NCBI RefSeq assembly: GCF_023721795.1
Contig: NZ_JAMQYE010000002.1
Location: forward strand, 248,001 to 312,000
Direction: 5' to 3'
Origin: Zeimonas sediminis
GTDB taxonomy: Bacteria; Pseudomonadota; Gammaproteobacteria; Burkholderiales; Burkholderiaceae_E
DNA: 64,000 nt
Below the pieces are notes generated by a model, which did no database searches, was not told the DNA's origin, and saw nothing but the letters and a program-made list of their open reading frames with translations. The translations under genes and the position numbers were made by a program. Positions 1 through 64,000 of the stretch are shown here, one piece after another (the first letter of the stretch is position 1; each line of letters opens with the position of its first letter).

Positions 1-142
1 GCCGCGCGTTCAGCGCCGGGAACGAACCGACGATGCCGGCCTTGCACTGCGCGATCACCAGTTCGGGATTGGAGACGATGAACATCGGCGAGCCGACGAC
101 GGGCAGGCGCAGGCGGTCGCGCAGGATCGGGGGAAGCGACAT
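1..142 (-). CDS. Nitronate monooxygenase-family flavoprotein, N-terminal part only
   Basis: Only the first 47 codons lie in the window; the gene continues beyond its left edge. The translation begins MSLPPILRDRLRLPVVGSPM and continues with a segment (residues about 20-47) typical of FMN-dependent nitronate monooxygenase / 2-nitropropane dioxygenase TIM barrels, including the early PVVGSPMF strand and the motif VGSFPALNAR. These enzymes oxidise alkyl nitronates or act as NAD(P)H-flavin oxidoreductases in the cytoplasm. It lies 55 bp downstream of the sulP stop on the same strand and could be the last gene of that transcription unit. The substrate cannot be told from this fragment. Confidence 0.75.
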   Translation of the reverse strand, partial: MSLPPILRDRLRLPVVGSPMFIVSNPELVIAQCKAGIVGSFPALNAR

Positions 143-197
143 CGGGAACTCTGCAGGTGGTGGGGCGAGCCGCGGATCTTAACCGCTGGCCGAGGGC

Positions 198-2039
198 TCA
201 GCCGCCGTTCGGGGAGGCCTCGCCCCGCTCATCCCGCTCATCCCGCTCCTCGCGCTCCCGTTCGTCGCGCACCGCCTGCGCGGCGGCCTGGCACTCGTAG
301 AAGATCCGGGCGCTGCAACGCGCGCACACCTGCCGATCGAGCCGCTCGTAGATCGCGGCGATCGCCTGGTCCTTGGTCGGGAAGAGATTCTCCTCGCCGA
401 TCGCCTCCAGCAGGCCCGCGCGGCGCATGAGGGACTCGGCGTTCTGGCGCAGGCCGTGCAGGTACAGGCGTCCGCCGCCGGCCCGGCGTCGCGCCGCCTC
501 CTGCGCGAGCAGCGACGCGCCGGCCACGTCGACGAAGTTCATGTTCCTGGCCAGCAGCAGCAGGTGCTTCTGGTCGGGCGAGATCTCGCGCAGGATGTCG
601 AGGTGCGTGGCAACGTGGTCGACCGCGCCGAAGTAGATCGATCCCTCGATCGTGAGCATCTTCAGCTGCGGGCATTCCTGCCGATCCTTGTCGAGCGGCA
701 CGAAGGTACGGGCCGGGTCTCGCACGTCGGGCACCTGACTGCGCATCACCGGGCGCGAGGTGCGGTTCAGGTAGAAGACCAGCGAGGCGGCGACGCCGCT
801 GAGCACCGCCACGTCGAGCCGCAGCACCAGCGTGGCGGCCAGCGTGAGCAGAAGCACGCCGCCTTCCGAGCGGCTGGCGGCCATCGTCTGCCGGATCCGG
901 CGCACGTCGATCAGCGAGATCGCCGCCAGCAGCAGGACCGCGGCGATCGCCGGCTGCGGCAGCCAGCGGACCGCCGGTGCGAAGGCCACGACGATCGCCG
1001 CCAGCACCAGCGCCGAGAACACGGCGGCCAGCGGCGTGACTGCGCCCGCCTCGAAATTCGGCCCCGAGCGGTTCACCGAGGCGCTGACCGGCAGGCCCGA
1101 GAAGAAACCCGCGGCGATGTTCGACAGGCCCTGCCCGATGAACTCCTGGTTGCCGTCGATCCGCTGGCCCGAGCGCAACGCCACCGCGCGCGCGATCGAC
1201 ACGGACTGCGTGAGCGCCACGATCGACAGCGCCACCGCCAGGCCGAACAGTTCGCCGAGGCTCGCCAGGTCGTGCAGCGGCCAGGACAGCGGCGGCAGGC
1301 CGCGCGGGATCGCGTCGAGATAGCGCAGGCCGCTATCGCCGTCCGAGACCCGCGCCAGCGCATCGAACGCCGCTGCCGCGGCGGTGCCCGCCAGCATCGC
1401 GACCACGATGTGCGGCCAGCGCGGCCGCCAGCGGCGACAGCCGAGCCCGGCGGCGACCGTGACCGCGGCGACGGTCAGCGCGCCGGGCTCGATCTGCGCG
1501 GCCTGCGCCGCCACCTGCGCCAGCGCGCCCGCGATGCCGCCGCCCGGCTCGGCCGGCAAGCCGAGCAGCGCCGGCAACTGGCTGACGACGATCAGCAGGC
1601 CGGCGCCCGCCATGAAGCCCACGATCACCGGCTGCGAAATGAAATTGACCAGCGTGCCCAGCCGCAGCAGGCCCAGCAGCAGCATGAACGAGCCCATCAG
1701 GAAGGCCAGCGTGAACGCGAGCCTCAGGTACTCGGGACTGCCCGGCACCGCGAGCGAGGCCAGCGCCGCGAAGGTCATGATCGACACCGCGTTGGTGGGG
1801 CCGGACACCGTGTGCAGCGAGGACCCGAACAGCGCGGCCACGACGGTCGGCACCATGGCCGCGTAGAGCCCGTACTCGGGCGCCACCCCCGCGAGCGTCG
1901 CGAACGCGATGCCCTGCGGCAGCACGATCAGCGCGCCGATCGCGCCGGCGACCAGGTCGCGCGGCAGGCTGCTGCGGTCGACCAGGTGCCACCAGCGCAG
2001 CGGCGGGAACAGGCGCGCCAGCAGCAGGCGGCGGCTCAT
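198..2039 (-). CDS. SulP-family anion transporter with C-terminal STAS domain
   Basis: Encodes 613 aa. It begins with a short charged stretch, then about 10-12 hydrophobic segments of the SulP (SLC26-like) inorganic anion permease fold, including the conserved early segment with PQGIAFATLAGV (about residues 38-49). From about residue 440 comes a STAS domain (LTIEGSIYFGAVDH ... MNFVDVAGASLL). The family moves sulfate, bicarbonate or other anions across the inner membrane; the substrate here is unknown. The C-terminus is unusual: a small Cys cluster (CARCSARIFYEC) followed by an Asp/Glu/Arg-rich tail from a short 9-bp repeat near 227-262. The start overlaps the recD stop (ATGA), so it is probably translated with recCBD, although no functional link to recombination is known. 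Confidence 0.9.
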   Translation of the reverse strand: MSRRLLLARLFPPLRWWHLVDRSSLPRDLVAGAIGALIVLPQGIAFATLAGVAPEYGLYAAMVPTVVAALFGSSLHTVSGPTNAVSIMTFAALASLAVPGSPEYLRLAFTLAFLMGSFMLLLGLLRLGTLVNFISQPVIVGFMAGAGLLIVVSQLPALLGLPAEPGGGIAGALAQVAAQAAQIEPGALTVAAVTVAAGLGCRRWRPRWPHIVVAMLAGTAAAAAFDALARVSDGDSGLRYLDAIPRGLPPLSWPLHDLASLGELFGLAVALSIVALTQSVSIARAVALRSGQRIDGNQEFIGQGLSNIAAGFFSGLPVSASVNRSGPNFEAGAVTPLAAVFSALVLAAIVVAFAPAVRWLPQPAIAAVLLLAAISLIDVRRIRQTMAASRSEGGVLLLTLAATLVLRLDVAVLSGVAASLVFYLNRTSRPVMRSQVPDVRDPARTFVPLDKDRQECPQLKMLTIEGSIYFGAVDHVATHLDILREISPDQKHLLLLARNMNFVDVAGASLLAQEAARRRAGGGRLYLHGLRQNAESLMRRAGLLEAIGEENLFPTKDQAIAAIYERLDRQVCARCSARIFYECQAAAQAVRDEREREERDERDERGEASPNGG

Positions 2040-3823
2040 CGGCCCGCTCCCTCGCCGCCGGCCGCGGCGGATGCGTCGGCCGAGGCCGTCGCGGCGGGCG
2101 TGGCCAGCAGCGCGGCGATGCGATCGGCGAGCCGCCCGTGGCGGTCGGTGCGGCGGCGCGCGCCGTCTTCGAGCGCGGCGGCATCGGCCCAGACCTCGAC
2201 CCGCTTGCGGGCGCGGGTGGCGCCGGTGTAGAGCAGCTCGCGGTTGTTGAGCCCGTGGGCCGGCGGCGCCGGCACGAGCGCCACCGAGTCGAACTCGGAA
2301 CCCTGCGACTTGTGGACCGTGATCGCGAAGGCATCGTCGTGCGCCGGCATCTGCCTGACCGGCAGCCAGCGCAGCGATCCACCGGCGTCGAAGACGACGG
2401 CCAGCGGCGACGCGGGCCCGGTCGATGCGCCTCGCGCGCCCGCGTCCTCGCCTGCCGCCGACGGGTCGGGCAGGCACAGGCCGACGTCGCCGTTGAAAAG
2501 GCCGAGCTCCGGGCGGTTGCGGTTGACGATCACGATCCTGCCGATATACCAGATGGCGCCGGCCGGTGCGCCGACGCGGCGCCTGAGCCGGGCCGCGACC
2601 GCAGCATTGATCGCCGCGACCCCGAGCGGACCGTCGCGCAGCGCGCACAGGACGCGGTGGGCGTCGAAGGCGGAGAGGATCCGTTCGGCCGGCTCGCCGT
2701 CGGCCAGCGCGGCGAGCGCCGTCGCCCACGCGGCCATCGCCTGCTCGGCGATCGCCGCCGCCGAGGCCGGGCCGTGCAAGGCCACGCCCTCGACGACGGG
2801 CGGCGGCGATGCGGCCTCGCCGCGGGTCCAGCGGTCGCGAAGCCAGCCCGAGAAGGCGGTCAGGCCGGGAACCGACGACTGACGGTAATTGCGCTCCAGC
2901 CTGACGACCGCGGCCAGCCCGCTCGCGCAGGCCTCGGCGAATGCCGCGCCCGCCTCGACCGACGCCAGCTGGTCGCGGTCGCCGGCGAGCACCAGCCGCC
3001 CGCCGTCGGGCAGCGATTCGACCATCGCGCGCGCGAGCTCCAGGTCGAGCATCGACGCCTCGTCGACGATCACCAGGTCGTGACGAACCGCGCCCGGGGC
3101 GGCCCGTGCCTCGTCGCCGCGCAAGCCGAGCAGGCGGTGCACGGTCATCCCGGTGGCCGGAAGCCGCCCGGCCAGCGCGCCCTCGGGATCGAGGTGCGCG
3201 AGCTGGCCTGCGAGCGCCTGCGCGAGCCGCGCGGCGGCCTTGCCGGTCGGCGCAGCGATCGCCACGCGCGCGCCGGGCGCCAGCCGGGAGAAAGCGACCA
3301 GCAGGCGGGCCATCGTCGTGGTCTTGCCGGTGCCCGGGCCGCCGGTGACGATCGCGAGCCGCCGAGTCAGCGCGGTGCGGATCGCCTCGCGCTGCAGCGG
3401 ATCGACCTCGGCTTGCGGCGCGGCCGCGTCGAGCGCCGCATCGAGCGCGGCGGCGTCTGCCACCGGCGCCGCAGCGTCGAGGGCGACCAGCCGCTCGGCC
3501 AGCACCGATTCGGCCCGCCAGAGCCGGTGCAGGTACAGCGCGGCGCCGTCCAGGACCAGCGGAGCGACCACCGGCGCGGCGCCGGCCGCTGCCGCCACGG
3601 CGGGGCTCGCCGCCAGGCGCGCGCGCTCGTCCGGGTCGTCGACCGGCACGAAGGCGTGGCCGTCGGCGGCGGCCAGCCAGGCCCGGCGGGCCCAGCGGGC
3701 GATCGGCGCCTCGCTGCCAGGATCGACCTCCGCGCCGGTGCGGTGCAGGCGAAGCACCGCCTGCGCGAAGGCCTCGGCGACGAGCGCGCCGGGCGCGCCG
3801 GGCTGCCCGCGTGCCCCGTTCAT
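2036..3823 (-). CDS. recD: Exodeoxyribonuclease V alpha subunit RecD
   Basis: Encodes 595 aa, close to E. coli RecD (about 608 aa). RecD is the 5'-3' SF1B helicase motor of RecBCD, which resects double-strand breaks. Visible motifs: Walker A VTGGPGTGKTTTMARL (about residues 160-175), Walker B/motif II VDEASMLDLELA, motif III LAGDRDQLASVEAG, and the C-terminal motif LLYTGATRARKRVEVWA. The N-terminal 120 residues are the RecB-contact domain. ATGA overlaps join it to recB upstream and sulP downstream, so translation is coupled. All helicase motifs look intact. Confidence 0.95.
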   Translation of the reverse strand: MNGARGQPGAPGALVAEAFAQAVLRLHRTGAEVDPGSEAPIARWARRAWLAAADGHAFVPVDDPDERARLAASPAVAAAAGAAPVVAPLVLDGAALYLHRLWRAESVLAERLVALDAAAPVADAAALDAALDAAAPQAEVDPLQREAIRTALTRRLAIVTGGPGTGKTTTMARLLVAFSRLAPGARVAIAAPTGKAAARLAQALAGQLAHLDPEGALAGRLPATGMTVHRLLGLRGDEARAAPGAVRHDLVIVDEASMLDLELARAMVESLPDGGRLVLAGDRDQLASVEAGAAFAEACASGLAAVVRLERNYRQSSVPGLTAFSGWLRDRWTRGEAASPPPVVEGVALHGPASAAAIAEQAMAAWATALAALADGEPAERILSAFDAHRVLCALRDGPLGVAAINAAVAARLRRRVGAPAGAIWYIGRIVIVNRNRPELGLFNGDVGLCLPDPSAAGEDAGARGASTGPASPLAVVFDAGGSLRWLPVRQMPAHDDAFAITVHKSQGSEFDSVALVPAPPAHGLNNRELLYTGATRARKRVEVWADAAALEDGARRRTDRHGRLADRIAALLATPAATASADASAAAGGEGAGR

Positions 3824-6800
3824 CGCGCCTCCCCGTCGAACAGCCGGTCGAGGCGCTCGATCAGCGCCCGGGACGGCTTGCTCGCGTGCACGCCGGGCAC
3901 CGACCCGCCCGGGGGCGACGGCCGCACGCCGCGCAGGAACACCCAGAAGGCGCCGCCGACGTGCCGGTCCCAGTCGTAGCCGGCCAGGCGCCGGCGCAGG
4001 AAGCGATGCAGCACCAGCAGGTACAGGCAGGCCTGCAGCGAGTAGGCGTGGTCGCGCATCGCCGCGTCGAGCGCCGGCGCGCCGTAGTCGGCGAAGCCGC
4101 CGCCGAGCCGGTTGCTCTTCCAGTCGAGCACGTACCAGCGGCCGTCCTGCTCGAACACGAGATCGATGAAGCCGCGCAGAAAGCCGCTCCAGCGCGAGCC
4201 GGCGACCAGCGCGTCGACCGGGTACTCGCCGGCGACCGCCTCGACCAGCGCGCGATCGTCGACGTCGCGCCCGGGCAGCAGGAAATCCATCTCGCGCACC
4301 GCGGCGCGGGAATCGATCCCGCGAAGCGAGACCGCGCGGCCGTCGCCGGGTGCGCGCAGCCCGGTGTCGAGGACCTCGTCGAGCCAGCCGGCCACGCCCT
4401 CGGTCGCGGAAAGCGGGAAACCGGCCCGGCCGAGTTGCGCCGACACCAGGCGGCGATCGATCGGCGCGCCGAACTCGCAGTGCTCGAGGATGCCGTGCAG
4501 GCAACTGCCCGCGCGCGCCCCGGCGGGAAAGGCGAAGCGCAGCGCCTGCCCCGAGGCTTCTGCCGCCTCCCGCCCCTCGCCGGGCGCCCCGGAGCCCGGG
4601 GTCGCCTCGGATTCGGCGATGCCGGCCTCGGATTCGGCGCTGCCGCCTTCGGGCTCGGCGATGCCGGCCTCGTATCCGGCGCCGATCCCGCCGGCATCGA
4701 CCTGATCGTGATCGGGACGCTCGTCGGCGACCGGCCCGGTCCCGGCATCCGTCCGGCCCCCCGCGTCGGCGATGCGCTGCGCGAGCGCGCTGAAGCTGGT
4801 CCGGATCCACGGCGCCGGAATCGGCCCCTGGAACCCCCGGACGACCGGCATCGAGGCAGGCGTGCGGCTGCCGGCAACGATGGCGTCCGCGTCGGCGGCG
4901 ACGTCCTCTTCGGCAGCGGCGCCCGCCTTGGCCTCGGCCGTGAACGGCAGCCCGGCCGCCGCGAGATCGACCACCGCCACGCTGCCGCCCGGCGCCGCGT
5001 CGCGCCAGGCCTCGACCGCGCCGGACAGCACGACCGGATCGCCGGATCTCTCCGGATCGCCGGCGAAGCCGCCCAGCGCGGCGAGGCGCCCGGCGAGCGG
5101 CGCGTCGGCCGCCGCGTCGACCGGCCCCCACAGCAGGTAGCAGCGCTGCTCGGCGCGCGTCAGCGCCACGTAGAGCCGGCGAACCGATTCGGCCCGGATC
5201 TCGTGCATGCGCTGGGCGACCGCCTCGTCGGCGGGGCGGTCGGACAACTCCAGCACCGGCCGCCTTCGGGCGGCGCGGTCGGGGCCCGGGGCCGGGTCCG
5301 GATGATGGACGAAGGGCGCTTCGGCCTTCGCCTCCCGGCCTTGCCAGGCGAAGGGCAGGAACACGAACGGGAACTCGAGCCCCTTGCTCTTGTGGACCGT
5401 GAGGATCCGCACCAGGTTCTCGTCGCTGTCCAGGCGCAGCTCGAGCGCCTCGCCGCCCCGCGCATCGCTGCCGCGCTCGCGCATCAGCCAGCGCCAGGCC
5501 TGGCGCGGCCCCTGGGCGGCCTCGTGCGACGCCGCGATCAACTCGAACAGGTGCAGGAAGTTGGTCAGCCGCCGCTCGCCGTCGCGCAGACCGGCCAACC
5601 GCGCCGCGGCGCCGCTGCCGAACAGCAGGCCGCGCAGCGCCGCCTGCGGACCGCGTCGCGCCCAGGTGTCGCGGCAGTCGGAGAAGCGCTCCACCCAGGC
5701 ATTCCAGCGCGCGGGCTCGGCCGGCAGCGCCTCGAGCGACGCCGCGTCCAGCCCCGCCGGCGTCGCCAGCAGGGCCGCACGGACCAGGCCGCCGTCGGCC
5801 GGCTCGGCGACCGCCGCCAGCCAGCGCGCCAGCTCCTCGGCCTGCGCCGAGTCCACCACCCGCTCGCGGGAAACCTCGACCGCCCCGATGCCGACCGCGC
5901 CGAGCGCGCGCTTGACCAGGCTGCCCTGGCGGTGAGAATCGACCAGCACCGCGATGTCGGAGGGCGCGACCGGCGCGTCGTCGAGCCTCAGGCCCGCTGC
6001 CAGCAGGCGGCCGATCTCGGCCACCGTGGCCGCCACCGCCAGGTCGCCGGCGCGATCGGCCGAAAGCGCCGCGCCGCCGGGCCCGCCGGCCAGCCGGAGC
6101 ACGGTGAGCGGCGCGCGCGGCGCACCCGCGACGGCCCGGTCGTCGCCGCCCTCGCCGCCCGCCAGGGCCCTGCGCCTGCGGGTGCCGACGCGAGCCGCCC
6201 GGAACTCGATCCCGGGCACGCCGAAGGCGTCGCCGGCTTCGAACAGCGCGTTGACCGCCTCGACCAGGCCCGGCACCGATCGCTGGTTCTCGCGCAGCGC
6301 GTGCCCGGCCGGGCCGGCGTCGCGCGCCTCGAGGTAGGAGTAGACGTCGGCCCCGCGGAACGCGTAGATCGCCTGCTTCGGGTCGCCGACCAGCACCAGG
6401 CCTCCATGGCTCCCGCCGCCGGGCGCGCCCGGCCCGTCGAGATGGATCCGGCGGAAGATCGCCCACTGCCTGGCGTCGGTGTCCTGGCATTCGTCGATCA
6501 GCGCGAGCGGGTAGCGCTCGCGCAGCGCGCGCGCGAGCCTGGCGCCGGATCCCGGCGCGTCGAGCGCGTCGTGGACGATCGCGAGCAGATCGTCGAAGGC
6601 CAGCCGCTCGCCGCCGGTGCGGCGCGCGAGCCGGCGCGGCTCGCCGTCGCGCCAGACCTCCTCGGCAAGTTCGGCAGCGACGTCGTCGCAGCGGGGCAAC
6701 AGGCCGAGCAGCTCGCTGCAGAGATCGGGCAGCGCGTACGCCGGCATCGGCCGGCCTGCCAGCGCCTGCTCGAATCGGTCGCGCGCCAGCTTGCCGACCG

Positions 6801-7671
6801 TATCGGCGAACTTCCCGCGCGCGCTGCGGGTCATCGGCACGCCGGCCGGCCGATTCGCCCAGTCGGCCAGCTTCGCCAGCCAGCCCCGTGTCCAGCCGGA
6901 CTGGAAGAACTTCCCGCTGACGTTGCCCTTGGCACCGATCCAGTCGAGCAGCGGCGCCGCCTCGGCCGCCAGCGCGGCGGCCAGCCGCGCGCGCAGCCCG
7001 GACATCTCGACCGACAGCGCCCGCCAGTCGCCGGCCGGGACCGCGCGCAGCGCGTCGGGGTTCTCGTGGATCGCCCGGACCCGCCGCGCGAGCGACTCGG
7101 GGTCCACGCCGCTCTCGGCGAGCAGCGCGAGCCCGGCGGCGTCTGCCGGCACCACGCGGCGGCGCCACCAGTCGTCGACCATCGCATCGATCCAGCCGTC
7201 GTCGCCCTCGCCGACCTCGACGCCGCCGGCCAGGCCGATCGTCAGCCCGTGCTCGTCGATGACGCGCTGGCAGAAGCCGTGGATCGTTCGAACCGCCGCC
7301 TCGTCGATCCGCGCGTGCGCGATCCGCAGCCGCCTGAGCGCGGCCTCGCGATCGTCGATTCGCGCGAGGTACTCGCGGCAGAACAGCTCGTCGACCGGCG
7401 ACGGCGCGCCGGCGATCGACGCCTCGAGCAGCGCGGCCATCGCGGCGATCCGCTCGCGGATGCGCGCCGCCAGCTCGGCGGTCGCCGCGTTGGTGAACGT
7501 GACGACCAGGATCCTGTCGATCTCCAGCCCTTCCTCGACGAGCGCTCGCACGACGAGGCCGGCGATCGTCCAGGTCTTGCCGGTGCCCGCATCGGATTCC
7601 AGCAAGTGGAAACCGCGCAGGATTCCCGGATCGAAGACGGGATGGGCGTCGAGCGCGGCCGGCGTGCTCAC
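3820..7671 (-). CDS. recB: Exodeoxyribonuclease V beta subunit RecB (helicase-nuclease)
   Basis: Encodes 1283 aa from a GTG start that overlaps the recC stop (GTGA). RecB is the 3'-5' SF1A helicase and the only nuclease of RecBCD. Walker A ESDAGTGKT is at residues 25-33; motif II is LIDECQDTDARQWAIF; motif III is LVGDPKQAIYAFRGAD. The C-terminal nuclease domain has GFIDLVFEQDGRWYVLDWKS (Asp...Asp-x-Lys) and YSLQACLY (Tyr-x-x-Gln), so the catalytic set is complete. It is about 100 residues longer than the E. coli protein; part of the excess is an acidic, repetitive linker just before the nuclease domain (see the repeat at 4607-4690). Confidence 0.95.
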   Translation of the reverse strand: MSTPAALDAHPVFDPGILRGFHLLESDAGTGKTWTIAGLVVRALVEEGLEIDRILVVTFTNAATAELAARIRERIAAMAALLEASIAGAPSPVDELFCREYLARIDDREAALRRLRIAHARIDEAAVRTIHGFCQRVIDEHGLTIGLAGGVEVGEGDDGWIDAMVDDWWRRRVVPADAAGLALLAESGVDPESLARRVRAIHENPDALRAVPAGDWRALSVEMSGLRARLAAALAAEAAPLLDWIGAKGNVSGKFFQSGWTRGWLAKLADWANRPAGVPMTRSARGKFADTVGKLARDRFEQALAGRPMPAYALPDLCSELLGLLPRCDDVAAELAEEVWRDGEPRRLARRTGGERLAFDDLLAIVHDALDAPGSGARLARALRERYPLALIDECQDTDARQWAIFRRIHLDGPGAPGGGSHGGLVLVGDPKQAIYAFRGADVYSYLEARDAGPAGHALRENQRSVPGLVEAVNALFEAGDAFGVPGIEFRAARVGTRRRRALAGGEGGDDRAVAGAPRAPLTVLRLAGGPGGAALSADRAGDLAVAATVAEIGRLLAAGLRLDDAPVAPSDIAVLVDSHRQGSLVKRALGAVGIGAVEVSRERVVDSAQAEELARWLAAVAEPADGGLVRAALLATPAGLDAASLEALPAEPARWNAWVERFSDCRDTWARRGPQAALRGLLFGSGAAARLAGLRDGERRLTNFLHLFELIAASHEAAQGPRQAWRWLMRERGSDARGGEALELRLDSDENLVRILTVHKSKGLEFPFVFLPFAWQGREAKAEAPFVHHPDPAPGPDRAARRRPVLELSDRPADEAVAQRMHEIRAESVRRLYVALTRAEQRCYLLWGPVDAAADAPLAGRLAALGGFAGDPERSGDPVVLSGAVEAWRDAAPGGSVAVVDLAAAGLPFTAEAKAGAAAEEDVAADADAIVAGSRTPASMPVVRGFQGPIPAPWIRTSFSALAQRIADAGGRTDAGTGPVADERPDHDQVDAGGIGAGYEAGIAEPEGGSAESEAGIAESEATPGSGAPGEGREAAEASGQALRFAFPAGARAGSCLHGILEHCEFGAPIDRRLVSAQLGRAGFPLSATEGVAGWLDEVLDTGLRAPGDGRAVSLRGIDSRAAVREMDFLLPGRDVDDRALVEAVAGEYPVDALVAGSRWSGFLRGFIDLVFEQDGRWYVLDWKSNRLGGGFADYGAPALDAAMRDHAYSLQACLYLLVLHRFLRRRLAGYDWDRHVGGAFWVFLRGVRPSPPGGSVPGVHASKPSRALIERLDRLFDGEAR
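4607..4690 (-). repeat. In-frame 21-bp tandem repeat in the recB linker
   Basis: Three clear 21-bp units (4607-4627, 4628-4648, 4649-4669) and a degenerate fourth encode a seven-residue repeat of the form E-A-G-I-A-E-S. It falls in the Gly/Glu-rich segment between the RecB helicase and nuclease domains, where the E. coli protein has its interdomain tether. The frame is kept, so length variation would alter the tether but not truncate the protein. Confidence 0.7.
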
Positions 7672-10600
7672 CGCAGCACCTCGATCGCGATGCCGGCCAC
7701 CACCGGCGCCCAGAGCCTGTCGCCGTCCGACACGACCCTGCGCAGGTCGGGCTCGGCGTCGCGCCAGAACACGGCCTGCCAGGGCTTGTCGAGCTCGCCT
7801 GCCGCCCACGGCCCGCCGACGATCGCGTTGCGCAGCGTGCGCAGCAGCTTTGCGGCGCGCTCGGGGTCGGCGTCGAGGCAGGAGGAAAGCGGCCCGCCCT
7901 GCCTCGACTCGCGCCACGCCGCGAGCCAGGCGCGAGGGAAGGCCGCCGGCGGCCCGGCGAGGATCGCGTCGACCGCGTCGACCGCGTGCCGGAGCGCGGC
8001 GACCGGGTCGTCGATCCGCACGACGGCGGTCGCATCGGGCGCCGCGACGACGGTCTCGGCCAGCGCGAGGCCCGGCGGTCGGCGAGGCGCGCCGCCGGAC
8101 ACCGCCGCCGCGGTGTCGTCGGCGCCCAGCCATGCCGCGATCAGCGCGTGCGCGAGCCAGGCCTCGACCAGGCCGTGCAGATTGAGCGGAAAGCCGCTGA
8201 CGATACGCAGGCGGCCGTCGGGCGCAGGCAACGGCAGCCTTGCGCGGATCGCCGGGCCGTCCGCCAGCGCGACCTCGATCTCGGCCGACCGGCTCGACTG
8301 CGCTCCGCCGGCACGCTCGACCAGCCCGAGCGCATGCTCGACGATCGCGCGCGCCTGTCGTTCGCCGACCGCGCCGCCGGCGGTGCGCGGCGCGGCGCAC
8401 AGCAGCGATTCGACGCGCGCCGGGTCCTCGCCGGCCAGCAGACGGCGCGCCGTGGCCCCCAGCAGGTCGCGGTCGTCGGCGTCGCGCGGCCACAGCGGCT
8501 CGCGGGCATCGGCCTGCGGCGCGAGCGACGGCAGGCTCGCCCCGATCCGTCGGCGCAGCCAGAACGGAATCGGGTCGGCGAGGGCCGAGCGCAATTCGTC
8601 CAGGGCGAGCGGGCCGGCTTCCGGCACCGCCCCCGCGTCCGCGGTCGCGGTCGCGCCGGCAGCGGGGCGAATCTGCGGCTGCGCCCCGGTCTCGCGCACC
8701 GGCCCCGCCTGCCGGGCCCTCGCCGCGAAGGGCGCGGCCAGCGCGACGGCGGCGCCCAGCCACTCGCGCGCGTGGCTGCCGCCGAGCGCCGGCGCGAAGG
8801 CCCGCGGCGAAAAGGGATGCAGCGGATGCTCGACGATCGTCGACGCGTCGGCGGTGGCCGGCATCCTGCGCCGGGCCGGCGCCTGCGCGTCGAGCCCGAG
8901 CCGCTCGCGCAGCCAGCCCATCAGCTCCAGGACCACCGGCGAGGGATTCAGCGGGGCGTCGTCGCGAACGTCGCGACCGCGGAACAGGATCGCGAGCCGG
9001 TCCTGTGCGGCGAGCACCGCGTCGAGGAAGACGCCCCGCTCGTCGGTGCGGGGAAAGCGATCGCCGAAGCGTGGCGCACGCGGCATCAGGTCGGCCTCCG
9101 CCCGCGCACCGCGGCGCGGAAAGACGCCCTCGTCCATTCCGAACAGGCAGACCACCCTGAAGGGCACGCCACGCAGAGATCCGAGCGGGCAGACGCTGAC
9201 CGCCCCCGATGCGGTGGCGGCCGGCGCCGATGCGCGAAGCGCCTCGTCGAGCGCCAGCGCGAAGGCCCTGCCGTCGATTCGCGGCGTTTCGCCACCCCGC
9301 GCGCCCTCGCCGCCGGCCGGCCAGGTCGGGCCCTCGGCCGCCTCGCGGGCGGCTTCGGCCAGCCCGCCCAGCGCTTCGCGAAGCCGCGCGAGCGCCGCCT
9401 CGTGCCGGCGGGTGCGGCCGAAGATCCGCTCGACCGCCGCGGCGAAACGTTCGCACCACTGCGCGACCGGGCGCTCGCGCCCGGCGAACGCGCGCAGCGA
9501 CGCGAGCGTGTCGAGCAGCCGGAGCACCGGCTCGATGCGCAAGGCCCGGCTGCCGCGCAGGCCCTGCACCGGCGCCATGCCCGCAACCAGCGGCAGCTCG
9601 TCCGAGACCGCGGCCCCGATCAGCAGCCGGTCGATCGCATCCCGCCAGCCGTGCTTGACCGCTCCGTCGGAGGCGTCGAGGCCCCAGCGCGCGCCCGCCG
9701 CGTCGAACACCCGCACCAGCTCGGCCACGTCGTCGGCCGAGAGGCCGGTCGCCTCGGCCACCGCCGGGTTCAGCAGCCAGGCCTCGACGGCGGGCAGCGA
9801 CGGCCCGGGCCCGGCGAGTTCCAGCAGCTCGCGCGCGGCGCGCAGCAGCGGCTCGGTCCCGGGCGGCAGGCCGGAGATCGACACCGGGATGCGGCGGGCC
9901 TCGCCGACAGTGGAGAAGACCGCGTCGATCGCGGGCGCGGCGCTCTCGATGTCGGCGCAGAACACCGCCACCTCCGACGGGTGCAGCCCGGGCAGACGCG
10001 CGAAGCAGTCGAGCAGGTAGTCGTGCAGCACCTCGGCCTGCCGCGTCGCGCTGTGCGCCGCGTGCACGACGATCGAGTGGTCGGGGCCGGGCACCCGCTG
10101 CCAGGGCGCGTCGCTGCGCAGGAACACCGACTGCCTGAGCGCCCGGAGGCAGCCGGGCGGATCGTCGGCGCGCCCGTCGGGATCGTCGAGCTCGCGAAAC
10201 GGCTCGCTCGCCTGCACGCCGAAGCGCTCCTGCAGCGCGGCGACCTGCGCGACGAAGTCGCGCTGCGCGCGTCCCCAGTCGCCCAGCACGGCGGGCTCGC
10301 CGTCGTACAGCCAGGCCTGGTCGGGCCGCTCGGCGAGCACCCTGGCGCGCTGGCGGCTGTCGGCCAGGTCCTCCCACCACTCGCGGCACGGATCGGGCGC
10401 GAAGAACGCCACGTCGGCGACCTCGCCGAGCAGTCCGAACAGCGCGAACTGGGCCGGCGACATGCCCGGCATCCCGAACAGGCTGACGCGGCGCCCGCCG
10501 AGCGCGGCGCGCACCGCGCCGGGGTCCTCGAGCACCAGCCGCTCGAGCCGCTCGTAGGGATGCTCGTCGGCGAGCCCGGGCATCGAATCGAGCAGGCCTC

Positions 10601-11123
10601 GCCAGAGCCAGGCCTGCCAGGCCTCGTGCGGACCCAGGTCGGCCTGCGCCCCTGCCGCGGGCTCGCCGCGCCGCCAGCGCTCTAGCCAGTCGCGCCGCCA
10701 GGCGAGATAGCGATCGAACAGCCCCGCGACCTCGGTCGCCACCGCCAGCCGCTGCCGCGCCGGCGCGCCGGCCACCCGCTCGCGCAGCGGCGCGAGCGCG
10801 GCCTCGTCTTCGGGCAACGCATCGAACATCGCGAGCAGGCGCCAGCGGACCACCTCCGGCTCGAAGGGCGACCGGGCAGGCAGCGCGGGCATCAGCTCGC
10901 GCAGCCATCGCCAGAGCAGGCGGCCCGGCAGCTCGGGCTCGAGCCTGGCGCACACGCCGAGGCGCGCGGCGACCCGCTGCTGCAGCCAGCGCCCGACGCC
11001 CACGCTCGGCACGATGACCGGGTGCAGCGCGAGCGGATGGCCGGCAGCCGGGGCCGCGACCCGCTCGATCAGCGCATCGGCAAGGCGGTCGAGTCGGTTG
11101 TCGAAGCGGATCGACAGCGGCAT
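7668..11123 (-). CDS. recC: Exodeoxyribonuclease V gamma subunit RecC
   Basis: Encodes 1151 aa; E. coli RecC is about 1122 aa. RecC is the scaffold that splits the duplex and reads Chi in the single strand; it has a degenerate helicase fold without its own ATPase. The N-terminus (SIRFDNRLDRLADALIE, then HPVIVPSVGVGRWLQ) and the motif FGMDEGVFPR around residue 660 are family hallmarks. It is the first gene of recC-recB-recD-sulP, with its stop inside the recB GTG start. It starts 43 bp after the stop of the CopD-like gene upstream, so it may be transcribed from there or from that short gap. Confidence 0.93.
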   Translation of the reverse strand: MPLSIRFDNRLDRLADALIERVAAPAAGHPLALHPVIVPSVGVGRWLQQRVAARLGVCARLEPELPGRLLWRWLRELMPALPARSPFEPEVVRWRLLAMFDALPEDEAALAPLRERVAGAPARQRLAVATEVAGLFDRYLAWRRDWLERWRRGEPAAGAQADLGPHEAWQAWLWRGLLDSMPGLADEHPYERLERLVLEDPGAVRAALGGRRVSLFGMPGMSPAQFALFGLLGEVADVAFFAPDPCREWWEDLADSRQRARVLAERPDQAWLYDGEPAVLGDWGRAQRDFVAQVAALQERFGVQASEPFRELDDPDGRADDPPGCLRALRQSVFLRSDAPWQRVPGPDHSIVVHAAHSATRQAEVLHDYLLDCFARLPGLHPSEVAVFCADIESAAPAIDAVFSTVGEARRIPVSISGLPPGTEPLLRAARELLELAGPGPSLPAVEAWLLNPAVAEATGLSADDVAELVRVFDAAGARWGLDASDGAVKHGWRDAIDRLLIGAAVSDELPLVAGMAPVQGLRGSRALRIEPVLRLLDTLASLRAFAGRERPVAQWCERFAAAVERIFGRTRRHEAALARLREALGGLAEAAREAAEGPTWPAGGEGARGGETPRIDGRAFALALDEALRASAPAATASGAVSVCPLGSLRGVPFRVVCLFGMDEGVFPRRGARAEADLMPRAPRFGDRFPRTDERGVFLDAVLAAQDRLAILFRGRDVRDDAPLNPSPVVLELMGWLRERLGLDAQAPARRRMPATADASTIVEHPLHPFSPRAFAPALGGSHAREWLGAAVALAAPFAARARQAGPVRETGAQPQIRPAAGATATADAGAVPEAGPLALDELRSALADPIPFWLRRRIGASLPSLAPQADAREPLWPRDADDRDLLGATARRLLAGEDPARVESLLCAAPRTAGGAVGERQARAIVEHALGLVERAGGAQSSRSAEIEVALADGPAIRARLPLPAPDGRLRIVSGFPLNLHGLVEAWLAHALIAAWLGADDTAAAVSGGAPRRPPGLALAETVVAAPDATAVVRIDDPVAALRHAVDAVDAILAGPPAAFPRAWLAAWRESRQGGPLSSCLDADPERAAKLLRTLRNAIVGGPWAAGELDKPWQAVFWRDAEPDLRRVVSDGDRLWAPVVAGIAIEVLR

Positions 11124-11166
11124 CGGCGCGGCGGCGGCGAAGGAACCGGGCGCGAGGCGCGGCGAC

Positions 11167-11628
11167 TCAGTTGGCGAGCCGGCCGACGGTCGCGACCGCG
11201 ATCGTGGCGAAGCCCAGCGCGAGGTTCAGCGTGACCAGCCTGCGAATGCCGTCGAGGGCGGCGGCCGCCGCCTTGAGCTCGCCGGCGGCGAGCGCCGACT
11301 GCATCGCCGGATGCCTGCGCAGCCAGATCACCGCGAACACCGCGGTCATCACCACCGCGATCGCCGCCATCAGGTTCCAGGACAGCGGCGGCTTGCCGCC
11401 CGCCATCGAGAACTGCGCGAACATCGCGATGCCGCTGCCCCAGAGCAGAACCAGCGACCATGCGACGGCGGTGAAGAACCGCCCGAGCGCTGCCGACATG
11501 AACGGGAGCCGCTGCGGCGGCTCCAGCCTGGCGACCGCCGCCGGGCGCATGCAGAAATGCGCGAAGAACATGCCGCCGATCCAGACCACGACGGCGACCA
11601 GATGCGCCAACAGCCAGACTTCCCTCAT
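11167..11628 (-). CDS. CopD-like four-helix integral membrane protein
   Basis: Encodes 153 aa with about four hydrophobic helices (residues 6-25, 50-72, 82-100, 130-150). The opening MREVWLLAHLVAVVVWIGGM, with His and Trp in the first helix, matches the small CopD-family proteins that occur widely in beta- and alphaproteobacteria. Full-length CopD is linked to copper handling; the function of these short relatives is not established. It sits just upstream of recC on the same strand and diverges from the acyl-CoA-binding protein gene across about 98 bp. Confidence 0.7.
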   Translation of the reverse strand: MREVWLLAHLVAVVVWIGGMFFAHFCMRPAAVARLEPPQRLPFMSAALGRFFTAVAWSLVLLWGSGIAMFAQFSMAGGKPPLSWNLMAAIAVVMTAVFAVIWLRRHPAMQSALAAGELKAAAAALDGIRRLVTLNLALGFATIAVATVGRLAN

Positions 11629-11726
11629 CGTCGCTCCACCGTTTCGCCAGTGCCCGTGTTCGTCCGGGCAGGGATACCGGTTGATATCATAGGCCCGGCA
11701 ACGACCCGGATCGGTGGAGCGCGAAG

Positions 11727-11984
11727 ATGGCGGATCTCCAGAAGCAGTTCGAGCAGGCGGTGGCCGATTCCAAGGCCCTGACCGAGCGTCCCGACAACAT
11801 GACGCTGCTGCGCCTGTACGCGCTCTACAAGCAGGCGAGCAGCGGCGACGTCGAGGGCGAGCGACCCGGCTTCACCGACATGGTCGGCCGCGCCAAGTGG
11901 GACGCCTGGGCCGCGCTGAAGGGAACCAGCGCGCCCGACGCGATGCAGCGTTACATCGCGCTGGTCGACGACCTGAAGGGCTGA
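11727..11984 (+). CDS. Acyl-CoA-binding protein (ACBP)
   Basis: Encodes 85 aa, the full length of a single-domain ACBP. The signature YALYKQASSGDVEG and KWDAWAALKGTS are the helix 2/3 residues that hold the acyl-CoA nucleotide and phosphate. The protein binds medium- and long-chain acyl-CoA in the cytoplasm and buffers it for lipid or beta-oxidation enzymes. The ATG is preceded by GGAG at a suitable distance. The gene stands alone on the plus strand and converges with the antiporter gene. Bacterial ACBPs are patchily distributed. Confidence 0.93.
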   Translation: MADLQKQFEQAVADSKALTERPDNMTLLRLYALYKQASSGDVEGERPGFTDMVGRAKWDAWAALKGTSAPDAMQRYIALVDDLKG

Positions 11985-12045
11985 CGCCCCCGCCGACGCC
12001 GCCGCGCGTCCATCCGGGCCGCCCTGCCGTCGCGGCCGACTCCCG

Positions 12046-13308
12046 TCAAATCAGCCGGAAGGCCGCGATCGCCACCAGCGTGGGCACTGCCGCCGAGGCC
12101 AGCAGGCCCAGCGCGCTGATCTCCTCGTCCTCGAAGCGGCTCTTCAGGATCGAGTAGCCGGCCGGGTTCGGCGCGTTCGCGATCACCGTCAGGCCCCCGC
12201 CGGTCACCGCGCCGGCGACCAGCGCGTACTTGAACTCGTCGGTCAGCCCGCCGACCAGGGACCCGAGGTAGGTCAGCGCCGCGTTGTCGGTGATCGCGGT
12301 CAGCGCGGTGGCGCCGTAGTAGACGGCGGTGGGGCTCATCGACGACAGCAGCGGCTGCAGCCACCATTGCTGGTAGCCGCCCAGCACCACCAGGCCGGCC
12401 AGGAAGAATGCGACCAGCAGGCCCTCGCGCAGGATCAGGCGGTCCTGCCAGCGCGGATAGGCGCTGGCGATGCCCATGAAGAACAGGAAGAGCCCGACGA
12501 ACACGACCGGATGGTGGGCGCCCAGCACCACGCCGACCAGGCACGCGAGGTGCACGAGCATCAGCGGCAGCGGCACGCCCTCGACCTTCTCGTCGCCCGC
12601 CAGCTTCAGGTTGCGCAGCTCGCGGGCGAACAGCAGGGTGACCCCGAGCGCGTTGACCACGACGGCCAGCGCCGATCGCCAGCCGAAGTGCGTGAGCATG
12701 AACCAGAGGTCCCAGTCCCACTTGCCGGCGACCATCAGCACCGGCGGCGCCGCGTACGGCGTCAGCGTGCCTCCGATCGAGACGTTGACGAACAGCACGC
12801 CGATCGTCGCGTACTTCAGCCGCGTCGACAGCATGCCGGTGGCGTAGTAGCGGTCGCGCAGCAGCAGCGCCGCCAGCGTCATCGCGGCCGGCTCGGTGAT
12901 GAAGGAGCCGAGCAGCGGCACCAGCGACAGCGCGACGAAGTAGGTGGCCATCGGCCTGGGCATCGGCATGGCCCGCGAGGCGAGCGCCACGGAGCCCTGG
13001 GCGAAGCGCAGGATCGGGCGGCTCGCCGCCACGACCATGATCACGAACACGAACATCGGCTCGGTGAAGTTGCGCGAATCCAGGTACTCGAGCGCCCGGT
13101 GCGGGCCGCCGACGATCGCGATGAAGGCCACCAGCACCATCGCCCAGAAGCCGAACACGATCTCGACCTCGCCGAGCATGTGCAGCACGCCGGAGTGGGC
13201 GGGATGGCGATGGGCGAGCTTCTCGAAGAACTTCGCCGAGAAGGTGTGGACGAGCGCGACGGCGAACAGGACGGCGCCGACGATCTGCGCCGGGGTGGCT
13301 TCGGTCAA
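12046..13308 (-). CDS. Putative Na+/H+ antiporter (12-13 TM membrane protein)
   Basis: Encodes 420 aa of a polytopic inner-membrane protein with about 11-12 hydrophobic segments. It resembles the family annotated as putative Na+/H+ antiporter in Proteobacteria (ion-transporter superfamily, NhaD/ArsB-like). Features include the half-helix-like stretches PYAAPPVLMVAGKWDWD and TDNAALTYLGSLVG, where an Asp-Asn pair in a membrane segment is typical of ion binding. The transported ion is not established. It ends convergently with the ACBP gene and lies 31 bp downstream of the PHA-system gene. Confidence 0.72.
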   Translation of the reverse strand: MTEATPAQIVGAVLFAVALVHTFSAKFFEKLAHRHPAHSGVLHMLGEVEIVFGFWAMVLVAFIAIVGGPHRALEYLDSRNFTEPMFVFVIMVVAASRPILRFAQGSVALASRAMPMPRPMATYFVALSLVPLLGSFITEPAAMTLAALLLRDRYYATGMLSTRLKYATIGVLFVNVSIGGTLTPYAAPPVLMVAGKWDWDLWFMLTHFGWRSALAVVVNALGVTLLFARELRNLKLAGDEKVEGVPLPLMLVHLACLVGVVLGAHHPVVFVGLFLFFMGIASAYPRWQDRLILREGLLVAFFLAGLVVLGGYQQWWLQPLLSSMSPTAVYYGATALTAITDNAALTYLGSLVGGLTDEFKYALVAGAVTGGGLTVIANAPNPAGYSILKSRFEDEEISALGLLASAAVPTLVAIAAFRLI

Positions 13309-13339
13309 GATGGTCTCCGGCGAGCGCGCCCGCGCGTTC

Positions 13340-13615
13340 CTAGCTGAAGTAGTGGTCGAAGTTCTTCTGAAGCTGCTCTTCGATCCGCGGCCTGAAGGCC
13401 GACAGCAGGACGCCGAGCTCGGCCTCGAGCAGGATCTCCGCTTCGGCGACCGCCAGGGTTCCGGACACCCCGGCGCGCGAGAAGCTCAGGACGTCCCCGG
13501 CCCATTCGCACTGCAGCCCGTACTTCGCGGTCATCTCGTCGGCGACGCGCTGCACCGCCTGGCGCGCGCCGTCGAGACCGAGGACGTGGGGCCTCTGCAG
13601 GTGGATCTTCGACAT
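13340..13615 (-). CDS. Polyhydroxyalkanoic acid system family protein
   Basis: Encodes 91 aa. It begins MSKIHLQRPHVLGLDGARQA and ends in a charged segment (RPRIEEQLQKNFDHYF), matching the small PHA granule-region protein family (PHA_gran_rgn) found beside PHA genes in Proteobacteria. Its biochemical role is not known; association with PHA granules is inferred from family context. It lies 20 bp downstream of the hydroxyacid dehydrogenase gene. The window also holds a PHA depolymerase at 37.3 kb and a thiolase at 42.9 kb. Confidence 0.8.
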   Translation of the reverse strand: MSKIHLQRPHVLGLDGARQAVQRVADEMTAKYGLQCEWAGDVLSFSRAGVSGTLAVAEAEILLEAELGVLLSAFRPRIEEQLQKNFDHYFS

Positions 13616-13635
13616 CGCCGGTCCCTCCGTTCGCG

Positions 13636-14601
13636 TCAGCCGAGCGGCACCTGCGCCGGCATCGGCCTGCCTTCGAAGAAGGCGATCAGGTTGTCGGCCG
13701 CGAGCATGGCCATGCCGACCCGGGAACTGCGGGTCGCGCTGCCGATGTGCGGGGTCAGCACGACGCCGGGCGCGTCGAGCAGTTCGGGATTCAGCGCGGG
13801 CTCGTTCTCGTAGACGTCGAGCCCGGCCGCCGCGATGCGCCCCGCCTTCAGCGCGCGCGCGAGCGCAGCGTCGTCGACGATGCCGCCGCGCGCGATGTTG
13901 ACCAGGGTGGCGGTGGGCTTCATCAGCGACAGCTCGCGCTCGCCGATCGTGTGGTGGGTGGCCTGCGAGTAGGGCAGGACCAGCACGACGTGGTCGGCGC
14001 GCGCCAGCAGCTCGTCGCGCTCAACGTACTGCGCGCCGACCTCGGCCTCGTTGGCCGCCCTGCTGCGGTTGCTGTAGAGCACGGTCATCTCGAAGCCGCG
14101 CGCGCGGCGGGCCACCGCGGAGCCGATGCGGCCCATGCCGATGATGCCGAGCGTGCTGCGGAACAGGTCGGCGCCGAGGAACTGGTCGAAGGCCCAGCGC
14201 TTCCACTGGCCGTCGCGCAGCCAGCGCTCGGACTCCGACACGCGCCGGGCGGCCGCCATCAGCAGCGTCCAGGCCATGTCGGCAGTGGCCTCGGTGAGCA
14301 CCTCGGGCGTGTTGCCGACCGCGATGCCGCGCGCCTTGCAGGCGGCGAGGTCGATGTGGTTGTAGCCGACCGAACCGGTCGACACGACGCGCAGCTTCGG
14401 CGCGGCGTCGAGCAGCGCGCGGTCGACGCGGTCGGACGCGACGACGAACAGCGCGTCGCGGTCGGCGACGCGCGCCAGCAGGTCGGCCGCCGACCACTCG
14501 TCGTCGGCCTGATTGGACACGATGTCGAAATTCGCGTCGAGGCGCTCGAGCACCTCGGGGAAGATCCTGCGCGTGATCAGCAGCTTCGGCCTGGCGCCCA
14601 T
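13636..14601 (-). CDS. D-2-hydroxyacid dehydrogenase (glyoxylate/hydroxypyruvate reductase-like)
   Basis: Encodes 321 aa, typical of the D-isomer-specific 2-hydroxyacid dehydrogenase family. Present are the Rossmann motif GIIGMGRIGSAVARR (about residues 150-164), the substrate Arg in NIARGGIVDD (about 234), the Glu of YENEP (about 263) and the catalytic His of LTPHIGSATR (about 283). It should reduce 2-oxoacids such as glyoxylate or hydroxypyruvate with NAD(P)H. The start is three bases past the LUD-protein stop, so the two are probably one transcript. A role in handling 2-formylglutarate from the locus upstream cannot be excluded but is not indicated by the sequence. Confidence 0.88.
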   Translation of the reverse strand: MGARPKLLITRRIFPEVLERLDANFDIVSNQADDEWSAADLLARVADRDALFVVASDRVDRALLDAAPKLRVVSTGSVGYNHIDLAACKARGIAVGNTPEVLTEATADMAWTLLMAAARRVSESERWLRDGQWKRWAFDQFLGADLFRSTLGIIGMGRIGSAVARRARGFEMTVLYSNRSRAANEAEVGAQYVERDELLARADHVVLVLPYSQATHHTIGERELSLMKPTATLVNIARGGIVDDAALARALKAGRIAAAGLDVYENEPALNPELLDAPGVVLTPHIGSATRSSRVGMAMLAADNLIAFFEGRPMPAQVPLG

Positions 14602-14604
14602 CGA

Positions 14605-15267
14605 TCAGGCCTCCTCGACGATGACGACGTGGACCCGGTAAGGGCCGTGCGCGCCGAGCACGATCGTCTGCTCGATGTCGGCGGTGCGCGAGGGGCCGGA
14701 CACCAGGTTCATCGCGCGCGGCGGCTGCCCGCGCTCGGAGCGCATCAGCGCGAAGCCGTCCTCGTAGTGCGGCACGATCCGCGAGGCGGGCACGATCGCG
14801 ACGTGGGTCTCGGGCAGCAGGTGGGTGGCGGCCGGCGTGTCGGGGCCCGACAGCAGCATCAGCGTGCCGGTCTCGGCGATCGCGGCGAACGCGCCGGTGA
14901 TGCCCACCTTGTCGTCGCCGCCGGGCGCGCGGGCCTCGACCGACAGCCCCGCCTGCGCCCAGGGCAGATCGCCGAGCGCGGGCCAGCAGACGGCAAGCTC
15001 GCCCAGTCCGCTCGCCCGCAGCCAGGCGGCGATCGCGGCGGGCGCATCGTCGGCCGCGCGCACCCGCTCGACCGTGCACATCATCCGCAGGGCCTGCGCC
15101 TCGAAGTGCGCGACCGTGTCGGCGCCGATCGAGGGCTGCGGCGCCACCGGATGGCTGGCGACCCAGGCCTCGGCCTCGTGGCGCTCCAGCGCGCCGACCG
15201 CCTCGGGGCGGCCCTGCGCCTTGCGGATGCGCGCGAGGATCGCGCCGCGCGCTTTCGAAGTGTCCAT
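14605..15267 (-). CDS. LutC/YkgG-type LUD-domain protein
   Basis: Encodes 220 aa with the LUD (DUF162) fold: KVGITGAFAAIAETGTLMLL in the middle and a C-terminal SRTADIEQTIVLGAHGP. In LutABC this subunit works with two Fe-S proteins to oxidise L-lactate. No lutA or lutB lies in the window, so this is an orphan copy; orphan LUD proteins occur in Burkholderiales and their role is unclear. The ATG at 15267 is preceded by a GGGG/GAG-type ribosome site. It overlaps no gene and lies between pncB (35 bp) and the hydroxyacid dehydrogenase (3 bp) on the same strand. Confidence 0.85.
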   Translation of the reverse strand: MDTSKARGAILARIRKAQGRPEAVGALERHEAEAWVASHPVAPQPSIGADTVAHFEAQALRMMCTVERVRAADDAPAAIAAWLRASGLGELAVCWPALGDLPWAQAGLSVEARAPGGDDKVGITGAFAAIAETGTLMLLSGPDTPAATHLLPETHVAIVPASRIVPHYEDGFALMRSERGQPPRAMNLVSGPSRTADIEQTIVLGAHGPYRVHVVIVEEA

Positions 15268-15302
15268 CGTCTCCCCCTCGGGCGAATGACCGGGGATTAT
15301 AG

Positions 15303-16478
15303 TCACCGCCCGATCTCGAACACCTGCCTCAGGTAGTTCAGGTAGGCCGGGTCGTCGCACATCGTCTTCTCGGGCGTGTCCGACAGCTTGGCCACCGGCT
15401 GGCCGTTGCAGCGGACCATCTTGATGACGATCTGCAGCGGCTGGTAGCCGAGATCGTTGGTCAGGTTGGTGCCGATGCCGAACGACAGCCGGGCGCGGTC
15501 GCGGAAGCGCTGGTACAGCTCGACCATCAGCGGGAAGGTCAGCGCGTCGGAGAACACCAGCGTCTTGGTCTTCGGATCGACCCGGTTGGCCTCGTAGTGG
15601 CGGATCAGCCGCTCGCCCCAGTCGTAGGGGTCGCCGGAGTCGTGCCGCGCGCCGTCGAACAGCTTGCAGAAGTACATGTCGAAGTCGCGCAGGAAGGCGT
15701 CGAAGCCGTAGGTGTCCGACAGCGCGATCCCGAGGTCGCCGCGATACTCGCGCGCCCACATCTCGAAGGCGAAGGCCTGCGAGTCGCGCAGCCGCGGGCC
15801 GAGGGCCTGGCAGGCCTGCATGTACTCGTGTGCCATCGTGCCGAGCGGGATCAGGCCGTGCTTCATCGCGAACAGCACGTTCGAGGTGCCGGCCAGCTGC
15901 CCGTCGAGGCCCTTGGCGGCGGTCAGCAGCACTTCCTCGTGCCAGACGCGCGAGAAGCGCCGCCGGGTGCCGTAGTCGGCGATCTTCATGCCGGCCAGCT
16001 CGGGCCGCCCGGTGATCATCGCGACCTTCTCGTCGAGCCGGCGGCGGCCCTCCGCGTAGTCGGGCTCGGGCGCGAGGTTGCGGAACCAGACCTCGTTGAC
16101 GATCGCCAGCACAGGAATCTCGAACAGGATCGTGTGCAGCCAGGGCCCGCGGATCGTGATCTCGATCTCGCCGTCGTCCTGCGCGGACGGCGCGATCGAG
16201 ATGTACTTGCCGTTCATCTGGAACAGGCCGAGGAAATCGACGAAGTCGCTCTTGATGAAGCGCAGCCCGCGCAGGTAATCCAGCTCGGCCTCGCGAAAGC
16301 GCAGCGAGCACAGGTTCTGGATCTCCTCGACGATCTCGGGCACGTGCGGCCTGAGGTCGATCCCCGGGGTGCGGCACTTGAACCGGTACTCGGCCTGCGC
16401 GCCGGGGAAGTGATGCAGCACGACCTGCATCATCGTGAACTTGTACAGGTCGGTGTCGAGCAGCGAGGTGATGATCAT
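15303..16478 (-). CDS. pncB: Nicotinate phosphoribosyltransferase
   Basis: Encodes 391 aa. The enzyme converts nicotinate and PRPP to nicotinate mononucleotide with ATP hydrolysis, the Preiss-Handler salvage step to NAD. The N-terminus [20 protein letters not shown], the [16 protein letters not shown] motif with the phosphorylatable His region, and [12 protein letters not shown] near residue 330 are characteristic. It lies 141 bp downstream of the MobA-like gene on the same strand as the proposed nicotinate-catabolism operon, so both salvage and breakdown of nicotinate are encoded side by side. A TATCAT -10-like hexamer occurs about 60 bp upstream, but no good -35 is visible. Confidence 0.95.
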
Positions 16479-16619
16479 CGGAATCGGCGCGATGCCGCTT
16501 TGCGGCGCATTCGGCGCCCGGCGGGCGCTCCCCCGTCGCGATGATACCCCCCGCCCGCGCCCGGACCGGCGCCCATTACTCGCGGCCCGGCGTGCGCGCG
16601 AGGCCCGGTCAGGACCGCC

Positions 16620-17231
16620 TCAGGCCGGCGGCGCCAGGTCGGCAGGGACGTCGACGTCGCTCACGCACCCCGGGTCGTCGCAGCGCACCCGCGCGAGCGC
16701 GTCGGGCGACTCGCGCAGCAGGGCCGCCGCCCCCGCCTCGTCGCCGATCGCGAGCAGCCGCGGCCGCAGCGAGGCCGCGAAGCCGACCGGATGGCCGGCC
16801 CGACCCGCCAGCGGATGCCCGGGCGGACCCTCGACGAAGGGCCTCGCGATCGCCGCGCCGGCCTCGAGCCGAGCCCGGACCGCAGCGTGCGTGGCGCGCG
16901 AAACGAAGGGCATGTCGCCGAGCGCGACCAGCCAGCCGAGCGAGGGCCGGGTCTCGCGCACGCCGCACTTCAGGGTCGCGCCCATGCCGAGCGCGGCCTC
17001 GGGGCAGCGCAGCAGCCGCACTGCCAGGCCCGCCAGCAGGCGCTCGGCCTCCTGCTGCCGCGCGCCGCAGACGACGACGATCTCGTCGGCCACGCCGACC
17101 AGTGCCTCGCAGGCGGCCCGCAGCACCGGCCTGCCGTCGGGCAGCGGCGCGGCCAGCTTCCAGGCGCGGCCGTCCGGGTCGAAGCGGCGTCCTTCCCCGG
17201 CCGCGAGCACCAGCGCGCAGACCTCGCTCAT
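16620..17231 (-). CDS. MobA/MocA-like molybdopterin nucleotidyltransferase
   Basis: Encodes 203 aa with the NTP-transferase fold. The N-terminal signature LVLAAGEGRRFDPDGRAWKL (residues 6-25) is the nucleotide-binding loop; WLVALGDMPFVS holds the metal-binding Asp. MocA-type relatives add CMP to molybdopterin to make the MCD cofactor used by xanthine oxidase-family enzymes, and MobA makes MGD. It lies 13 bp downstream of nicB, which belongs to the class that uses MCD, so service to NicB is the likely job. The ATG at 17231 was chosen because the family motif starts at residue 6; a longer upstream reading would run into nicB. Confidence 0.83.
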   Translation of the reverse strand: MSEVCALVLAAGEGRRFDPDGRAWKLAAPLPDGRPVLRAACEALVGVADEIVVVCGARQQEAERLLAGLAVRLLRCPEAALGMGATLKCGVRETRPSLGWLVALGDMPFVSRATHAAVRARLEAGAAIARPFVEGPPGHPLAGRAGHPVGFAASLRPRLLAIGDEAGAAALLRESPDALARVRCDDPGCVSDVDVPADLAPPA

Positions 17232-17244
17232 CGCCGCGACCGGG

Positions 17245-20200
17245 TCACGGCGCCGACGGCTTCGCGCGGATTCGCGAGACCGCGGCGTCGAGCCCGGTCC
17301 ACGCCGGCGCACCGGGCGCGAACCGGGCGCGCATCCAGGCCGCGAGCGCGGCGACCTGGCGGTCGTCGAGACTGTCTGCAAAGCCGGGCATGAAGCCGAG
17401 CGCCGGCGTCGCCGGCTCGCGGATGCCCTCGAGGATCGTCCGCACCAGATTGTCCGGCCGGTCGCTGTGCAGGCTGGTGGCGAGCGCCAGCGGGATGTTG
17501 CGGCCGGTCTCGACCGGCGCGTCGCCGTCGTGGTGGCAGGCGCCGCAGGCCCGCTCGAACATCCGCTGCTCGGGCCCGCGCAGCAGCGCGGCCTGCGCCG
17601 TCGCGCGATCGACCGCCGCCTGCGCCGCGGCCGCCGCCTGCGGCATGCCGGCAGGCGTCGAGACCGAGGCCAGGTAGTGCGCGATCGCGCGGACGTCTTC
17701 GTCGGGCACTTGCGACAGCTCGCGCACCACCGCGGCCATCGGGCCGGCCGCGACGCCGTGACGGTCGCTGAAGCCTTCGCGCAGGTAGTCGTAGAGATCG
17801 CCCTCGGTCCAGGGCACCGGCGCGCGGCTGGCGGCGGTCAGCTCCGGCGCTTCCCAGCCGTCGATCACCGCGCCGGCGAGCCAGGCTTCGCCGCGCCGCT
17901 CGGCGCCCAGCGCGTTGCGCGGCGTGTGGCATGCGCCGCAGTGGCCGAGGCCGTTGACCAGGTACTCGCCGCGGTTCCACTGCGCGCTGCGCGCCGGGTC
18001 GGCCGCGACCGGGCCGGGGTCGAGGTACAGCGCGTTCCACAGCGCCATCAGCGGCCGCGCGCCGAACGGGAAGGCGAGCTTCGTGGCCGGCGGCTCGGCG
18101 CGCACCGCCGGCTGAGACATCAGGTAGGCGTACAGCGCGGTCAGGTCGTCGTCGGTGACCCGGGTGAACGCGGTGTACGGGAAGGCGGGATACAGGTGGC
18201 GGCCGTCGCGCGAGATCCCCTCGCGCATCGCGCGCTGGAAAGCGCTGAACGACCAGTTGCCGATGCCGGTCTCGGGATCGGGCGTCAGGTTGGTCGAATG
18301 CACGATGCCGAACGGCGTCTCCATCGCGCGCCCGCCGGCATTCGGCACGCCGCCCGGCGCGGTGTGGCACACGACGCAGTCGCCGGCCGCGGCGAGCTGG
18401 CGACCGCGCTCGATCACGGCGGCGGTCCAGATCGACGGATCGGGCCGGCTCACCGGCGCGATCGCGGGCTTCCATCCGAGCGCCGCGCCGCCGAGCGCGA
18501 CCAGGCCCGCGGCGAGCGCGCCCAGCGTTCCCCACCAGCGCCGGCGCGGCTTCGGCGGATCGGCCCGCTCCGGGGGCGGCGGATTCAGCGCCGCGCGCAC
18601 CACCTCGGGCGTGAACGGCGGCTTGCGAAAGCGCACGCCGGTCGCGTCGAAGATCGCGTTGGCGATCGCCGCGGTGCCCGGCACCGACGAGGACTCGCCG
18701 GCGCCCTGCGGCGGCTGGTCGGGCCGCGGCATCATCATCACCTCGATGACCGGCACCTCGCGGAAGCTGAGGATCGGGTAGCTGCCCCACTCCCGGCTCG
18801 CCACCGTGTTGGTCGCCGGGTCGATCCGCACCTGCTCCTTCAGCGCGCGGCTGGTGGTCTGCACGACGTTGCCGTGGATCTGGTGCTTCACCCCGGCCGG
18901 GTTGATCATCAGCCCCGCATCGTGGCCGACGACCACGCGGCTCACGTGCACGTCGCCGGTGACCCGGTTGACCTCGACGTCGGCGACCCAGGCAGCCCAC
19001 GCGGCGCCGAAGCCGGGGAAGCGGCTGTGCACGTAGCGGGCGTAGGCGAAGCCCTGCCCCTTCAGGATGTCGCCCTCGGGCGGCCTGAGCATCGGGCGGT
19101 CGTGCGGCACCCAGCCGGCCCGGTCGGCGGTCGCCCGGATCAGCTCGGCCGCCCGCGGGTCGTCGAGGTGGCGCAGCCGGAACTCGACCGGGTCGACGCC
19201 CGCGGCGGTGGCCAGTTCGTCGACGAAGGACTCGTGCGCGAAGGAGTTGGGCAGCGCCGACACGCCGCGCAGCCACGACGCGCGCAGGATCGGCGCCATG
19301 TCGTCGATCGACACGCGCAGGTTGTCGTAGCGATAGGGCGGCACCGAGGTCCGGTCGCCCATCTCGTAGGCGACCGGCTCGGGCGGCACCGCGCCGGTCA
19401 GCAGCAGCGCGAGCGTGACCGCGCCGTTGGACGGGTAGGCGGTTCGGAAGTCGTAGCCGGCCACGGTGCCGTCGGCGTTCAGCCCGCCCGACACGTCCAT
19501 CAGCTGGGCCGCGCCCTTCGGCTCCCACAAATGCTCCTGCTCGCGCGTGAGCTGCACCCGCACCGGCCGGCCGACCGCCTTCGACAGCAGCGCCGCGTCG
19601 GCCGCGACGTCGTCGGCGCAGTTTCGGCCGTAGCAGCCCGAGGCCTCCATCCGGATCAGGTCGATCGACGTCTCGGGCAGGCCGGTGAGCTTCGCCAGGT
19701 CCGCGCGCAGCGCGTGCGGATACTGGGTCCCGGCCCAGACCGTCATCCGGTCGCCGCGCCAATCGGCCAGCGCGCACGAAGGCCCTATCGACGCGTGCAT
19801 CTGGTAGGGCCAGACGTAGGTGCGCTGCATCGTGACCGCCGCGCCGGCGAGCGCAGCGTCGACGTCGCCGCGCTCGGCCACGACCCGGCGCTTCGACGGG
19901 TTGTCGCGGATCGCCTGCTCGAGGTCCGAGAGCTGCGGCAGCGCCGGCCAAGGCTTCCAGCCGAGCTTCAGCTCGCGCATCGCGCGTTCGGCCTGCTCCT
20001 CGCGCTCGGCCACCACGCCGACGAAATCGCGGACCACGACGACGGCGACGATTCCCGGAATGTGCGCGATCGAGGACTCGTCGACCGACTCGAGCGAATT
20101 GCCGATGAAGGGCCCGTGGTCGGCGCCCGACCAGGGCGGCCGCACGACGCGGCCGTGCAGCATGCCCGGCACCCGCACGTCGTGCACGAATACGGTCTCG

Positions 20201-20829
20201 CCGGTGGCCTTGGCAGGGATGTCGACCCGCGGCACCGGCTGGCCGACGATCCGGTAGGCCTCGGGCGGCTTGACCCCGACCTCGGCGGCCAGCATCAGCT
20301 CGACGTGACGGCCGGCGACCAGCTCGCCGTAGCCGATCGCACGCGACGGATCGCCGGCCACACGCACCGTGCCGTCCTCGACCGCGAGCGCGTCGGGCGC
20401 CACGCCGAGCCGCACTGCCGCCTCGTCGACCAGCCAGGCCCTCGCCTGGGCCGCGGCCTTGCGCAGCGGCACCGCGTGGATCTGGATCGAGGCGCTGGCG
20501 ATCGTGGCGCCCTGGTTCGGCGCCCGGGTCGTGTCGCCGAGCACCATCTCGACGCGGTCGAGCGCCACGTCGAGCTCCTCGGCGGCGATCTGCGCGAGCG
20601 CCGTTCGGATGCCGGTGCCGAGGTCGACGTGGCCGTTCAGCGCGGTGACGCTGCCGTCGTCCCAGACCGCGACCAGGATCTCGGGCCCTTCGGCCGGATT
20701 GCCGGGCACCGCCGGCGGCTGTCCCGGCGCCGGCGGTGGCGGCGGCGGCGGGTCGCGCATCACCAGCAGCACGCCGGCGGCCGCGCGGAAGTCGGCGCGG
20801 CTCAGCGCCTGCGCGGCGCGCCGGGTCAT
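17245..20829 (-). CDS. nicB: Nicotinate dehydrogenase-like large subunit: molybdopterin domain fused to three cytochrome c domains
   Basis: Encodes 1194 aa. Residues about 15-740 form a xanthine dehydrogenase-family molybdopterin-binding subunit of the IorB/NicB type; the motif GESSSVPGTAAIANAIF near residue 700 carries the expected catalytic Glu. A hydrophobic segment (about 763-785) follows, then three CXXCH haem motifs (CVVCH about 818, CGACH about 963, CGACH about 1094). This order and length match NicB of Pseudomonas putida, which hydroxylates nicotinate at C6 and passes electrons to the cytochrome chain. The start overlaps the nicA stop (ATGA). A poly-Pro stretch is present near residue 27. 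Isoquinoline 1-oxidoreductase IorB is the main alternative; the neighbouring hnr and enamidase genes favour nicotinate. Confidence 0.85.
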   Translation of the reverse strand: MTRRAAQALSRADFRAAAGVLLVMRDPPPPPPPAPGQPPAVPGNPAEGPEILVAVWDDGSVTALNGHVDLGTGIRTALAQIAAEELDVALDRVEMVLGDTTRAPNQGATIASASIQIHAVPLRKAAAQARAWLVDEAAVRLGVAPDALAVEDGTVRVAGDPSRAIGYGELVAGRHVELMLAAEVGVKPPEAYRIVGQPVPRVDIPAKATGETVFVHDVRVPGMLHGRVVRPPWSGADHGPFIGNSLESVDESSIAHIPGIVAVVVVRDFVGVVAEREEQAERAMRELKLGWKPWPALPQLSDLEQAIRDNPSKRRVVAERGDVDAALAGAAVTMQRTYVWPYQMHASIGPSCALADWRGDRMTVWAGTQYPHALRADLAKLTGLPETSIDLIRMEASGCYGRNCADDVAADAALLSKAVGRPVRVQLTREQEHLWEPKGAAQLMDVSGGLNADGTVAGYDFRTAYPSNGAVTLALLLTGAVPPEPVAYEMGDRTSVPPYRYDNLRVSIDDMAPILRASWLRGVSALPNSFAHESFVDELATAAGVDPVEFRLRHLDDPRAAELIRATADRAGWVPHDRPMLRPPEGDILKGQGFAYARYVHSRFPGFGAAWAAWVADVEVNRVTGDVHVSRVVVGHDAGLMINPAGVKHQIHGNVVQTTSRALKEQVRIDPATNTVASREWGSYPILSFREVPVIEVMMMPRPDQPPQGAGESSSVPGTAAIANAIFDATGVRFRKPPFTPEVVRAALNPPPPERADPPKPRRRWWGTLGALAAGLVALGGAALGWKPAIAPVSRPDPSIWTAAVIERGRQLAAAGDCVVCHTAPGGVPNAGGRAMETPFGIVHSTNLTPDPETGIGNWSFSAFQRAMREGISRDGRHLYPAFPYTAFTRVTDDDLTALYAYLMSQPAVRAEPPATKLAFPFGARPLMALWNALYLDPGPVAADPARSAQWNRGEYLVNGLGHCGACHTPRNALGAERRGEAWLAGAVIDGWEAPELTAASRAPVPWTEGDLYDYLREGFSDRHGVAAGPMAAVVRELSQVPDEDVRAIAHYLASVSTPAGMPQAAAAAQAAVDRATAQAALLRGPEQRMFERACGACHHDGDAPVETGRNIPLALATSLHSDRPDNLVRTILEGIREPATPALGFMPGFADSLDDRQVAALAAWMRARFAPGAPAWTGLDAAVSRIRAKPSAP

Positions 20830-21323
20830 CGCAGCGGCTCCTGGGCATCGGCGAGCAGCTTCGCCGCCAGCCCGACCGCCGCGAGGATCTCGAGGTGCGT
20901 GCCGCAGCGGCACAGGTTGTGCGACAGCGCGTCGCGCACCTGCGCCTCGGTGGGAGCGGGGTTCCGGGCGAGCAGCGCCACCGTGCTCATGATCATGCCG
21001 TTCAGGCAGTAGCCGCACTGCGCGGCCTGCGCCTCGATGAAGGCGCGCTGGACCGGGTGCGGCGCCTCGCGGCTGCCGAGCCCCTCGAGCGTGGTCACGC
21101 TGCGCCCGGCCACGCCGCTCACCGGCATCACGCAGGCACGCGCCGCCCGGCCGTCGACCAGCACGGTGCAGGCGCCGCACTGCCCGAGGCCGCAGCCGTA
21201 CTTCGGGCCGTTCAGACCGAGGTCGTTTCGCAGCACCGCCAGCAGCGGCGCATCGGCCGGCACCTGCAGCGCGTGCCGGCGGCCGTTGACCGTGAGCTCG
21301 ATCGGTTCGCCGTTCGCTGTCAT
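20826..21323 (-). CDS. nicA: Nicotinate dehydrogenase-like small subunit, two [2Fe-2S] clusters
   Basis: Encodes 165 aa of the small Fe-S subunit of xanthine oxidase-family hydroxylases. The plant-type cluster motif YGCGLGQCGACTVL is at about residues 42-55, and the second cluster uses CGYCLNGM (about 103) and NLCRCGTH (about 136). It relays electrons from the molybdenum centre in NicB towards its haems. It lies 23 bp downstream of livF and overlaps nicB by 4 nt, so the two subunits are made together. The medium FAD subunit of classical xanthine dehydrogenases is absent, as expected for a cytochrome-linked two-subunit enzyme. Confidence 0.88.
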   Translation of the reverse strand: MTANGEPIELTVNGRRHALQVPADAPLLAVLRNDLGLNGPKYGCGLGQCGACTVLVDGRAARACVMPVSGVAGRSVTTLEGLGSREAPHPVQRAFIEAQAAQCGYCLNGMIMSTVALLARNPAPTEAQVRDALSHNLCRCGTHLEILAAVGLAAKLLADAQEPLR

Positions 21324-21346
21324 CGCCCGTGGCGCGCCGACGCGCC

Positions 21347-22156
21347 CTACACCGACAGGTAGGCGCGGCGCACTTCCTCGTTGTCGGAGAGCTCCTGCAT
21401 CGTCGCCTCGTAGCGGATCTGCCCCTTCTCCAGGACGTAGGCGCGATCGGACACGATCTCGGCGAAGTGCATGTTCTGCTCCGACAGCAGGATGCTGACG
21501 CCCTGGGCCTTGAGCTCCAGGATCATCTGCGCCATCTGCTCGACGATGACCGGCGCGACGCCCTCGGAGGGCTCGTCCAGCAGCACGAGATAGGGGTTGC
21601 CCATCAGCGTGCGCGCCACGGTGAGCATCTGCTGCTCGCCGCCGCTCATCCGGCCGCCGGGGCGATCCGGCATCTCGCCGAGGTTCGGGAAGAGTTCGAA
21701 CAGCTTGCCGGGCGTCCAGGAAGGCGCGGCGGCGCCGTCGGGCCAGCGCCGGGGCGGCTGCCTGCCCACCTCGAGGTTCTCGGTGACGGTCAGGTCGGTG
21801 AAGATCCGCCGGTCCTCGGGCACGAAGCCCAGCCCGGCCGATGCGACCTGGTGGGACTCCGCGTTCGAGATGTCGCGCCCCATGAACGCGAGCCGGCCGC
21901 GCCGGCGCGGCACCATGCCCATGATCGCCTTGAGCGTGGTCGACTTGCCCGCGCCGTTGCGGCCCATCAGCGCGACGACCTCGCCCCGGCTTACGTTCAG
22001 CGACACGTCGAACAGGATGCGCGCGCCGCCGTACCAGGCCGACAGCCCGTCGACCTCGAGCAGCGACCCGTCCTGCGGCGAATGGCGCTGCGCGACCCGT
22101 TCGCTCCGCTCGATCCGCGCGTCCACTGCACCCCCCTCCCCGCTGCCGAGGCTCAT
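21347..22156 (-). CDS. livF: Branched-chain-type ABC transporter ATP-binding protein LivF
   Basis: Encodes 269 aa. The ABC ATPase core shows Walker A MGRNGAGKSTTLKAI (about residues 70-84), signature RMSGGEQQML and Walker B LVLLDEPSEGVAP. It is somewhat longer than usual LivF because of a 30-residue N-terminal extension and an insert rich in Pro/Arg near residue 155. It energises import by the fused permease upstream. The ATG overlaps the livG stop (ATGA). Position between the permease and nicAB suggests the imported solute is the substrate of NicAB. Confidence 0.93.
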   Translation of the reverse strand: MSLGSGEGGAVDARIERSERVAQRHSPQDGSLLEVDGLSAWYGGARILFDVSLNVSRGEVVALMGRNGAGKSTTLKAIMGMVPRRRGRLAFMGRDISNAESHQVASAGLGFVPEDRRIFTDLTVTENLEVGRQPPRRWPDGAAAPSWTPGKLFELFPNLGEMPDRPGGRMSGGEQQMLTVARTLMGNPYLVLLDEPSEGVAPVIVEQMAQMILELKAQGVSILLSEQNMHFAEIVSDRAYVLEKGQIRYEATMQELSDNEEVRRAYLSV

Positions 22157-22968
22157 CGGATCGCCTCGCTCGCGACGCTCGCCGGCCCGGCGCCCTGCCC
22201 GGCCGCCGGACGCTTCTTCTCGAAGGTCTTGCCGGAACCGAAATAGACCTCCTGCACCTTCGGATGGTCGCGGATCTCGGCCGGCTGCCCCTCCGCGATC
22301 AACCGGCCGCGCGCCAGCACGATCATCCGGTCGGCATAGGCGAAGACGACGTCCATGCTGTGCTCGGTGAACAGCACCGCCATGTCGCGCTCGACCACCA
22401 GGCGCTTGGTGAGCGCCATCAGGTCGTTGCGCTCCTTCGGCGCCATGCCGGCGGTCGGCTCGTCCATCAGCAGCAGCTTCGGCGCGTTGGCCATCGCGAT
22501 CGCCAGCTCGACCCGCTTGACGTCGCCGTAAGCGAGCACGCTGCAGGGCCGGTCGGCCTGCGCGGCCATGCCGACCTGGTCGAGCAGTTCGATCGCCTCG
22601 GCGCGGCGGTGCCGCGCGCCGCGCGCCCACATCGAGTAGAGCCGCCGGTCCGCCGACATCAGCGCCATCTGCACGTTCTCGACCGCGGTCAGCGAGGAGA
22701 AGGTCTCGGCGATCTGGAAGGTCCGGCCCACGCCGAGCCGCCAGATCTCGCGCGGCTTCAGCCCGATCAGCTCGGTGCCGTCGAGCCGGATCGAGCCCGA
22801 GTCGGCGCGCAGCTGGCCGTTGACCATGTTGAAGGTGGTGGACTTGCCGGCGCCGTTCGGCCCGATCAGCGCAAGCAGCTCGCCCCGGGCGAGCTCGAAG
22901 TCGATGCCGTCGACCGCGCGCACGCCGCCGAAGGACTTGCCCAGCCCGGTGACTTTCAGCAGGCTCAT
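22153..22968 (-). CDS. livG: Branched-chain-type ABC transporter ATP-binding protein LivG
   Basis: Encodes 271 aa. Walker A is IGPNGAGKSTTFNMV (about residues 36-50) and Walker B is LLLMDEPTAGMAP; the Q-loop lies in RTFQIAETF and the switch His in FTEHSMDVVF. The signature reads LAYGDVKRVELA, with Asp-Val instead of the usual Asp-Gln/Gln-Arg, a variation seen in LivG proteins. An Ala/Gly-rich 25-residue tail follows the domain. It starts 4 bp after the livHM stop and overlaps livF. Confidence 0.93.
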   Translation of the reverse strand: MSLLKVTGLGKSFGGVRAVDGIDFELARGELLALIGPNGAGKSTTFNMVNGQLRADSGSIRLDGTELIGLKPREIWRLGVGRTFQIAETFSSLTAVENVQMALMSADRRLYSMWARGARHRRAEAIELLDQVGMAAQADRPCSVLAYGDVKRVELAIAMANAPKLLLMDEPTAGMAPKERNDLMALTKRLVVERDMAVLFTEHSMDVVFAYADRMIVLARGRLIAEGQPAEIRDHPKVQEVYFGSGKTFEKKRPAAGQGAGPASVASEAIR

Positions 22969-22972
22969 TCGC

Positions 22973-24862
22973 TCAGGCCTCCTCGCCCAGCCTGCGCGCC
23001 GCGACCTGCCTGGCGAAGCCGGCGATCCCCTGCGGGAACAGCAGCACCAGCAGCAGGATGATCGCGCCCAGCATCGCGCGCCAGTAGTCGGTGTTGCGTG
23101 CGACCGTGTCGTGCAGCCAGGTGAAGGTGACCGCGCCCACGACCGGTCCGACCAGGGTCTGCAGGCCGCCCAGCAGCACCATGACCAGCCCGTCGATCGA
23201 GCGCGCCACGTGCAGCGTTTCGGGCGAGATGCTGCCCTTCGAGAACGCGAACAGCGCGCCGGCCACCCCGGCGAACAGGCCGGCGATCACGAAGGCGGCC
23301 CACTGCACGCGCTTGACGTCGATGCCGATCGCGTCGGCCCGGGTCGGCGAGTCGCGGCCCGCGCGCATCGCGTAGCCGAAGGGCGAGAACAGCATCCGGC
23401 GCAGCAGCAGCACGCCCGCCGCCACGAAGGCCAGCGTCAGGTAGTAGTAGTTGACCTTGTCCGACAGCCACTCCGAGGGCCAGACCCCGGTCAGCCCGTT
23501 GCTGCCGCCGGTGAAGTCGTCCCACTGGTAGACGATCGCCCACGCGATCTGCGCGAAGGCCAGTGTCAGCATCGCTAGGTAGACGCCCGAGAGCCGGACG
23601 CTGAACCAGCCGAAGATCACCGCGCCGATCGCCGCGACCAGCGGCGCGAGCAGCAGCGTGAGCTCCATCGGCACCCCCAGCGCGCGCACGAGCAGCGCCG
23701 CGCCGTAGGCGCCCAGCCCGAAGTAGGCCGCGTGGCCGAACGAGTGCAGGCCGGCCGGCCCCATGATGAAGTGCAGGCTGGTCGCGAACAGCGCCGCGAT
23801 CAGCAGGTCGATCGCCAGCACGGTCAGGTAGGGCGAGGCCTTCGTCAGCAGCGGGAACACCACCAGCCCGGCCAGCACCGCGAGGCTCGCGTACAGGAAG
23901 GGCCGGGTGGCCGCGCGAAGCGGCGGCTCGACCGCGCCCGCGTGCCGGCTCGCCCCCTGCGGGCGCCCGAGCAGTCCCCATGGCCGCCAGACCAGCACGA
24001 CCGCCATCACCAGGAACTCCACGACGAGCGTGAGCTTGGAGAACGACACCTCGAAGCCGAACACGTCGACGACGCCGAGCCAGATGCAGATCGCCTTGAG
24101 CTCGGCGATCAGCAGCGCGGCCACGTAGGCGCCGGGGATCGAGCCCATGCCGCCCACCACGACCACCACGAAGGCCGCGCCGATCGTGTGCAGGTCCATC
24201 TCCAGGTTGGCCGGCTCCCGCGGCAGCTGCAGCGCGCCGCCGAGGCCCGCGAGCATCGCGCCGAGCGCGAACACCGCGGTGAACAGCCAGGCCTGGTTGA
24301 CGCCGAGCGCGCCGACCATCTCGCGATCTTGCGTGGCGGCGCGCACCAGCGTCCCCCATCGGGTCCTGGTGAGCAGCAGCCAGAGCAGGCCGAGCACCAC
24401 CGGCCCGACCACGATCAGGAACAGGTCGTACTCCGGAAACTGGCGGCCGAGGATCGTGACCGATCCGGCCAGCCCCGGCGCGCGCGGCCCGAGCAACTCT
24501 TCCGGGCCCCACAGCCAAAGCACCGCGTCCTTGACCACCAGCACCAGCGCGAAGGTGGCGAGCAGCTGGAACAGCTCGGGCGCACGGTAGATCCTGCGCA
24601 GGAGCAGGATCTCGACGAGCGCGCCGAGCAGGCCCACCGCCAGCGCGGCCAGCAGCAGCGCCGGCCAGAACCCGATGCCGGCGCCCATCCGCTCGACCAG
24701 CGACCAGGCGATGTAGACGCCGACCATGTAGAACGAGCCGTGCGCGAAGTTGACGATCCGGGTGACGCCGAAGATCAGCGACAACCCGGCCGCCACCAGG
24801 AACAGCGAAGACGCGCCGGCCAGCCCGTTCAGCAACTGGACGATGAAGCCCGAGAAGCTCAT
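22973..24862 (-). CDS. livHM: Fused LivH-LivM branched-chain-type ABC permease
   Basis: Encodes 629 aa that join two permeases usually made separately. Residues about 1-290 match LivH (FIVQLLNGLAGASSLFLVAA, then IFGVTRIVNFAHGSFYMVG), and residues about 310-620 match LivM (HSFGHAAYFGLGAYGAALL, then YAMRAGRDSPTRADAIGIDV, the coupling loop that contacts the ATPase). There are about 16 hydrophobic segments in total. It would form the whole membrane channel of this importer. The ATG shares one base with the stop of the binding-protein gene (TGATG). Such fusions occur sporadically in Burkholderiales. Confidence 0.92.
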   Translation of the reverse strand: MSFSGFIVQLLNGLAGASSLFLVAAGLSLIFGVTRIVNFAHGSFYMVGVYIAWSLVERMGAGIGFWPALLLAALAVGLLGALVEILLLRRIYRAPELFQLLATFALVLVVKDAVLWLWGPEELLGPRAPGLAGSVTILGRQFPEYDLFLIVVGPVVLGLLWLLLTRTRWGTLVRAATQDREMVGALGVNQAWLFTAVFALGAMLAGLGGALQLPREPANLEMDLHTIGAAFVVVVVGGMGSIPGAYVAALLIAELKAICIWLGVVDVFGFEVSFSKLTLVVEFLVMAVVLVWRPWGLLGRPQGASRHAGAVEPPLRAATRPFLYASLAVLAGLVVFPLLTKASPYLTVLAIDLLIAALFATSLHFIMGPAGLHSFGHAAYFGLGAYGAALLVRALGVPMELTLLLAPLVAAIGAVIFGWFSVRLSGVYLAMLTLAFAQIAWAIVYQWDDFTGGSNGLTGVWPSEWLSDKVNYYYLTLAFVAAGVLLLRRMLFSPFGYAMRAGRDSPTRADAIGIDVKRVQWAAFVIAGLFAGVAGALFAFSKGSISPETLHVARSIDGLVMVLLGGLQTLVGPVVGAVTFTWLHDTVARNTDYWRAMLGAIILLLVLLFPQGIAGFARQVAARRLGEEA

Positions 24863-26064
24863 CAGTCGGCCGGACGCAGCTTCTTGACGACCTCGTCGGA
24901 CGGCAGCACCTTGGTGCCGTCGACGTAGCGGTAGTCGACCATCACGCCCTTGCCGCCCTCGTTCTTCGTGCGGCCCACGTAGCCGCCCATCGTGGACTGG
25001 TGGTCCTGCGGGCGGTAGGTGATCCGTCCGAAGGGCGTGTCGACCTCGAGCCCGCGGAAGGCGGCGATCATCTTCTCGGTGTCGGCGGAACCGGCCTTCT
25101 TCAGGCCCGCGGCCAGCGACATGATCGAGCTGTAGCCGACCACCGTGCCCAGGCGCGGATAGTCGTTGAACTTCTTCTGATAGGCCGCGAGGAAGGCCTT
25201 GTGCTCGGGCGTGTCGATCCCGTACCACGGATAGCCGGTGACCAGCCAGCCGTTGGGCGATTCGTCCTTCAGCGGATCGAGGTACTCGGGCTCGCCGGTC
25301 AGCAGGCTGACCACCTCGCGGTCCTTGAACAGGCCACGGGTGTTGCCCTCGCGAACGAACTTCGCCAGGTCGGCGCCGAACAGCACGTTGAAGATGCCGT
25401 CGGGCTTCGCGTCGGCCAGCGCCTGCACGACGCTGCCCGCGTCGACCTTGCCCAGCGGCGGCGCCTGCTCGGTCACGAACTCGATGTCGGGCTGCGCCTC
25501 CTTCATCAGCTGCTTGAAGGTGGCGGCCGCAGACTGGCCGTACTCGTAGTTCGGATAGACCAGCGCCCAGCGCTTCTTCTTCATCGCCACCGCGTCGGGC
25601 ACCAGCATCGCGACCTGCATGTACGTCGACGGGCGCAGCCGGAAGGTGTAGCGGTTGCCGTTCTGCCAGGTGATCTTGTCGGTGAGCGGCTCGGCGGCAA
25701 GGAAGAACACCTTCTTCTGCTTGGCGAAGTCGGTGATCGCCAGGCCGATGTGCGACAGGAAGGTCCCGGTGAGCAGGTCGACGCGCTCGCGCGAGACCAG
25801 CTCCTCGGCGGCGCGGACCGCGTCGCCCGGGTTCGCGTTGTCGTCGCGGATCACCAGCTCGATCTTCTTGCCGTTCACGCCGCCGGCCGCGTTGACCTGC
25901 TCGACGGCGAGCTCCATGCCCTTGCGGTAGGGCTCGAGGAAGGCGGGCTGCGCCTTGTAGCTGTTGACCTCGCCGATCTTGATGACGCCCTGCGCGCTCG
26001 CCGGGGCGGCGAGCGTGGCGGCCAGCGCGGCGATGCCGGCCGCGAGGATTCGTTTCGTGTGCAT
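24862..26064 (-). CDS. ABC transporter periplasmic substrate-binding protein (Leu/Ile/Val-binding type)
   Basis: Encodes 400 aa. A Sec signal peptide (MHTKRILAAG to about residue 24, cleavage after APASA) is followed by a type I periplasmic binding fold (VIKIGEVNSYKAQPAFLEPY; TGTFLSHIGLAITDFAKQK). It captures the solute for the fused permease and LivFG. The family name refers to branched-chain amino acids, but members bind many acids, including aromatic carboxylates. Placed between DUF1185 genes and nicAB, the likely ligand is nicotinate or a related pyridine carboxylate; this is inference from context only. Confidence 0.88.
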   Translation of the reverse strand: MHTKRILAAGIAALAATLAAPASAQGVIKIGEVNSYKAQPAFLEPYRKGMELAVEQVNAAGGVNGKKIELVIRDDNANPGDAVRAAEELVSRERVDLLTGTFLSHIGLAITDFAKQKKVFFLAAEPLTDKITWQNGNRYTFRLRPSTYMQVAMLVPDAVAMKKKRWALVYPNYEYGQSAAATFKQLMKEAQPDIEFVTEQAPPLGKVDAGSVVQALADAKPDGIFNVLFGADLAKFVREGNTRGLFKDREVVSLLTGEPEYLDPLKDESPNGWLVTGYPWYGIDTPEHKAFLAAYQKKFNDYPRLGTVVGYSSIMSLAAGLKKAGSADTEKMIAAFRGLEVDTPFGRITYRPQDHQSTMGGYVGRTKNEGGKGVMVDYRYVDGTKVLPSDEVVKKLRPAD

Positions 26065-26102
26065 CGTCCTGCTCTCCCTGGATGAAATCGGATCAGACAA
26101 CT

Positions 26103-26687
26103 TCAGCGCAACCCGTCGGTGCCCTGGATTTCGCCGACCTGCAGGCCGCCGATTCGCGGCAGCGGCCGGCCGCCGTCGGTGACCGCGACGGCCACGACGA
26201 TCTCGTTGGCGCGCGGCGCGTCGCCCACCCGCGCCTCGATCGCGTCGAAGTGGCTGCGCACGTAGGCGGCGTCCTTGTGGCCGAGCGGCACGTCGATCGC
26301 GGTGCCCATGCCGCCGCGCTTCTTGGCGGACGGCACCAGCGCCGCCCCCTTCTCGACCGCCTTGCGCAGCGGCGCGCCCAGCTTCGGGTGCAGGATCGCC
26401 GCGGCGTGCTCGAGCTCGCCGGCCTCGCCGACGATCGCCGCCTTGCCGTAACTGTGCGCCCGGCCCGGCTCGATGCCCAGCGCCTTCACGCACTTCTCGC
26501 CGAGCAGCCCGCCGAGCTCCTCGCCGATCGCGATCAGCTCGTCGAGGTTCTCGACGTAGCGCCCGGCGCAAGGGTTCTCGATCACGGCGATCGCCACGGC
26601 GCGCCGGATCGGCGGCTCGATCGCCTTGCCCATCTCGACGCGGGTCTCGTCGACCTGCACGACGAGCTTCCTGATCCTTGCCGACAT
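26103..26687 (-). CDS. DUF1185 'amino acid synthesis' family protein, copy A
   Basis: Encodes 194 aa of the PF06684 family (called amino acid synthesis, without biochemical proof). Conserved segments are VIENPCAGRYVENLDELI (about 35-52), SYGKAAIVGEAGELEHAAAI (about 79-98) and PLGHKDAAYVRSHFDAIEAR (about 134-153). No signal peptide or membrane segment. It lies 26 bp downstream of copy B and 38 bp upstream of the binding-protein gene. The two copies share the same order of motifs and may form a heteromer. Its position inside the nicotinate locus suggests an enzymatic step there, which is not identified. Confidence 0.85.
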   Translation of the reverse strand: MSARIRKLVVQVDETRVEMGKAIEPPIRRAVAIAVIENPCAGRYVENLDELIAIGEELGGLLGEKCVKALGIEPGRAHSYGKAAIVGEAGELEHAAAILHPKLGAPLRKAVEKGAALVPSAKKRGGMGTAIDVPLGHKDAAYVRSHFDAIEARVGDAPRANEIVVAVAVTDGGRPLPRIGGLQVGEIQGTDGLR

Positions 26688-26713
26688 CTTCGGTTTCTCC
26701 TCGTCTGCTGCGT

Positions 26714-27355
26714 TCAGCGCTGGCCGTCCCAGCGCGAGATCTCGGACGCCTTCAGCCCGCCGACCCGCGCGTGCACGCGGGCCCCGGTGCTCATCACCAG
26801 CACCAGCGCGAGCTCGTCGGGCAGCGGCGCGCCCGGAACGCGGACCTCGAACGCGTCGAAGTGGCTTCGCACGTAGGCCGCGTTGATGTGGGTGAGCGGC
26901 ACGTCCAGCGTGGCGCCCGGCGGGCCGACCTTCTTGGTCGAGGGCACGATCGCCAGCGCGTTGCCGGGCTGGCCGCCCTCGGCGGCGCCCTGACCCTGGG
27001 CATACGCGGCGGCGTTACCCTTCCAGCCGAGCAGCTCGCGCATCGCGTAGCCGCCGGGCACGTGCCAGAGCGCGCCGTGCTCGAGCTCGCCGTCGGCGCC
27101 CACGATCGCGCCCTTTCCGTAGCTTTCGATGCGCTCGACCGGTTCGTCCATCGCCGCCAGCAACCGGTGCGCCATCTGCACGCCGACAGGCTGCAGCGCG
27201 TCCATCATCGGCAGGATGTCGGGCTCGTAGCGCCCCGAGTACGGGTTGCGCAGCACCGCGACGATCGCGCCACGCCGCTGGGGCCGCTCCGGCGGCGGCC
27301 CGAACTCGTGGAAGATGTCCTCGACCTGCGTGAAGACCCGACGAATCTCGATCAT
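26714..27355 (-). CDS. DUF1185 'amino acid synthesis' family protein, copy B
   Basis: Encodes 213 aa, a paralogue of copy A: AVLRNPYSGRYEPDILPMMD (about 33-52), SYGKGAIVGADGELEHGALW (about 77-96) and PLTHINAAYVRSHFDAFEVR align with the same motifs. It carries an extra about 15-residue insertion after the second motif. The ATG at 27355 is the only start that keeps a family-like N-terminus (MIEIRRVFTQVEDIFHEFG). It is 52 bp downstream of the UPF0280 gene. Divergence between the copies (roughly one third to two fifths identity by eye) argues for distinct roles rather than recent duplication. Confidence 0.85.
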   Translation of the reverse strand: MIEIRRVFTQVEDIFHEFGPPPERPQRRGAIVAVLRNPYSGRYEPDILPMMDALQPVGVQMAHRLLAAMDEPVERIESYGKGAIVGADGELEHGALWHVPGGYAMRELLGWKGNAAAYAQGQGAAEGGQPGNALAIVPSTKKVGPPGATLDVPLTHINAAYVRSHFDAFEVRVPGAPLPDELALVLVMSTGARVHARVGGLKASEISRWDGQR

Positions 27356-27407
27356 TCCCGAATCACTCCTCGCTGTTCCCGCACCCGTCGCTCCTGGTGG
27401 CCACCGT

Positions 27408-28430
27408 TCAGGCGAAGCCCGGAGCGGCCGCCGCCGCGCCGGCCCGGGACCGCACGGGCGGTGCAGACTGCCCGGCCGCCGTGTCGACCCGCCCTCCGGC
27501 CACCGCACCGGACGCCGCCGCGTCGGGCCTGGCGCCGGGCTCGCCGACGACGGCCGCCTGTCCCTGGCAGACCAGCACGGCCGCCCGCAACAATCCGCGT
27601 CCGTGCAAGTCCCGTGCCCGCCGCACGCCCGCGTGCAGCGCATGCGCCACCGCAGTCCGTCCGAGCGTCGGCACGTCGACCACGACGAGCCGGTCGCCGA
27701 GATCGGTATCGTCGCGCAATTCGCTGGCCGCGCGGCGAACGATGCGCGGATCGTCGACATCGACCGCGTTGGCCACCATCGTGGCCGCGGCGTCCGCCTG
27801 CGCGGCGGTTCCGGCGAGCACGGTGACGCTGTCGGCGATGCCCAGCGAGAAGCTGCGACCGCGCCAACCGCTGGTGGCGATGCCGCGCACCGGCATCGCG
27901 GCGCCGATCTCGAATCGGCCGTCGAGCCCGAGCGGTGCGCCGCGGCCGGGCACGATGCCCGAAAGCGGGGCGAGGCGCGCCAGGTCGGCGAACAGGCCGA
28001 CTCTGGCCGAGTTGCCCTCGGCCAGGTGCAGCGCGATGTCCCCGCCGTTGTTGACCCAGGCGCGAGCGATGCCGGGGCGGCGGTACGAGGCGACGATCTC
28101 GTCGGCGACCGCGCCGGCGACCGCCGCCATCGCGGTTATGAACTCGTCTGCGAAGGGCAGGCAGGCGGCCCACATCTGCCGGGCGACCGGCCCGCGAAGC
28201 GGACAGCGCGAACCGGCCTGCCCGTCTTCGATCGCGGCCGGCAACAACGGCGCGCGCAGCGCCGGCAACTCGCCGACCAGCTCCTGCAGCACCGTGGCGA
28301 AGCGCGCCCACGCGGCCTCGTGGGCGGCCCGCACGGCGGCCGGCTCGCCGTCGGCGCCGATCACCAGGTCGATCGGGCCGTGCGAGAAGTGCCAGCGGTT
28401 TCCGGAAAGCGGCGCGCGCTGCGCGGTCAT
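27408..28430 (-). CDS. UPF0280 (ApbE-like) family protein
   Basis: Encodes 340 aa of the UPF0280 family, which is related in fold to the flavin transferase ApbE. Typical segments are SGNRWHFSHGPIDLVIGA at the N-terminus, ARAWVNNGGDIALHLAEG (about 150), MPVRGIATSGWRGRSFSLGI (about 210) and VTVLAGTAAQADAAATMVAN. The C-terminal 50 residues are low-complexity Ala/Gly. The function is unknown. It starts 10 bp after the hnr stop; an alternative upstream ATG at 28460 would overlap hnr. Coupling to hnr raises the possibility that it matures or assists that flavoprotein, but this is inference. Confidence 0.85.
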   Translation of the reverse strand: MTAQRAPLSGNRWHFSHGPIDLVIGADGEPAAVRAAHEAAWARFATVLQELVGELPALRAPLLPAAIEDGQAGSRCPLRGPVARQMWAACLPFADEFITAMAAVAGAVADEIVASYRRPGIARAWVNNGGDIALHLAEGNSARVGLFADLARLAPLSGIVPGRGAPLGLDGRFEIGAAMPVRGIATSGWRGRSFSLGIADSVTVLAGTAAQADAAATMVANAVDVDDPRIVRRAASELRDDTDLGDRLVVVDVPTLGRTAVAHALHAGVRRARDLHGRGLLRAAVLVCQGQAAVVGEPGARPDAAASGAVAGGRVDTAAGQSAPPVRSRAGAAAAAPGFA

Positions 28431-28440
28431 CGGTCGGTCC

Positions 28441-30099
28441 TCAGCCGAGCATCGGCGCATGGCCGATCGGCCAGGGGTTGGCCGGGTCGGCGGCCAGCCA
28501 GCGGCGCGCGACCGGCGCGCCCTCGTCGTGCCAGGCGCCGCTGCGCAGCGCCTGCCCGAGCGTGCGCACCTCTTCGACGTGGCCGCCGAGCGCGGCGAAG
28601 TCGTCGGCCCGCATCGTGAACTCGATCGGGGCGACGATCGCGGGCGTCGGCACGGTGCCGAAGGCGTTCTCGGGCATGCGCATCACGTCGACCATCACCG
28701 TGATGCCGCCGCCCGGCCACACGTAGGCCGGCGCGCCGCCGCATGTGACGTTGACCAGGCTCTGCTTGATCGAGCGGGTGAGCAGCACCGGGTTCTCGGT
28801 GACGCCGGCGCGCAGGCTGCCGCCCGCGCCGCCGAGGAACAGCACCGAGGTGAGCGAGGGTTCGCAGTTCTCGCCGATCCGCTCGACGATCCGCCGCACC
28901 GCCTCGGGCATCTCGGCCTCGCGCGGCGCCAGCGCCTCGTCGAGCTCGTACCAGGCGGCGTGCTCGCCGGTGGTCGACACCATCAGCACGCGCTGGCCCG
29001 GCCAGGCCAGCTTCGGGTCCCAGCCTTCGACGATCGACAGCGGGTCGGCGATGTCGGTGCCTCCCCAGCCGGTGCCGGGATTGGCGACCTGGAAGTAGCG
29101 GCCCGGCGTGGACTTCCGGCCGCGGATCCTCAGGCCCGAAGGCCTCATGTCGAGGCAACGGCCGGCCTGGTGCTCGGTCAGCACGCCGGTGATGTGGTCG
29201 TCGACGACGACGACCTCGTCGACCCGACCGTAGAACTGCTTGGCGAAGATGCCGATGGTGGCCGAGCCGCAGCCGACGCGCATCCGCTGCTCCTCGACGC
29301 CGTTGACCACCGGCGGCCTGCCGGCCTGCACCAGCAGCTGCGCGCCGCCGTCGATCGTGAGCTCGACCGGCTGGCGGTTGCCCAGCGCCTGCATCATCTC
29401 GACGGTGACGCGGCCTTCCTTCTTGCTGCCGCCGGTCAGGTGATGCACGCCCCCGAGGGACAGCATCTGCGAGCCGTACTCGGCGGTGGTGACATGGCCG
29501 ACCACCTCGCCGCGGCAACGCACGTTCGCCTGCTCGGGGCCGAGGTAGCGGTCGGTGTCGATCTTCACCTTCAGGCTGCAGTAGCTGAAGATCCCCTCGG
29601 TGACCACCGTGACCATGTCGACGCCGTCGGCCTGCGAGGCCACGATGAAGGGCGCCGGCTTGTAGTCGGGGTAGGTGGTCGACGAGCCGATGCCGGTCAC
29701 GAAGACCTCGTTGGCGCGCAGCAGGTCGCCGTCCCAGTCGGCGACCCCGGCTTCGGCGCCGGCGGGGTCGAGCCCGCTCGCATCGCCGTCCGCCCCGGCG
29801 GCTTCGGCAAGGCCGGCAGGCAGCGCCGGCCGGCCCGCGAACCGGACCAGCTTCGCGCCCGCGTCCTCGACGGTGCGCCGGAGCATCACGACCGGATCGA
29901 CGCGCACCAGCGTGCCGCCGGAGTTCGCGTAGCGGTCGCAGGCGCCGACCCTGCCCTCGCCGATCTGGCACAGCACCGGGCAGGCGTTGCACTCGATCTT
30001 GTCGGCGGCCATGCGCTCGTTGCGCGGCCTGGCCTTCTCGAGTACCTGCGGGATCGGCTCGACCTCGGGCAAGCCGTCGGTCTTCGTGTGCTCGGTCAT
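28441..30099 (-). CDS. hnr: 6-hydroxynicotinate reductase
   Basis: Encodes 552 aa matching the 6-hydroxynicotinate reductase family. In Eubacterium barkeri Hnr reduces 6-hydroxynicotinate to 1,4,5,6-tetrahydro-6-oxonicotinate with reduced ferredoxin. An N-terminal Cys set (CNACPVLCQIGEGRVGACDR, about residues 38-57) should bind an Fe-S cluster. The middle holds VEMMQALGNRQPVELTIDGG, and the C-terminal half has VLFLGGAGGSLRAGVTENPV and NVTCGGAPAYVWPGGGITVM. It is the first gene of the leftward operon and is divergent from a ferredoxin-NADP reductase gene across 253 bp. Assignment rests on family resemblance and on the enamidase nearby; other pyridine or lactam substrates are possible. Confidence 0.82.
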   Translation of the reverse strand: MTEHTKTDGLPEVEPIPQVLEKARPRNERMAADKIECNACPVLCQIGEGRVGACDRYANSGGTLVRVDPVVMLRRTVEDAGAKLVRFAGRPALPAGLAEAAGADGDASGLDPAGAEAGVADWDGDLLRANEVFVTGIGSSTTYPDYKPAPFIVASQADGVDMVTVVTEGIFSYCSLKVKIDTDRYLGPEQANVRCRGEVVGHVTTAEYGSQMLSLGGVHHLTGGSKKEGRVTVEMMQALGNRQPVELTIDGGAQLLVQAGRPPVVNGVEEQRMRVGCGSATIGIFAKQFYGRVDEVVVVDDHITGVLTEHQAGRCLDMRPSGLRIRGRKSTPGRYFQVANPGTGWGGTDIADPLSIVEGWDPKLAWPGQRVLMVSTTGEHAAWYELDEALAPREAEMPEAVRRIVERIGENCEPSLTSVLFLGGAGGSLRAGVTENPVLLTRSIKQSLVNVTCGGAPAYVWPGGGITVMVDVMRMPENAFGTVPTPAIVAPIEFTMRADDFAALGGHVEEVRTLGQALRSGAWHDEGAPVARRWLAADPANPWPIGHAPMLG

Positions 30100-30210
30100 C
30101 GCCTGCGCGCCTTCATGGCCTGGATGGGTGCCCCCGTAGCGGCCGGCTTCGTGCCGCGGCCGCCTGCCGCGGCGGCCTGCGCGCCTGTTGCGCCTGCCGC
30201 CCGGTTTTAT

Positions 30211-30246
30211 GTAGGATTCACTTAACGTTGATGTTGTGAACGCTAC
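30211..30246. promoter_or_regulatory. Candidate operator between hnr and the ferredoxin-NADP reductase gene
   Basis: The 253-bp divergent gap is GC-rich except for an AT-rich island at about 30205-30270. In it lies an imperfect inverted repeat: GTAGGATTCAC (30211-30221) and GTGAACGCTAC (30236-30246), matching at 9 of 11 positions over a 14-nt spacer. It could bind the TetR-family protein encoded at 31130 and control both directions. Promoter hexamers at good spacing could not be assigned with confidence on either strand. The rest of the gap (30100-30204 and 30271-30352) shows nothing I can name. Confidence 0.45.
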
Positions 30247-30352
30247 ATTGGCGGAAAGTTAAACACGAAAGCCGGCGCCCGCGCAACGGCTTTTTCGAAC
30301 CCCCGCCCCGGGCCCCGAGAGCGACGGCCCGCGGCACCATGGAGCCGCCCGG

Positions 30353-31126
30353 ATGGCCGCCTTCGACGAAGAACGCGTGCTCAGCGTCCACCACTGGACC
30401 GATCGCCTGTTCACCTTCACCACCACGCGCAACCAGGCGCTGCGGTTCAGGAACGGGCACTTCACGATGATCGGGCTCAGGGTCGACGGCAAGCCGCTGC
30501 TGCGCGCCTACAGCATCGTGAGCCCGAACTACGAGGACCACCTCGAGTTCCTGAGCATCAAGGTTCCCGACGGCCCGCTGACATCGCGGCTGCAGCACAT
30601 CCAGCCGGGCGACTCGATCATCGTCGGCCACAAGCCCACCGGCACGCTGGTGATCGACTACCTGCTGCCCGGCAAGCGGCTGTACCTGCTGTCGACCGGC
30701 ACCGGGCTGGCGCCCTTCATGAGCATCATCCGCGACCCGGACACCTACGAGAAGTTCGACACGGTGATCCTGGTGCACGGCGTGCGACAGGTCGACGAGC
30801 TCGCCTATCACGACATGCTGGTCGAGCAGCTGCCGCACCACGAGTTCATCGGCGAGATGGTGTCGAGCAAGCTGCGCTACTACCCGACGGTGACGCGCGA
30901 GCAGTACCAGAACATGGGCCGCGTCACCGAGCTGATCGAGTCGGGCAAGCTGTTCGCGGACCTCGGCGTGCCGCCGCTCGACCCGAAGGAGGACCGCGTG
31001 ATGATCTGCGGCAGCCCGGCGATGCTGCGCGACCTCAAGCGCATGCTCGAGGAGCGCGGGTTCACCGAGGGCAACACTTCCACGCCCGGCGACTTCGTCA
31101 TCGAGCGCGCGTTCGCCGAGCAGTAG
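30353..31126 (+). CDS. Ferredoxin-NADP+ reductase
   Basis: Encodes 257 aa of the bacterial Fpr-type FNR family. The FAD motif LLRAYSIVSPNYEDH is at about residues 47-61, and the NADP motif STGTGLAPFMSIIRDP at about 115-130; the C-terminus ends DFVIERAFAEQ, as in Fpr proteins whose last residues cover the flavin. It moves electrons between NADPH and ferredoxin (or flavodoxin). First gene of the rightward unit, 4 bp before tetR. Next to a presumed ferredoxin-dependent 6-hydroxynicotinate reductase, it probably supplies reduced ferredoxin from NADPH; FdxA at 33.1 kb is the obvious partner. Confidence 0.92.
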   Translation: MAAFDEERVLSVHHWTDRLFTFTTTRNQALRFRNGHFTMIGLRVDGKPLLRAYSIVSPNYEDHLEFLSIKVPDGPLTSRLQHIQPGDSIIVGHKPTGTLVIDYLLPGKRLYLLSTGTGLAPFMSIIRDPDTYEKFDTVILVHGVRQVDELAYHDMLVEQLPHHEFIGEMVSSKLRYYPTVTREQYQNMGRVTELIESGKLFADLGVPPLDPKEDRVMICGSPAMLRDLKRMLEERGFTEGNTSTPGDFVIERAFAEQ

Positions 31127-31129
31127 CCG

Positions 31130-31903
31130 ATGTCCCGGCCGGCCCGCTCCACCGCCCCGGCGGGCACCGCGCGCCCGGCCGCGTCCAGGCCGGGCGCCGC
31201 CGGCCCGAGGAAGCGCGCCGCGCCCGGCACGGCCCGCAAGCCCGGCACGCGCGAGCTCGCCGCGCAGGCGACCCGGGAAAGCCTGCTGCGCGCCGCGATC
31301 AGGGTCTTCGCCCGGCACGGCTTCGCGGGCGGCCGGATCGAGCAGATCTCGAAGGCGGCCCGGTCGCACGACCGGATGATCTACTACTACTTCGGCAGCA
31401 AGGAAGGCCTGTTCATCGCGGTGATCGAGGAGATCTACCGTCGCTTCAACGAGGCCGAGTCCGAGCTCGCGCTCGACCTCGATCGCCCGGTCGAGGCGCT
31501 CGAGACGATCATCCGGTTCATCTGGTCCTACTACAACCGGCACCCCGAGTTCATCACGCTGCTGAACTCGGAGAACCTGCACCGCGGGCGGCACATCTCC
31601 AAGTCGCGCCGGCCGGGCGAGTACTCGTCGCCGGCGATCTCGCTGCTCGAACGGGTGCTGCGAAGCGGCGCGCAACGGGGCCGCTTCCGCGCCGAGCTGC
31701 GGGCGCGCGACGTCTACCTGCTGATCGCCTCGCTCGGCTATTTCTACCTGTCGAACCGTCACACGCTGTCGACCTTCCTCGGCGAGAACCTCGAGGCGCC
31801 CGAGGCGCTGGCCTACTGGGAGCGATTCATCATCGACTCGGTGCTGCGCGTCGTCTCGCCGTCCACCCCCCGCCCCACCGCATCGGAGACCGAACATGGC
31901 TGA
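31130..31903 (+). CDS. TetR/AcrR-family transcriptional regulator
   Basis: Encodes 257 aa. A 40-residue Ala/Pro/Arg-rich extension precedes the helix-turn-helix (about residues 48-95: LLRAAIRVFARHGFAGGRIE, then DRMIYYYFGSKEGLF). The C-terminal half is helical, with a TetR C-terminal (YDR/RutR-like) domain as seen in regulators of N-heterocycle breakdown. It probably senses a pathway intermediate and represses the divergent promoters at about 30.2 kb. A start downstream of the extension cannot be ruled out. The enamidase ATG lies inside its last codons (8-nt overlap). Confidence 0.88.
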   Translation: MSRPARSTAPAGTARPAASRPGAAGPRKRAAPGTARKPGTRELAAQATRESLLRAAIRVFARHGFAGGRIEQISKAARSHDRMIYYYFGSKEGLFIAVIEEIYRRFNEAESELALDLDRPVEALETIIRFIWSYYNRHPEFITLLNSENLHRGRHISKSRRPGEYSSPAISLLERVLRSGAQRGRFRAELRARDVYLLIASLGYFYLSNRHTLSTFLGENLEAPEALAYWERFIIDSVLRVVSPSTPRPTASETEHG

Positions 31904-33092
31904 AGCCGCGAGCGCCGGAAAATCCGGCAAGGTCGTCATCAGGAACATCGGCCTGCTCCTGTCCGGCGACATCGATCGCCCGATCCTCGACGCCGACACG
32001 ATCGTCGTGAACGACGGCATCATCGCCGCGGTCGGACGCGAAGCCGAATGCGACACCGGCCAGCCCGACACGCTGATCGACGCGCGCGGCACCTGCGTGT
32101 GCCCGGGCCTGATCGACAGCCACGTGCACCCGGTCTTCGGCGACTGGACCCCGCGCCAGAACCAGCTCGGGTGGATCGATTCCACGATGAACGGCGGCGT
32201 GACCACGATGATCTCCGCCGGCGAGGTGCACCTGCCCGGCCGACCCAAGGACATCGTCGGGCTGAAGGCGCTGGCGATCACCGCGCAGCGGGCCTTCGAC
32301 AACTTCCGGCCGGGCGGCGTGAAGGTGCTTGCCGGCGCGCCGGTCATCGAGAAGGGCATGACCGAGCAGGACTTCGCCGACCTGGCGCAGGCCGGCGTGA
32401 AGCTGCTCGGCGAGGTGGGCCTGGGATCGGTGAAGGCCGGCGACGAGGCGAAGCAGATGGTCGCCTGGGCGCGCAAGCACGGGATCCAGAGCACGATCCA
32501 CACCGGCGGGCCCTCGATCCCGGGCTCCGGGCTGATCGACAAGGACGTGGTGCTGGAGGCCGACGCCGACGTGATCGGGCACATCAACGGCGGCCACACC
32601 TCGCTGCCCGAGGCGCACGTGTGCGAGCTCTGCGAGAAGTCGTCGCGGGCGATCGAGATCGTGCACAACGGCAACGAGAAGGTCGCGATCGCCGCCGCGC
32701 AGGCCGCGCTGCAGCTGAAGTGCCCCCACCGTGTGATCCTCGGCACCGACGGCCCGGCCGGCTCGGGCGTGCAGCCGCTGGGCATGCTGCGGATGATCGC
32801 GCTGCTCTCGAGCATGGCCGGCATTCCGGCCGAGCTGGTCTTCTGCTTCGCCACCGGCAACACCGCCCGGATCCGCAACCTGAACTGCGGGCTGGTCGAA
32901 CCGGGCCGCGCGGCCGACTTCGTGTTCATGGACCGCGCCCAGCACACGGCCGGCCGCACGCTGCTCGAGAGCGTGCAGCTCGGCGACATCCCTGGCGTCG
33001 GCATGGTGATGATCGACGGCATCGTGCGCTGCGGGCGCAGCCGCAACACGCCCCCGGCCACCGAGGTGCCGGTCGTGGTCGGCGCGCATTGA
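31896..33092 (+). CDS. ena: Enamidase (amidohydrolase superfamily)
   Basis: Encodes 398 aa and closely resembles the enamidase of Eubacterium barkeri, which hydrolyses 1,4,5,6-tetrahydro-6-oxonicotinate to 2-formylglutarate and ammonia. Shared features from memory of that protein are the start [26 protein letters not shown] (metal HxH, about residues 72-84), the segment [19 protein letters not shown] (bridging Glu), [19 protein letters not shown] and GTDGPAGSG (metal Asp). All expected metal ligands appear present. It overlaps tetR by 8 nt and precedes fdxA by 52 bp. It supplies the ring-opening step after Hnr. Confidence 0.87.
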
Positions 33093-33144
33093 CGGCGGGA
33101 GTAAAATCCGCCCAATCCGACACAGCTCCGAGATCCCCTCCGCC

Positions 33145-33468
33145 ATGACTCACGTCGTCCTCGATTCCTGCATCCGGTGCAAGTACACCGATTGCGTCGA
33201 CGTCTGCCCGGTCGACTGCTTCCGTGAAGGGCCGAACATGCTCGTCATCGACCCCGACGAATGCATCGACTGCGCGGTCTGCATTCCCGAGTGCCCGGTC
33301 GAGGCGATCGTGGCCGAGGAAGACGTGCCCGCCGACCAGCGCCAGTTCACCGAGCTGAACGCCGAGCTGGCCAAGGTCTGGCCGAGCATCACCCGCACCA
33401 AGGATTCCCTGCCCGACGCCGACGACTGGAAGGACGTCAAGGGCAAGCTGGAGCACCTGCAGCGTTGA
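33145..33468 (+). CDS. fdxA: Seven-iron ferredoxin FdxA
   Basis: Encodes 107 aa. The N-terminal Cys arrangement ([18 protein letters not shown], then [14 protein letters not shown]) is that of [3Fe-4S][4Fe-4S] ferredoxins of the Azotobacter FdI / FdxA type. The C-terminal 50 residues are the usual extension. It is a cytoplasmic low-potential electron carrier. The stop overlaps the TTG start of the large flavoprotein gene (TTGA), so the two are probably coupled. The pair fdxA-flavoprotein followed by phaZ is, to my knowledge, a common Burkholderiales order, so fdxA may be core genome rather than part of the accessory locus. Confidence 0.94.
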
Positions 33469-36400
33469 GTCCGGCCGGCGGGCTGTCCCTGGCCTTCGGG
33501 CTGTCCTTCGAGGACCTGTACCGCCGCGACGGCCTGCTGAGGCTCGACCGCGCCTTCCTCGACTCGCTGGCCGCGCGCGACGCGGCGCTGGCCGAACGGC
33601 TCGTCCAGGCCAGGGCCGCGCCGCCGGCTTCGGCCCGCGAACAGGCGCCGCTGCTGATCGCGCTCGCGCCCCACCTCGAAGCCTTCGTCGCCGAGCTGTT
33701 CGGCATCGCCGACGCGCTGGCCGGCCTGGTCGCGTCGCAGCAGGCGCTGGCGCCCCTGTGGCGCGTCAAGTACAAGTTCGTGAAGCGGCAGGCCCTGCTG
33801 TCGCTGACGCTCGACGACCTGGCCGGCTTCGACGCCGACGCGGCGCGCGAGCGGCTCGTCGCGGCCTTGCGCCCGGCCACTTCCGCGGCCGGCGCCGCAC
33901 TCGCGCACGCGCCGATCGATTCCGACGCCCCCGCCGCCAGCGACGACCTCGACGAAGCCGGCTTCGCGCGCGCGGTGCTCGGCTGGCAGGCGCTGGCGGC
34001 CGACGACTCGGCCGGCGAGGCCGAGCGGGCCCGGGCCGAATCCCTGCTGGAAACGGCCAGGCACTACAGCGCCTGGGCCGTGCTGACCGAGGCCGGCCGG
34101 CGGCGCCACGGCAAAGGCGTGCTGTTCCGCCATCCGCGCCAGGTCGAGCCTTGGGCGCTGCCCGAGCAGACCCGCAGCGAGCTGGCCGGCGGCGCCACGG
34201 TCCACACGATCCGCCCCGAGGCGATCCGGCGCCGGGACGGCTTCGGCCTGACCGACCCCGGGCCGACGCTGGCCTCGGCGCTCGACGAGATTCATTACTG
34301 CCTGCTCTGCCACAAGCAGGGCACGGACTCCTGCTCGCACGGCCTGCCCGCTGCGGCCGGGCGGGCCGGGGCGCCCGGCGGAGCCAGCCCCGGCACGGCA
34401 GGCGCCGCCCACGACGGCAGCGGGCCCGCCGGCGTCTCGCGATTCCGCCGCTCCGCGCTCGGCACGACCCTGGCCGGCTGCCCGCTGGAAGAACGGATCT
34501 CCGAATTCCAGACGCTGAAGAAGTCCGGCCATCCGATCGCCGCGCTGGCGGCGATCGTCGTCGAGAACCCGATGGTGGCGGCGACCGGCCACCGGATCTG
34601 CAACGATTGCGTCAAGGCCTGCGTGTACCAGCAGCAGACGCCGGTGGACATCCCGCAGGCCGAGACCCGCACGCTGAACGACGTGCTCGCGCTGCCCTGG
34701 GGCTTCGAGGTCTACTCGCTGCTGACCCGCTGGAACCCGATGAACCTGGCGCGGCCCCTGCCCGCCCCCGACAGCGGGCGCAAGGTGCTGGTGGCCGGGC
34801 TGGGGCCGGCCGGCTTCACGCTGGCCCACCACCTGCTGAACGACGGCCACGGTGTCGTCGGCATCGACGGGCTGAAGATCGAGCCGCTTCCCGGGCGGCT
34901 GTCGGGCACGACGCTGGACGGCCATCGCGTGCCCTTCGAGCCGGTACGCGACGTCGCCGAACTGCGCGAGCCGCTCGAGACCCGGATCGGGGCCGGCTTC
35001 GGCGGCGTGGCCGAGTACGGCATCACCGCGCGCTGGGACAAGAACAACCTGACGATCGTCCGCCTGCTGCTCGAGCGGCGCGAGCGCTTCGCACTGTTCG
35101 GCGGGGTGCGCTTCGGCGGCACGCTGGACGCCGACGGCGCCTTCGCGCTCGGCTTCGACCACGTGGCGCTGGCGACGGGCGCCGGCCGCCCGACGGTGCT
35201 CGACATCCCGAACGGGCTGGCGCGCGGCGTGCGCACGGCCAGCGACTTCCTGATGGCGCTGCAGCTGACCGGGGCCGCGAAGGCCGACTCGCTGGCCAAC
35301 CTGCAGTTGCGGCTGCCGGTCGTGGTGATCGGCGGCGGCCTGACCGCGATCGACGCCGCCACCGAGGCGCAGGCCTACTACGTCTCCCAGGTCGAGAAGT
35401 TCCTGCTGCGGCACGAATCGCTGGTCGCCCGCCAGGGGGAGGCGGCGACGCGGTCGGGCTGGACCGCCGAGGAGGCGGCGCTGGCCGACGAATTCCTGGC
35501 CCACGGCCGGACGATCCGGGCCGAGCGCGAGGCCGCCCGCCGCGAGGGCCGCGCGCCGCGCCTGGCCGAGCTGCTGGCCGGCTGGGGCGGCGTGACGATC
35601 GCCTACCGCAGGCGGCTGGTCGACAGTCCGGCCTACCGGCTCAATCACGAGGAGCTCGAGAAGGCGCTCGAGGAAGGCGTTCACTTCGCCGAGGGGCTCG
35701 AGCCGCGGCGGATCGAGGTCGACGACAGCGGCGCGGCGAGCGCGATCGTGTTCGCGCGGACCGGGGTGGACGCGGGCGCGGACGACGCCCGCGATGCCCG
35801 CGATGCCCGCGATGCCCGCGATGCCCGCGATGCCCGCGATGCCGCCGATGCCGCCGATGCCGCCGATGCCGCCGACGCAGAGCGCCTGTCCTGGCCCGCG
35901 CGCACCGTGCTGATCGCCGCCGGCACCCGGCCGAACACGGTCGCCGCGCGCGAGGCGCCGGGCCGCTTCTCGCTCGACGGCCGGCACTTCGCAGCGGTCG
36001 ACGAGGAAGGCCGCCCGGTCCGGCCCGAGCACGGAAATCCGAAGCCCGAGTCGCCGCAGGTGTTGCTGGCCGGGCCCGGCGACGGCCGGATGATGTCCTT
36101 CTTCGGCGACCTGCATCCGGGCTGGTCGGGCAACGTCGTCAAGGCGATGGCCTCCGCGTTGCGCGGCCATCCGGTCGTGGACCGGGTGCTGCGGCGGCGC
36201 GCCCCGGCCGATCCGGCCGGCTTCGAGGCGTTCGCGGAGCGGATCGGCGACCTGTTGCGCGCCCGTGTCGAGCGCGTCGAGCGGCTCACGCCGACCATCG
36301 TCGAGGTCGTGGTCCGCGCGCCGCTCGCAGCCCGAAATTTCGCGCCCGGCCAGTTCTACCGGCTGCAGAACTACGAGACGCTGGCACCGGTGCTGGGCAG

Positions 36401-37232
36401 CGGGGCGCAGGCGACCCGGCTGGCCATGGAAGGCCTGGCGCTGACCGGCGCCTGGGTAGACCGCGAGCGCGGGCTGGTGTCGACGATCGTGCTGGAAATG
36501 GGCGGTTCGTCCAACCTCTGCGAGCGGCTGCAGCCGGGCGAGCCGGTGGTCCTGATGGGGCCGACCGGCTCGCCGACCGAGATCGCCGCCGGCGAAACCG
36601 TGGTGCTGGCGGGCGGCGGCCTCGGCAACGCGGTGCTGTTCTCGATCGGCGCGGCGTTCCGGGCCGCGGGTTCCCGGGTGCTGTATTTCGCCGGCTACCG
36701 GCGGGCGGAAGACCGCTACCGGGTCGCCGACATCGAGTCGGCGGCCGACGCGGTGGTCTGGTGCTGCGACGAGGCGCCCGGCTTCGTGCCCGGCCGGCCG
36801 CAGGACCGGGCCTTCGTCGGCAACATCGTCGAAGCGATGCAGGCGTGGGCGGACGGCCGCCTGGCGCCGGAGGCCGGCTCGCCGCGGCTCCAGGAAGCCG
36901 ACCGGATCCTGGCGATCGGCTCCGACCGGATGATGGCGGCGGTCGCCGCCGCCCGCGAGGGCGCGCTGAAGCCCTTCCTGAAGCCCGGCCACCGGGGCAT
37001 CGGCTCGGTCAACTCGCCGATGCAGTGCATGCTGAAGGAGATCTGCGGCCAGTGCCTCCAGCCGCAGAAGGACCCGGCCACCGGAAAGATCGAACTGGTC
37101 TTCTCCTGCTTCGAGCAGGACCAGCCGCTGGAAAGGGTCGATTTCGCCGCTCTGCAACAACGGCTGGCCCAGAACTCGCTGCAGGAAAAGCTCGCCGCGA
37201 GCTGGATCCGGGGCCTCGTGTCATACTCATGA
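33465..37232 (+). CDS. Large fused Fe-S flavoprotein, NfnB(GltD)-like plus NfnA(PyrK)-like
   Basis: Encodes about 1255 aa from a TTG start overlapping the fdxA stop. Residues 1-270 have no domain I recognise. Next come Cys clusters ([12 protein letters not shown] about 279; [11 protein letters not shown] about 378) and a GltD-like double-Rossmann flavoprotein ([18 protein letters not shown] about 441; [17 protein letters not shown] about 622). Residues about 925-1180 are FNR/PyrK-like, followed by a [2Fe-2S] site with [10 protein letters not shown] (about 1187) and a fourth Cys. This is the domain content of NfnAB, the bifurcating NADH-ferredoxin:NADP oxidoreductase, in one chain. Function is inferred; a role as ferredoxin:NAD(P) oxidoreductase with FdxA is plausible. 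A 9-bp repeat array interrupts the GltD-like part. Confidence 0.75.
35784..35873 (+). repeat. In-frame 9-bp tandem repeat array (Asp-Ala-Arg / Asp-Ala-Ala)
   Basis: Ten 9-bp units in a row: six encode Asp-Ala-Arg (the first GACGCCCGC, then GATGCCCGC) and four encode Asp-Ala-Ala (GATGCCGCC); a divergent unit GACGCAGAG follows. It lies at about residues 773-803 of the fused flavoprotein, between two conserved parts of the GltD-like module. Near-identical units at codon level suggest recent slippage. Copy number changes would keep the frame. Confidence 0.92.
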
Positions 37233-37239
37233 CAGTCGT

Positions 37240-37267
37240 GGGGGTTTGCGCATTGCAGCAGACCCCC
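37240..37267 (+). promoter_or_regulatory. G/C hairpin in the phaZ leader
   Basis: Six G/T bases at 37240-37245 (GGGGGT) can pair with ACCCCC at 37262-37267, with a further TGC/GCA pairing inside. It lies between the flavoprotein stop and the phaZ ATG, 33 nt before the start. There is no T-run after it, so an intrinsic terminator is unlikely; it may be a leader or transcript-end structure. Confidence 0.35.
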
Positions 37268-37299
37268 TGCCGAAATCGTTCGCAATCAGGACCCCGACC

Positions 37300-38577
37300 A
37301 TGCTCTACCAGATTCGCGAAGCCCAGCGGGCGGTGCTCAAGCCGCTGTCGAGTTGGGCCGACTCGATGAGCCTTCTGTACGGCGATCCTTACAGCCCGAT
37401 GGCGATGTTCCCGTTCTCCAACCGGATCTCGGCCGGCTTCGAGCTGCTGTACCGGCTCGGCAAGGACTACGAGAAGCCCGAGTTCGGGCTGAGCGCCACC
37501 CGGATCGACGACACCGAGGTGCCGATCGTCGAGCGGGTCGAGATGAACTTCCCGTTCTGCCGGCTGCTGAAGTTCGAGCGGCTGCTGCCGAAGTCGCTGG
37601 CGCATCGCTCGACCGACCCCGCGGTGCTGGTCTTCGCGCCGCTGTCCGGGCATCACGCCACGCTGCTGCGCGACACGGTGCGCGCGCTGCTGCCGGATCA
37701 CAACGTGTACATCACCGACTGGGTCGATGCGCGGATGGTGTCCACCTGGCACGGCCCCTTCCATCTCGACGACTACATCGGCTACGCGATCCGCTTCATC
37801 CGGCACCTCGGGCCCGAGGTGCACGTGCTGTCGGTCTGCCAGCCCACGGTGCCGGTGATGGCGGCGGTGTCGCTGATGGCCTCGATGAAGGACCCGCACC
37901 AGCCGCGCACGATGACGATGATGGGCGGGCCGATCGACACGCGAAGCAGCCCGACCAAGGTCAACGACCTGGCGATGACCCGCAGCCACGACTGGTTCGA
38001 GCGGATGCTGATCCACCGCGTGCCGAGCCGCTATCCGGGCGCCGGCCGCCGAGTCTATCCCGGCTTCCTGCAACACGCCGGCTTCGTGGCGATGAACCCC
38101 GACCGGCACATGACCTCGCACTGGGACTTCTATCTCGACCTGGTGCGCGGCGACATGGACGACGCCGAGTCGCACCGCCGCTTCTACGACGAGTACAACG
38201 CGGTGCTGGACATGCCGGCCGAGTACTACCTGGACACGATCCGGCTGGTCTTCCAGGAGCACGCGCTGCCGCTGGGCACCTGGGACGTCGAGTTCGAAGG
38301 CAAGACCTGGCGCGTGAACCCGGCCGACATCACCGACGTGGCCCTGTTCACGATCGAGGGCGAGCTCGACGACATCTCGGGGCTCGGCCAGACCGAGGCG
38401 GCGCAGGGACTGTGCTCGGGCATCCCGAAGAAGAACAAGCAGCACTTCGTGGTGCCGGGCGCCGGCCACTACGGCATCTTCAGCGGCCGGCGCTGGCGCG
38501 AGATGGTCTGCCCCGAGGTGCGCGCGTTCATCCAGCAGCACCGCCGCGACGGGGGGCAGCTCAAGCTGGTCGGCTGA
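37300..38577 (+). CDS. phaZ: Intracellular polyhydroxyalkanoate depolymerase
   Basis: Encodes 425 aa, the size of the intracellular PhaZ family of Cupriavidus and Burkholderia. These enzymes hydrolyse amorphous poly(3-hydroxybutyrate) on granules and use a Cys-Asp-His triad. Candidate catalytic Cys is in [12 protein letters not shown] (about residue 188), Asp in EGELDDISG (about 364) and His in [10 protein letters not shown] (about 391). There is no signal peptide, in line with intracellular action. The ATG at 37300 is taken because [11 protein letters not shown] is the family N-terminus; an in-frame TTG further upstream is less likely. rnfB follows after 10 bp. Confidence 0.92.
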
Positions 38578-38587
38578 CCCGGACCCG

Positions 38588-39226
38588 ATGTCCGCAGAAC
38601 CGTCCGGCGCGACGCTGGCCGACGCGATCGACGCGCTGCTGCCGCAGACGCAGTGCACGAAGTGCGGCTACGACGGCTGCCGGCCCTATGCCGAGGCGAT
38701 CGCGGCCGGGCGCGCGCAGATCGACCGCTGCCCGCCGGGCGGCGCGGCCGGCATCGCGCGTCTCGCCCGCCTGCTGGGGCGGCCCGAGCTGCCGCTGAAC
38801 CCCGAGTGCGGCGTCGAGGCGCCCAGGCGGGTCGCCCGGATCGATCCCGACCTGTGCATCGGCTGCACCAAGTGCATCCAGGCCTGCCCGGTCGACGCGA
38901 TCATCGGCGCGCGCAAGCGGATGCACACGGTGATCGCGGCGCTGTGCACCGGCTGCGACCTGTGCGTGCCCCCCTGCCCGGTCGACTGCATCGAGATGCT
39001 TCCCCTCGGGGCCGACGACGCCCGGTGGACCGACACCGACGCGGCGGCGGCGCGCGGCCGCTATCGCGCGCGCGGCTTGCGGCTCGAGCGTGACCGGCGC
39101 GCCCGCCAGCAGCGGCTGGCGGCCCGCGGCGCTTCCGCCGCGCACGACGACGCACAGGCGCGCAAGCGCGCGGCGATCGAGGCGGCGATGCGTCGCGCTC
39201 GCGAGAGGCTGGAGGGTGCGCGATGA
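38588..39226 (+). CDS. rnfB: RnfB-type electron-transport ferredoxin protein
   Basis: Encodes 212 aa. An N-terminal Fe-S domain ([17 protein letters not shown] ... RCPPGG, about residues 22-60) is followed by two [4Fe-4S] ferredoxin motifs ([16 protein letters not shown] about 95; [16 protein letters not shown] about 125) and a basic coiled tail. It lacks the N-terminal membrane anchor of true Rnf/Rsx complexes, and no other rnf gene is nearby. Stand-alone RnfB copies beside nth are common in Betaproteobacteria; the partner is unknown. The stop overlaps the nth ATG (ATGA). Confidence 0.9.
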
Positions 39227-39897
39227 ACCGCGAGCGTCGCACCGAGATCTTCCGGCGCCTGCAGGCGCTGAACCCGCACCCGACCACCGAGCTCGAGTAC
39301 TCGACGCCCTTCGAACTGCTGGTGGCCGTGACGCTGTCGGCCCAGGCGACCGACAAGAGCGTCAACCTGGCCACCCGCAAGCTGTTCGCCGTGGCCCCGA
39401 CGCCCGAAGCGATGCTGGCGCTGGGCGAGGAAGGCCTGTGCGAATACATCCGCACGATCGGGCTCTACCGCTCGAAGGCCCGCCACGTGATCGCGGCCTG
39501 CAGGATCCTGGTCGAGCGGCACGGCGGCGAGGTGCCGCGCACCCGCGAGGCGCTGGAGCAGTTGCCCGGCGTGGGCCGCAAGACCGCCAACGTGGTGCTG
39601 AACACCGCGTTCGGCGAGCCCACGGTGGCCGTGGACACCCACATCTTCCGGGTCGCCAACCGGACAGGCATCGCGAAGGGCGCCACGCCGCTGGCCGTCG
39701 AGAAGGGCCTGCTGAAGTTCGTGCCGGCGCCCTTCCTGCGCGACTGCCACCACTGGCTGATCCTGCACGGCCGCTACGTCTGCAAGGCGCGCAAGCCGGA
39801 GTGCTGGCGCTGCCCGATCGCCGACCTGTGCGAGTACCGCGGCAAGACGCCGGCGCCGGGCGAGAAAGCCGTCCGCCGGCGCGCCGCCGACGACTGA
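39223..39897 (+). CDS. nth: Endonuclease III
   Basis: Encodes 224 aa. A bifunctional DNA glycosylase/AP lyase that removes oxidised pyrimidines. The helix-hairpin-helix with catalytic Lys is [13 protein letters not shown] (about residues 112-124), the catalytic Asp is in [11 protein letters not shown] (about 138), and the C-terminal [4Fe-4S] loop is [17 protein letters not shown] (about 187-203). Translationally coupled to rnfB, an arrangement widespread in Proteobacteria, possibly reflecting redox supply to the Fe-S cluster. All catalytic residues are present. Confidence 0.96.
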
Positions 39898-39905
39898 AGA
39901 CGACC

Positions 39906-40334
39906 ATGTTCGACCCCTCCCGCGACGACGTCCGCCGCTTCTTCTGCGAGGCCTGGCGCAAGCAGCGCGAGGCGCTGCCGCTCACGCCGCTCGAGACGAT
40001 CGCCGCGGACTGGATCGTCGAGCACCCCGAGTACCACCCCGACCTCGAGTCGCTCGAGCGGGCGCTCGCGGCCGAGTACCCGGTGGAGGGCGGGCGCAGC
40101 AATCCCTTCCTGCACCTGGCCATGCACCTGTCGATCTCGGAGCAAGTGCAGATCGACCAGCCGCCCGGCATCCGGGCGGCGCACGACGCGCTCGCCCGCA
40201 GGCTGGACTCGCGGCACGAGGCGGCGCACCGGATCATGGAGTGCCTCGGCGAGACGATCTGGCGGGCCCAGCGCGACCGCACGACGCCCGACGCGCAGGC
40301 CTACCTGGAATGCATCCGCCGTCAGGCCGGATGA
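39906..40334 (+). CDS. DUF1841 family protein
   Basis: Encodes 142 aa of the DUF1841 family, common in beta- and gammaproteobacteria next to nth. Recognisable segments are MFDPSRDDVRRFFCEAWRK, then NPFLHLAMHLSISEQVQIDQ (about 75-94) and a C-terminal HRIMECLGETIWRAQR. The conserved His residues in LAMHL and HRIM hint at metal or DNA binding, but no function is known. It starts 8 bp after nth and is probably cotranscribed. Confidence 0.88.
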   Translation: MFDPSRDDVRRFFCEAWRKQREALPLTPLETIAADWIVEHPEYHPDLESLERALAAEYPVEGGRSNPFLHLAMHLSISEQVQIDQPPGIRAAHDALARRLDSRHEAAHRIMECLGETIWRAQRDRTTPDAQAYLECIRRQAG

Positions 40335-40470
40335 CGATTCTGTTACGCTTTCCCACCGGTCAGGCCGCTCGCACTCGAGGTTCGGCCGCCCGCCCGCAGC
40401 GCGTGCCGGCAGTCGGGCCCCGTTTCCCACACTGTTCCCCGGCAGACCGAGACCCCGACGGAAGACCGAG

Positions 40471-41106
40471 ATGTTCGGACGCCTGATGCCCCGCGAGGGC
40501 AAGTTCTTCGACCTGTTCAACCGCCACGCGGATCGCATCGTCGCGGGTTCCGGCGAGCTCGCCGGATTGATGAGCGACTATGCCGACGTGTCGCTGCGCC
40601 GCGCCCGGATCGACGCGATCGACGCGGCCGAGAAGGACGCCGACAAGATCACCCACGAAGCGGTGATCCTGCTGCACAAGACCTTCATCACCCCCTTCGA
40701 TCGCGACGACATCCACAAGCTGATCACCACGATGGACGACATCCTGGACCTGATCCAGGACGTCGCCGAGTCGGCGATCCTCTACGACCTGCAGCGGATC
40801 ACGCCCGAGGCCCAGCAGCTCGCCGACCTGAACGCGATGTGCGCCGAGCGGGTCCAGGCGGCGGTCCGGATGCTCGACGACATGGAGAACGCCGAGGCGA
40901 TCCTGAAGGTCTGCACCGAGATCGATCGCCTCGAGTCCGACGCCGACCGGGTGATGCGCTCGGCGATGTCCAAGCTCTTCCGCGACGAGACCGACGTGCG
41001 CCAGCTGATCAAGCTCAAGGCGATCTACGAGCTGCTCGAGTCCGTGTCCGACAAGTGCGAGGACGTGGCCAACGTCATCGAGGGCGTGGTCCTCGAGAAC
41101 GCCTGA
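40471..41106 (+). CDS. DUF47 PhoU-like phosphate transport regulator
   Basis: Encodes 211 aa, all-helical, of the DUF47 (PhoU-related) family that accompanies PiT transporters. The N-terminus (MFGRLMPREGKFFDLFNRHA) and the three-helix repeats with acidic E-x-x-x-D patterns (AIDAAEKDADKITHE, about 50-64; IDRLESDADRVM, about 152-163) are typical of metal-binding PhoU bundles. It likely modulates phosphate uptake by the PiT protein 13 bp downstream. The 136 bp upstream hold no clear Pho box. Confidence 0.92.
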   Translation: MFGRLMPREGKFFDLFNRHADRIVAGSGELAGLMSDYADVSLRRARIDAIDAAEKDADKITHEAVILLHKTFITPFDRDDIHKLITTMDDILDLIQDVAESAILYDLQRITPEAQQLADLNAMCAERVQAAVRMLDDMENAEAILKVCTEIDRLESDADRVMRSAMSKLFRDETDVRQLIKLKAIYELLESVSDKCEDVANVIEGVVLENA

Positions 41107-41119
41107 TCGGCCGCGCGCG

Positions 41120-42130
41120 ATGAGCTCGGTGCAGATCACCTTCTCGGTGCTGGTGTTCCTGGTGGTCCTGGCGCTCGCCTTCGATTTCATGAACGGCTTC
41201 CACGACGCCGCGAACTCGATCGCGACGATCGTGTCCACCGGCGTGCTGAAGCCCTACCAGGCGGTGGCCTGGGCCGCGACCTTCAATTTCCTGGCCTTGT
41301 TCGTGTTCGACCTGAACGTGGCGGCGACGGTCGGCAAGGGCATCGTGGAGGCGGCGTCGATCGACCACTACGTGATCTTCGGCGCGCTGGCCGGGGCGCT
41401 GGCGTGGAACGTCATCACCTGGCTGTTCGGCATTCCGTCGAGTTCCTCGCACGCGCTGATCGGCGGCATGATCGGCGCCACGCTGGCGGGCTCGGGCGCC
41501 GACTCGCTGGTCGCCAGCGGGATCACGAAGACCGCCCTGTTCATCCTCGTCTCTCCGACGCTCGGCTTCCTGCTGGGCGGGCTGTTGATGCTGGCGACCT
41601 CGTGGACCTTCTTCAAGGCCACGCCGCGCGGCACCGACCGCTGGTTCCGGCGGCTGCAGCTGGCGTCGTCGGCGCTGTACAGCCTGGGCCACGGCAGCAA
41701 CGACGCGCAGAAGACGATGGGGATCATCTGGCTGCTGCTGATCGCCGCCGGCGTGACCGACATGGCCGCCAAGCGCCCCCCCGAATGGGTCGTGATCTCC
41801 TGCTACCTGGCGATCGCGGCCGGCACGATGTTCGGCGGCTGGCGAATCGTGAAGACCATGGGCCAGAAGATCACCAAGCTCAAGCCCGTCGGCGGGTTCT
41901 GCGCCGAGACCGGCGGCGCGATGACGCTGTTCCTGGCCTCGGGCTTCGGCATCCCGGTGTCGACCACCCACACGATCACCGGGGCGATCGTCGGCGTCGG
42001 CTCGTCCCACAACGTTTCGGCCGTCCGGTGGGGGCTGGCCGGGACGATCATCTGGGCCTGGATCCTGACCATCCCGGCCTCGGCGATCATGGCCGCCGTG
42101 GCCTGGTGGCTCGGCCGCATGCTTCTGTAG
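41120..42130 (+). CDS. pit: PiT-family inorganic phosphate transporter
   Basis: Encodes 336 aa with about 10 membrane segments. The two PiT signatures are present: DFMNGFHDAANSIATIVSTG (about residues 17-36) and GHGSNDAQKTMGIIW (about 192-206), and the second repeat has GIPVSTTHTITGAIVG. These move metal-phosphate complexes with H+ or Na+. Forms a pair with the DUF47 gene upstream. The esterase gene follows after 10 bp. Confidence 0.94.
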   Translation: MSSVQITFSVLVFLVVLALAFDFMNGFHDAANSIATIVSTGVLKPYQAVAWAATFNFLALFVFDLNVAATVGKGIVEAASIDHYVIFGALAGALAWNVITWLFGIPSSSSHALIGGMIGATLAGSGADSLVASGITKTALFILVSPTLGFLLGGLLMLATSWTFFKATPRGTDRWFRRLQLASSALYSLGHGSNDAQKTMGIIWLLLIAAGVTDMAAKRPPEWVVISCYLAIAAGTMFGGWRIVKTMGQKITKLKPVGGFCAETGGAMTLFLASGFGIPVSTTHTITGAIVGVGSSHNVSAVRWGLAGTIIWAWILTIPASAIMAAVAWWLGRMLL

Positions 42131-42140
42131 GAGCGGACCG

Positions 42141-42857
42141 ATGCAAGCCGATCGGCGCCAGCCGGGCGAGCAGTTGTGGCTCGAGTTGCCGCCGATGTCG
42201 GAGTCGGCGCCCCGCCGGCTGCTCGTCTTCCTGCACGGCGCCGGCTCCTCGCCCGAGGCCTTCGTGCCGATCGCGCTGGCCTGGCAGCTGAAGTTCCCCG
42301 GCGCGACGGCCGCGGTGGTCGAGGCGCTGCGCCCGTCCAGCGCGAGCGCGGGCAAGGACTGGTACGACCCTGCCGGCGCCTCCTGCGGGCACGCCGAGCG
42401 CGTCGTCGAAGCCGCCGAGGAGGTCGCGCGCCGGCTCGACGCGCTGCAGGCCGCCACCGGACTGGCCGGCAGCGAGACGGTCGTGGTCGGCTTCTCGCAA
42501 GGGGCCACCGTGGCGCTCGAGCTCGCGCGCCGCGCGCCGGGCTCGGCGGCCATCGTCGTCGCCTACGCCGGGCGGCTGGCGCGGCCGGTCCGGCAGGGCG
42601 AGACCGTCGCCCCGACCATCCACCTGATCCACGGCGAGCTCGACAGCGTCGTGCCGACCGCCCACTCCGAGCGCAGCTACCGTCACCTGCGGGCGGCCGG
42701 CACCGACGTGTCGCTCGACATCGCGCTCGACGAAACTCATGCGATCGGCCAGGCGCTCGTGAACCTCGGCACCACGCGCGTGCTGCAGACGCTGTTCCGC
42801 GGCCGCTCGCGCAAACGCCTTCCCTTTTCCTACCTTCGATCGGAGACTCTGCAATGA
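42141..42857 (+). CDS. Carboxylesterase / phospholipase-type alpha/beta hydrolase
   Basis: Encodes 238 aa. The nucleophile elbow is GFSQGATVALELA (about residue 114), the acid is in HGELDSVVPTAHS (about 163) and the His in LDETHAIGQAL (about 198), which is the pattern of the EstB/YpfH-type esterases. The oxyanion region is LVFLHGAGSSPE. It is cytoplasmic (no signal peptide). Substrate unknown. ATGA overlap with the thiolase gene suggests coupled translation; a link to acyl-ester metabolism is possible. Confidence 0.85.
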   Translation: MQADRRQPGEQLWLELPPMSESAPRRLLVFLHGAGSSPEAFVPIALAWQLKFPGATAAVVEALRPSSASAGKDWYDPAGASCGHAERVVEAAEEVARRLDALQAATGLAGSETVVVGFSQGATVALELARRAPGSAAIVVAYAGRLARPVRQGETVAPTIHLIHGELDSVVPTAHSERSYRHLRAAGTDVSLDIALDETHAIGQALVNLGTTRVLQTLFRGRSRKRLPFSYLRSETLQ

Positions 42858-44038
42858 CTCGTGAAGTCGTCATCGTCAGCGGCGTTCGCACCGCGGTCGG
42901 CACCTTCGGCGGCAGCCTGAAGGACCACACCCCCACCCAGCTCGGCGCGGCAGTCGTGCGCGAGGCGGTCTCGCGCGCCGGCCTGGGCGCCGAGGACGTC
43001 CATCACGTGGTATTCGGCCACGTGATCAACACCGAGCCGCGCGACATGTACCTGGCGCGGGTGGCCGCCCTCGAAGGCGGCCTGTCGAAGGACGTGCCCG
43101 CGATGACGCTCAACCGCCTGTGCGGCTCCGGCCTGCAGGCGATCGTGTCGGCCTCGCAGGCGATCCTGCTGGGCGACGCGGACGCGGCGGTGGCCGGCGG
43201 CGCCGAGGTGATGAGCCGCGGCCCGTACCACATGCCGAGCGCCCGCTGGGGCGCCCGGATGGGCGACGGCAAGATCGTCGACATGATGGTCGGCGCGCTG
43301 CACGACCCGTTCCACACGATCCACATGGGCGTGACCGCCGAGAACGTCGCGAAGAAGTGGGGCATCGGGCGCGACGAGCAGGACGCGCTGGCCGTCGAGA
43401 GCCATCGCCGCGCCGCCGCCGCGATCGCCGAGGGCCGCTTCCGTTCGCAGACCCTGGGCATCGAGCTGAAGACCCGCAAGGGCGTCACCGTGTTCGACAC
43501 CGACGAGCACGTGCGCGCCGACGCCTCGCTCGAGAACATGGCCAAGCTCAAGCCGGTGTTCGCGAAGGAGAACGGCACCGTGACCGCCGGCAACGCCTCG
43601 GGCATCAACGACGGCGCCGCCGCGCTGGTGCTGATGGAAGCGAAGGCCGCGCAGGCCCGCGGCCTGAAACCGATGGCCCGGCTGGTCGGCTACGCGCACG
43701 CCGGCGTCGACCCGGAGTACATGGGCATCGGCCCGGTGCCCGCGTCGCGCAAGGCGCTCGAGAAGGCCGGCCTGAAGGCCTCGGACATGGACGTGATCGA
43801 GGCCAACGAGGCCTTCGCCGCGCAGGCGCTGGCGGTCTCGAAGGACCTCGGGCTCGACCCGGCCAAGGTGAACCCGAACGGCTCGGGCATCTCGATCGGC
43901 CACCCGGTCGGCGCCACCGGCGCGCTGATCACGGTGAAGGCGCTGTACGAGCTGGAGCGCATCCAGGGGCGCTATGCGCTCGTCACGATGTGCATCGGGG
44001 GCGGCCAGGGGATCGCGGCGATCTTCGAGCGCGTCTGA
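42854..44038 (+). CDS. Acetyl-CoA acetyltransferase (thiolase)
   Basis: Encodes 394 aa, typical of biosynthetic thiolases. The acyl-accepting Cys is in [13 protein letters not shown] (about residue 90), the His of [13 protein letters not shown] (about 351) and the second Cys of [16 protein letters not shown] (about 381) are all present. It condenses two acetyl-CoA or cleaves acetoacetyl-CoA, feeding PHB synthesis or beta-oxidation. Last gene of the plus-strand block; the 704 bp beyond are non-coding and converge on the MFS gene. Confidence 0.93.
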
Positions 44039-44138
44039 GCTCGTGGCCTGGGGCGACGACGTCTCGCGTACTTCGCGCGGGCGTCACGCGCCCATCGTGC
44101 GACGGTGTCACGCGGCGGGCTCGCGAGACGGCGTTGCG

Positions 44139-44353
44139 CGGCGGGCGGACGGCCTTCCGGGCTCGGGCCCGGCGGCGCTGTCCGCTTCGCGGAAACGCTT
44201 GGTCGCGCGGACGCTCAGCCCCGTCGCGGAACGCAACTCGCCCGCCTGCGGCGGGCTCAGACAGCGTTCCGCTCTCGCTTCGCTCGCCGGGTCTTCGCTG
44301 CGCTCCCGCGCCAGCGCCGAAGGGCCCGAGCCCGGAAGGCCGTCCGCCCGCCG
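44139..44353 (+). repeat. 215-bp palindrome-bounded structured element, copy 1
   Basis: Perfect 32-bp inverted arms (44139-44170 and 44322-44353) enclose a 151-bp core. In the core are a hairpin TCCGC-TTC-GCGGA (44181-44193), an outer stem GGAACGC (44228-44234) / GCGTTCC (44264-44270) and an inner hairpin GCCCGCC-TGC-GGCGGGC (44239-44255). A 38-nt block at 44193-44230 and about 33 nt at 44285-44317 are identical in copy 2, while the paired segments differ by compensating changes. No ORF with family resemblance, no transposase. Orientation is assigned arbitrarily. Confidence 0.85.
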
Positions 44354-44503
44354 AGGATGCGTAGTTGGCACGCGAGACCCGGCAGCGACTTGCTCTCGAA
44401 GACCATTACTCGCAGCACGCGCTACCGCACGTGTCGATCGACCAGCGGACGCTCGCCAAGCGCGAGCCGCGGCACGAGCCTGATCGCGCCGCCCACCGTC
44501 CGA

Positions 44504-44718
44504 GCGCGGCGAGCCGGCAGCCCGGCGCCTGCCCCTGTGCGCTGGCGCGGGAGCGCAGCGAAGACCCGGCGCGCGAAGCGCGAGCGGACCCTTGTCTGAG
44601 CCGGCCCAAAGGGCCGGCGAATTGGGGTCCGCGACGGGGCTGAGCGTCCGCGCGACCAAGCGTTTCGCCGAAGGCGACAGCGCGCCGGGGCAGGCGCCGG
44701 GCTGCCGGCTCGCCGCGC
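44504..44718 (-). repeat. 215-bp palindrome-bounded structured element, copy 2 (inverted)
   Basis: Perfect 32-bp inverted arms (44504-44535 and 44687-44718) enclose a 151-bp core that, read on the minus strand, aligns with copy 1. The arms match those of copy 1 at only about 19 of 32 positions, yet each differing base is compensated in the opposite arm. In the core the corresponding hairpins are TCGCC-TTC-GGCGA, an outer stem GGACCC / GGGTCC and an inner hairpin GCCGGCCC-TTT-GGGCCGGC. Paired positions change together; loop and linker positions are conserved. Confidence 0.85.
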
Positions 44719-44742
44719 CCGCGCACTGCTACTAGCGAGCGA

Positions 44743-45981
44743 TCAGGCCGCCGAAACGATGCGCCGCTCCCCAAGCGGCCGCTGGTCGATCGGCGCGTGC
44801 ACCAGCGCGGCGAAGACCCCGAAGCCGATCACCAGCGCCCACGCCAGGTCGTAGTTCCCGAACTGGTCGAAGAAGCGCCCGCCCAGCCAGGCCCCCAGGA
44901 AGCTGCCGATCTGGTGGCCGAAGAAAACGATGCCCCCGAGCAGGCCCAGGTACTTCACGCCCCAGACCTGCCCGACCAGCGCGTTGGTGAGCGGCACGGT
45001 GGACAGCCACAGCAGCCCGATCGCGGCGCTGAACAGCCACACCGACCAGGTGGTCAGCGGCGCGAGCAGGAACAGGCCGATGACGAGCGAGCGGGCGACG
45101 TAGATGCCCGACAGCAGCCACTTCTTCGGATAGCGCTGGCCGAGCATGCCGGCACCCAGGGAGCCGATCACGTTGAACAAACCGATCAGCGCGATCGCGG
45201 CCGCGCCGACGTTCGCCGGCATGCCCTTGTCGAGCAGGTAGGCAGGCAGGTGCAGCTGCAGGAACACGATCTGCAGGCCGCACACGAAGTAGCCCCAGAA
45301 CAGCAGGTGGAAGCTGCGGTCGCCGAAGGCGTCGCGCATGCCGTCGGCCAGCCTGACCTCGCCGCCCTGCCCCGCGGCCGGCGTGTCGCCGCGCACGCCG
45401 AAGGCCAGCACGACGATCGCGCCCACGATCGCGGCGTGCAGGACCAGCGCCGTCTGCCAGCCCAGGTCGGCGATCATCCAGCCGGCCAGCGGCAGGAACA
45501 GGAACTGCCCGAAGGACCCCGAGGCCACGCCGATGCCGAAGGCGAGGCTGCGCTTCTCGGGCGGCACCAGCTTGCCGAGCGTGGCGAGGATGATGCCGAA
45601 GCTCGTGCCGCCGATCGCGACCCCGATCAGCAGGCCGGCGGACAGGTTCAGGCCCAGTCCGGTCTCGGCCCAGGCCATGCCCAGAAGGCCGAGCACGTAC
45701 AGCACGCCGCCGAGCAGCAGCGTGCGCAGCGAGCCGTACTTGTCGGCCATCGCGCCCAGGAAGGAGCCGCCGATGCCCCACATCAGGTTCTGGATCGCGA
45801 TCGCGAACGAGAAGGTCTCGCGCGACCAGCCTCGCGCCATCGTCATTTCGGGCAGGAACAGGCCGAACGAGGAGCGCGCCCCGGTCGAGATGACCAGGAT
45901 CGCGCAGCCGAACAGCAGGACCTTCAGGTACGACGACGAGGCGGGCGCCGGGGCGCCCGCCGACGGACTCGCGGCGCCCAT
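44743..45981 (-). CDS. MFS transporter
   Basis: Encodes 412 aa with about 12 hydrophobic helices and the MFS loop motif GAMADKYGSLRTLLLGG (about residues 75-91). The family is close to oxalate/formate-type and monocarboxylate porters (FSFAIAIQNLMWGIGGSFLG in helix 2 region). The substrate is not determinable. Its ATG lies 3 bp after the hemL stop, and formate dehydrogenase genes lie upstream on the same strand, so an organic-acid substrate is possible but unproven. It converges with the thiolase gene. Confidence 0.88.
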   Translation of the reverse strand: MGAASPSAGAPAPASSSYLKVLLFGCAILVISTGARSSFGLFLPEMTMARGWSRETFSFAIAIQNLMWGIGGSFLGAMADKYGSLRTLLLGGVLYVLGLLGMAWAETGLGLNLSAGLLIGVAIGGTSFGIILATLGKLVPPEKRSLAFGIGVASGSFGQFLFLPLAGWMIADLGWQTALVLHAAIVGAIVVLAFGVRGDTPAAGQGGEVRLADGMRDAFGDRSFHLLFWGYFVCGLQIVFLQLHLPAYLLDKGMPANVGAAAIALIGLFNVIGSLGAGMLGQRYPKKWLLSGIYVARSLVIGLFLLAPLTTWSVWLFSAAIGLLWLSTVPLTNALVGQVWGVKYLGLLGGIVFFGHQIGSFLGAWLGGRFFDQFGNYDLAWALVIGFGVFAALVHAPIDQRPLGERRIVSAA

Positions 45982-45984
45982 CGC

Positions 45985-47265
45985 TCAGGCCACGGCCTTC
46001 AGCGCGCTGCGGGCGGCGGCGATCGTGGCGTCGATGTCGGCGTCGGAGTGTGCCGACGAGAAGAAGAAGGCCTCGACCGGCGAAGGCGGCAGGTAGACGC
46101 CCGCATCGAGCATCAGGTGGTAGAAGCGCTTGAAGCGCTCGACGTCCTGGCGCTGCACTTCGGCGAAGCTGGCGGGCGGCGCGGACAGCATGTAGATGCC
46201 CGCCATGCCGCCGCGATGCTGGGCGCAGAAGGCCACGCCGGCCTCGCGCGCGGCGTCGTTCAGGCCCGCGACGAGCCGGCCGCAGCGCTGGCCCAGCCGC
46301 TCGAAGAAGCCCGGCTCGCGGATCAGGTCGATCGTGGCGATGCCGGCGGCCATTGCGATCGGGTTGCCCGACAGCGTGCCGGCCTGGTAGACCGGACCCA
46401 GCGGGGCCATCATCTCCATGACCCTGGCCGGGCCGCCGATCGCGCCGACCGGCATGCCGCCGCCGATCACCTTGCCGAAGGCCGACAGGTCGGGCGTGAT
46501 GCCGACCAGCTCCTGGGCGCCGCCCAGCGCGACGCGGAAGCCCGACATCACTTCGTCGAAGATCAGCAGCGCGCCGTGCCTGGTGCACAGCTCGCGCAGG
46601 CCCTCGAGGAAGCCCGGTTTCGGGACGATCAGGTTCATGTTGCCGGGCATCGGCTCGACCATCACGCAGGCGATCCGCTCGCCGTGCTCGGCGAACAGCG
46701 CCTCGACGCTGGCCAGGTCGTTGTACTGCGCGACCAGCGTGTGCTTGGCGAGGTCCGCCGGCACGCCGGCCGAGCTGGGCGTGCCGAAGGCCAGCGCGCC
46801 GGAGCCGGCCTTGACCAGCAGGCTGTCGGCGGTGCCGTGATAGCAGCCCTCGAACTTGACGATCGCATCGCGTTTCGTGAATCCGCGCGCCAGGCGCAGC
46901 GCGGACATCGCGGCCTCGGTGCCGGAGCTGGTGAAGCGCACCCGCTCCACGTGCGGGAAGATCTGGCAGATCCGCTCGGCGAGCTCGGTCTCCATGACGT
47001 TCGGCGCGCCGTAGGAGAGCCCGTCGCGCGCCGCGCGCGTGACCGCCTCGACGACCTTCGGGTGCGACTGGCCGACGATCATCGGCCCCCAGGAGCCCAG
47101 GTAGTCGATGTAGCGGCGCCCCTCGACGTCCCACATGTAGGCGCCCTCGGCGCGGGCGATGAAGCGCGGGGTGCCGCCGACGGCGCGGAACGCGCGCACT
47201 GCGGAGTTCACGCCGCCGACCAGGACACGCTGCGCGCGCTCGAATTCCGATGCGTTGGTGCTCAT
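45985..47265 (-). CDS. hemL: Glutamate-1-semialdehyde 2,1-aminomutase
   Basis: Encodes 426 aa, the normal length. A PLP enzyme that converts glutamate-1-semialdehyde to 5-aminolevulinate in the C5 tetrapyrrole pathway. The N-terminus ([20 protein letters not shown]), the [15 protein letters not shown] phosphate loop (about 119) and the PLP Lys in [13 protein letters not shown] (about 266) are clear. hemH, the last haem gene, lies at 58.7 kb. It is followed by the MFS gene after 3 bp. Confidence 0.96.
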
Positions 47266-47328
47266 GCGAGAGGCAATAAGAAAGGGTTGCGGAGAGGACC
47301 CGCGCGGGGCGGGCCTAGCCCCCGAAGT

Positions 47329-50163
47329 CTAATGGATCGATGCCGGCCCGACCCGAACCGCGCAGTGCTTGAAGCCGGGGATCTTTCCGAACGGATCGAG
47401 CGCCGGGTGCGTGAGCAGGTTCGCCGCGGCCTCGGCGTACGCGAAGGGCACGAACACGCTGCCCGCCGGCACGCCGTCGTCGGCGCGCGCCAGCAGCTCG
47501 ATCGCGCCGCGCCGCGACTCGACCCGGATGCGCTGGCCGGCGGCCAGCCCGAGACGGGCCAGGTCGCGCGGGTTCAGCGAGGCGGTCGGCTGCGGCTCGA
47601 TCGCGTCGAGCACCGTGGCCCGCCGGGTCATCGCGCCGGTGTGCCAGTGCTCGAGCTGCCGTCCGGTGATCAGCGCCATCGGCCATTCGGCATCGGGCAG
47701 CTCGGCCCCCGGGACCGGCAGCGCCGGCACGAAGCGGCCGCGCCCGTCGTCGGTCGGGAATCGCTCGCGGAAGACGACCGGCTCGCCCGGCGAGGAGTCG
47801 TCGGGACACGGATAGGTGACGGCGCCCTCGCGCTCGAGCCGCTCCCACGAGATGCCGCGGATCGACGGCATCAGCGCGCGCATCTCCTCGAAGACCTCGC
47901 GCGGGTGGGCGTAAGACCAGTCGAGCCCGAGGCGGCGCGCGATGTCGACGATGATCGCGAGGTCCTGCCGCGCCTGCCCCGGCGGCTCGAGCGCCTGGCG
48001 CGCGAGCTGGACGATCCGATCGGTGTTGGTGAAGCTGCCGGTCTTCTCGGGGAAGGCCGAGGCCGGAAGGATCACGTCGGCCAGCACCGCGGTCTCGGTC
48101 GGGAAGATGTCCTGCACGACCAGCAGGTCGAGCTTCGCGAGCGCCTCGCGCGCGTGATGCAGGTCGGGGTCGGACATCGCCGGGTTCTCGCCCATCACGT
48201 ACATGCCGCGTATCCGGCCGGCCAGCGCCGCGTGCATGATCTCGACCACGGTGAGCCCCGGCTCGCGGTCGAGCGCCACGCCCCAGGCTCGCTCGAACGG
48301 ATCGGCGGCGCCCGGGTCGGCGACCCGGTGGTAGTCGGGCAGCATCATCGGGATCAGGCCGGCGTCGGACGCGCCCTGCACGTTGTTCTGGCCGCGCAGC
48401 GGATGCAGGCCGGTGCCGGGACGGCCGATCTGGCCGGTGGCCAGCGCCAGCGCGATCAGGCAGCGCGCATTGTCGGTGCCGTGCACGTGCTGCGACACGC
48501 CCATGCCCCACAGGATCATCGATGCGCCGCTGGTCGCGTAGGCGCGCGCCACCGAGCGGATCGTGGCCGCGTCGATGCCGCAGACCGGCGCCATCGCCTC
48601 GGGCGAGCAGCGGGCGACTGCCTCGCGCAGCGCGTCGAAATCGCGGGTTCGCTCGCGAACGAAGGCCTCGTCGACAAGGCCCTCGTCGATGATCGCGTGC
48701 AGCATCGCGTCTAGCAGCGCGACGTCGGTGTCGGGCCGGAACTGCAGCACCTGCGACGCGTGACGGGCGAGCTCGGTGCGGCGCGGATCGGCCACCACCA
48801 GCGTGGCGCCGCGCCGCGCGGCGTTCTTGATCCAGGTGGCCGCGACCGGATGGTTGGCGGTCGGGTTGGCCCCGATCACCAGGATGAAATCGGCCTTCAG
48901 CACGTCGGACACCTGGTTCGACACCGCGCCCGAGCCGATGCCCTCGAGCAGCGCCGCCACCGACGAGGCGTGGCACAGCCGCGTGCAGTGGTCGACGTTG
49001 TTCGAGCCGAAGCCGGTGCGCACCAGCTTCTGGAACAGGTAGGCCTCCTCGTTGCTGCCCTTGGCCGAACCGAAGCCCGCCAGCGCGCGCGGGCCATGGA
49101 CGTCGCGGATCGCCGCCAGCCCGCCGCCGGCGATCGCCAGCGCTTCCTCCCAGCTCGCCTCGCGGAACTGCTCGCGCCAGTTCTCGGGCACGCGGCCGAA
49201 CTCCGGCTCCTTGCGCGCGCCGGGCCTTCTCACCAGCGGCACGGTCAGCCGTTCCGGACTGGCCACGTAGTCGAAGCCGAAGCGTCCCTTCACGCACAGG
49301 CGGCCGCGATTGGCCGGACCGTCGCGTCCGTCGGTGCGGACGATCCGGTCGCCACCCGGCCCCGTCTCGATCTGCCAGGTCAGCTGGCAGCCGACGCCGC
49401 AGAAAGGGCACAGCGAGTCGACCTGGCGATCGCCGGGGCCGGCGACGACCGCGGGTCCGGGTGCACCGACGCCGGCGACGTCGGCGGCGTCCGCCGGTAC
49501 CGAGGCGGCGGCGTGCGCGAGCGGGGCCACGCCTGGCCGGGCGTCGAGCCTTCTGGGCAGCAGCGCGCCGGTCGGGCAGACCTGCACGCACTCGCCGCAG
49601 GCCACGCAGCTCGACGCGCCCATCGGGTCGGCCTGGTCGAACACGATCCGGGCCGCGTCGCCGCGCCAGGCGTAGCCGATGACGTCGTTGGCCTGCTCCT
49701 CGCGGCAGGCCCGGGTGCAGCGCCCGCACTGGATGCAGGCGTCGAGCTGGACCGCGATCGCCGGATGGCTGAAGTCGGCGGCCGGCTGCTCGCGCGCCGC
49801 GAAGCGCGGCTCGCCGACCCCCAGCGCATCGGCCCAGTGCCGAAGCTCGGAGGCCTCGCCGTGGCCGCCGCCGGGCGCGTCGGCGAGCAGCAGCTCGACG
49901 ACCATCTTCTGGGATCGGCGCGCCCGCTCGCCGGCGGCACTGACCTTCATGCCGGGCGCGGGTGCCCTGCAGCACGAGGCGGCCAGCGCGCGCTCGCCGT
50001 CGATCTCGACGACGCAGGCGCGGCAGTTGCCGTCGGGCCGCAGCCCCGGACGGTGACAAAGATGCGGGATCTCGACGCCATGGCGGCGCGCGGCCTCGAG
50101 GATCGACTCGCCGGGCAGCGCCTCGACCGGCCTGCCGTCGAGCTCGAAGGCGATCGGGCTCAT
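47329..50163 (-). CDS. fdhA: NAD-linked formate dehydrogenase, molybdopterin alpha subunit
   Basis: Encodes 944 aa of the FdsA type. N-terminal plant-type [2Fe-2S] domain (CHRPGLRPDGNCRACVV, about 37-53), two [4Fe-4S] motifs (CIQCGRCTRACREEQ about 140; CVACGECVQVCP about 183), the proximal cluster CPFCGVGC (about 258) and the bis-MGD domain. The active-site position in NNVDHCTRLCHA is Cys, so no selenocysteine is needed. C-terminal molybdopterin dinucleotide-binding domain ends at HCAVRVGPASIH. It oxidises formate to CO2 and passes electrons to the NAD-reducing subunit encoded just upstream (ATGA overlap). No fdhD or fdsD is in the window. Confidence 0.94.
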   Translation of the reverse strand: MSPIAFELDGRPVEALPGESILEAARRHGVEIPHLCHRPGLRPDGNCRACVVEIDGERALAASCCRAPAPGMKVSAAGERARRSQKMVVELLLADAPGGGHGEASELRHWADALGVGEPRFAAREQPAADFSHPAIAVQLDACIQCGRCTRACREEQANDVIGYAWRGDAARIVFDQADPMGASSCVACGECVQVCPTGALLPRRLDARPGVAPLAHAAASVPADAADVAGVGAPGPAVVAGPGDRQVDSLCPFCGVGCQLTWQIETGPGGDRIVRTDGRDGPANRGRLCVKGRFGFDYVASPERLTVPLVRRPGARKEPEFGRVPENWREQFREASWEEALAIAGGGLAAIRDVHGPRALAGFGSAKGSNEEAYLFQKLVRTGFGSNNVDHCTRLCHASSVAALLEGIGSGAVSNQVSDVLKADFILVIGANPTANHPVAATWIKNAARRGATLVVADPRRTELARHASQVLQFRPDTDVALLDAMLHAIIDEGLVDEAFVRERTRDFDALREAVARCSPEAMAPVCGIDAATIRSVARAYATSGASMILWGMGVSQHVHGTDNARCLIALALATGQIGRPGTGLHPLRGQNNVQGASDAGLIPMMLPDYHRVADPGAADPFERAWGVALDREPGLTVVEIMHAALAGRIRGMYVMGENPAMSDPDLHHAREALAKLDLLVVQDIFPTETAVLADVILPASAFPEKTGSFTNTDRIVQLARQALEPPGQARQDLAIIVDIARRLGLDWSYAHPREVFEEMRALMPSIRGISWERLEREGAVTYPCPDDSSPGEPVVFRERFPTDDGRGRFVPALPVPGAELPDAEWPMALITGRQLEHWHTGAMTRRATVLDAIEPQPTASLNPRDLARLGLAAGQRIRVESRRGAIELLARADDGVPAGSVFVPFAYAEAAANLLTHPALDPFGKIPGFKHCAVRVGPASIH

Positions 50164-52025
50164 CGTCCCCCTCCGCTGTCGCCGGGCCCGCGCGAATCGC
50201 CGGCCCCGCGCGCCCGGTCGGGCGCGGCCTGCCCGCCGAGCTCGTGGCCGAACCAGCGGATCACCGACCGGACCGGGTTCGGCGCGGCCTGGCCGAGCCC
50301 GCAGATCGAGGCATCGGCCATCGCGCCGGACAATTCCTCCAGCAGGCCGGTGTCCCAGTCCGGCGCCCTGAGCAGCTTCGAGGCCTTCGCGGTGCCGGCG
50401 CGACAGGGCGTGCACTGGCCGCAGGACTCGTGCCGGAAGAAGTCCATCAGGTTGACCGCCGCCTCGCGCGCGAGATCCTGCCGCGACAGTACGACGATCG
50501 CGGCCGAGCCGATGAAGCTGCCGTAGGGCTGCAGCGTGTCGAAGTCGAGCGGCAGGTCGGCGAGCGAAGCGGGCAGGATGCCGCCCGATGCGCCGCCGGG
50601 CAGGTAGCCGTAGAGCTCGTGCCCGTCGGCCATGCCGCCGCAGTGCTCGTCGATCAGCTCCCGAAGACTGATGCCCGCCGGCGCGTGCTTGACGCCGGGC
50701 TGGCGCACTCGCCCGGAGACCGAGAAGAATCGCAGGCCGCGCCGTCCGCGCCGGCCGTGCGCGGCCCAGCCCGAGCCGTCGGGCCGGCCGTCGGCGCCCG
50801 CCGGCTCGGCGAGGATGGCCGCCACGCGCTCCAGCGTCTCGACGTTGTGGGCCAGGGTCGGACGGCCGAACAGGCCGACCTGCGCCACGTAGGGCGGCCG
50901 CAGCCGCGGCATGCCCCGCTTGCCCTCCAGCGACTCGATCAGCGCGCTCTCCTCGCCGCAGATGTAGGCGCCAGCGCCGCGGCGCAGGTGGATGCCCGGC
51001 AGCCGCATGCCCGGCACCGGCGGGCGCGCCCGCAGCGCGGCGAGCTCGCGCTCGAGCAGCGCGCGCACGCCCGCGTACTCGTCACGCAGGTAGATCCAGC
51101 AGTCGTCGCAGCCGACGACGGCGGCGGCGATAAGCATGCCCTCGAGCATGCGGTGCGGCGCGGTCTCGAGGCAATGACGGTCCTTGAAGGTGCCAGGCTC
51201 GCCCTCGTCGGCGTTGACCACGAGCATTCGCGGCCCGGGCTCACCGGCCACCGCGCGCCACTTGCGGGCCGCCGGGAAACCGGCGCCGCCCAGGCCGCGC
51301 AGCCCGGCGGCCTCGAGCCTGTCGATCACCTGCTCGCGCGTCATCGCCGGGCCGGCCCCGCCCATCGCCCCGCCTTGCGCACCGGAGCCTGCCAGCACCG
51401 CCGCGAGCGCACGGTAGCCGCCGGCAGCCAGGTAGGCGTCGAGGTCCTGGGCATCCGGCAGCGGGCACTCGCGCAGCCCGCCGTCGACCGCGGCGCGGAC
51501 CGAGTCGGTCGTGGCCGCGCCGACCGGGAAGCGGCCGACGACGGCCACCGGGGCCTGCTCGCAACGACCGACGCAGGGCACTCGCTGAACCCGCACGCCG
51601 GCTCCGAGCAGGGCCGGCAAGGCGTCCGCCAGGGCCTCGCCGCCGGCCATCGCGCAGGAGATCGACTCGCAGACCCTGACCGTCAGCGCCGGCGGGGGCG
51701 CCGCGCCGTCGCCGACCAGGTCGAAGTGATGGTAGAAGCTCGCGACCTCGAAGACCTCGGCCTGCGAGAGCCGCATCTCGTCGGCCAGCGCCGCGATCAT
51801 CGAGGCGCTCAGGCAGCCCTCGGCATCCTGGATCCGGTGCAGGTGCTCGATCAGCAGGTCGCGGCGGCGCGGGGCGTCGCCGAGCAGCGCACGCAGGCGC
51901 TCGCGGCCGCCCTCGTCCGGCTGGCGCCCCTTCGGCTTGCCCGGCGGGCGGCGATACGCGGACGGGCTATCCTGGTCGAGCCGATTCTGGTGCACCGGCG
52001 GGCTCCCCTGCGGTTTTCGATCCAT
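50160..52025 (-). CDS. fdhB: NAD-linked formate dehydrogenase, fused NuoE-NuoF-like subunit
   Basis: Encodes 621 aa joining two diaphorase parts. Residues about 40-190 are NuoE/FdsG-like with a [2Fe-2S] site (VCESISC ... VPCVGRCEQ). Residues about 225-590 are NuoF/FdsB-like: FMN/NAD region GLRGLGGAGFPAARKW, NADEGEPGTFKDR, GAYICGEESALIESLEGKRG, and a [4Fe-4S] site ESCGQCTPCRAGT with a distant Cys in ASICGLGQ. It reduces NAD+ with electrons from the alpha subunit. Fusion of G and B subunits is known in many Burkholderiales. It starts 31 bp after the metallo-hydrolase stop. Confidence 0.93.
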   Translation of the reverse strand: MDRKPQGSPPVHQNRLDQDSPSAYRRPPGKPKGRQPDEGGRERLRALLGDAPRRRDLLIEHLHRIQDAEGCLSASMIAALADEMRLSQAEVFEVASFYHHFDLVGDGAAPPPALTVRVCESISCAMAGGEALADALPALLGAGVRVQRVPCVGRCEQAPVAVVGRFPVGAATTDSVRAAVDGGLRECPLPDAQDLDAYLAAGGYRALAAVLAGSGAQGGAMGGAGPAMTREQVIDRLEAAGLRGLGGAGFPAARKWRAVAGEPGPRMLVVNADEGEPGTFKDRHCLETAPHRMLEGMLIAAAVVGCDDCWIYLRDEYAGVRALLERELAALRARPPVPGMRLPGIHLRRGAGAYICGEESALIESLEGKRGMPRLRPPYVAQVGLFGRPTLAHNVETLERVAAILAEPAGADGRPDGSGWAAHGRRGRRGLRFFSVSGRVRQPGVKHAPAGISLRELIDEHCGGMADGHELYGYLPGGASGGILPASLADLPLDFDTLQPYGSFIGSAAIVVLSRQDLAREAAVNLMDFFRHESCGQCTPCRAGTAKASKLLRAPDWDTGLLEELSGAMADASICGLGQAAPNPVRSVIRWFGHELGGQAAPDRARGAGDSRGPGDSGGGR

Positions 52026-52056
52026 CTCCCGGACTCTAGCAGCGCCGGGAAATCCC

Positions 52057-53418
52057 TCACAACGCGAGGTCGACCGTTTCGAGATGCTCGGGCACGCGCA
52101 CCCGCCAGCCGAAGGTTTCGCTGATGCGCTGGCGCAGCGCGTCGGCGGCCTCCGGCTCGCCGTGGGTGACCCAGACCTGTTCGGGCGGGCGCTTGATCGC
52201 GGCGAGCCAATCGATCAACTCGTCGGCGTCGGCATGGGCCGAGAAGCCCTCGAGCTGGGTGACCGAGGCCCGCACCGGGAACCACTCCCCGTGGATCTTG
52301 ACCTCGCTCGCGCCGCCCACCATGTGCGCACCGCGGGTGCCACCCGCCTGGAAGCCCGCGAACACGATGTGGTTGGCCGGATCGGGCGCGAGCCGCTTCA
52401 GGTGATGCAGCACCCTGCCGCCGGTGGCCATGCCGCTGGCCGAGATGATGATCGACGGCACGTGCACCCCCGCGATCGCCTTCGACTGCTCGGGCGTGTT
52501 CGCGAGCTTCGCGACCTGGAACATGCCTGCGGTTTCGTCGGCCGACAGCCGGTGGTAGTGCCGGAAGCGCCGGTACAGCTTCGTGGCGTCGATCGCCATC
52601 GGGCTGTCCAGGAACACCGGCAGATCGGGGATCTCGCCGCGCTGCTTGAGCAGCCAGATCGCGTACATCAGCAACTGCGCCCGCCCGACCGCAAAGGAAG
52701 GGATCAGGACCGTGCCGCCGCGCGCGGCGGTCTCGACGATCACCTTCGCGAGCAGCTGGACGGTGTCCTCGTCGACGTGCCTGCGATCGCCGTAGGTCGA
52801 CTCGACGACCAGCGTGTCGGCGCCGTCGATCGTGCGGGGCGGCCTCATCAGCAGGTCGTGGCTGCGCCCGAGGTCGCCGCTGAAGACCAGCGAGCGCTTG
52901 CCGCGGCGGATCTTCACGATCGACGCCCCGAGCAGGTGGCCGGCCGGGACCAGCTCGGCGGTGAGCCCGCCGCTCAGGCCGAACGGCTCGTTGAACGAGA
53001 CCGGCTCGATCAGCGACAGCGCGAGCTCGGCGTCGCGCACCGTGTACAGCGGCTCGGCCGGCGCGTGCTTCGAGTAGCCGTGCCGGTTCGCGTACTCGGC
53101 CTCCTCTTCCTGCAGCCGCGCGCTGTCTCGCAGCAGGATCCCGCAGAGCTCGGCGGTACCGCGCGTGGCCAGCACCCGGCCGCGAAAGCCGCTGCGGGCG
53201 AGCACCGGCAGCCAGCCGCTGTGGTCGAGATGCGCGTGCGTGAGCACCACCTCCTCGATGTGCCTGAGCGGCATCGGGAAGGGCTGCCAGTTGCGCTCGC
53301 GCAGCTTCTTGAAGCCCTGGAAAAGGCCGCAGTCGACGAGGACCTGCGCCTCGCCGGTGTCGATCAGGTAGCGCGAGCCGGTGACGGTGTCGGCGGCGCC
53401 GGCGAAAGTGAGCTTCAT
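52057..53418 (-). CDS. MBL-fold beta-CASP RNA nuclease-like hydrolase
   Basis: Encodes 453 aa. Metallo-beta-lactamase motif 2 THAHLDHSGWLP (about residues 60-71), further ligands in PAGHLLGASI (about 160) and FSGDLGRS (about 180), then the beta-CASP insert and the C-terminal segments SASGMATGGRVLHHL and VTHGEPEAADALR. These belong to the CPSF-73-like bacterial RNA metallo-hydrolase family, which may process RNA. It is divergent from the Bug receptor gene and upstream of fdhBA, possibly sharing a transcript by proximity only. Confidence 0.9.
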   Translation of the reverse strand: MKLTFAGAADTVTGSRYLIDTGEAQVLVDCGLFQGFKKLRERNWQPFPMPLRHIEEVVLTHAHLDHSGWLPVLARSGFRGRVLATRGTAELCGILLRDSARLQEEEAEYANRHGYSKHAPAEPLYTVRDAELALSLIEPVSFNEPFGLSGGLTAELVPAGHLLGASIVKIRRGKRSLVFSGDLGRSHDLLMRPPRTIDGADTLVVESTYGDRRHVDEDTVQLLAKVIVETAARGGTVLIPSFAVGRAQLLMYAIWLLKQRGEIPDLPVFLDSPMAIDATKLYRRFRHYHRLSADETAGMFQVAKLANTPEQSKAIAGVHVPSIIISASGMATGGRVLHHLKRLAPDPANHIVFAGFQAGGTRGAHMVGGASEVKIHGEWFPVRASVTQLEGFSAHADADELIDWLAAIKRPPEQVWVTHGEPEAADALRQRISETFGWRVRVPEHLETVDLAL

Positions 53419-53532
53419 CGTCGAGGCGTTTCGAAGTCGGCAGTTCCTGTCGGGTCTTCAATGGTCGCACGATGCCGCCGCTGGTAGATTGCCGATCGCC
53501 GATTCCCGGCATTCATCGTCATGGAGATCCCG

Positions 53533-54501
53533 ATGAGCATCTTCCGCGCAGCGGCCCTGGCGCTCGGCGCCTCGCTGGCCCTGTCCGCCCCCATCGCCGG
53601 CGCCCAGGCCTGGCCCTCGAAGCCGATCAAGGTCGTCGTCACCTTCCCGACCGGCGGCGCGCCGGACATCCTGGCCCGGATCTTCAGCGACAAGGCCCAG
53701 CTCGGCCAGCCGGTGATCGTCGACAACAAGCCGGGCGCGGGCGGCAACATCGGCGCGGACATCGTGGCAAAGTCGGCCGCCGACGGCTATACGGTCGTGA
53801 TGGGCACCGTGGGCACCCACTCGATCAATGGCTCGGTCTTCGCGAAGATGCCCTACGACATGGTCAAGGACTTCACGCCGGTCTCGCTGATCGCCTCGAC
53901 GCCGAACCTGCTGGTCGTGAACAACGACGTGCCGGTCAAGACTGTCCAGGACCTGGTCGCCTACGCCAAGGCGAACCCGAACAAGCTGTCCTTCGGCTCG
54001 CCCGGCATCGGCACCTCGGTCCACGTTTCGGGCGAGCTCTTCAAGTCGATGGCGGGCGTGCAGATGACGCACGTGCCGTACAAGGGCCGACAGTTCGCGA
54101 TCCCCGACCTGGTCGGCGGACAGATCCAGCTGATGTTCGACAACATGCCCTCGGCGCTGCCGATGGCGCGCGACGGCAAGATCCGCGCCGTGGCGCAGAC
54201 CGGCGCGAAGCGTTCGGCCGCGGCACCCGACGTGCCGACCGTCGCGGAGAGCGGCCTGCCCGGCTTCGAGGCGACATCGTGGTTCGCACTGTTCGCGCCG
54301 GCAGGCACGCCGCAGGCGGTCGTCGACAGGCTGGCCGCCGAGGCGCAGCGGATCTACAAGCTGCCCGACGTGGCCGAGCGCCTCGCCAAGCTGGGCCTCG
54401 ACCCGATCCTCTCGACGCCCGACGAGCTTGCGAAGTTCCAGGCCGCCGAGATCGCCAAGTGGGCGAAGGTGGTCAAGGAGTCGGGCGCGCGCGTCGAATG
54501 A
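53533..54501 (+). CDS. Bug/TctC-type tripartite tricarboxylate transporter receptor
   Basis: Encodes 322 aa. A signal peptide (MSIFRAAALALGASLALSAP, cleavage near residue 25 after AGA) is followed by the Bug fold (WPSKPIKVVVTFPTGGAPDI; DNKPGAGGNIGADIVAKS). The second in-frame ATG was chosen because a GGAG element lies 7 nt before it; the first ATG at 53521 has none. Bug receptors bind small organic acids in the periplasm. No TctA or TctB gene is nearby, as is usual for the many orphan Bug proteins in Burkholderiales. Confidence 0.92.
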   Translation: MSIFRAAALALGASLALSAPIAGAQAWPSKPIKVVVTFPTGGAPDILARIFSDKAQLGQPVIVDNKPGAGGNIGADIVAKSAADGYTVVMGTVGTHSINGSVFAKMPYDMVKDFTPVSLIASTPNLLVVNNDVPVKTVQDLVAYAKANPNKLSFGSPGIGTSVHVSGELFKSMAGVQMTHVPYKGRQFAIPDLVGGQIQLMFDNMPSALPMARDGKIRAVAQTGAKRSAAAPDVPTVAESGLPGFEATSWFALFAPAGTPQAVVDRLAAEAQRIYKLPDVAERLAKLGLDPILSTPDELAKFQAAEIAKWAKVVKESGARVE

Positions 54502-54553
54502 GAACGGCCAGGTGAACCTGCCGCGCGGCTCGCTGCGATTCCTTCGGCCGTTC
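54502..54553. terminator. Inverted repeat between convergent Bug-receptor and dnaJ genes
   Basis: GAACGGCC (54502-54509) is repeated inverted as GGCCGTTC (54546-54553), with a smaller palindrome AGGT-GA-ACCT inside. It fills the 63-bp gap between two convergent genes and could work as a bidirectional transcript end. No T-tract accompanies it, so an intrinsic terminator is not proven. Confidence 0.3.
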
Positions 54554-54564
54554 CCGGGCGAGGC

Positions 54565-55698
54565 TTACTGGAAGAACTCCTTGACCCGGTCCATCCAGCC
54601 CTTGTGCTGGGGACTGTGGCGGGGGTCCTTCAGCGACGCGTCGAGCTCGCGCAGCAGCTTCTTCTGCTGGTCGGTGAGCCGCACCGGCGTCTCGATCGCG
54701 ATGTGCACGTAGAGATCGCCGGGGTAGCTGGACCGCAGACCCTTGATGCCCTTGCCGCGCAGCCGGAACTGCTTGCCCGACTGCGTGCCTTCGGGCAGCT
54801 CGATCTCGGCCTTGCCGTCGAGCGTGGGCACCTCGATCTTGCCGCCCAGTGCGGCGGTGGTGATGCCTATCGGCACTTCGCAGTGCAGGTCGTCGCCGTC
54901 GCGCTGGAACACCGGGTGCTCGCGCACCCTGATCTCGACGTACAGATCGCCGGGCGGGCCCCCGTTGAGCCCGGGCTCGCCGTTGCCTGCCGAGCGGATC
55001 CGCATCCCGTCGTCGATGCCGGCCGGGATCTTCACCTCGAGCGTCTTGGTCTTCTTGACCCGGCCCACGCCGTCGCAGGCGGTGCAGGGATCCGGGATCA
55101 CCTTGCCGGAGCCGTGGCAGGTCGGGCAGGTCTGCTGGATCGAGAAGAAGCCCTGCTGCACCCGCACCGCGCCCTGTCCGTTGCAGGTGCCGCAGGTCTT
55201 CGGCTTGGTGCCGGGCTTGGCGCCGGTGCCGCCGCAGGCGTCGCAACCCTCCCAGCTCGGCACGCGGATCTCGGTGGTGTAGCCGCGCGCGGCCTGCTCC
55301 AGCGTGATCTCCATCGCGTAGCGCAGGTCGGCGCCGCGGTAGACGCCGGCGCGACCGCCGCCGCCCTGCCTGGCGCCGCCGAAGATGTCGCCGAAGATGT
55401 CGCCGAACACGTCGGCGAAGCCGCCCGCGCCGGCGCCGAAACCGCCGGGGCCGCCGCCGAAGCCGGCGTTCGGGTCGACGCCGGCGTGACCGAAGCGGTC
55501 GTAGGCCTCGCGTTTCTGCGGCTCGGAGAGCGTCTCGTAGGCCTCCTTGACCTCCTTGAACTTCTCCTCGGCCTCCTTGCTGTCCGGATTGCGGTCCGGG
55601 TGGTACTTCATCGCCAGCTTGCGATAGGCCTTCTTCAGCTCATCGTCGCTCGCGTTCTTGGCGACGCCGAGGACTTCGTAGTAGTCGCGTTTGGCCAT
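54565..55698 (-). CDS. dnaJ: Chaperone DnaJ
   Basis: Encodes 377 aa, a complete type I Hsp40. J-domain with HPD ([15 protein letters not shown], about residues 31-45), Gly/Phe-rich segment (about 75-120), four zinc-binding repeats ([32 protein letters not shown]) and the C-terminal substrate-binding domain. It stimulates DnaK ATPase and delivers clients. It is separated from dnaK by 217 bp that hold an S23-protein remnant and a polypurine tract, an unusual interruption. It ends 63 bp from the Bug-receptor gene in convergent orientation. Confidence 0.96.
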
Positions 55699-55705
55699 TT
55701 CTGTC

Positions 55706-55736
55706 GGGGAAGGGAGAAGGGAGAAGGGAGAAGGGG
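55706..55736 (-). repeat. Polypurine/polypyrimidine 8-bp tandem repeat
   Basis: Three and a half units of GGGAGAAG-type sequence on the plus strand (pyrimidine-rich on the coding strand) lie 2 bp downstream of the S23 remnant and 8 bp upstream of the dnaJ start. A related G/A tract is at 60184-60218. Such tracts often accompany four-helix-bundle (S23) genes in proteobacterial genomes, in my recollection. Confidence 0.75.
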
Positions 55737-55737
55737 T

Positions 55738-55915
55738 TCAGGCTTCCGCACGGCGCCGAATCGACGTCTGCAGACCCATCAGCATCCCGCTCACATCTTC
55801 CGCCGTCTTCCTCAACTCCTGTGAGTCGTTCAAATAGCCGAGTCGCTGCGCGAGCTCGATCAGCGTATCGAGCTCTGACAGCGACCCGGCGGCGATGCCC
55901 AGGGACTTCCCTTCC

Positions 55916-55929
<14 letters not shown>
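55738..55929 (-). pseudogene. C-terminal remnant of a four-helix bundle (S23 / IVS-type) protein
   Basis: An open frame of about 63 codons without any credible start sits between dnaK and dnaJ, beginning inside the last codons of dnaK in another frame. Its translation, with [20 protein letters not shown] and ending in [12 protein letters not shown], is the C-terminal part of four-helix bundle proteins related to the 23S rRNA intervening-sequence protein and to Avd of diversity-generating retroelements. The N-terminal half is missing. It looks like a scar of a former insertion between the two chaperone genes. Confidence 0.6.
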
Positions 55930-57847
<1,918 letters not shown>

Positions 57848-57884
57848 CTGTGGATTCCTCAGTGTCTGGATGACTTGCGATTCA

Positions 57885-57912
57885 AGATGCGTGTTCGGGG
57901 CCGGATTTCAAG
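57885..57912 (-). promoter_or_regulatory. Candidate sigma-32 promoter for dnaK
   Basis: On the minus strand CTTGAAA (57912-57906) is followed after 13 nt by ACGCATCT (57892-57885). The first matches the sigma-32 -35 element exactly, and the second fits 6 of 8 positions of the -10 element CCCCATNT. It lies in the 98-bp gap between grpE and dnaK, about 38 bp before the dnaK ATG. Confidence 0.6.
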
Positions 57913-57945
57913 TCGCAACCGCTGCGCGCCGGCGGCCTGTCCCGT

Positions 57946-58557
57946 TCAGCCCTGCGCCACGGTGACCAGCGCCGGACGCAGCACGCGGTCGTTGATCAGG
58001 TAGCCCTTCTGCAGCACGGCCACCACGTGGTTGGCCGCCACCGGCGGATTGGCGGTATTGCCCGGCACCATCGAGATCGCCTGGTGCAGGTTCGGGTCGA
58101 ACTTCTGGCCTGCCGGCTCGATCGCGAGCAGCTTGTTCTTCTCGAAGACCGAGGCGAGCAGGCGCAAGGTGGCCTCGACGCCTTCCTTCAGGTTCTCGAT
58201 CGACGGCGACTCGGTGGCCAGCGCCAGCTCCAGGCTGTCACGCACCGGCAGCAGCGCCTCGGCGAAGGACTCGATCCCGTACTTGTGGGCCTTCGAGACC
58301 TCTTCCTGGCCGCGGCGGCGGACGTTCTCGGCCTCGGCGACCGCGCGCAGGTGCTGGTCCCTGAGTTCGGCGCACCGCGCCTCGAGCTCGGCGCACTTCG
58401 CCTCGAGCTCGGCGAGCCGGTCGGCGCCCGGCGGCGGCGCCCCCTCGCCGGACTGCTGCGAGCCGGCTGCCGGCCGGGAGGCCTCGGCCTGCGCTGCCGT
58501 CTCGTTTCCGGAACGCTGGGGAGCCGCGTCGGGCCCTGCTCGCTGCTCGTCGGTCAT
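57946..58557 (-). CDS. grpE: Nucleotide exchange factor GrpE
   Basis: Encodes 203 aa. The N-terminal 50 residues are low-complexity; a long coiled coil follows ([20 protein letters not shown], about residues 45-65), then the conserved [19 protein letters not shown] (about 92-110) and the beta domain ending [20 protein letters not shown]. It exchanges ADP for ATP on DnaK and senses temperature through its coiled coil. Preceded by a strong sigma-32-like promoter. Confidence 0.96.
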
Positions 58558-58614
58558 GCAATCCTCTCGAGAAAAATCAAAGACTTGCCGGGCTTGCGCC
58601 GGCTCAAAACCGAA

Positions 58615-58643
58615 ATATCGGGGCGGTCGCCGGCGATTTCAAG
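58615..58643 (-). promoter_or_regulatory. Candidate sigma-32 promoter for grpE
   Basis: On the minus strand CTTGAAA (58643-58637) is followed after 13-14 nt by CCCCGATAT (58623-58615). Both halves agree very well with sigma-32 consensus elements. The site is about 58 bp before the grpE start, within the gap that follows hemH. No CIRCE element is seen here. Confidence 0.78.
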
Positions 58644-58738
58644 CCGCGCCGCCGCCCGGCGCACGCCGCCGGCACGGAAACGGCGGCCGAGACCGGCACG
58701 GGCGCCCGCGCAGCCGCGCGCGCCGGCCGTAAACCGGG

Positions 58739-59848
58739 TCAGGCCTTCGCGCCGGCCGCGAGCGCCCGTTCGCGGCGGCGCGCCAGCGCTTCGCTGCGCC
58801 GGGCGGCCTGCTCCGGATCGGGCCGAAGCGTGTCCCAACCCGACAGGTGGCGCAAGGCGAGCCTGCCGAGCGCGTCGACGAAGGCCGGCGAGTCGTTCAG
58901 GCAGCCGATGTAGCGATAGTCGGTGCCCCCGCTCTCGAGGAAGGCCTGCTTGCCCTCGATCGCGATCTCCTCGAGGGTCTCGAGGCAGTCGGACACGAAG
59001 CCCGGGCAGACGACGTCGACCCGCCGGACGCCGGACTTGCCCAGCTCGCGAAGCGTGGGCTCGGTATACGGCTGCAGCCACTCGGCCCGGCCGAAGCGCG
59101 ACTGGAAGGTGACCGTCCAGTCCGACCGGCCGAGCCCCAGGCGCTGGGCGAGCAGCCGGCCGCTGGCCAGGCACTCGCAATGGTAGGGGTCGCCCGCCAG
59201 CAGGGTGCGCTTCGGCACCCCGTGGAAGCTCATGACCAGCCGATCGGGCGGGCCGTCCTTCTCCCACTGGTCGCGGATCCGGGCGGCCAGCGCGTCGAGC
59301 CAGGCGTCGTCGTCGTGGAAGTCGCGCACCCAGCGCAGCTCGGGCTGGTTGCGCCAGCCGGCGAGCTCGGCATTGACCGCGTCGATCGCGGTGGCCGTCG
59401 TCGAGCCGGCGTACTGCGGATAGAGCGGCAGGACCAGTATCCGCTTCGTGTTGCGCTCGCGCAGCTGGCGCAATACCTTCGGGATCGAGGGGTTGCCGTA
59501 GCGCATCGCGAACGCCACGTCGACCTCGTGACCGGCATTGCCGAGCCAGCCGCGCAGCAGCGTGGCCTGCTTCGCGGTGTTCACCATCAGCGGCGAGCCC
59601 TCGGGCGTCCAGATCGTCGCGTACTTGTGCGCCGACTTGGCCGGGCGCGTGCGCAGGATCACGCCGTGCAGGATCGGCTTCCAGACCGCCGCGGGGATCT
59701 CCACGACCCGCGGATCCGACAGGAACTCGCGCAGGTAGCGGCGCACCGCGGCGGTTTCGGGCGCATCGGGCGTGCCGAGCTGCACGAGCAGCACCGCGGT
59801 GCGCTCGGGCATCGAGTGGTCGAAGGCCGAAGCCGAGGTGAAGGGCAT
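58739..59848 (-). CDS. hemH: Ferrochelatase
   Basis: Encodes 369 aa. It inserts Fe2+ into protoporphyrin IX, the last step of haem synthesis. Present are AVLLVQLGTPDAP (residues about 17-29), the catalytic His in MSFHGVPKRTLLAGDPYHC (about 210) and the DVVCPGFVSDCLETLEEI segment with metal-binding Glu (about 285). The ATG at 59848 gives the family N-terminus with a 15-residue extension. It lies between NIPSNAP (11 bp) and grpE (181 bp), a position typical for Betaproteobacteria. Confidence 0.95.
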   Translation of the reverse strand: MPFTSASAFDHSMPERTAVLLVQLGTPDAPETAAVRRYLREFLSDPRVVEIPAAVWKPILHGVILRTRPAKSAHKYATIWTPEGSPLMVNTAKQATLLRGWLGNAGHEVDVAFAMRYGNPSIPKVLRQLRERNTKRILVLPLYPQYAGSTTATAIDAVNAELAGWRNQPELRWVRDFHDDDAWLDALAARIRDQWEKDGPPDRLVMSFHGVPKRTLLAGDPYHCECLASGRLLAQRLGLGRSDWTVTFQSRFGRAEWLQPYTEPTLRELGKSGVRRVDVVCPGFVSDCLETLEEIAIEGKQAFLESGGTDYRYIGCLNDSPAFVDALGRLALRHLSGWDTLRPDPEQAARRSEALARRRERALAAGAKA

Positions 59849-59859
59849 CGCGCGCCGCC

Positions 59860-60177
59860 TCAGGCCAGCTGGAAGAACGGCGCCGGGCGCAGGATCTTGT
59901 TCTCCATCGACGCCAGCAGCGGCGAGGCCTTCGCCAGGTAGGCCTGCCAGTCCGGGTCGGCCGCCAGCCCGGCGCGCCGCTGCTCGCGGTCGGCCAGGCT
60001 CTCGTACTTCCACATGTGGACGACCTGGTTCAGCGGGCCGATGTCGTGCGACACGAACCAGCCGAAGGGCTCGCCCAGGTAGCGCTTCTGGATCGGCAGG
60101 CCCTGCTCGCCGTAGATCTTCAGGAACTCGTTGAGCTTGCCGGGGTGGACCTGGTAGGTGCGGTGGTCGATCAGCAT
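59860..60177 (-). CDS. NIPSNAP family protein
   Basis: Encodes 105 aa, a single dimeric alpha/beta-barrel-type NIPSNAP domain: MLIDHRTYQVHPGKLNEFLK at the start, NQVVHMWKYESLADREQRRA in the middle and a C-terminal ENKILRPAPFF. Function is unknown; members are often near catabolic genes. It is placed between hrcA and hemH, 11 bp before hemH, and is probably cotranscribed with it. Confidence 0.9.
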   Translation of the reverse strand: MLIDHRTYQVHPGKLNEFLKIYGEQGLPIQKRYLGEPFGWFVSHDIGPLNQVVHMWKYESLADREQRRAGLAADPDWQAYLAKASPLLASMENKILRPAPFFQLA

Positions 60178-60183
60178 TTTCTT

Positions 60184-60218
60184 GGGTGGGCAGGGGGAAT
60201 GGGGAAGGGGGAAGGGAA
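60184..60218. repeat. Polypurine tract between hrcA and NIPSNAP
   Basis: A 35-bp run almost entirely of G and A, in degenerate GGGGAA-type units, lies just before the NIPSNAP start on the opposite strand. It resembles the tract at 55706-55736 next to the S23 remnant. No gene remnant is seen beside this one. Confidence 0.55.
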
Positions 60219-60258
60219 CAATGTGCGGCGGCGCGCGGCCGGCCGGGCCGTCCGTGGC

Positions 60259-61305
60259 TCAGCCGGTGTCTTGGCCTCGGGTCGGCGCCGCGCCGTGGCT
60301 CAGCGCAGAGGACACCAGCCTGGCGGTGATGTCGACGATCGGGATCACCCGCTCGTAGGCCATGCGGGTGGGGCCGATCACGCCCAGCGTGCCGATGATC
60401 CGGCCGTCGGCCTCGTAGGGGGCGACGACCACGCTCAGCTGGTCCATCGGCACCAGCTCGGACTCGCCGCCGATGAAGATCTGCACGCCCTGCGCCCGGC
60501 TGGAGGCGTCGAGCAGCTGCACCAGGCCGGTCTTCTGCTCGAACAGGTCGAACAGCCGGCGCAGCCGGTCGACGTTGTCGGCCAGGTCGGCCACGCCGAC
60601 CAGGTTGCGCTCGCCCGAGATCACGACCGGATCGGCCTCTTCGGTGAGCGCCCGGGTGCTGGTCTCGACCGCCTTCTGCATCAGCGCGGTGATGTCGTCG
60701 CGCAGCGTGGCCAGCTCGCGCTGCAGCCGCTCGCGGATCGCGCCGAAGTCCAGCCCGGCGAAATTCTGGTTGATGTAGTTGGCCGCCTCGATCAGCTGCG
60801 ACGACGTGTAGTCGCGCTCGGTGGTCAGGATGCGGTTCTGGACGTCGCCCTCGGGGGTGACGATGATCAGCAGCAGGCGGCGCTCGGACAGGCGCAGGAA
60901 CTCGACCTGCCTGAACAGCGACGCTCGCCGCGGCGTCATGACGACGCCGGCGAAGTGCGACAGGCTGGAGAGCAGCGAGGCCGCGGTGGACAACACCCTC
61001 TGCGGCTCGTCGGCGCGCAGCCTGCCCTCGATCTGCTCGGTCTGCTCGTGCTCGAGCGGCTGCACGGTGAGCAGCGTGTCGACGAACAGCCGGTAGCCAC
61101 GCGGCGTGGGGATCCGCCCCGCCGAGGTGTGGGGGCTGGCGATCAGCCCCATTTCCTCGAGGTCGGCCATCACGTTGCGGATCGTGGCGGGCGAAAGGTC
61201 GAGGCCGGAGTGCCGCGACAGCGTGCGCGAGCCGACCGGCTGTCCGTCCGCGATGTAGCGTTCGATCAGGGTCTTGAGCAGCGTCTGGGCGCGGGAGTCG
61301 AGCAT
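60259..61305 (-). CDS. hrcA: Heat-inducible transcription repressor HrcA
   Basis: Encodes 348 aa. An N-terminal winged helix ([40 protein letters not shown]) is followed by a GAF-like domain and the insert typical of HrcA. It represses heat-shock genes through CIRCE operators, but no CIRCE inverted repeat is visible upstream of hrcA, grpE or dnaK in this window; groESL elsewhere is the likely target. Divergent from nadK across 107 bp. Confidence 0.95.
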
Positions 61306-61412
61306 GCGTTCATTTTAGAGCCAGTTCCGGAATCGGGGGCTTTCGGCCTAGGCCCGATGCACGAGGCCGAGGGCCGCGATCCGCCCCGGTCCTTGTGGTG
61401 TAATGCGCTCCG

Positions 61413-62303
61413 ATGAGACCCCCGTTCCGCACCGTCGCCCTGGCCGGGCGCTACCAGACCGAAGGCGTCGCGCCGGCGATCGCCCAGATCGGCGACTACC
61501 TGCGCGGGCGCGGGCTCTCGGTGCTGCTCGAGCGCGGCACCGCCGAGTCGATCGGCCGGGCCGAAGACGCGGCCGACACCGAGGAGATCGGCCACCGCGC
61601 CGACCTCGCGGTCGCGATCGGCGGCGACGGCACCATGCTCGGCCTCGCCCGCGAGCTGGCGCCCTACGAGGTGCCGCTGGTCGGGATCAACCACGGGCGG
61701 CTCGGCTTCGTCACCGACATCGCGCTCGAGAACTGGCACGACGCGCTGGGCATGATCCTCGACGGCCACTACCACGCCGAGGAGCGCACGCTGCTCACCG
61801 CGCGGGTCGTGCGCGACCAGGAGATCGTCTGGAACGCGCTGGCGATGAACGACGTGGTGGTCAACCGCTCGTCGCGCGCCGGCATGATCGAGCTGCAGGT
61901 GCACGTCGACGACCTGTACATGTACAGCCAGCGCGCCGACGGCCTGATCGTCGCCACGCCGACCGGCTCGACCGCCTACGCGCTGTCGGCCAACGGCCCG
62001 ATCCTGCACCCGCAGGTGCAGGGGATCGTCATGGTGCCGGTGGCCCCGCAGGCGCTGTCCAACCGCCCGATCGTGCTGCCCGACGACGTCACCATCACGA
62101 TCCGGGTCGTCGAAGGGCGCGAGCCCCGCGTGGCAGGCGACATGCAGGTGTTCAGCGACCTGCACGTGGGCGACGACATCATCATCCAGCGCGCGCCCTT
62201 CCGCAGCCGCTTCCTGCACCCGCCCGACTACACCTACTACGCCACGCTGCGCGGCAAGCTCAACTGGCACGAACTGCCGATCCTGCAGCATCGACGCCGC
62301 TGA
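61413..62303 (+). CDS. nadK: NAD kinase
   Basis: Encodes 296 aa. It phosphorylates NAD+ to NADP+. The catalytic motif GGDGTMLGLAREL is at about residues 70-82, NDVVVNRSSRAGMIEL at about 148-163 and the ATP site TPTGSTAYALSANGP at about 188-202. No Shine-Dalgarno is visible; a TAATGC -10-like element sits only about 10 nt before the ATG, so a very short leader is possible. recN starts 2 bp after its stop. Confidence 0.95.
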   Translation: MRPPFRTVALAGRYQTEGVAPAIAQIGDYLRGRGLSVLLERGTAESIGRAEDAADTEEIGHRADLAVAIGGDGTMLGLARELAPYEVPLVGINHGRLGFVTDIALENWHDALGMILDGHYHAEERTLLTARVVRDQEIVWNALAMNDVVVNRSSRAGMIELQVHVDDLYMYSQRADGLIVATPTGSTAYALSANGPILHPQVQGIVMVPVAPQALSNRPIVLPDDVTITIRVVEGREPRVAGDMQVFSDLHVGDDIIIQRAPFRSRFLHPPDYTYYATLRGKLNWHELPILQHRRR

Positions 62304-62305
62304 CC

Positions 62306-63955
62306 ATGCTGCTCGCCCTGCGCCTGCGCGATTTCGTCATCGTCGACGAGGCCGAGCTCGAGTTCGGCCCCGGCTTCACCGTGCTGTCCGGCGAGACCGG
62401 CGCCGGCAAGTCGATCCTGCTCGACGCGCTCGCCCTGGCCATGGGCGGACGGGCCGACGCCGGCGTGGTGCGCGAAGGCGCGAGCCGGGCGGACATCTGC
62501 GCGGTGTTCAGCAGCGAGCCCGGGCTCGACGCCTGGCTGGCCGAGCGCGAGCTCGCCGGCGATCCTGGCAGCGTGCTGCTGCGCAGGGTCGTCGACGCCG
62601 ACGGCCGCTCGCGGGCGCTGGTCAACGGCAATCCGGCCACCGCCGCCCTGCTGCGCGAGCTCGGCGAGCGGCTGGTCGACATCCACGGCCAGCATGCCGC
62701 GCAATCGCTGCTGCGGGCCGACGGCCAGCGCCTGCTGCTCGACGCCTATGCCGGCCTGACCGACGATGCGCGCGCGCTCGGCGAGGCCTGGTCGGCCTGG
62801 CGGGCGCTGGCCCGCGAGATCGAGGCGGCCGAGACCGGGCAGCGCGAGCTCGCGCTCGAGCGCGACCGCCTGGCCTGGCAGGTCGGCGAGCTCGACAGGC
62901 TGCGGCTGGCGCCTGGCGAGTGGCAGGAACTGAACGAGGAGCAGAAGCGACTCGCGCACGCGGCTTCGCTGATCGAGGGCACGCGCGGCGCCGCCGATGC
63001 GCTGGCCGACAGCGACGACGCGCTGGCCGGCAGGCTGCACCAGATTCTCCAGCGACTGCGCCCGCTCGCGGCGATCGACGGCCGGCTCGGCGAGGCGATC
63101 GAACTGCTCGACAGCGCGGCGATCCAGGTCGACGAGGCCGCCTCGACGCTCTCCGCGTATGCCGACCGGGTCGACCTCGACCCGGACAGGCTCGCGCAGG
63201 CCGAGCAGCGGATCTCGGCGATCTTCGAAGCCGCGCGCAAGATGCGCATGACGCCCGACGAGATCCCCGACGCCCTCGAGTCGATGCGGCGACGGCTCGC
63301 CGAGCTCGAGGCCGCGCAGGACATCGAGGGCCTGCGGGCCAGGGCCGGCGCGGCCCGCGAGCGCTACGACGCGCTCGCCGGCAAGCTTTCGGCGGCCCGC
63401 CGCAAGGCTGCCGTGCGCCTGGCCGACGGCGTGTCCTCGCACCTGTCCGAGCTGGGCATGGCAGGCGGCAGGCTGGAGATCCGCTGCGAGCCGGCCGAGC
63501 CCTCGGCCTCGGGCTCGGATTCGGTCGAGTTCCGGGTGGCGGCCCACGCCGGCGCCACGCCCCGGCCCCTTGCCAAGGCGGCCTCGGGCGGGGAGCTCTC
63601 GCGGATCGGCCTGGCGATCTCGGTGCTCGCGGCGCAGGCCAACCCGGTGCCCACGCTGATCTTCGACGAGGCCGACGCGGGCGTGGGCGGCGCGGTGGCC
63701 GACGCGATCGGCGCGCTGATGCGCCGGCTGGGCGACGACCGGCAGGTGCTCTGCGTGACGCACCTGCCGCAGGTGGCGGCCAAGGCGCACCGCCACTACC
63801 GGGTCACCAAGGAAACCGCCGACGGCCGCACCGTGAGCCGGATCGAGCCGCTCGATCGCCCGGGCCGGGTGGAGGAGATCGCCCGGATGCTCGGCGGCGC
63901 CGAGATCACCGCCACCACCCGCAAGCACGCGCGGGAGATGCTCGCGCAGGGCTGA
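62306..63955 (+). CDS. recN: DNA repair protein RecN
   Basis: Encodes 549 aa, complete. An SMC-like ATPase for double-strand break repair. Walker A SGETGAGKSILLDALALAMG (about residues 28-47), DIHGQHAAQSLL (about 128), central coiled coil (about 150-350), ABC signature ASGGELSRIGLAI (about 430) and Walker B LIFDEADAGVGG (about 452). nadK-recN is a common Proteobacterial pair. With recBCD at the other end, the window carries two arms of recombinational repair. 45 bases follow to the window end, with no clear terminator. Confidence 0.96.
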   Translation: MLLALRLRDFVIVDEAELEFGPGFTVLSGETGAGKSILLDALALAMGGRADAGVVREGASRADICAVFSSEPGLDAWLAERELAGDPGSVLLRRVVDADGRSRALVNGNPATAALLRELGERLVDIHGQHAAQSLLRADGQRLLLDAYAGLTDDARALGEAWSAWRALAREIEAAETGQRELALERDRLAWQVGELDRLRLAPGEWQELNEEQKRLAHAASLIEGTRGAADALADSDDALAGRLHQILQRLRPLAAIDGRLGEAIELLDSAAIQVDEAASTLSAYADRVDLDPDRLAQAEQRISAIFEAARKMRMTPDEIPDALESMRRRLAELEAAQDIEGLRARAGAARERYDALAGKLSAARRKAAVRLADGVSSHLSELGMAGGRLEIRCEPAEPSASGSDSVEFRVAAHAGATPRPLAKAASGGELSRIGLAISVLAAQANPVPTLIFDEADAGVGGAVADAIGALMRRLGDDRQVLCVTHLPQVAAKAHRHYRVTKETADGRTVSRIEPLDRPGRVEEIARMLGGAEITATTRKHAREMLAQG

Positions 63956-64000
63956 ACGCCCCGGGGTGGCCCGCTCCCCGAGCGCCCGCCACCGCGTCTT

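Follow-up and report, generated by a model that had tools for sequence, protein, structure and literature searches.

Our results suggest that Zeimonas sediminis very probably carries a locus for nicotinate breakdown that belongs to the Azorhizobium type, judging from the genes it contains. The window we analysed is a stretch of 64,000 nucleotides (contig NZ_JAMQYE010000002.1, positions 248,001 to 312,000). An earlier note on this DNA had proposed that the organism respires through the nicotinate dehydrogenase NicAB and then takes a reductive branch via 6-hydroxynicotinate reductase (Hnr) and enamidase. The proposed order of events, respiratory 6-hydroxylation and then reductive ring opening, is well supported, because of the kinship of NicB and of the enamidase, the conserved hnr operon, the absence of NicX and the remoteness of the best NicC match.

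Layout of the locus

Open reading frames and profile matches place every gene that had been named before (Table 1). The genes nicA, nicB with its three CXXCH motifs, hnr and the enamidase gene all lie close to where they were expected. Domain matches, together with the open reading frames, also bear out a divergent locus with an ABC importer, an Fnr, a TetR-family regulator and a molybdopterin cofactor enzyme. The earlier gene list did not contain fdxA, the two DUF1185 genes, the UPF0280 gene or pncB, the last of which is a neighbour just beyond the stretch from 16620 to 33092 that the note described.

Table 1. Genes of the putative nicotinate locus, in positions of the window.
Gene or product	Position	Strand	Basis
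pncB, nicotinate phosphoribosyltransferase (nicotinate salvage)	15303..16478	-	NF003704 584.8 bits, cut-off 379
MobA/MocA-like NTP transferase, probable molybdenum-cofactor cytidylyltransferase	16620..17231	-	PF12804 98.6 bits
nicB, molybdopterin and three-haem cytochrome c subunit of nicotinate dehydrogenase, 1194 aa	17245..20829	-	MoCoBD_1, MoCoBD_2, cytochrome c domains
nicA, small subunit with two [2Fe-2S] domains	20826..21323	-	Fer2, Fer2_2, eight cysteines
livF-like ABC ATPase (name by eye)	21347..22156	-	ORF
livG-like ABC ATPase (name by eye)	22153..22968	-	ORF
fused livH-livM type permease, 629 aa	22973..24862	-	BPD_transp_2, two stretches
periplasmic substrate-binding protein, probably for nicotinate	24862..26064	-	Peripla_BP_6 257 bits
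DUF1185/AA_synth protein 1	26103..26687	-	PF06684 243 bits; PDB 2qtp E 1.6e-87
DUF1185/AA_synth protein 2	26714..27355	-	PF06684 225 bits
UPF0280 protein, ApbE-like predicted fold	27408..28430	-	NF003322 376 bits, cut-off 290
hnr, 6-hydroxynicotinate reductase, 552 aa	28441..30099	-	annotated plasmid relatives
fnr, ferredoxin--NADP(+) reductase-like	30353..31126	+	FAD_binding_6, NAD_binding_1
TetR-family regulator	31130..31903	+	PF00440, PF17938
ena, enamidase	31896..33092	+	PDB 2vun E 2.3e-111
fdxA, ferredoxin	33145..33468	+	NF045490 171 bits, cut-off 135

The MobA/MocA-like gene product looks like a cofactor-maturation protein; TIGR03310, its best NCBIfam model, scores 80.9 bits, under the cut-off of 186. 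The Fnr product scores 163 bits with NF008178, likewise under the cut-off (390). Both FdxA and Fnr are members of widespread families.

Conservation among relatives

We found 129 relatives of hnr and used the best 80 of them for locus counts; their Hnr proteins are 70–92% identical to that of the window. Most of these 80 loci are alike: hnr heads a conserved operon that is divergent from fnr, tetR and ena. The number of loci eligible for each gene varies with the length of DNA present, and among those eligible the livF-like gene is kept in 60 of 61, the livG-like gene in 61 of 61, the gene for the substrate-binding protein in 66 of 68 and tetR in 67 of 70. For fnr, no copy was found in 13 of 76. 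An FdxA relative occurs in only 22 of the best 80 loci, which led us to reject ferredoxin as a general component of the locus. In 17 of these 80 a ferredoxin gene separates fnr from hnr; in the window it lies beside ena. Where there is room for the DUF1185 genes (83 loci), two copies are present in 65, one in 17 and none in 1, and we dropped the idea that both copies are required.

Two irregularities concern hnr itself. The hnr match of one genome (G380) falls into two pieces in different frames. In two genomes an in-frame TGA had seemed possible, which we rejected, since an ordinary stop codon is followed there by an overrun of the alignment.

Entry enzyme, ring opening and the choice of substrate

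In NicB, a molybdopterin domain is fused to three c-type haem sites, with CXXCH motifs at residues 818, 964 and 1095. The protein is 57.4–62.4% identical, over 95–99% of the length, to the NicB of four plasmid nicC/nicX clusters, three of which have a nicA-type gene annotated beside NicB. Its paralogue in the same genome is 42% identical over residues 194–758. In a NicB tree of 34 rows, rooted at the midpoint and built from a set without other cytochrome-linked hydroxylases, one group of 28 rows contains all four NicBs of the nic clusters, three of them adjoining an annotated NicX. Also placed in this group is the paralogue (L143), whose branch has a length of 3.75 and carries a long-branch warning. 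By sequence, NicB is close kin of NicB from nicC/nicX clusters, and this kinship suggests that NicAB hydroxylates nicotinate at position 6 and passes the electrons to cytochrome c.

The enamidase aligns with PDB 2VUN, the enamidase of Eubacterium barkeri, over residues 11–390 of 398. Residues H76, H78, E173, H202, H229 and D285, which we take to be the metal ligands, align with identical residues in 2VUN, in agreement with the expected ligands reported before. The sequence search did not group the amidohydrolase with enzymes for other substrates. For Hnr, relatives occur in 26 plasmid records at 55.5–74.2% identity, 17 of them annotated as 6-hydroxynicotinate reductase, and no relatives acting on other substrates turned up in sequence searches.

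From these genes the following route can be proposed. The Liv-type ABC importer would take up nicotinate (the binding protein alone gives no clue to the substrate), and NicAB would turn it into 6-hydroxynicotinate. Electrons may flow from NADPH through Fnr and ferredoxin to Hnr, with FdxA as a possible carrier. Hnr would then reduce the ring to 1,4,5,6-tetrahydro-6-oxonicotinate, from which the enamidase would release ammonium and 2-formylglutarate. By analogy with Azorhizobium, the carbon probably continues to glutarate. One can also speculate that the formylglutarate, which is unstable, is dealt with by the DUF1185 proteins, perhaps through decarboxylation.

Of the 59 loci with livF as well as nicA, 35 also have a nicotinamidase-like gene with a Tat-like start (recognised by eye), and in the one member scanned (locus L052) the protein scores 177.8, over the nicotinamidase model cut-off of 174. 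We counted this gene, and the nearby pncB in the window, in favour of a nicotinate pathway.

It is improbable that the main substrate of these enzymes is not nicotinate but another N-heteroaromatic acid. Molybdenum hydroxylases and amidohydrolases are generally known to switch substrates easily, and some loci combine hnr with an entry enzyme of a second type; but such a shift fits poorly with the identity of NicB to the nic-cluster enzymes, with an enamidase that matches 2VUN along nearly its whole length and with the frequent nicotinamidase-like gene. Moreover, strain SG-6C, which bears the cluster, degrades nicotinate with transient 6-hydroxynicotinate, according to PMC3511419. That paper records the detection of 6-hydroxynicotinate and of no later metabolite.

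Least credible of all is that 6-hydroxynicotinate is mainly consumed by a NicC-type oxidative branch encoded elsewhere, with the hnr branch as an accessory: the genome does hold three matches to NicC-like flavin monooxygenases outside the locus (best E 1e-46), but the best is 33% identical, whereas the NicCs of four nic clusters are 63.6–74.5% identical to one another, and NicX, the next enzyme needed, has no match in the genome with a query that finds it in two of two control plasmids. The earlier note had seen no nicC, nicD or nicX in the window, and indeed nicC, nicD, nicE and nicX have no match there at E 1e-8. The same holds for 119 hnr loci, where the absence is partly trivial because many loci are short or overlapping (29 are of about 4 kb and ten overlap others).

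Hnr and the UPF0280 protein

Hnr has no Pfam or NCBIfam match, and searches of PDB sequences, with the single sequence and with an alignment, gave no credible match. Its AF2 model (pLDDT 71.7, with 91 residues below 50) has no PDB match at E ≤0.001, for which model quality may be the cause. The Hnr of E. barkeri carries a covalent flavin, as well as one [2Fe-2S] and two [4Fe-4S] clusters, which would need more cysteines than the seven that are invariant across 112 Hnr homologues. The SG-6C homologue is given as 42% identical to E. barkeri Hnr in PMC3511419.

Among 398 sampled Pseudomonadota genomes, UPF0280 scores over the cut-off in exactly the 32 genomes with hnr, although its model was possibly built from hnr-type loci and divergent UPF0280 proteins could escape it. 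Since the 32 genomes come from 16 genera, this co-occurrence represents fewer than 32 independent events. Two methanogens, included as control genomes, have matches below the cut-off. In one draft genome (G190) upf and hnr lie on different contigs, at least about 27 kb apart judging by the contig ends, and upf follows the entry enzyme gene instead of standing beside hnr. In another (G354) about 10 kb separate the two genes. These separations weaken the idea that upf is a mere hitchhiker in the hnr operon. A search of a literature collection for the name UPF0280 found no paper; under alternative names there was no relevant title among the matches listed, which look like unrelated DUF numbers.

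The predicted structure of UPF0280 (AF2, pLDDT 85.5) resembles the ApbE family of flavin transferases. In a Foldseek search against the PDB, 2o34 comes first, ranks 3 to 41 are structures of the ApbE family (ApbE/FmnB/Ftp), and FmnB is matched at E 1e-4 with probability 1.00. TM-scores against ApbE entries are 0.24–0.47, so the similarity is partial. The Pfam ApbE model gives 16.5 bits for the window protein, below its cut-off of 25.6, and matches 24 of 29 UPF0280 members at E ≤1, the best of them at 1.2e-5. UPF0280 keeps ATSG, GGD and ADAAAT motifs that resemble those of ApbE; ATSG and ADAxxT are common to both families. The catalytic histidine of ApbE, in contrast, aligns with a leucine in the UPF0280 protein of the window.

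In Z. sediminis and 12 other hnr genomes, ApbE itself is a poor fit for the flavinylator of Hnr. A search with PF02424 found no match in the Z. sediminis genome. It found one in 20 of the 32 hnr genomes, and in one of these (G510) the match is below the cut-off and inside the genome's own UPF0280 gene. This leaves 19 genomes with ApbE and 13, Z. sediminis among them, without a separate ApbE. The ApbE acceptor motif DxxS/TGAS/T occurs in none of 112 Hnr sequences, while a near miss, D-H-I-T-G-x-x-[ST], occurs in 111 of them.

UPF0280 may be the factor that installs the covalent flavin of Hnr, a role to which we give a little less than an even chance and which we put forward as a hypothesis because the protein has no counterpart of the ApbE catalytic histidine. 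In its full form the proposal is tentative and falls somewhat short of even: UPF0280 would be a second, putatively cytoplasmic family of flavin-attachment enzymes, dedicated to Hnr in Pseudomonadota and acting perhaps at D-H-I-T-G-x-x-[S/T], with an ApbE-like fold and a different catalytic base, and Hnr would be a ring reductase whose fold the PDB does not yet contain.

It is nearly an even bet that UPF0280 does not attach flavin at all. The flavin of Hnr could attach itself, its bond being for example histidyl or cysteinyl, and UPF0280 could be a flavin-binding assembly protein or serve another step, perhaps the entry enzyme, behind whose gene upf stands in G190. The leucine in place of the catalytic histidine and the lack of a canonical acceptor motif in Hnr both speak for this reading. 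What this alternative accounts for less readily is that UPF0280 tracks hnr exactly in the genomes sampled, even from a separate contig, that its ApbE-like motifs are kept, and that Hnr almost always has a sequence so near the ApbE target.

Relation to known pathways

The entry enzyme of E. barkeri is Ndh, which contains FAD and selenium, and the nic cluster of the Pseudomonas putida type comprises nicABCDEFXR. The nicotinate fermentation of E. barkeri was reportedly described by Alhapel in 2006, and the biochemistry of the Azorhizobium caulinodans pathway by Kitts in 1989 and 1992. With E. barkeri our locus would share the Hnr and enamidase steps, the enamidase being a clear relative of 2VUN, but its entry enzyme is of the cytochrome c type. 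With the P. putida type it has NicB in common (57–62% identity to the four plasmid members), but it differs in the missing matches to nicC, nicD, nicE and nicX. The steps proposed for our locus coincide with those of Azorhizobium, namely respiratory 6-hydroxylation, reduction to tetrahydro-oxonicotinate and hydrolytic opening. It differs from Azorhizobium in its place in the Burkholderiales, in the divergent fnr-tetR-ena arm, in fdxA and in the nearby pncB.

The combination of NicAB with Hnr and enamidase, seen earlier as a hybrid, is not new, because the Azorhizobium biochemistry is old and because a description of the gene cluster appeared in 2012 (the latter in PMC3511419). That paper draws the hnr cluster for four other bacteria: Azorhizobium (AZC_2804-2790), Bradyrhizobium, Rhodopseudomonas and SG-6C. 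Clusters of this type share with ours hnr, an ABC transporter and conserved proteins of unknown function.

A route of vitamin B3 breakdown that has been known biochemically for decades is seen here in Burkholderiales, and it is uniform across the best 80 of 129 relatives. The larger point of the locus is UPF0280, a putative helper gene, so far uncharacterised, that accompanies the gene for the ring-reducing enzyme. If UPF0280 is the flavin transferase of Hnr, an uncharacterised family would gain its first function, and a dearomatising reductase would gain a maturation step that could be tested with two proteins.

Conservation of the locus

The locus consists of two divergent gene groups in a genome of 3.86 Mb (3 contigs, completeness 99.03). 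Outward from hnr, the minus strand carries hnr (6-hydroxynicotinate reductase), UPF0280, DUF1185-2, DUF1185-1, a substrate-binding protein gene, a fused LivHM-type permease gene, livG, livF, nicA, nicB, a MocA-like transferase gene and pncB; the plus strand order is fnr, tetR, ena (enamidase), fdxA. The earlier note had read nicA, nicB, hnr, the enamidase gene, an ABC importer, fnr, tetR and a cofactor enzyme gene as one divergent locus, and the arrangement is indeed widely kept among the best 80 of 129 hnr relatives. Counted over loci with enough DNA, conservation is 78/78 for upf (the UPF0280 gene), 73/73 for the DUF1185-1 query, 66/68 for the substrate-binding protein, 62/63 for livHM, 61/61 for livG, 60/61 for livF, 59/61 for nicA, 52/60 for nicB, 63/76 for fnr, 67/70 for tetR and 63/65 for ena. 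The gap between hnr and upf is 5 to 174 bp in the 80 loci. An FdxA relative occurs in 22 of them: 17 have it in the fnr-hnr interval, the two closest relatives have it next to ena, and in three it lies at other places.

In Zeimonas arvi, the closest relative among these 80 (L016, Hnr identity 92%), fdxA and a PHB-depolymerase-like gene lie less than about 200 bp apart. The oxidoreductase gene that separates them in the window has no match at E 1e-3 in loci L001-L134. Hence, it looks like an insertion.

DUF1185 structures exist without assigned function, as stated in PMC2954203, where SPO0826 (2qtp), a close relative of DUF1185-1, is placed near branched-chain ABC transport genes.

Coordinates of features in the window and in related loci
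Feature	Location	Remark
UPF0280 gene	window 27408-28430 (-)	
Large pyridine-nucleotide oxidoreductase gene	window about 33465-37232 (+)	start codon uncertain; between fdxA and PHB-depolymerase-like gene
9-bp unit, 9.8 copies	window 35783-35870	within oxidoreductase gene
Second, NicB-related molybdenum hydroxylase	G000:C1:2907918-2910184 (L003, L143, L144), own genome	42% over residues 194-758
hnr match in two frames	G380:C1:2969778-2971258 (L131)	perhaps a frameshift; adjoining UPF0280 match unbroken
Nicotinamidase-related gene	L052 18772-19500	passes NCBIfam nicotinamidase model
hnr without adjoining upf	L182 7189-10865	followed by MarR-like regulator and aldehyde:ferredoxin oxidoreductase-like gene (both by eye)
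Rieske-type oxygenase-like gene (by eye)	L184 10356-11378	separates substrate-binding protein from DUF1185

The branch after 6-hydroxynicotinate

Earlier work on the pathway is that of Kitts and Alhapel. Both the pathway and the cluster type are already known from PMC3511419. Three independent signs speak for nicotinate as the substrate. First, of the 59 Burkholderiales loci having both livF and nicA, 35 carry an additional nicotinamidase-related gene whose start looks Tat-like by eye; the window does not have this gene. Second, pncB adjoins the MocA-like gene. Third, strain SG-6C, which bears this cluster, degrades nicotinate with transient 6-hydroxynicotinate, though later metabolites went undetected (PMC3511419).

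The earlier note had proposed a reductive branch and had seen neither nicC nor nicX. NicX lacks a match even across the whole genome, the same search being positive in two of two controls (81-82% identity), and the three NicC-like matches reach at most 33%, against 63.6-74.5% among four NicCs compared. This makes an oxidative NicC/NicX branch unlikely; the reductive branch is encoded as far as ring opening. The enamidase aligns with the E. barkeri structure 2VUN (376 bits, residues 11-390) including the expected metal ligands (HxH, Glu, two His, Asp), and the three CXXCH motifs of NicB are confirmed in its protein sequence.

At E 0.001, Hnr matches no NCBIfam or Pfam family. PDB sequence searches give no credible solved relative for it, and its predicted structure, of moderate quality, matches no PDB fold at that same threshold. 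Relatives occur in 26 plasmid records (55.5-74.2% identity), 17 of which are annotated 6-hydroxynicotinate reductase, a name and not proof.

Four plasmid NicB-like proteins, chosen out of 664 plasmid records with a match, come from Pseudomonas sp. BYT-5 (59.4% identity), Pantoea sp. At-9b (58.7%), Azospirillum lipoferum (62.4%) and Mesorhizobium loti (57.4%). Their nic clusters combine the NicB-like gene with an FAD monooxygenase in the place of nicC, an alpha/beta hydrolase, an Asp/Glu racemase, an amidohydrolase and a MarR regulator; 2,5-dihydroxypyridine dioxygenase is found in three of the four and not in the M. loti stretch examined. In the NicB tree, whose root is for drawing only and in which the own-genome paralogue carries a long-branch warning, these four and the close hnr-locus NicBs form one group.

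UPF0280 as a possible partner of Hnr

Among 398 Pseudomonadota genomes, 32 carry hnr, and UPF0280 exceeds its cut-off in the identical 32; further matches (G642, G722) fall below it. In the class sample hnr matches at E 0.001 occur in 10 of 369 genomes, long ones only in the window's own genome, G051, G190 and G354; in the other six they are confined to Hnr residues 10-84. The search for UPF0280 covered the three additional genomes with long matches, and all of them carry it. The gene adjoins hnr in G051 and is about 10 kb off in G354; in G190 it is on a separate contig, after a presumed second-type dehydrogenase gene (by eye). The ApbE model PF02424, which matches 7 of 14 control genomes, finds nothing in the own genome; once one match that is UPF0280 itself is discarded, 13 of the 32 hnr genomes are left without a match. 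In the literature searched we found no paper under the name UPF0280 and no relevant title under alternative names among the matches listed.

GGD, ATSG and AD-x-A motifs are kept in the window protein and 28 relatives. With a limit of E 1, 24 of 29 UPF0280 proteins match Pfam ApbE; the window protein stays under the model's cut-off. Against the PDB, the UPF0280 profile gives 2o34 at 1.1e-10 and ApbE at 0.31-0.43. The AF2 model (pLDDT 85.5) has nine structural matches at E 0.001 or better; 2o34 comes first, and ApbE, FmnB and Ftp entries take ranks 3 to 41. Compared with E. coli Ftp at the profile level (E 2.5e-5, probability 75), UPF0280 does not keep the histidine of the Ftp SHVIDP segment.

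Purified E. barkeri Hnr reportedly has covalently bound flavin (Alhapel 2006). Because of this flavin, an ApbE-fold partner in 35 of 35 hnr genomes examined and the 13 genomes without ApbE, our best single guess is that UPF0280 has a role in attaching the Hnr flavin. Three points count against such a role: the lost histidine, the G190 arrangement and the canonical ApbE target motif, which is lacking in all 112 Hnr sequences (a near-miss, D-H-I-T-G-x-x-[S/T], is present in 111). In the Vibrio ApbE enzyme His257 is the general base, according to the ApbE review PMC12052999, and in our reading the Ftp SHVIDP histidine is the same residue.

A second entry enzyme

In six of the 80 loci (L082, L085, L087, L088, L089, L094) the best nicB match is below 50% and lies directly upstream of hnr, as a second entry enzyme. 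The examples scanned are fused 2Fe-2S and molybdopterin proteins of 929 aa (L089) and 1016 aa (L129). Family search confirmed an FAD subunit only in L129; a candidate ORF in L089 has no family match. L085, L089, L126 and L128-L130 form a second tree group. A second-type molybdenum hydroxylase also replaces the cytochrome c NicAB beside hnr or upf in L126, L128-L130, L183 and L184. The hnr-upf core thus pairs with presumed nicotinate dehydrogenases of two different architectures.
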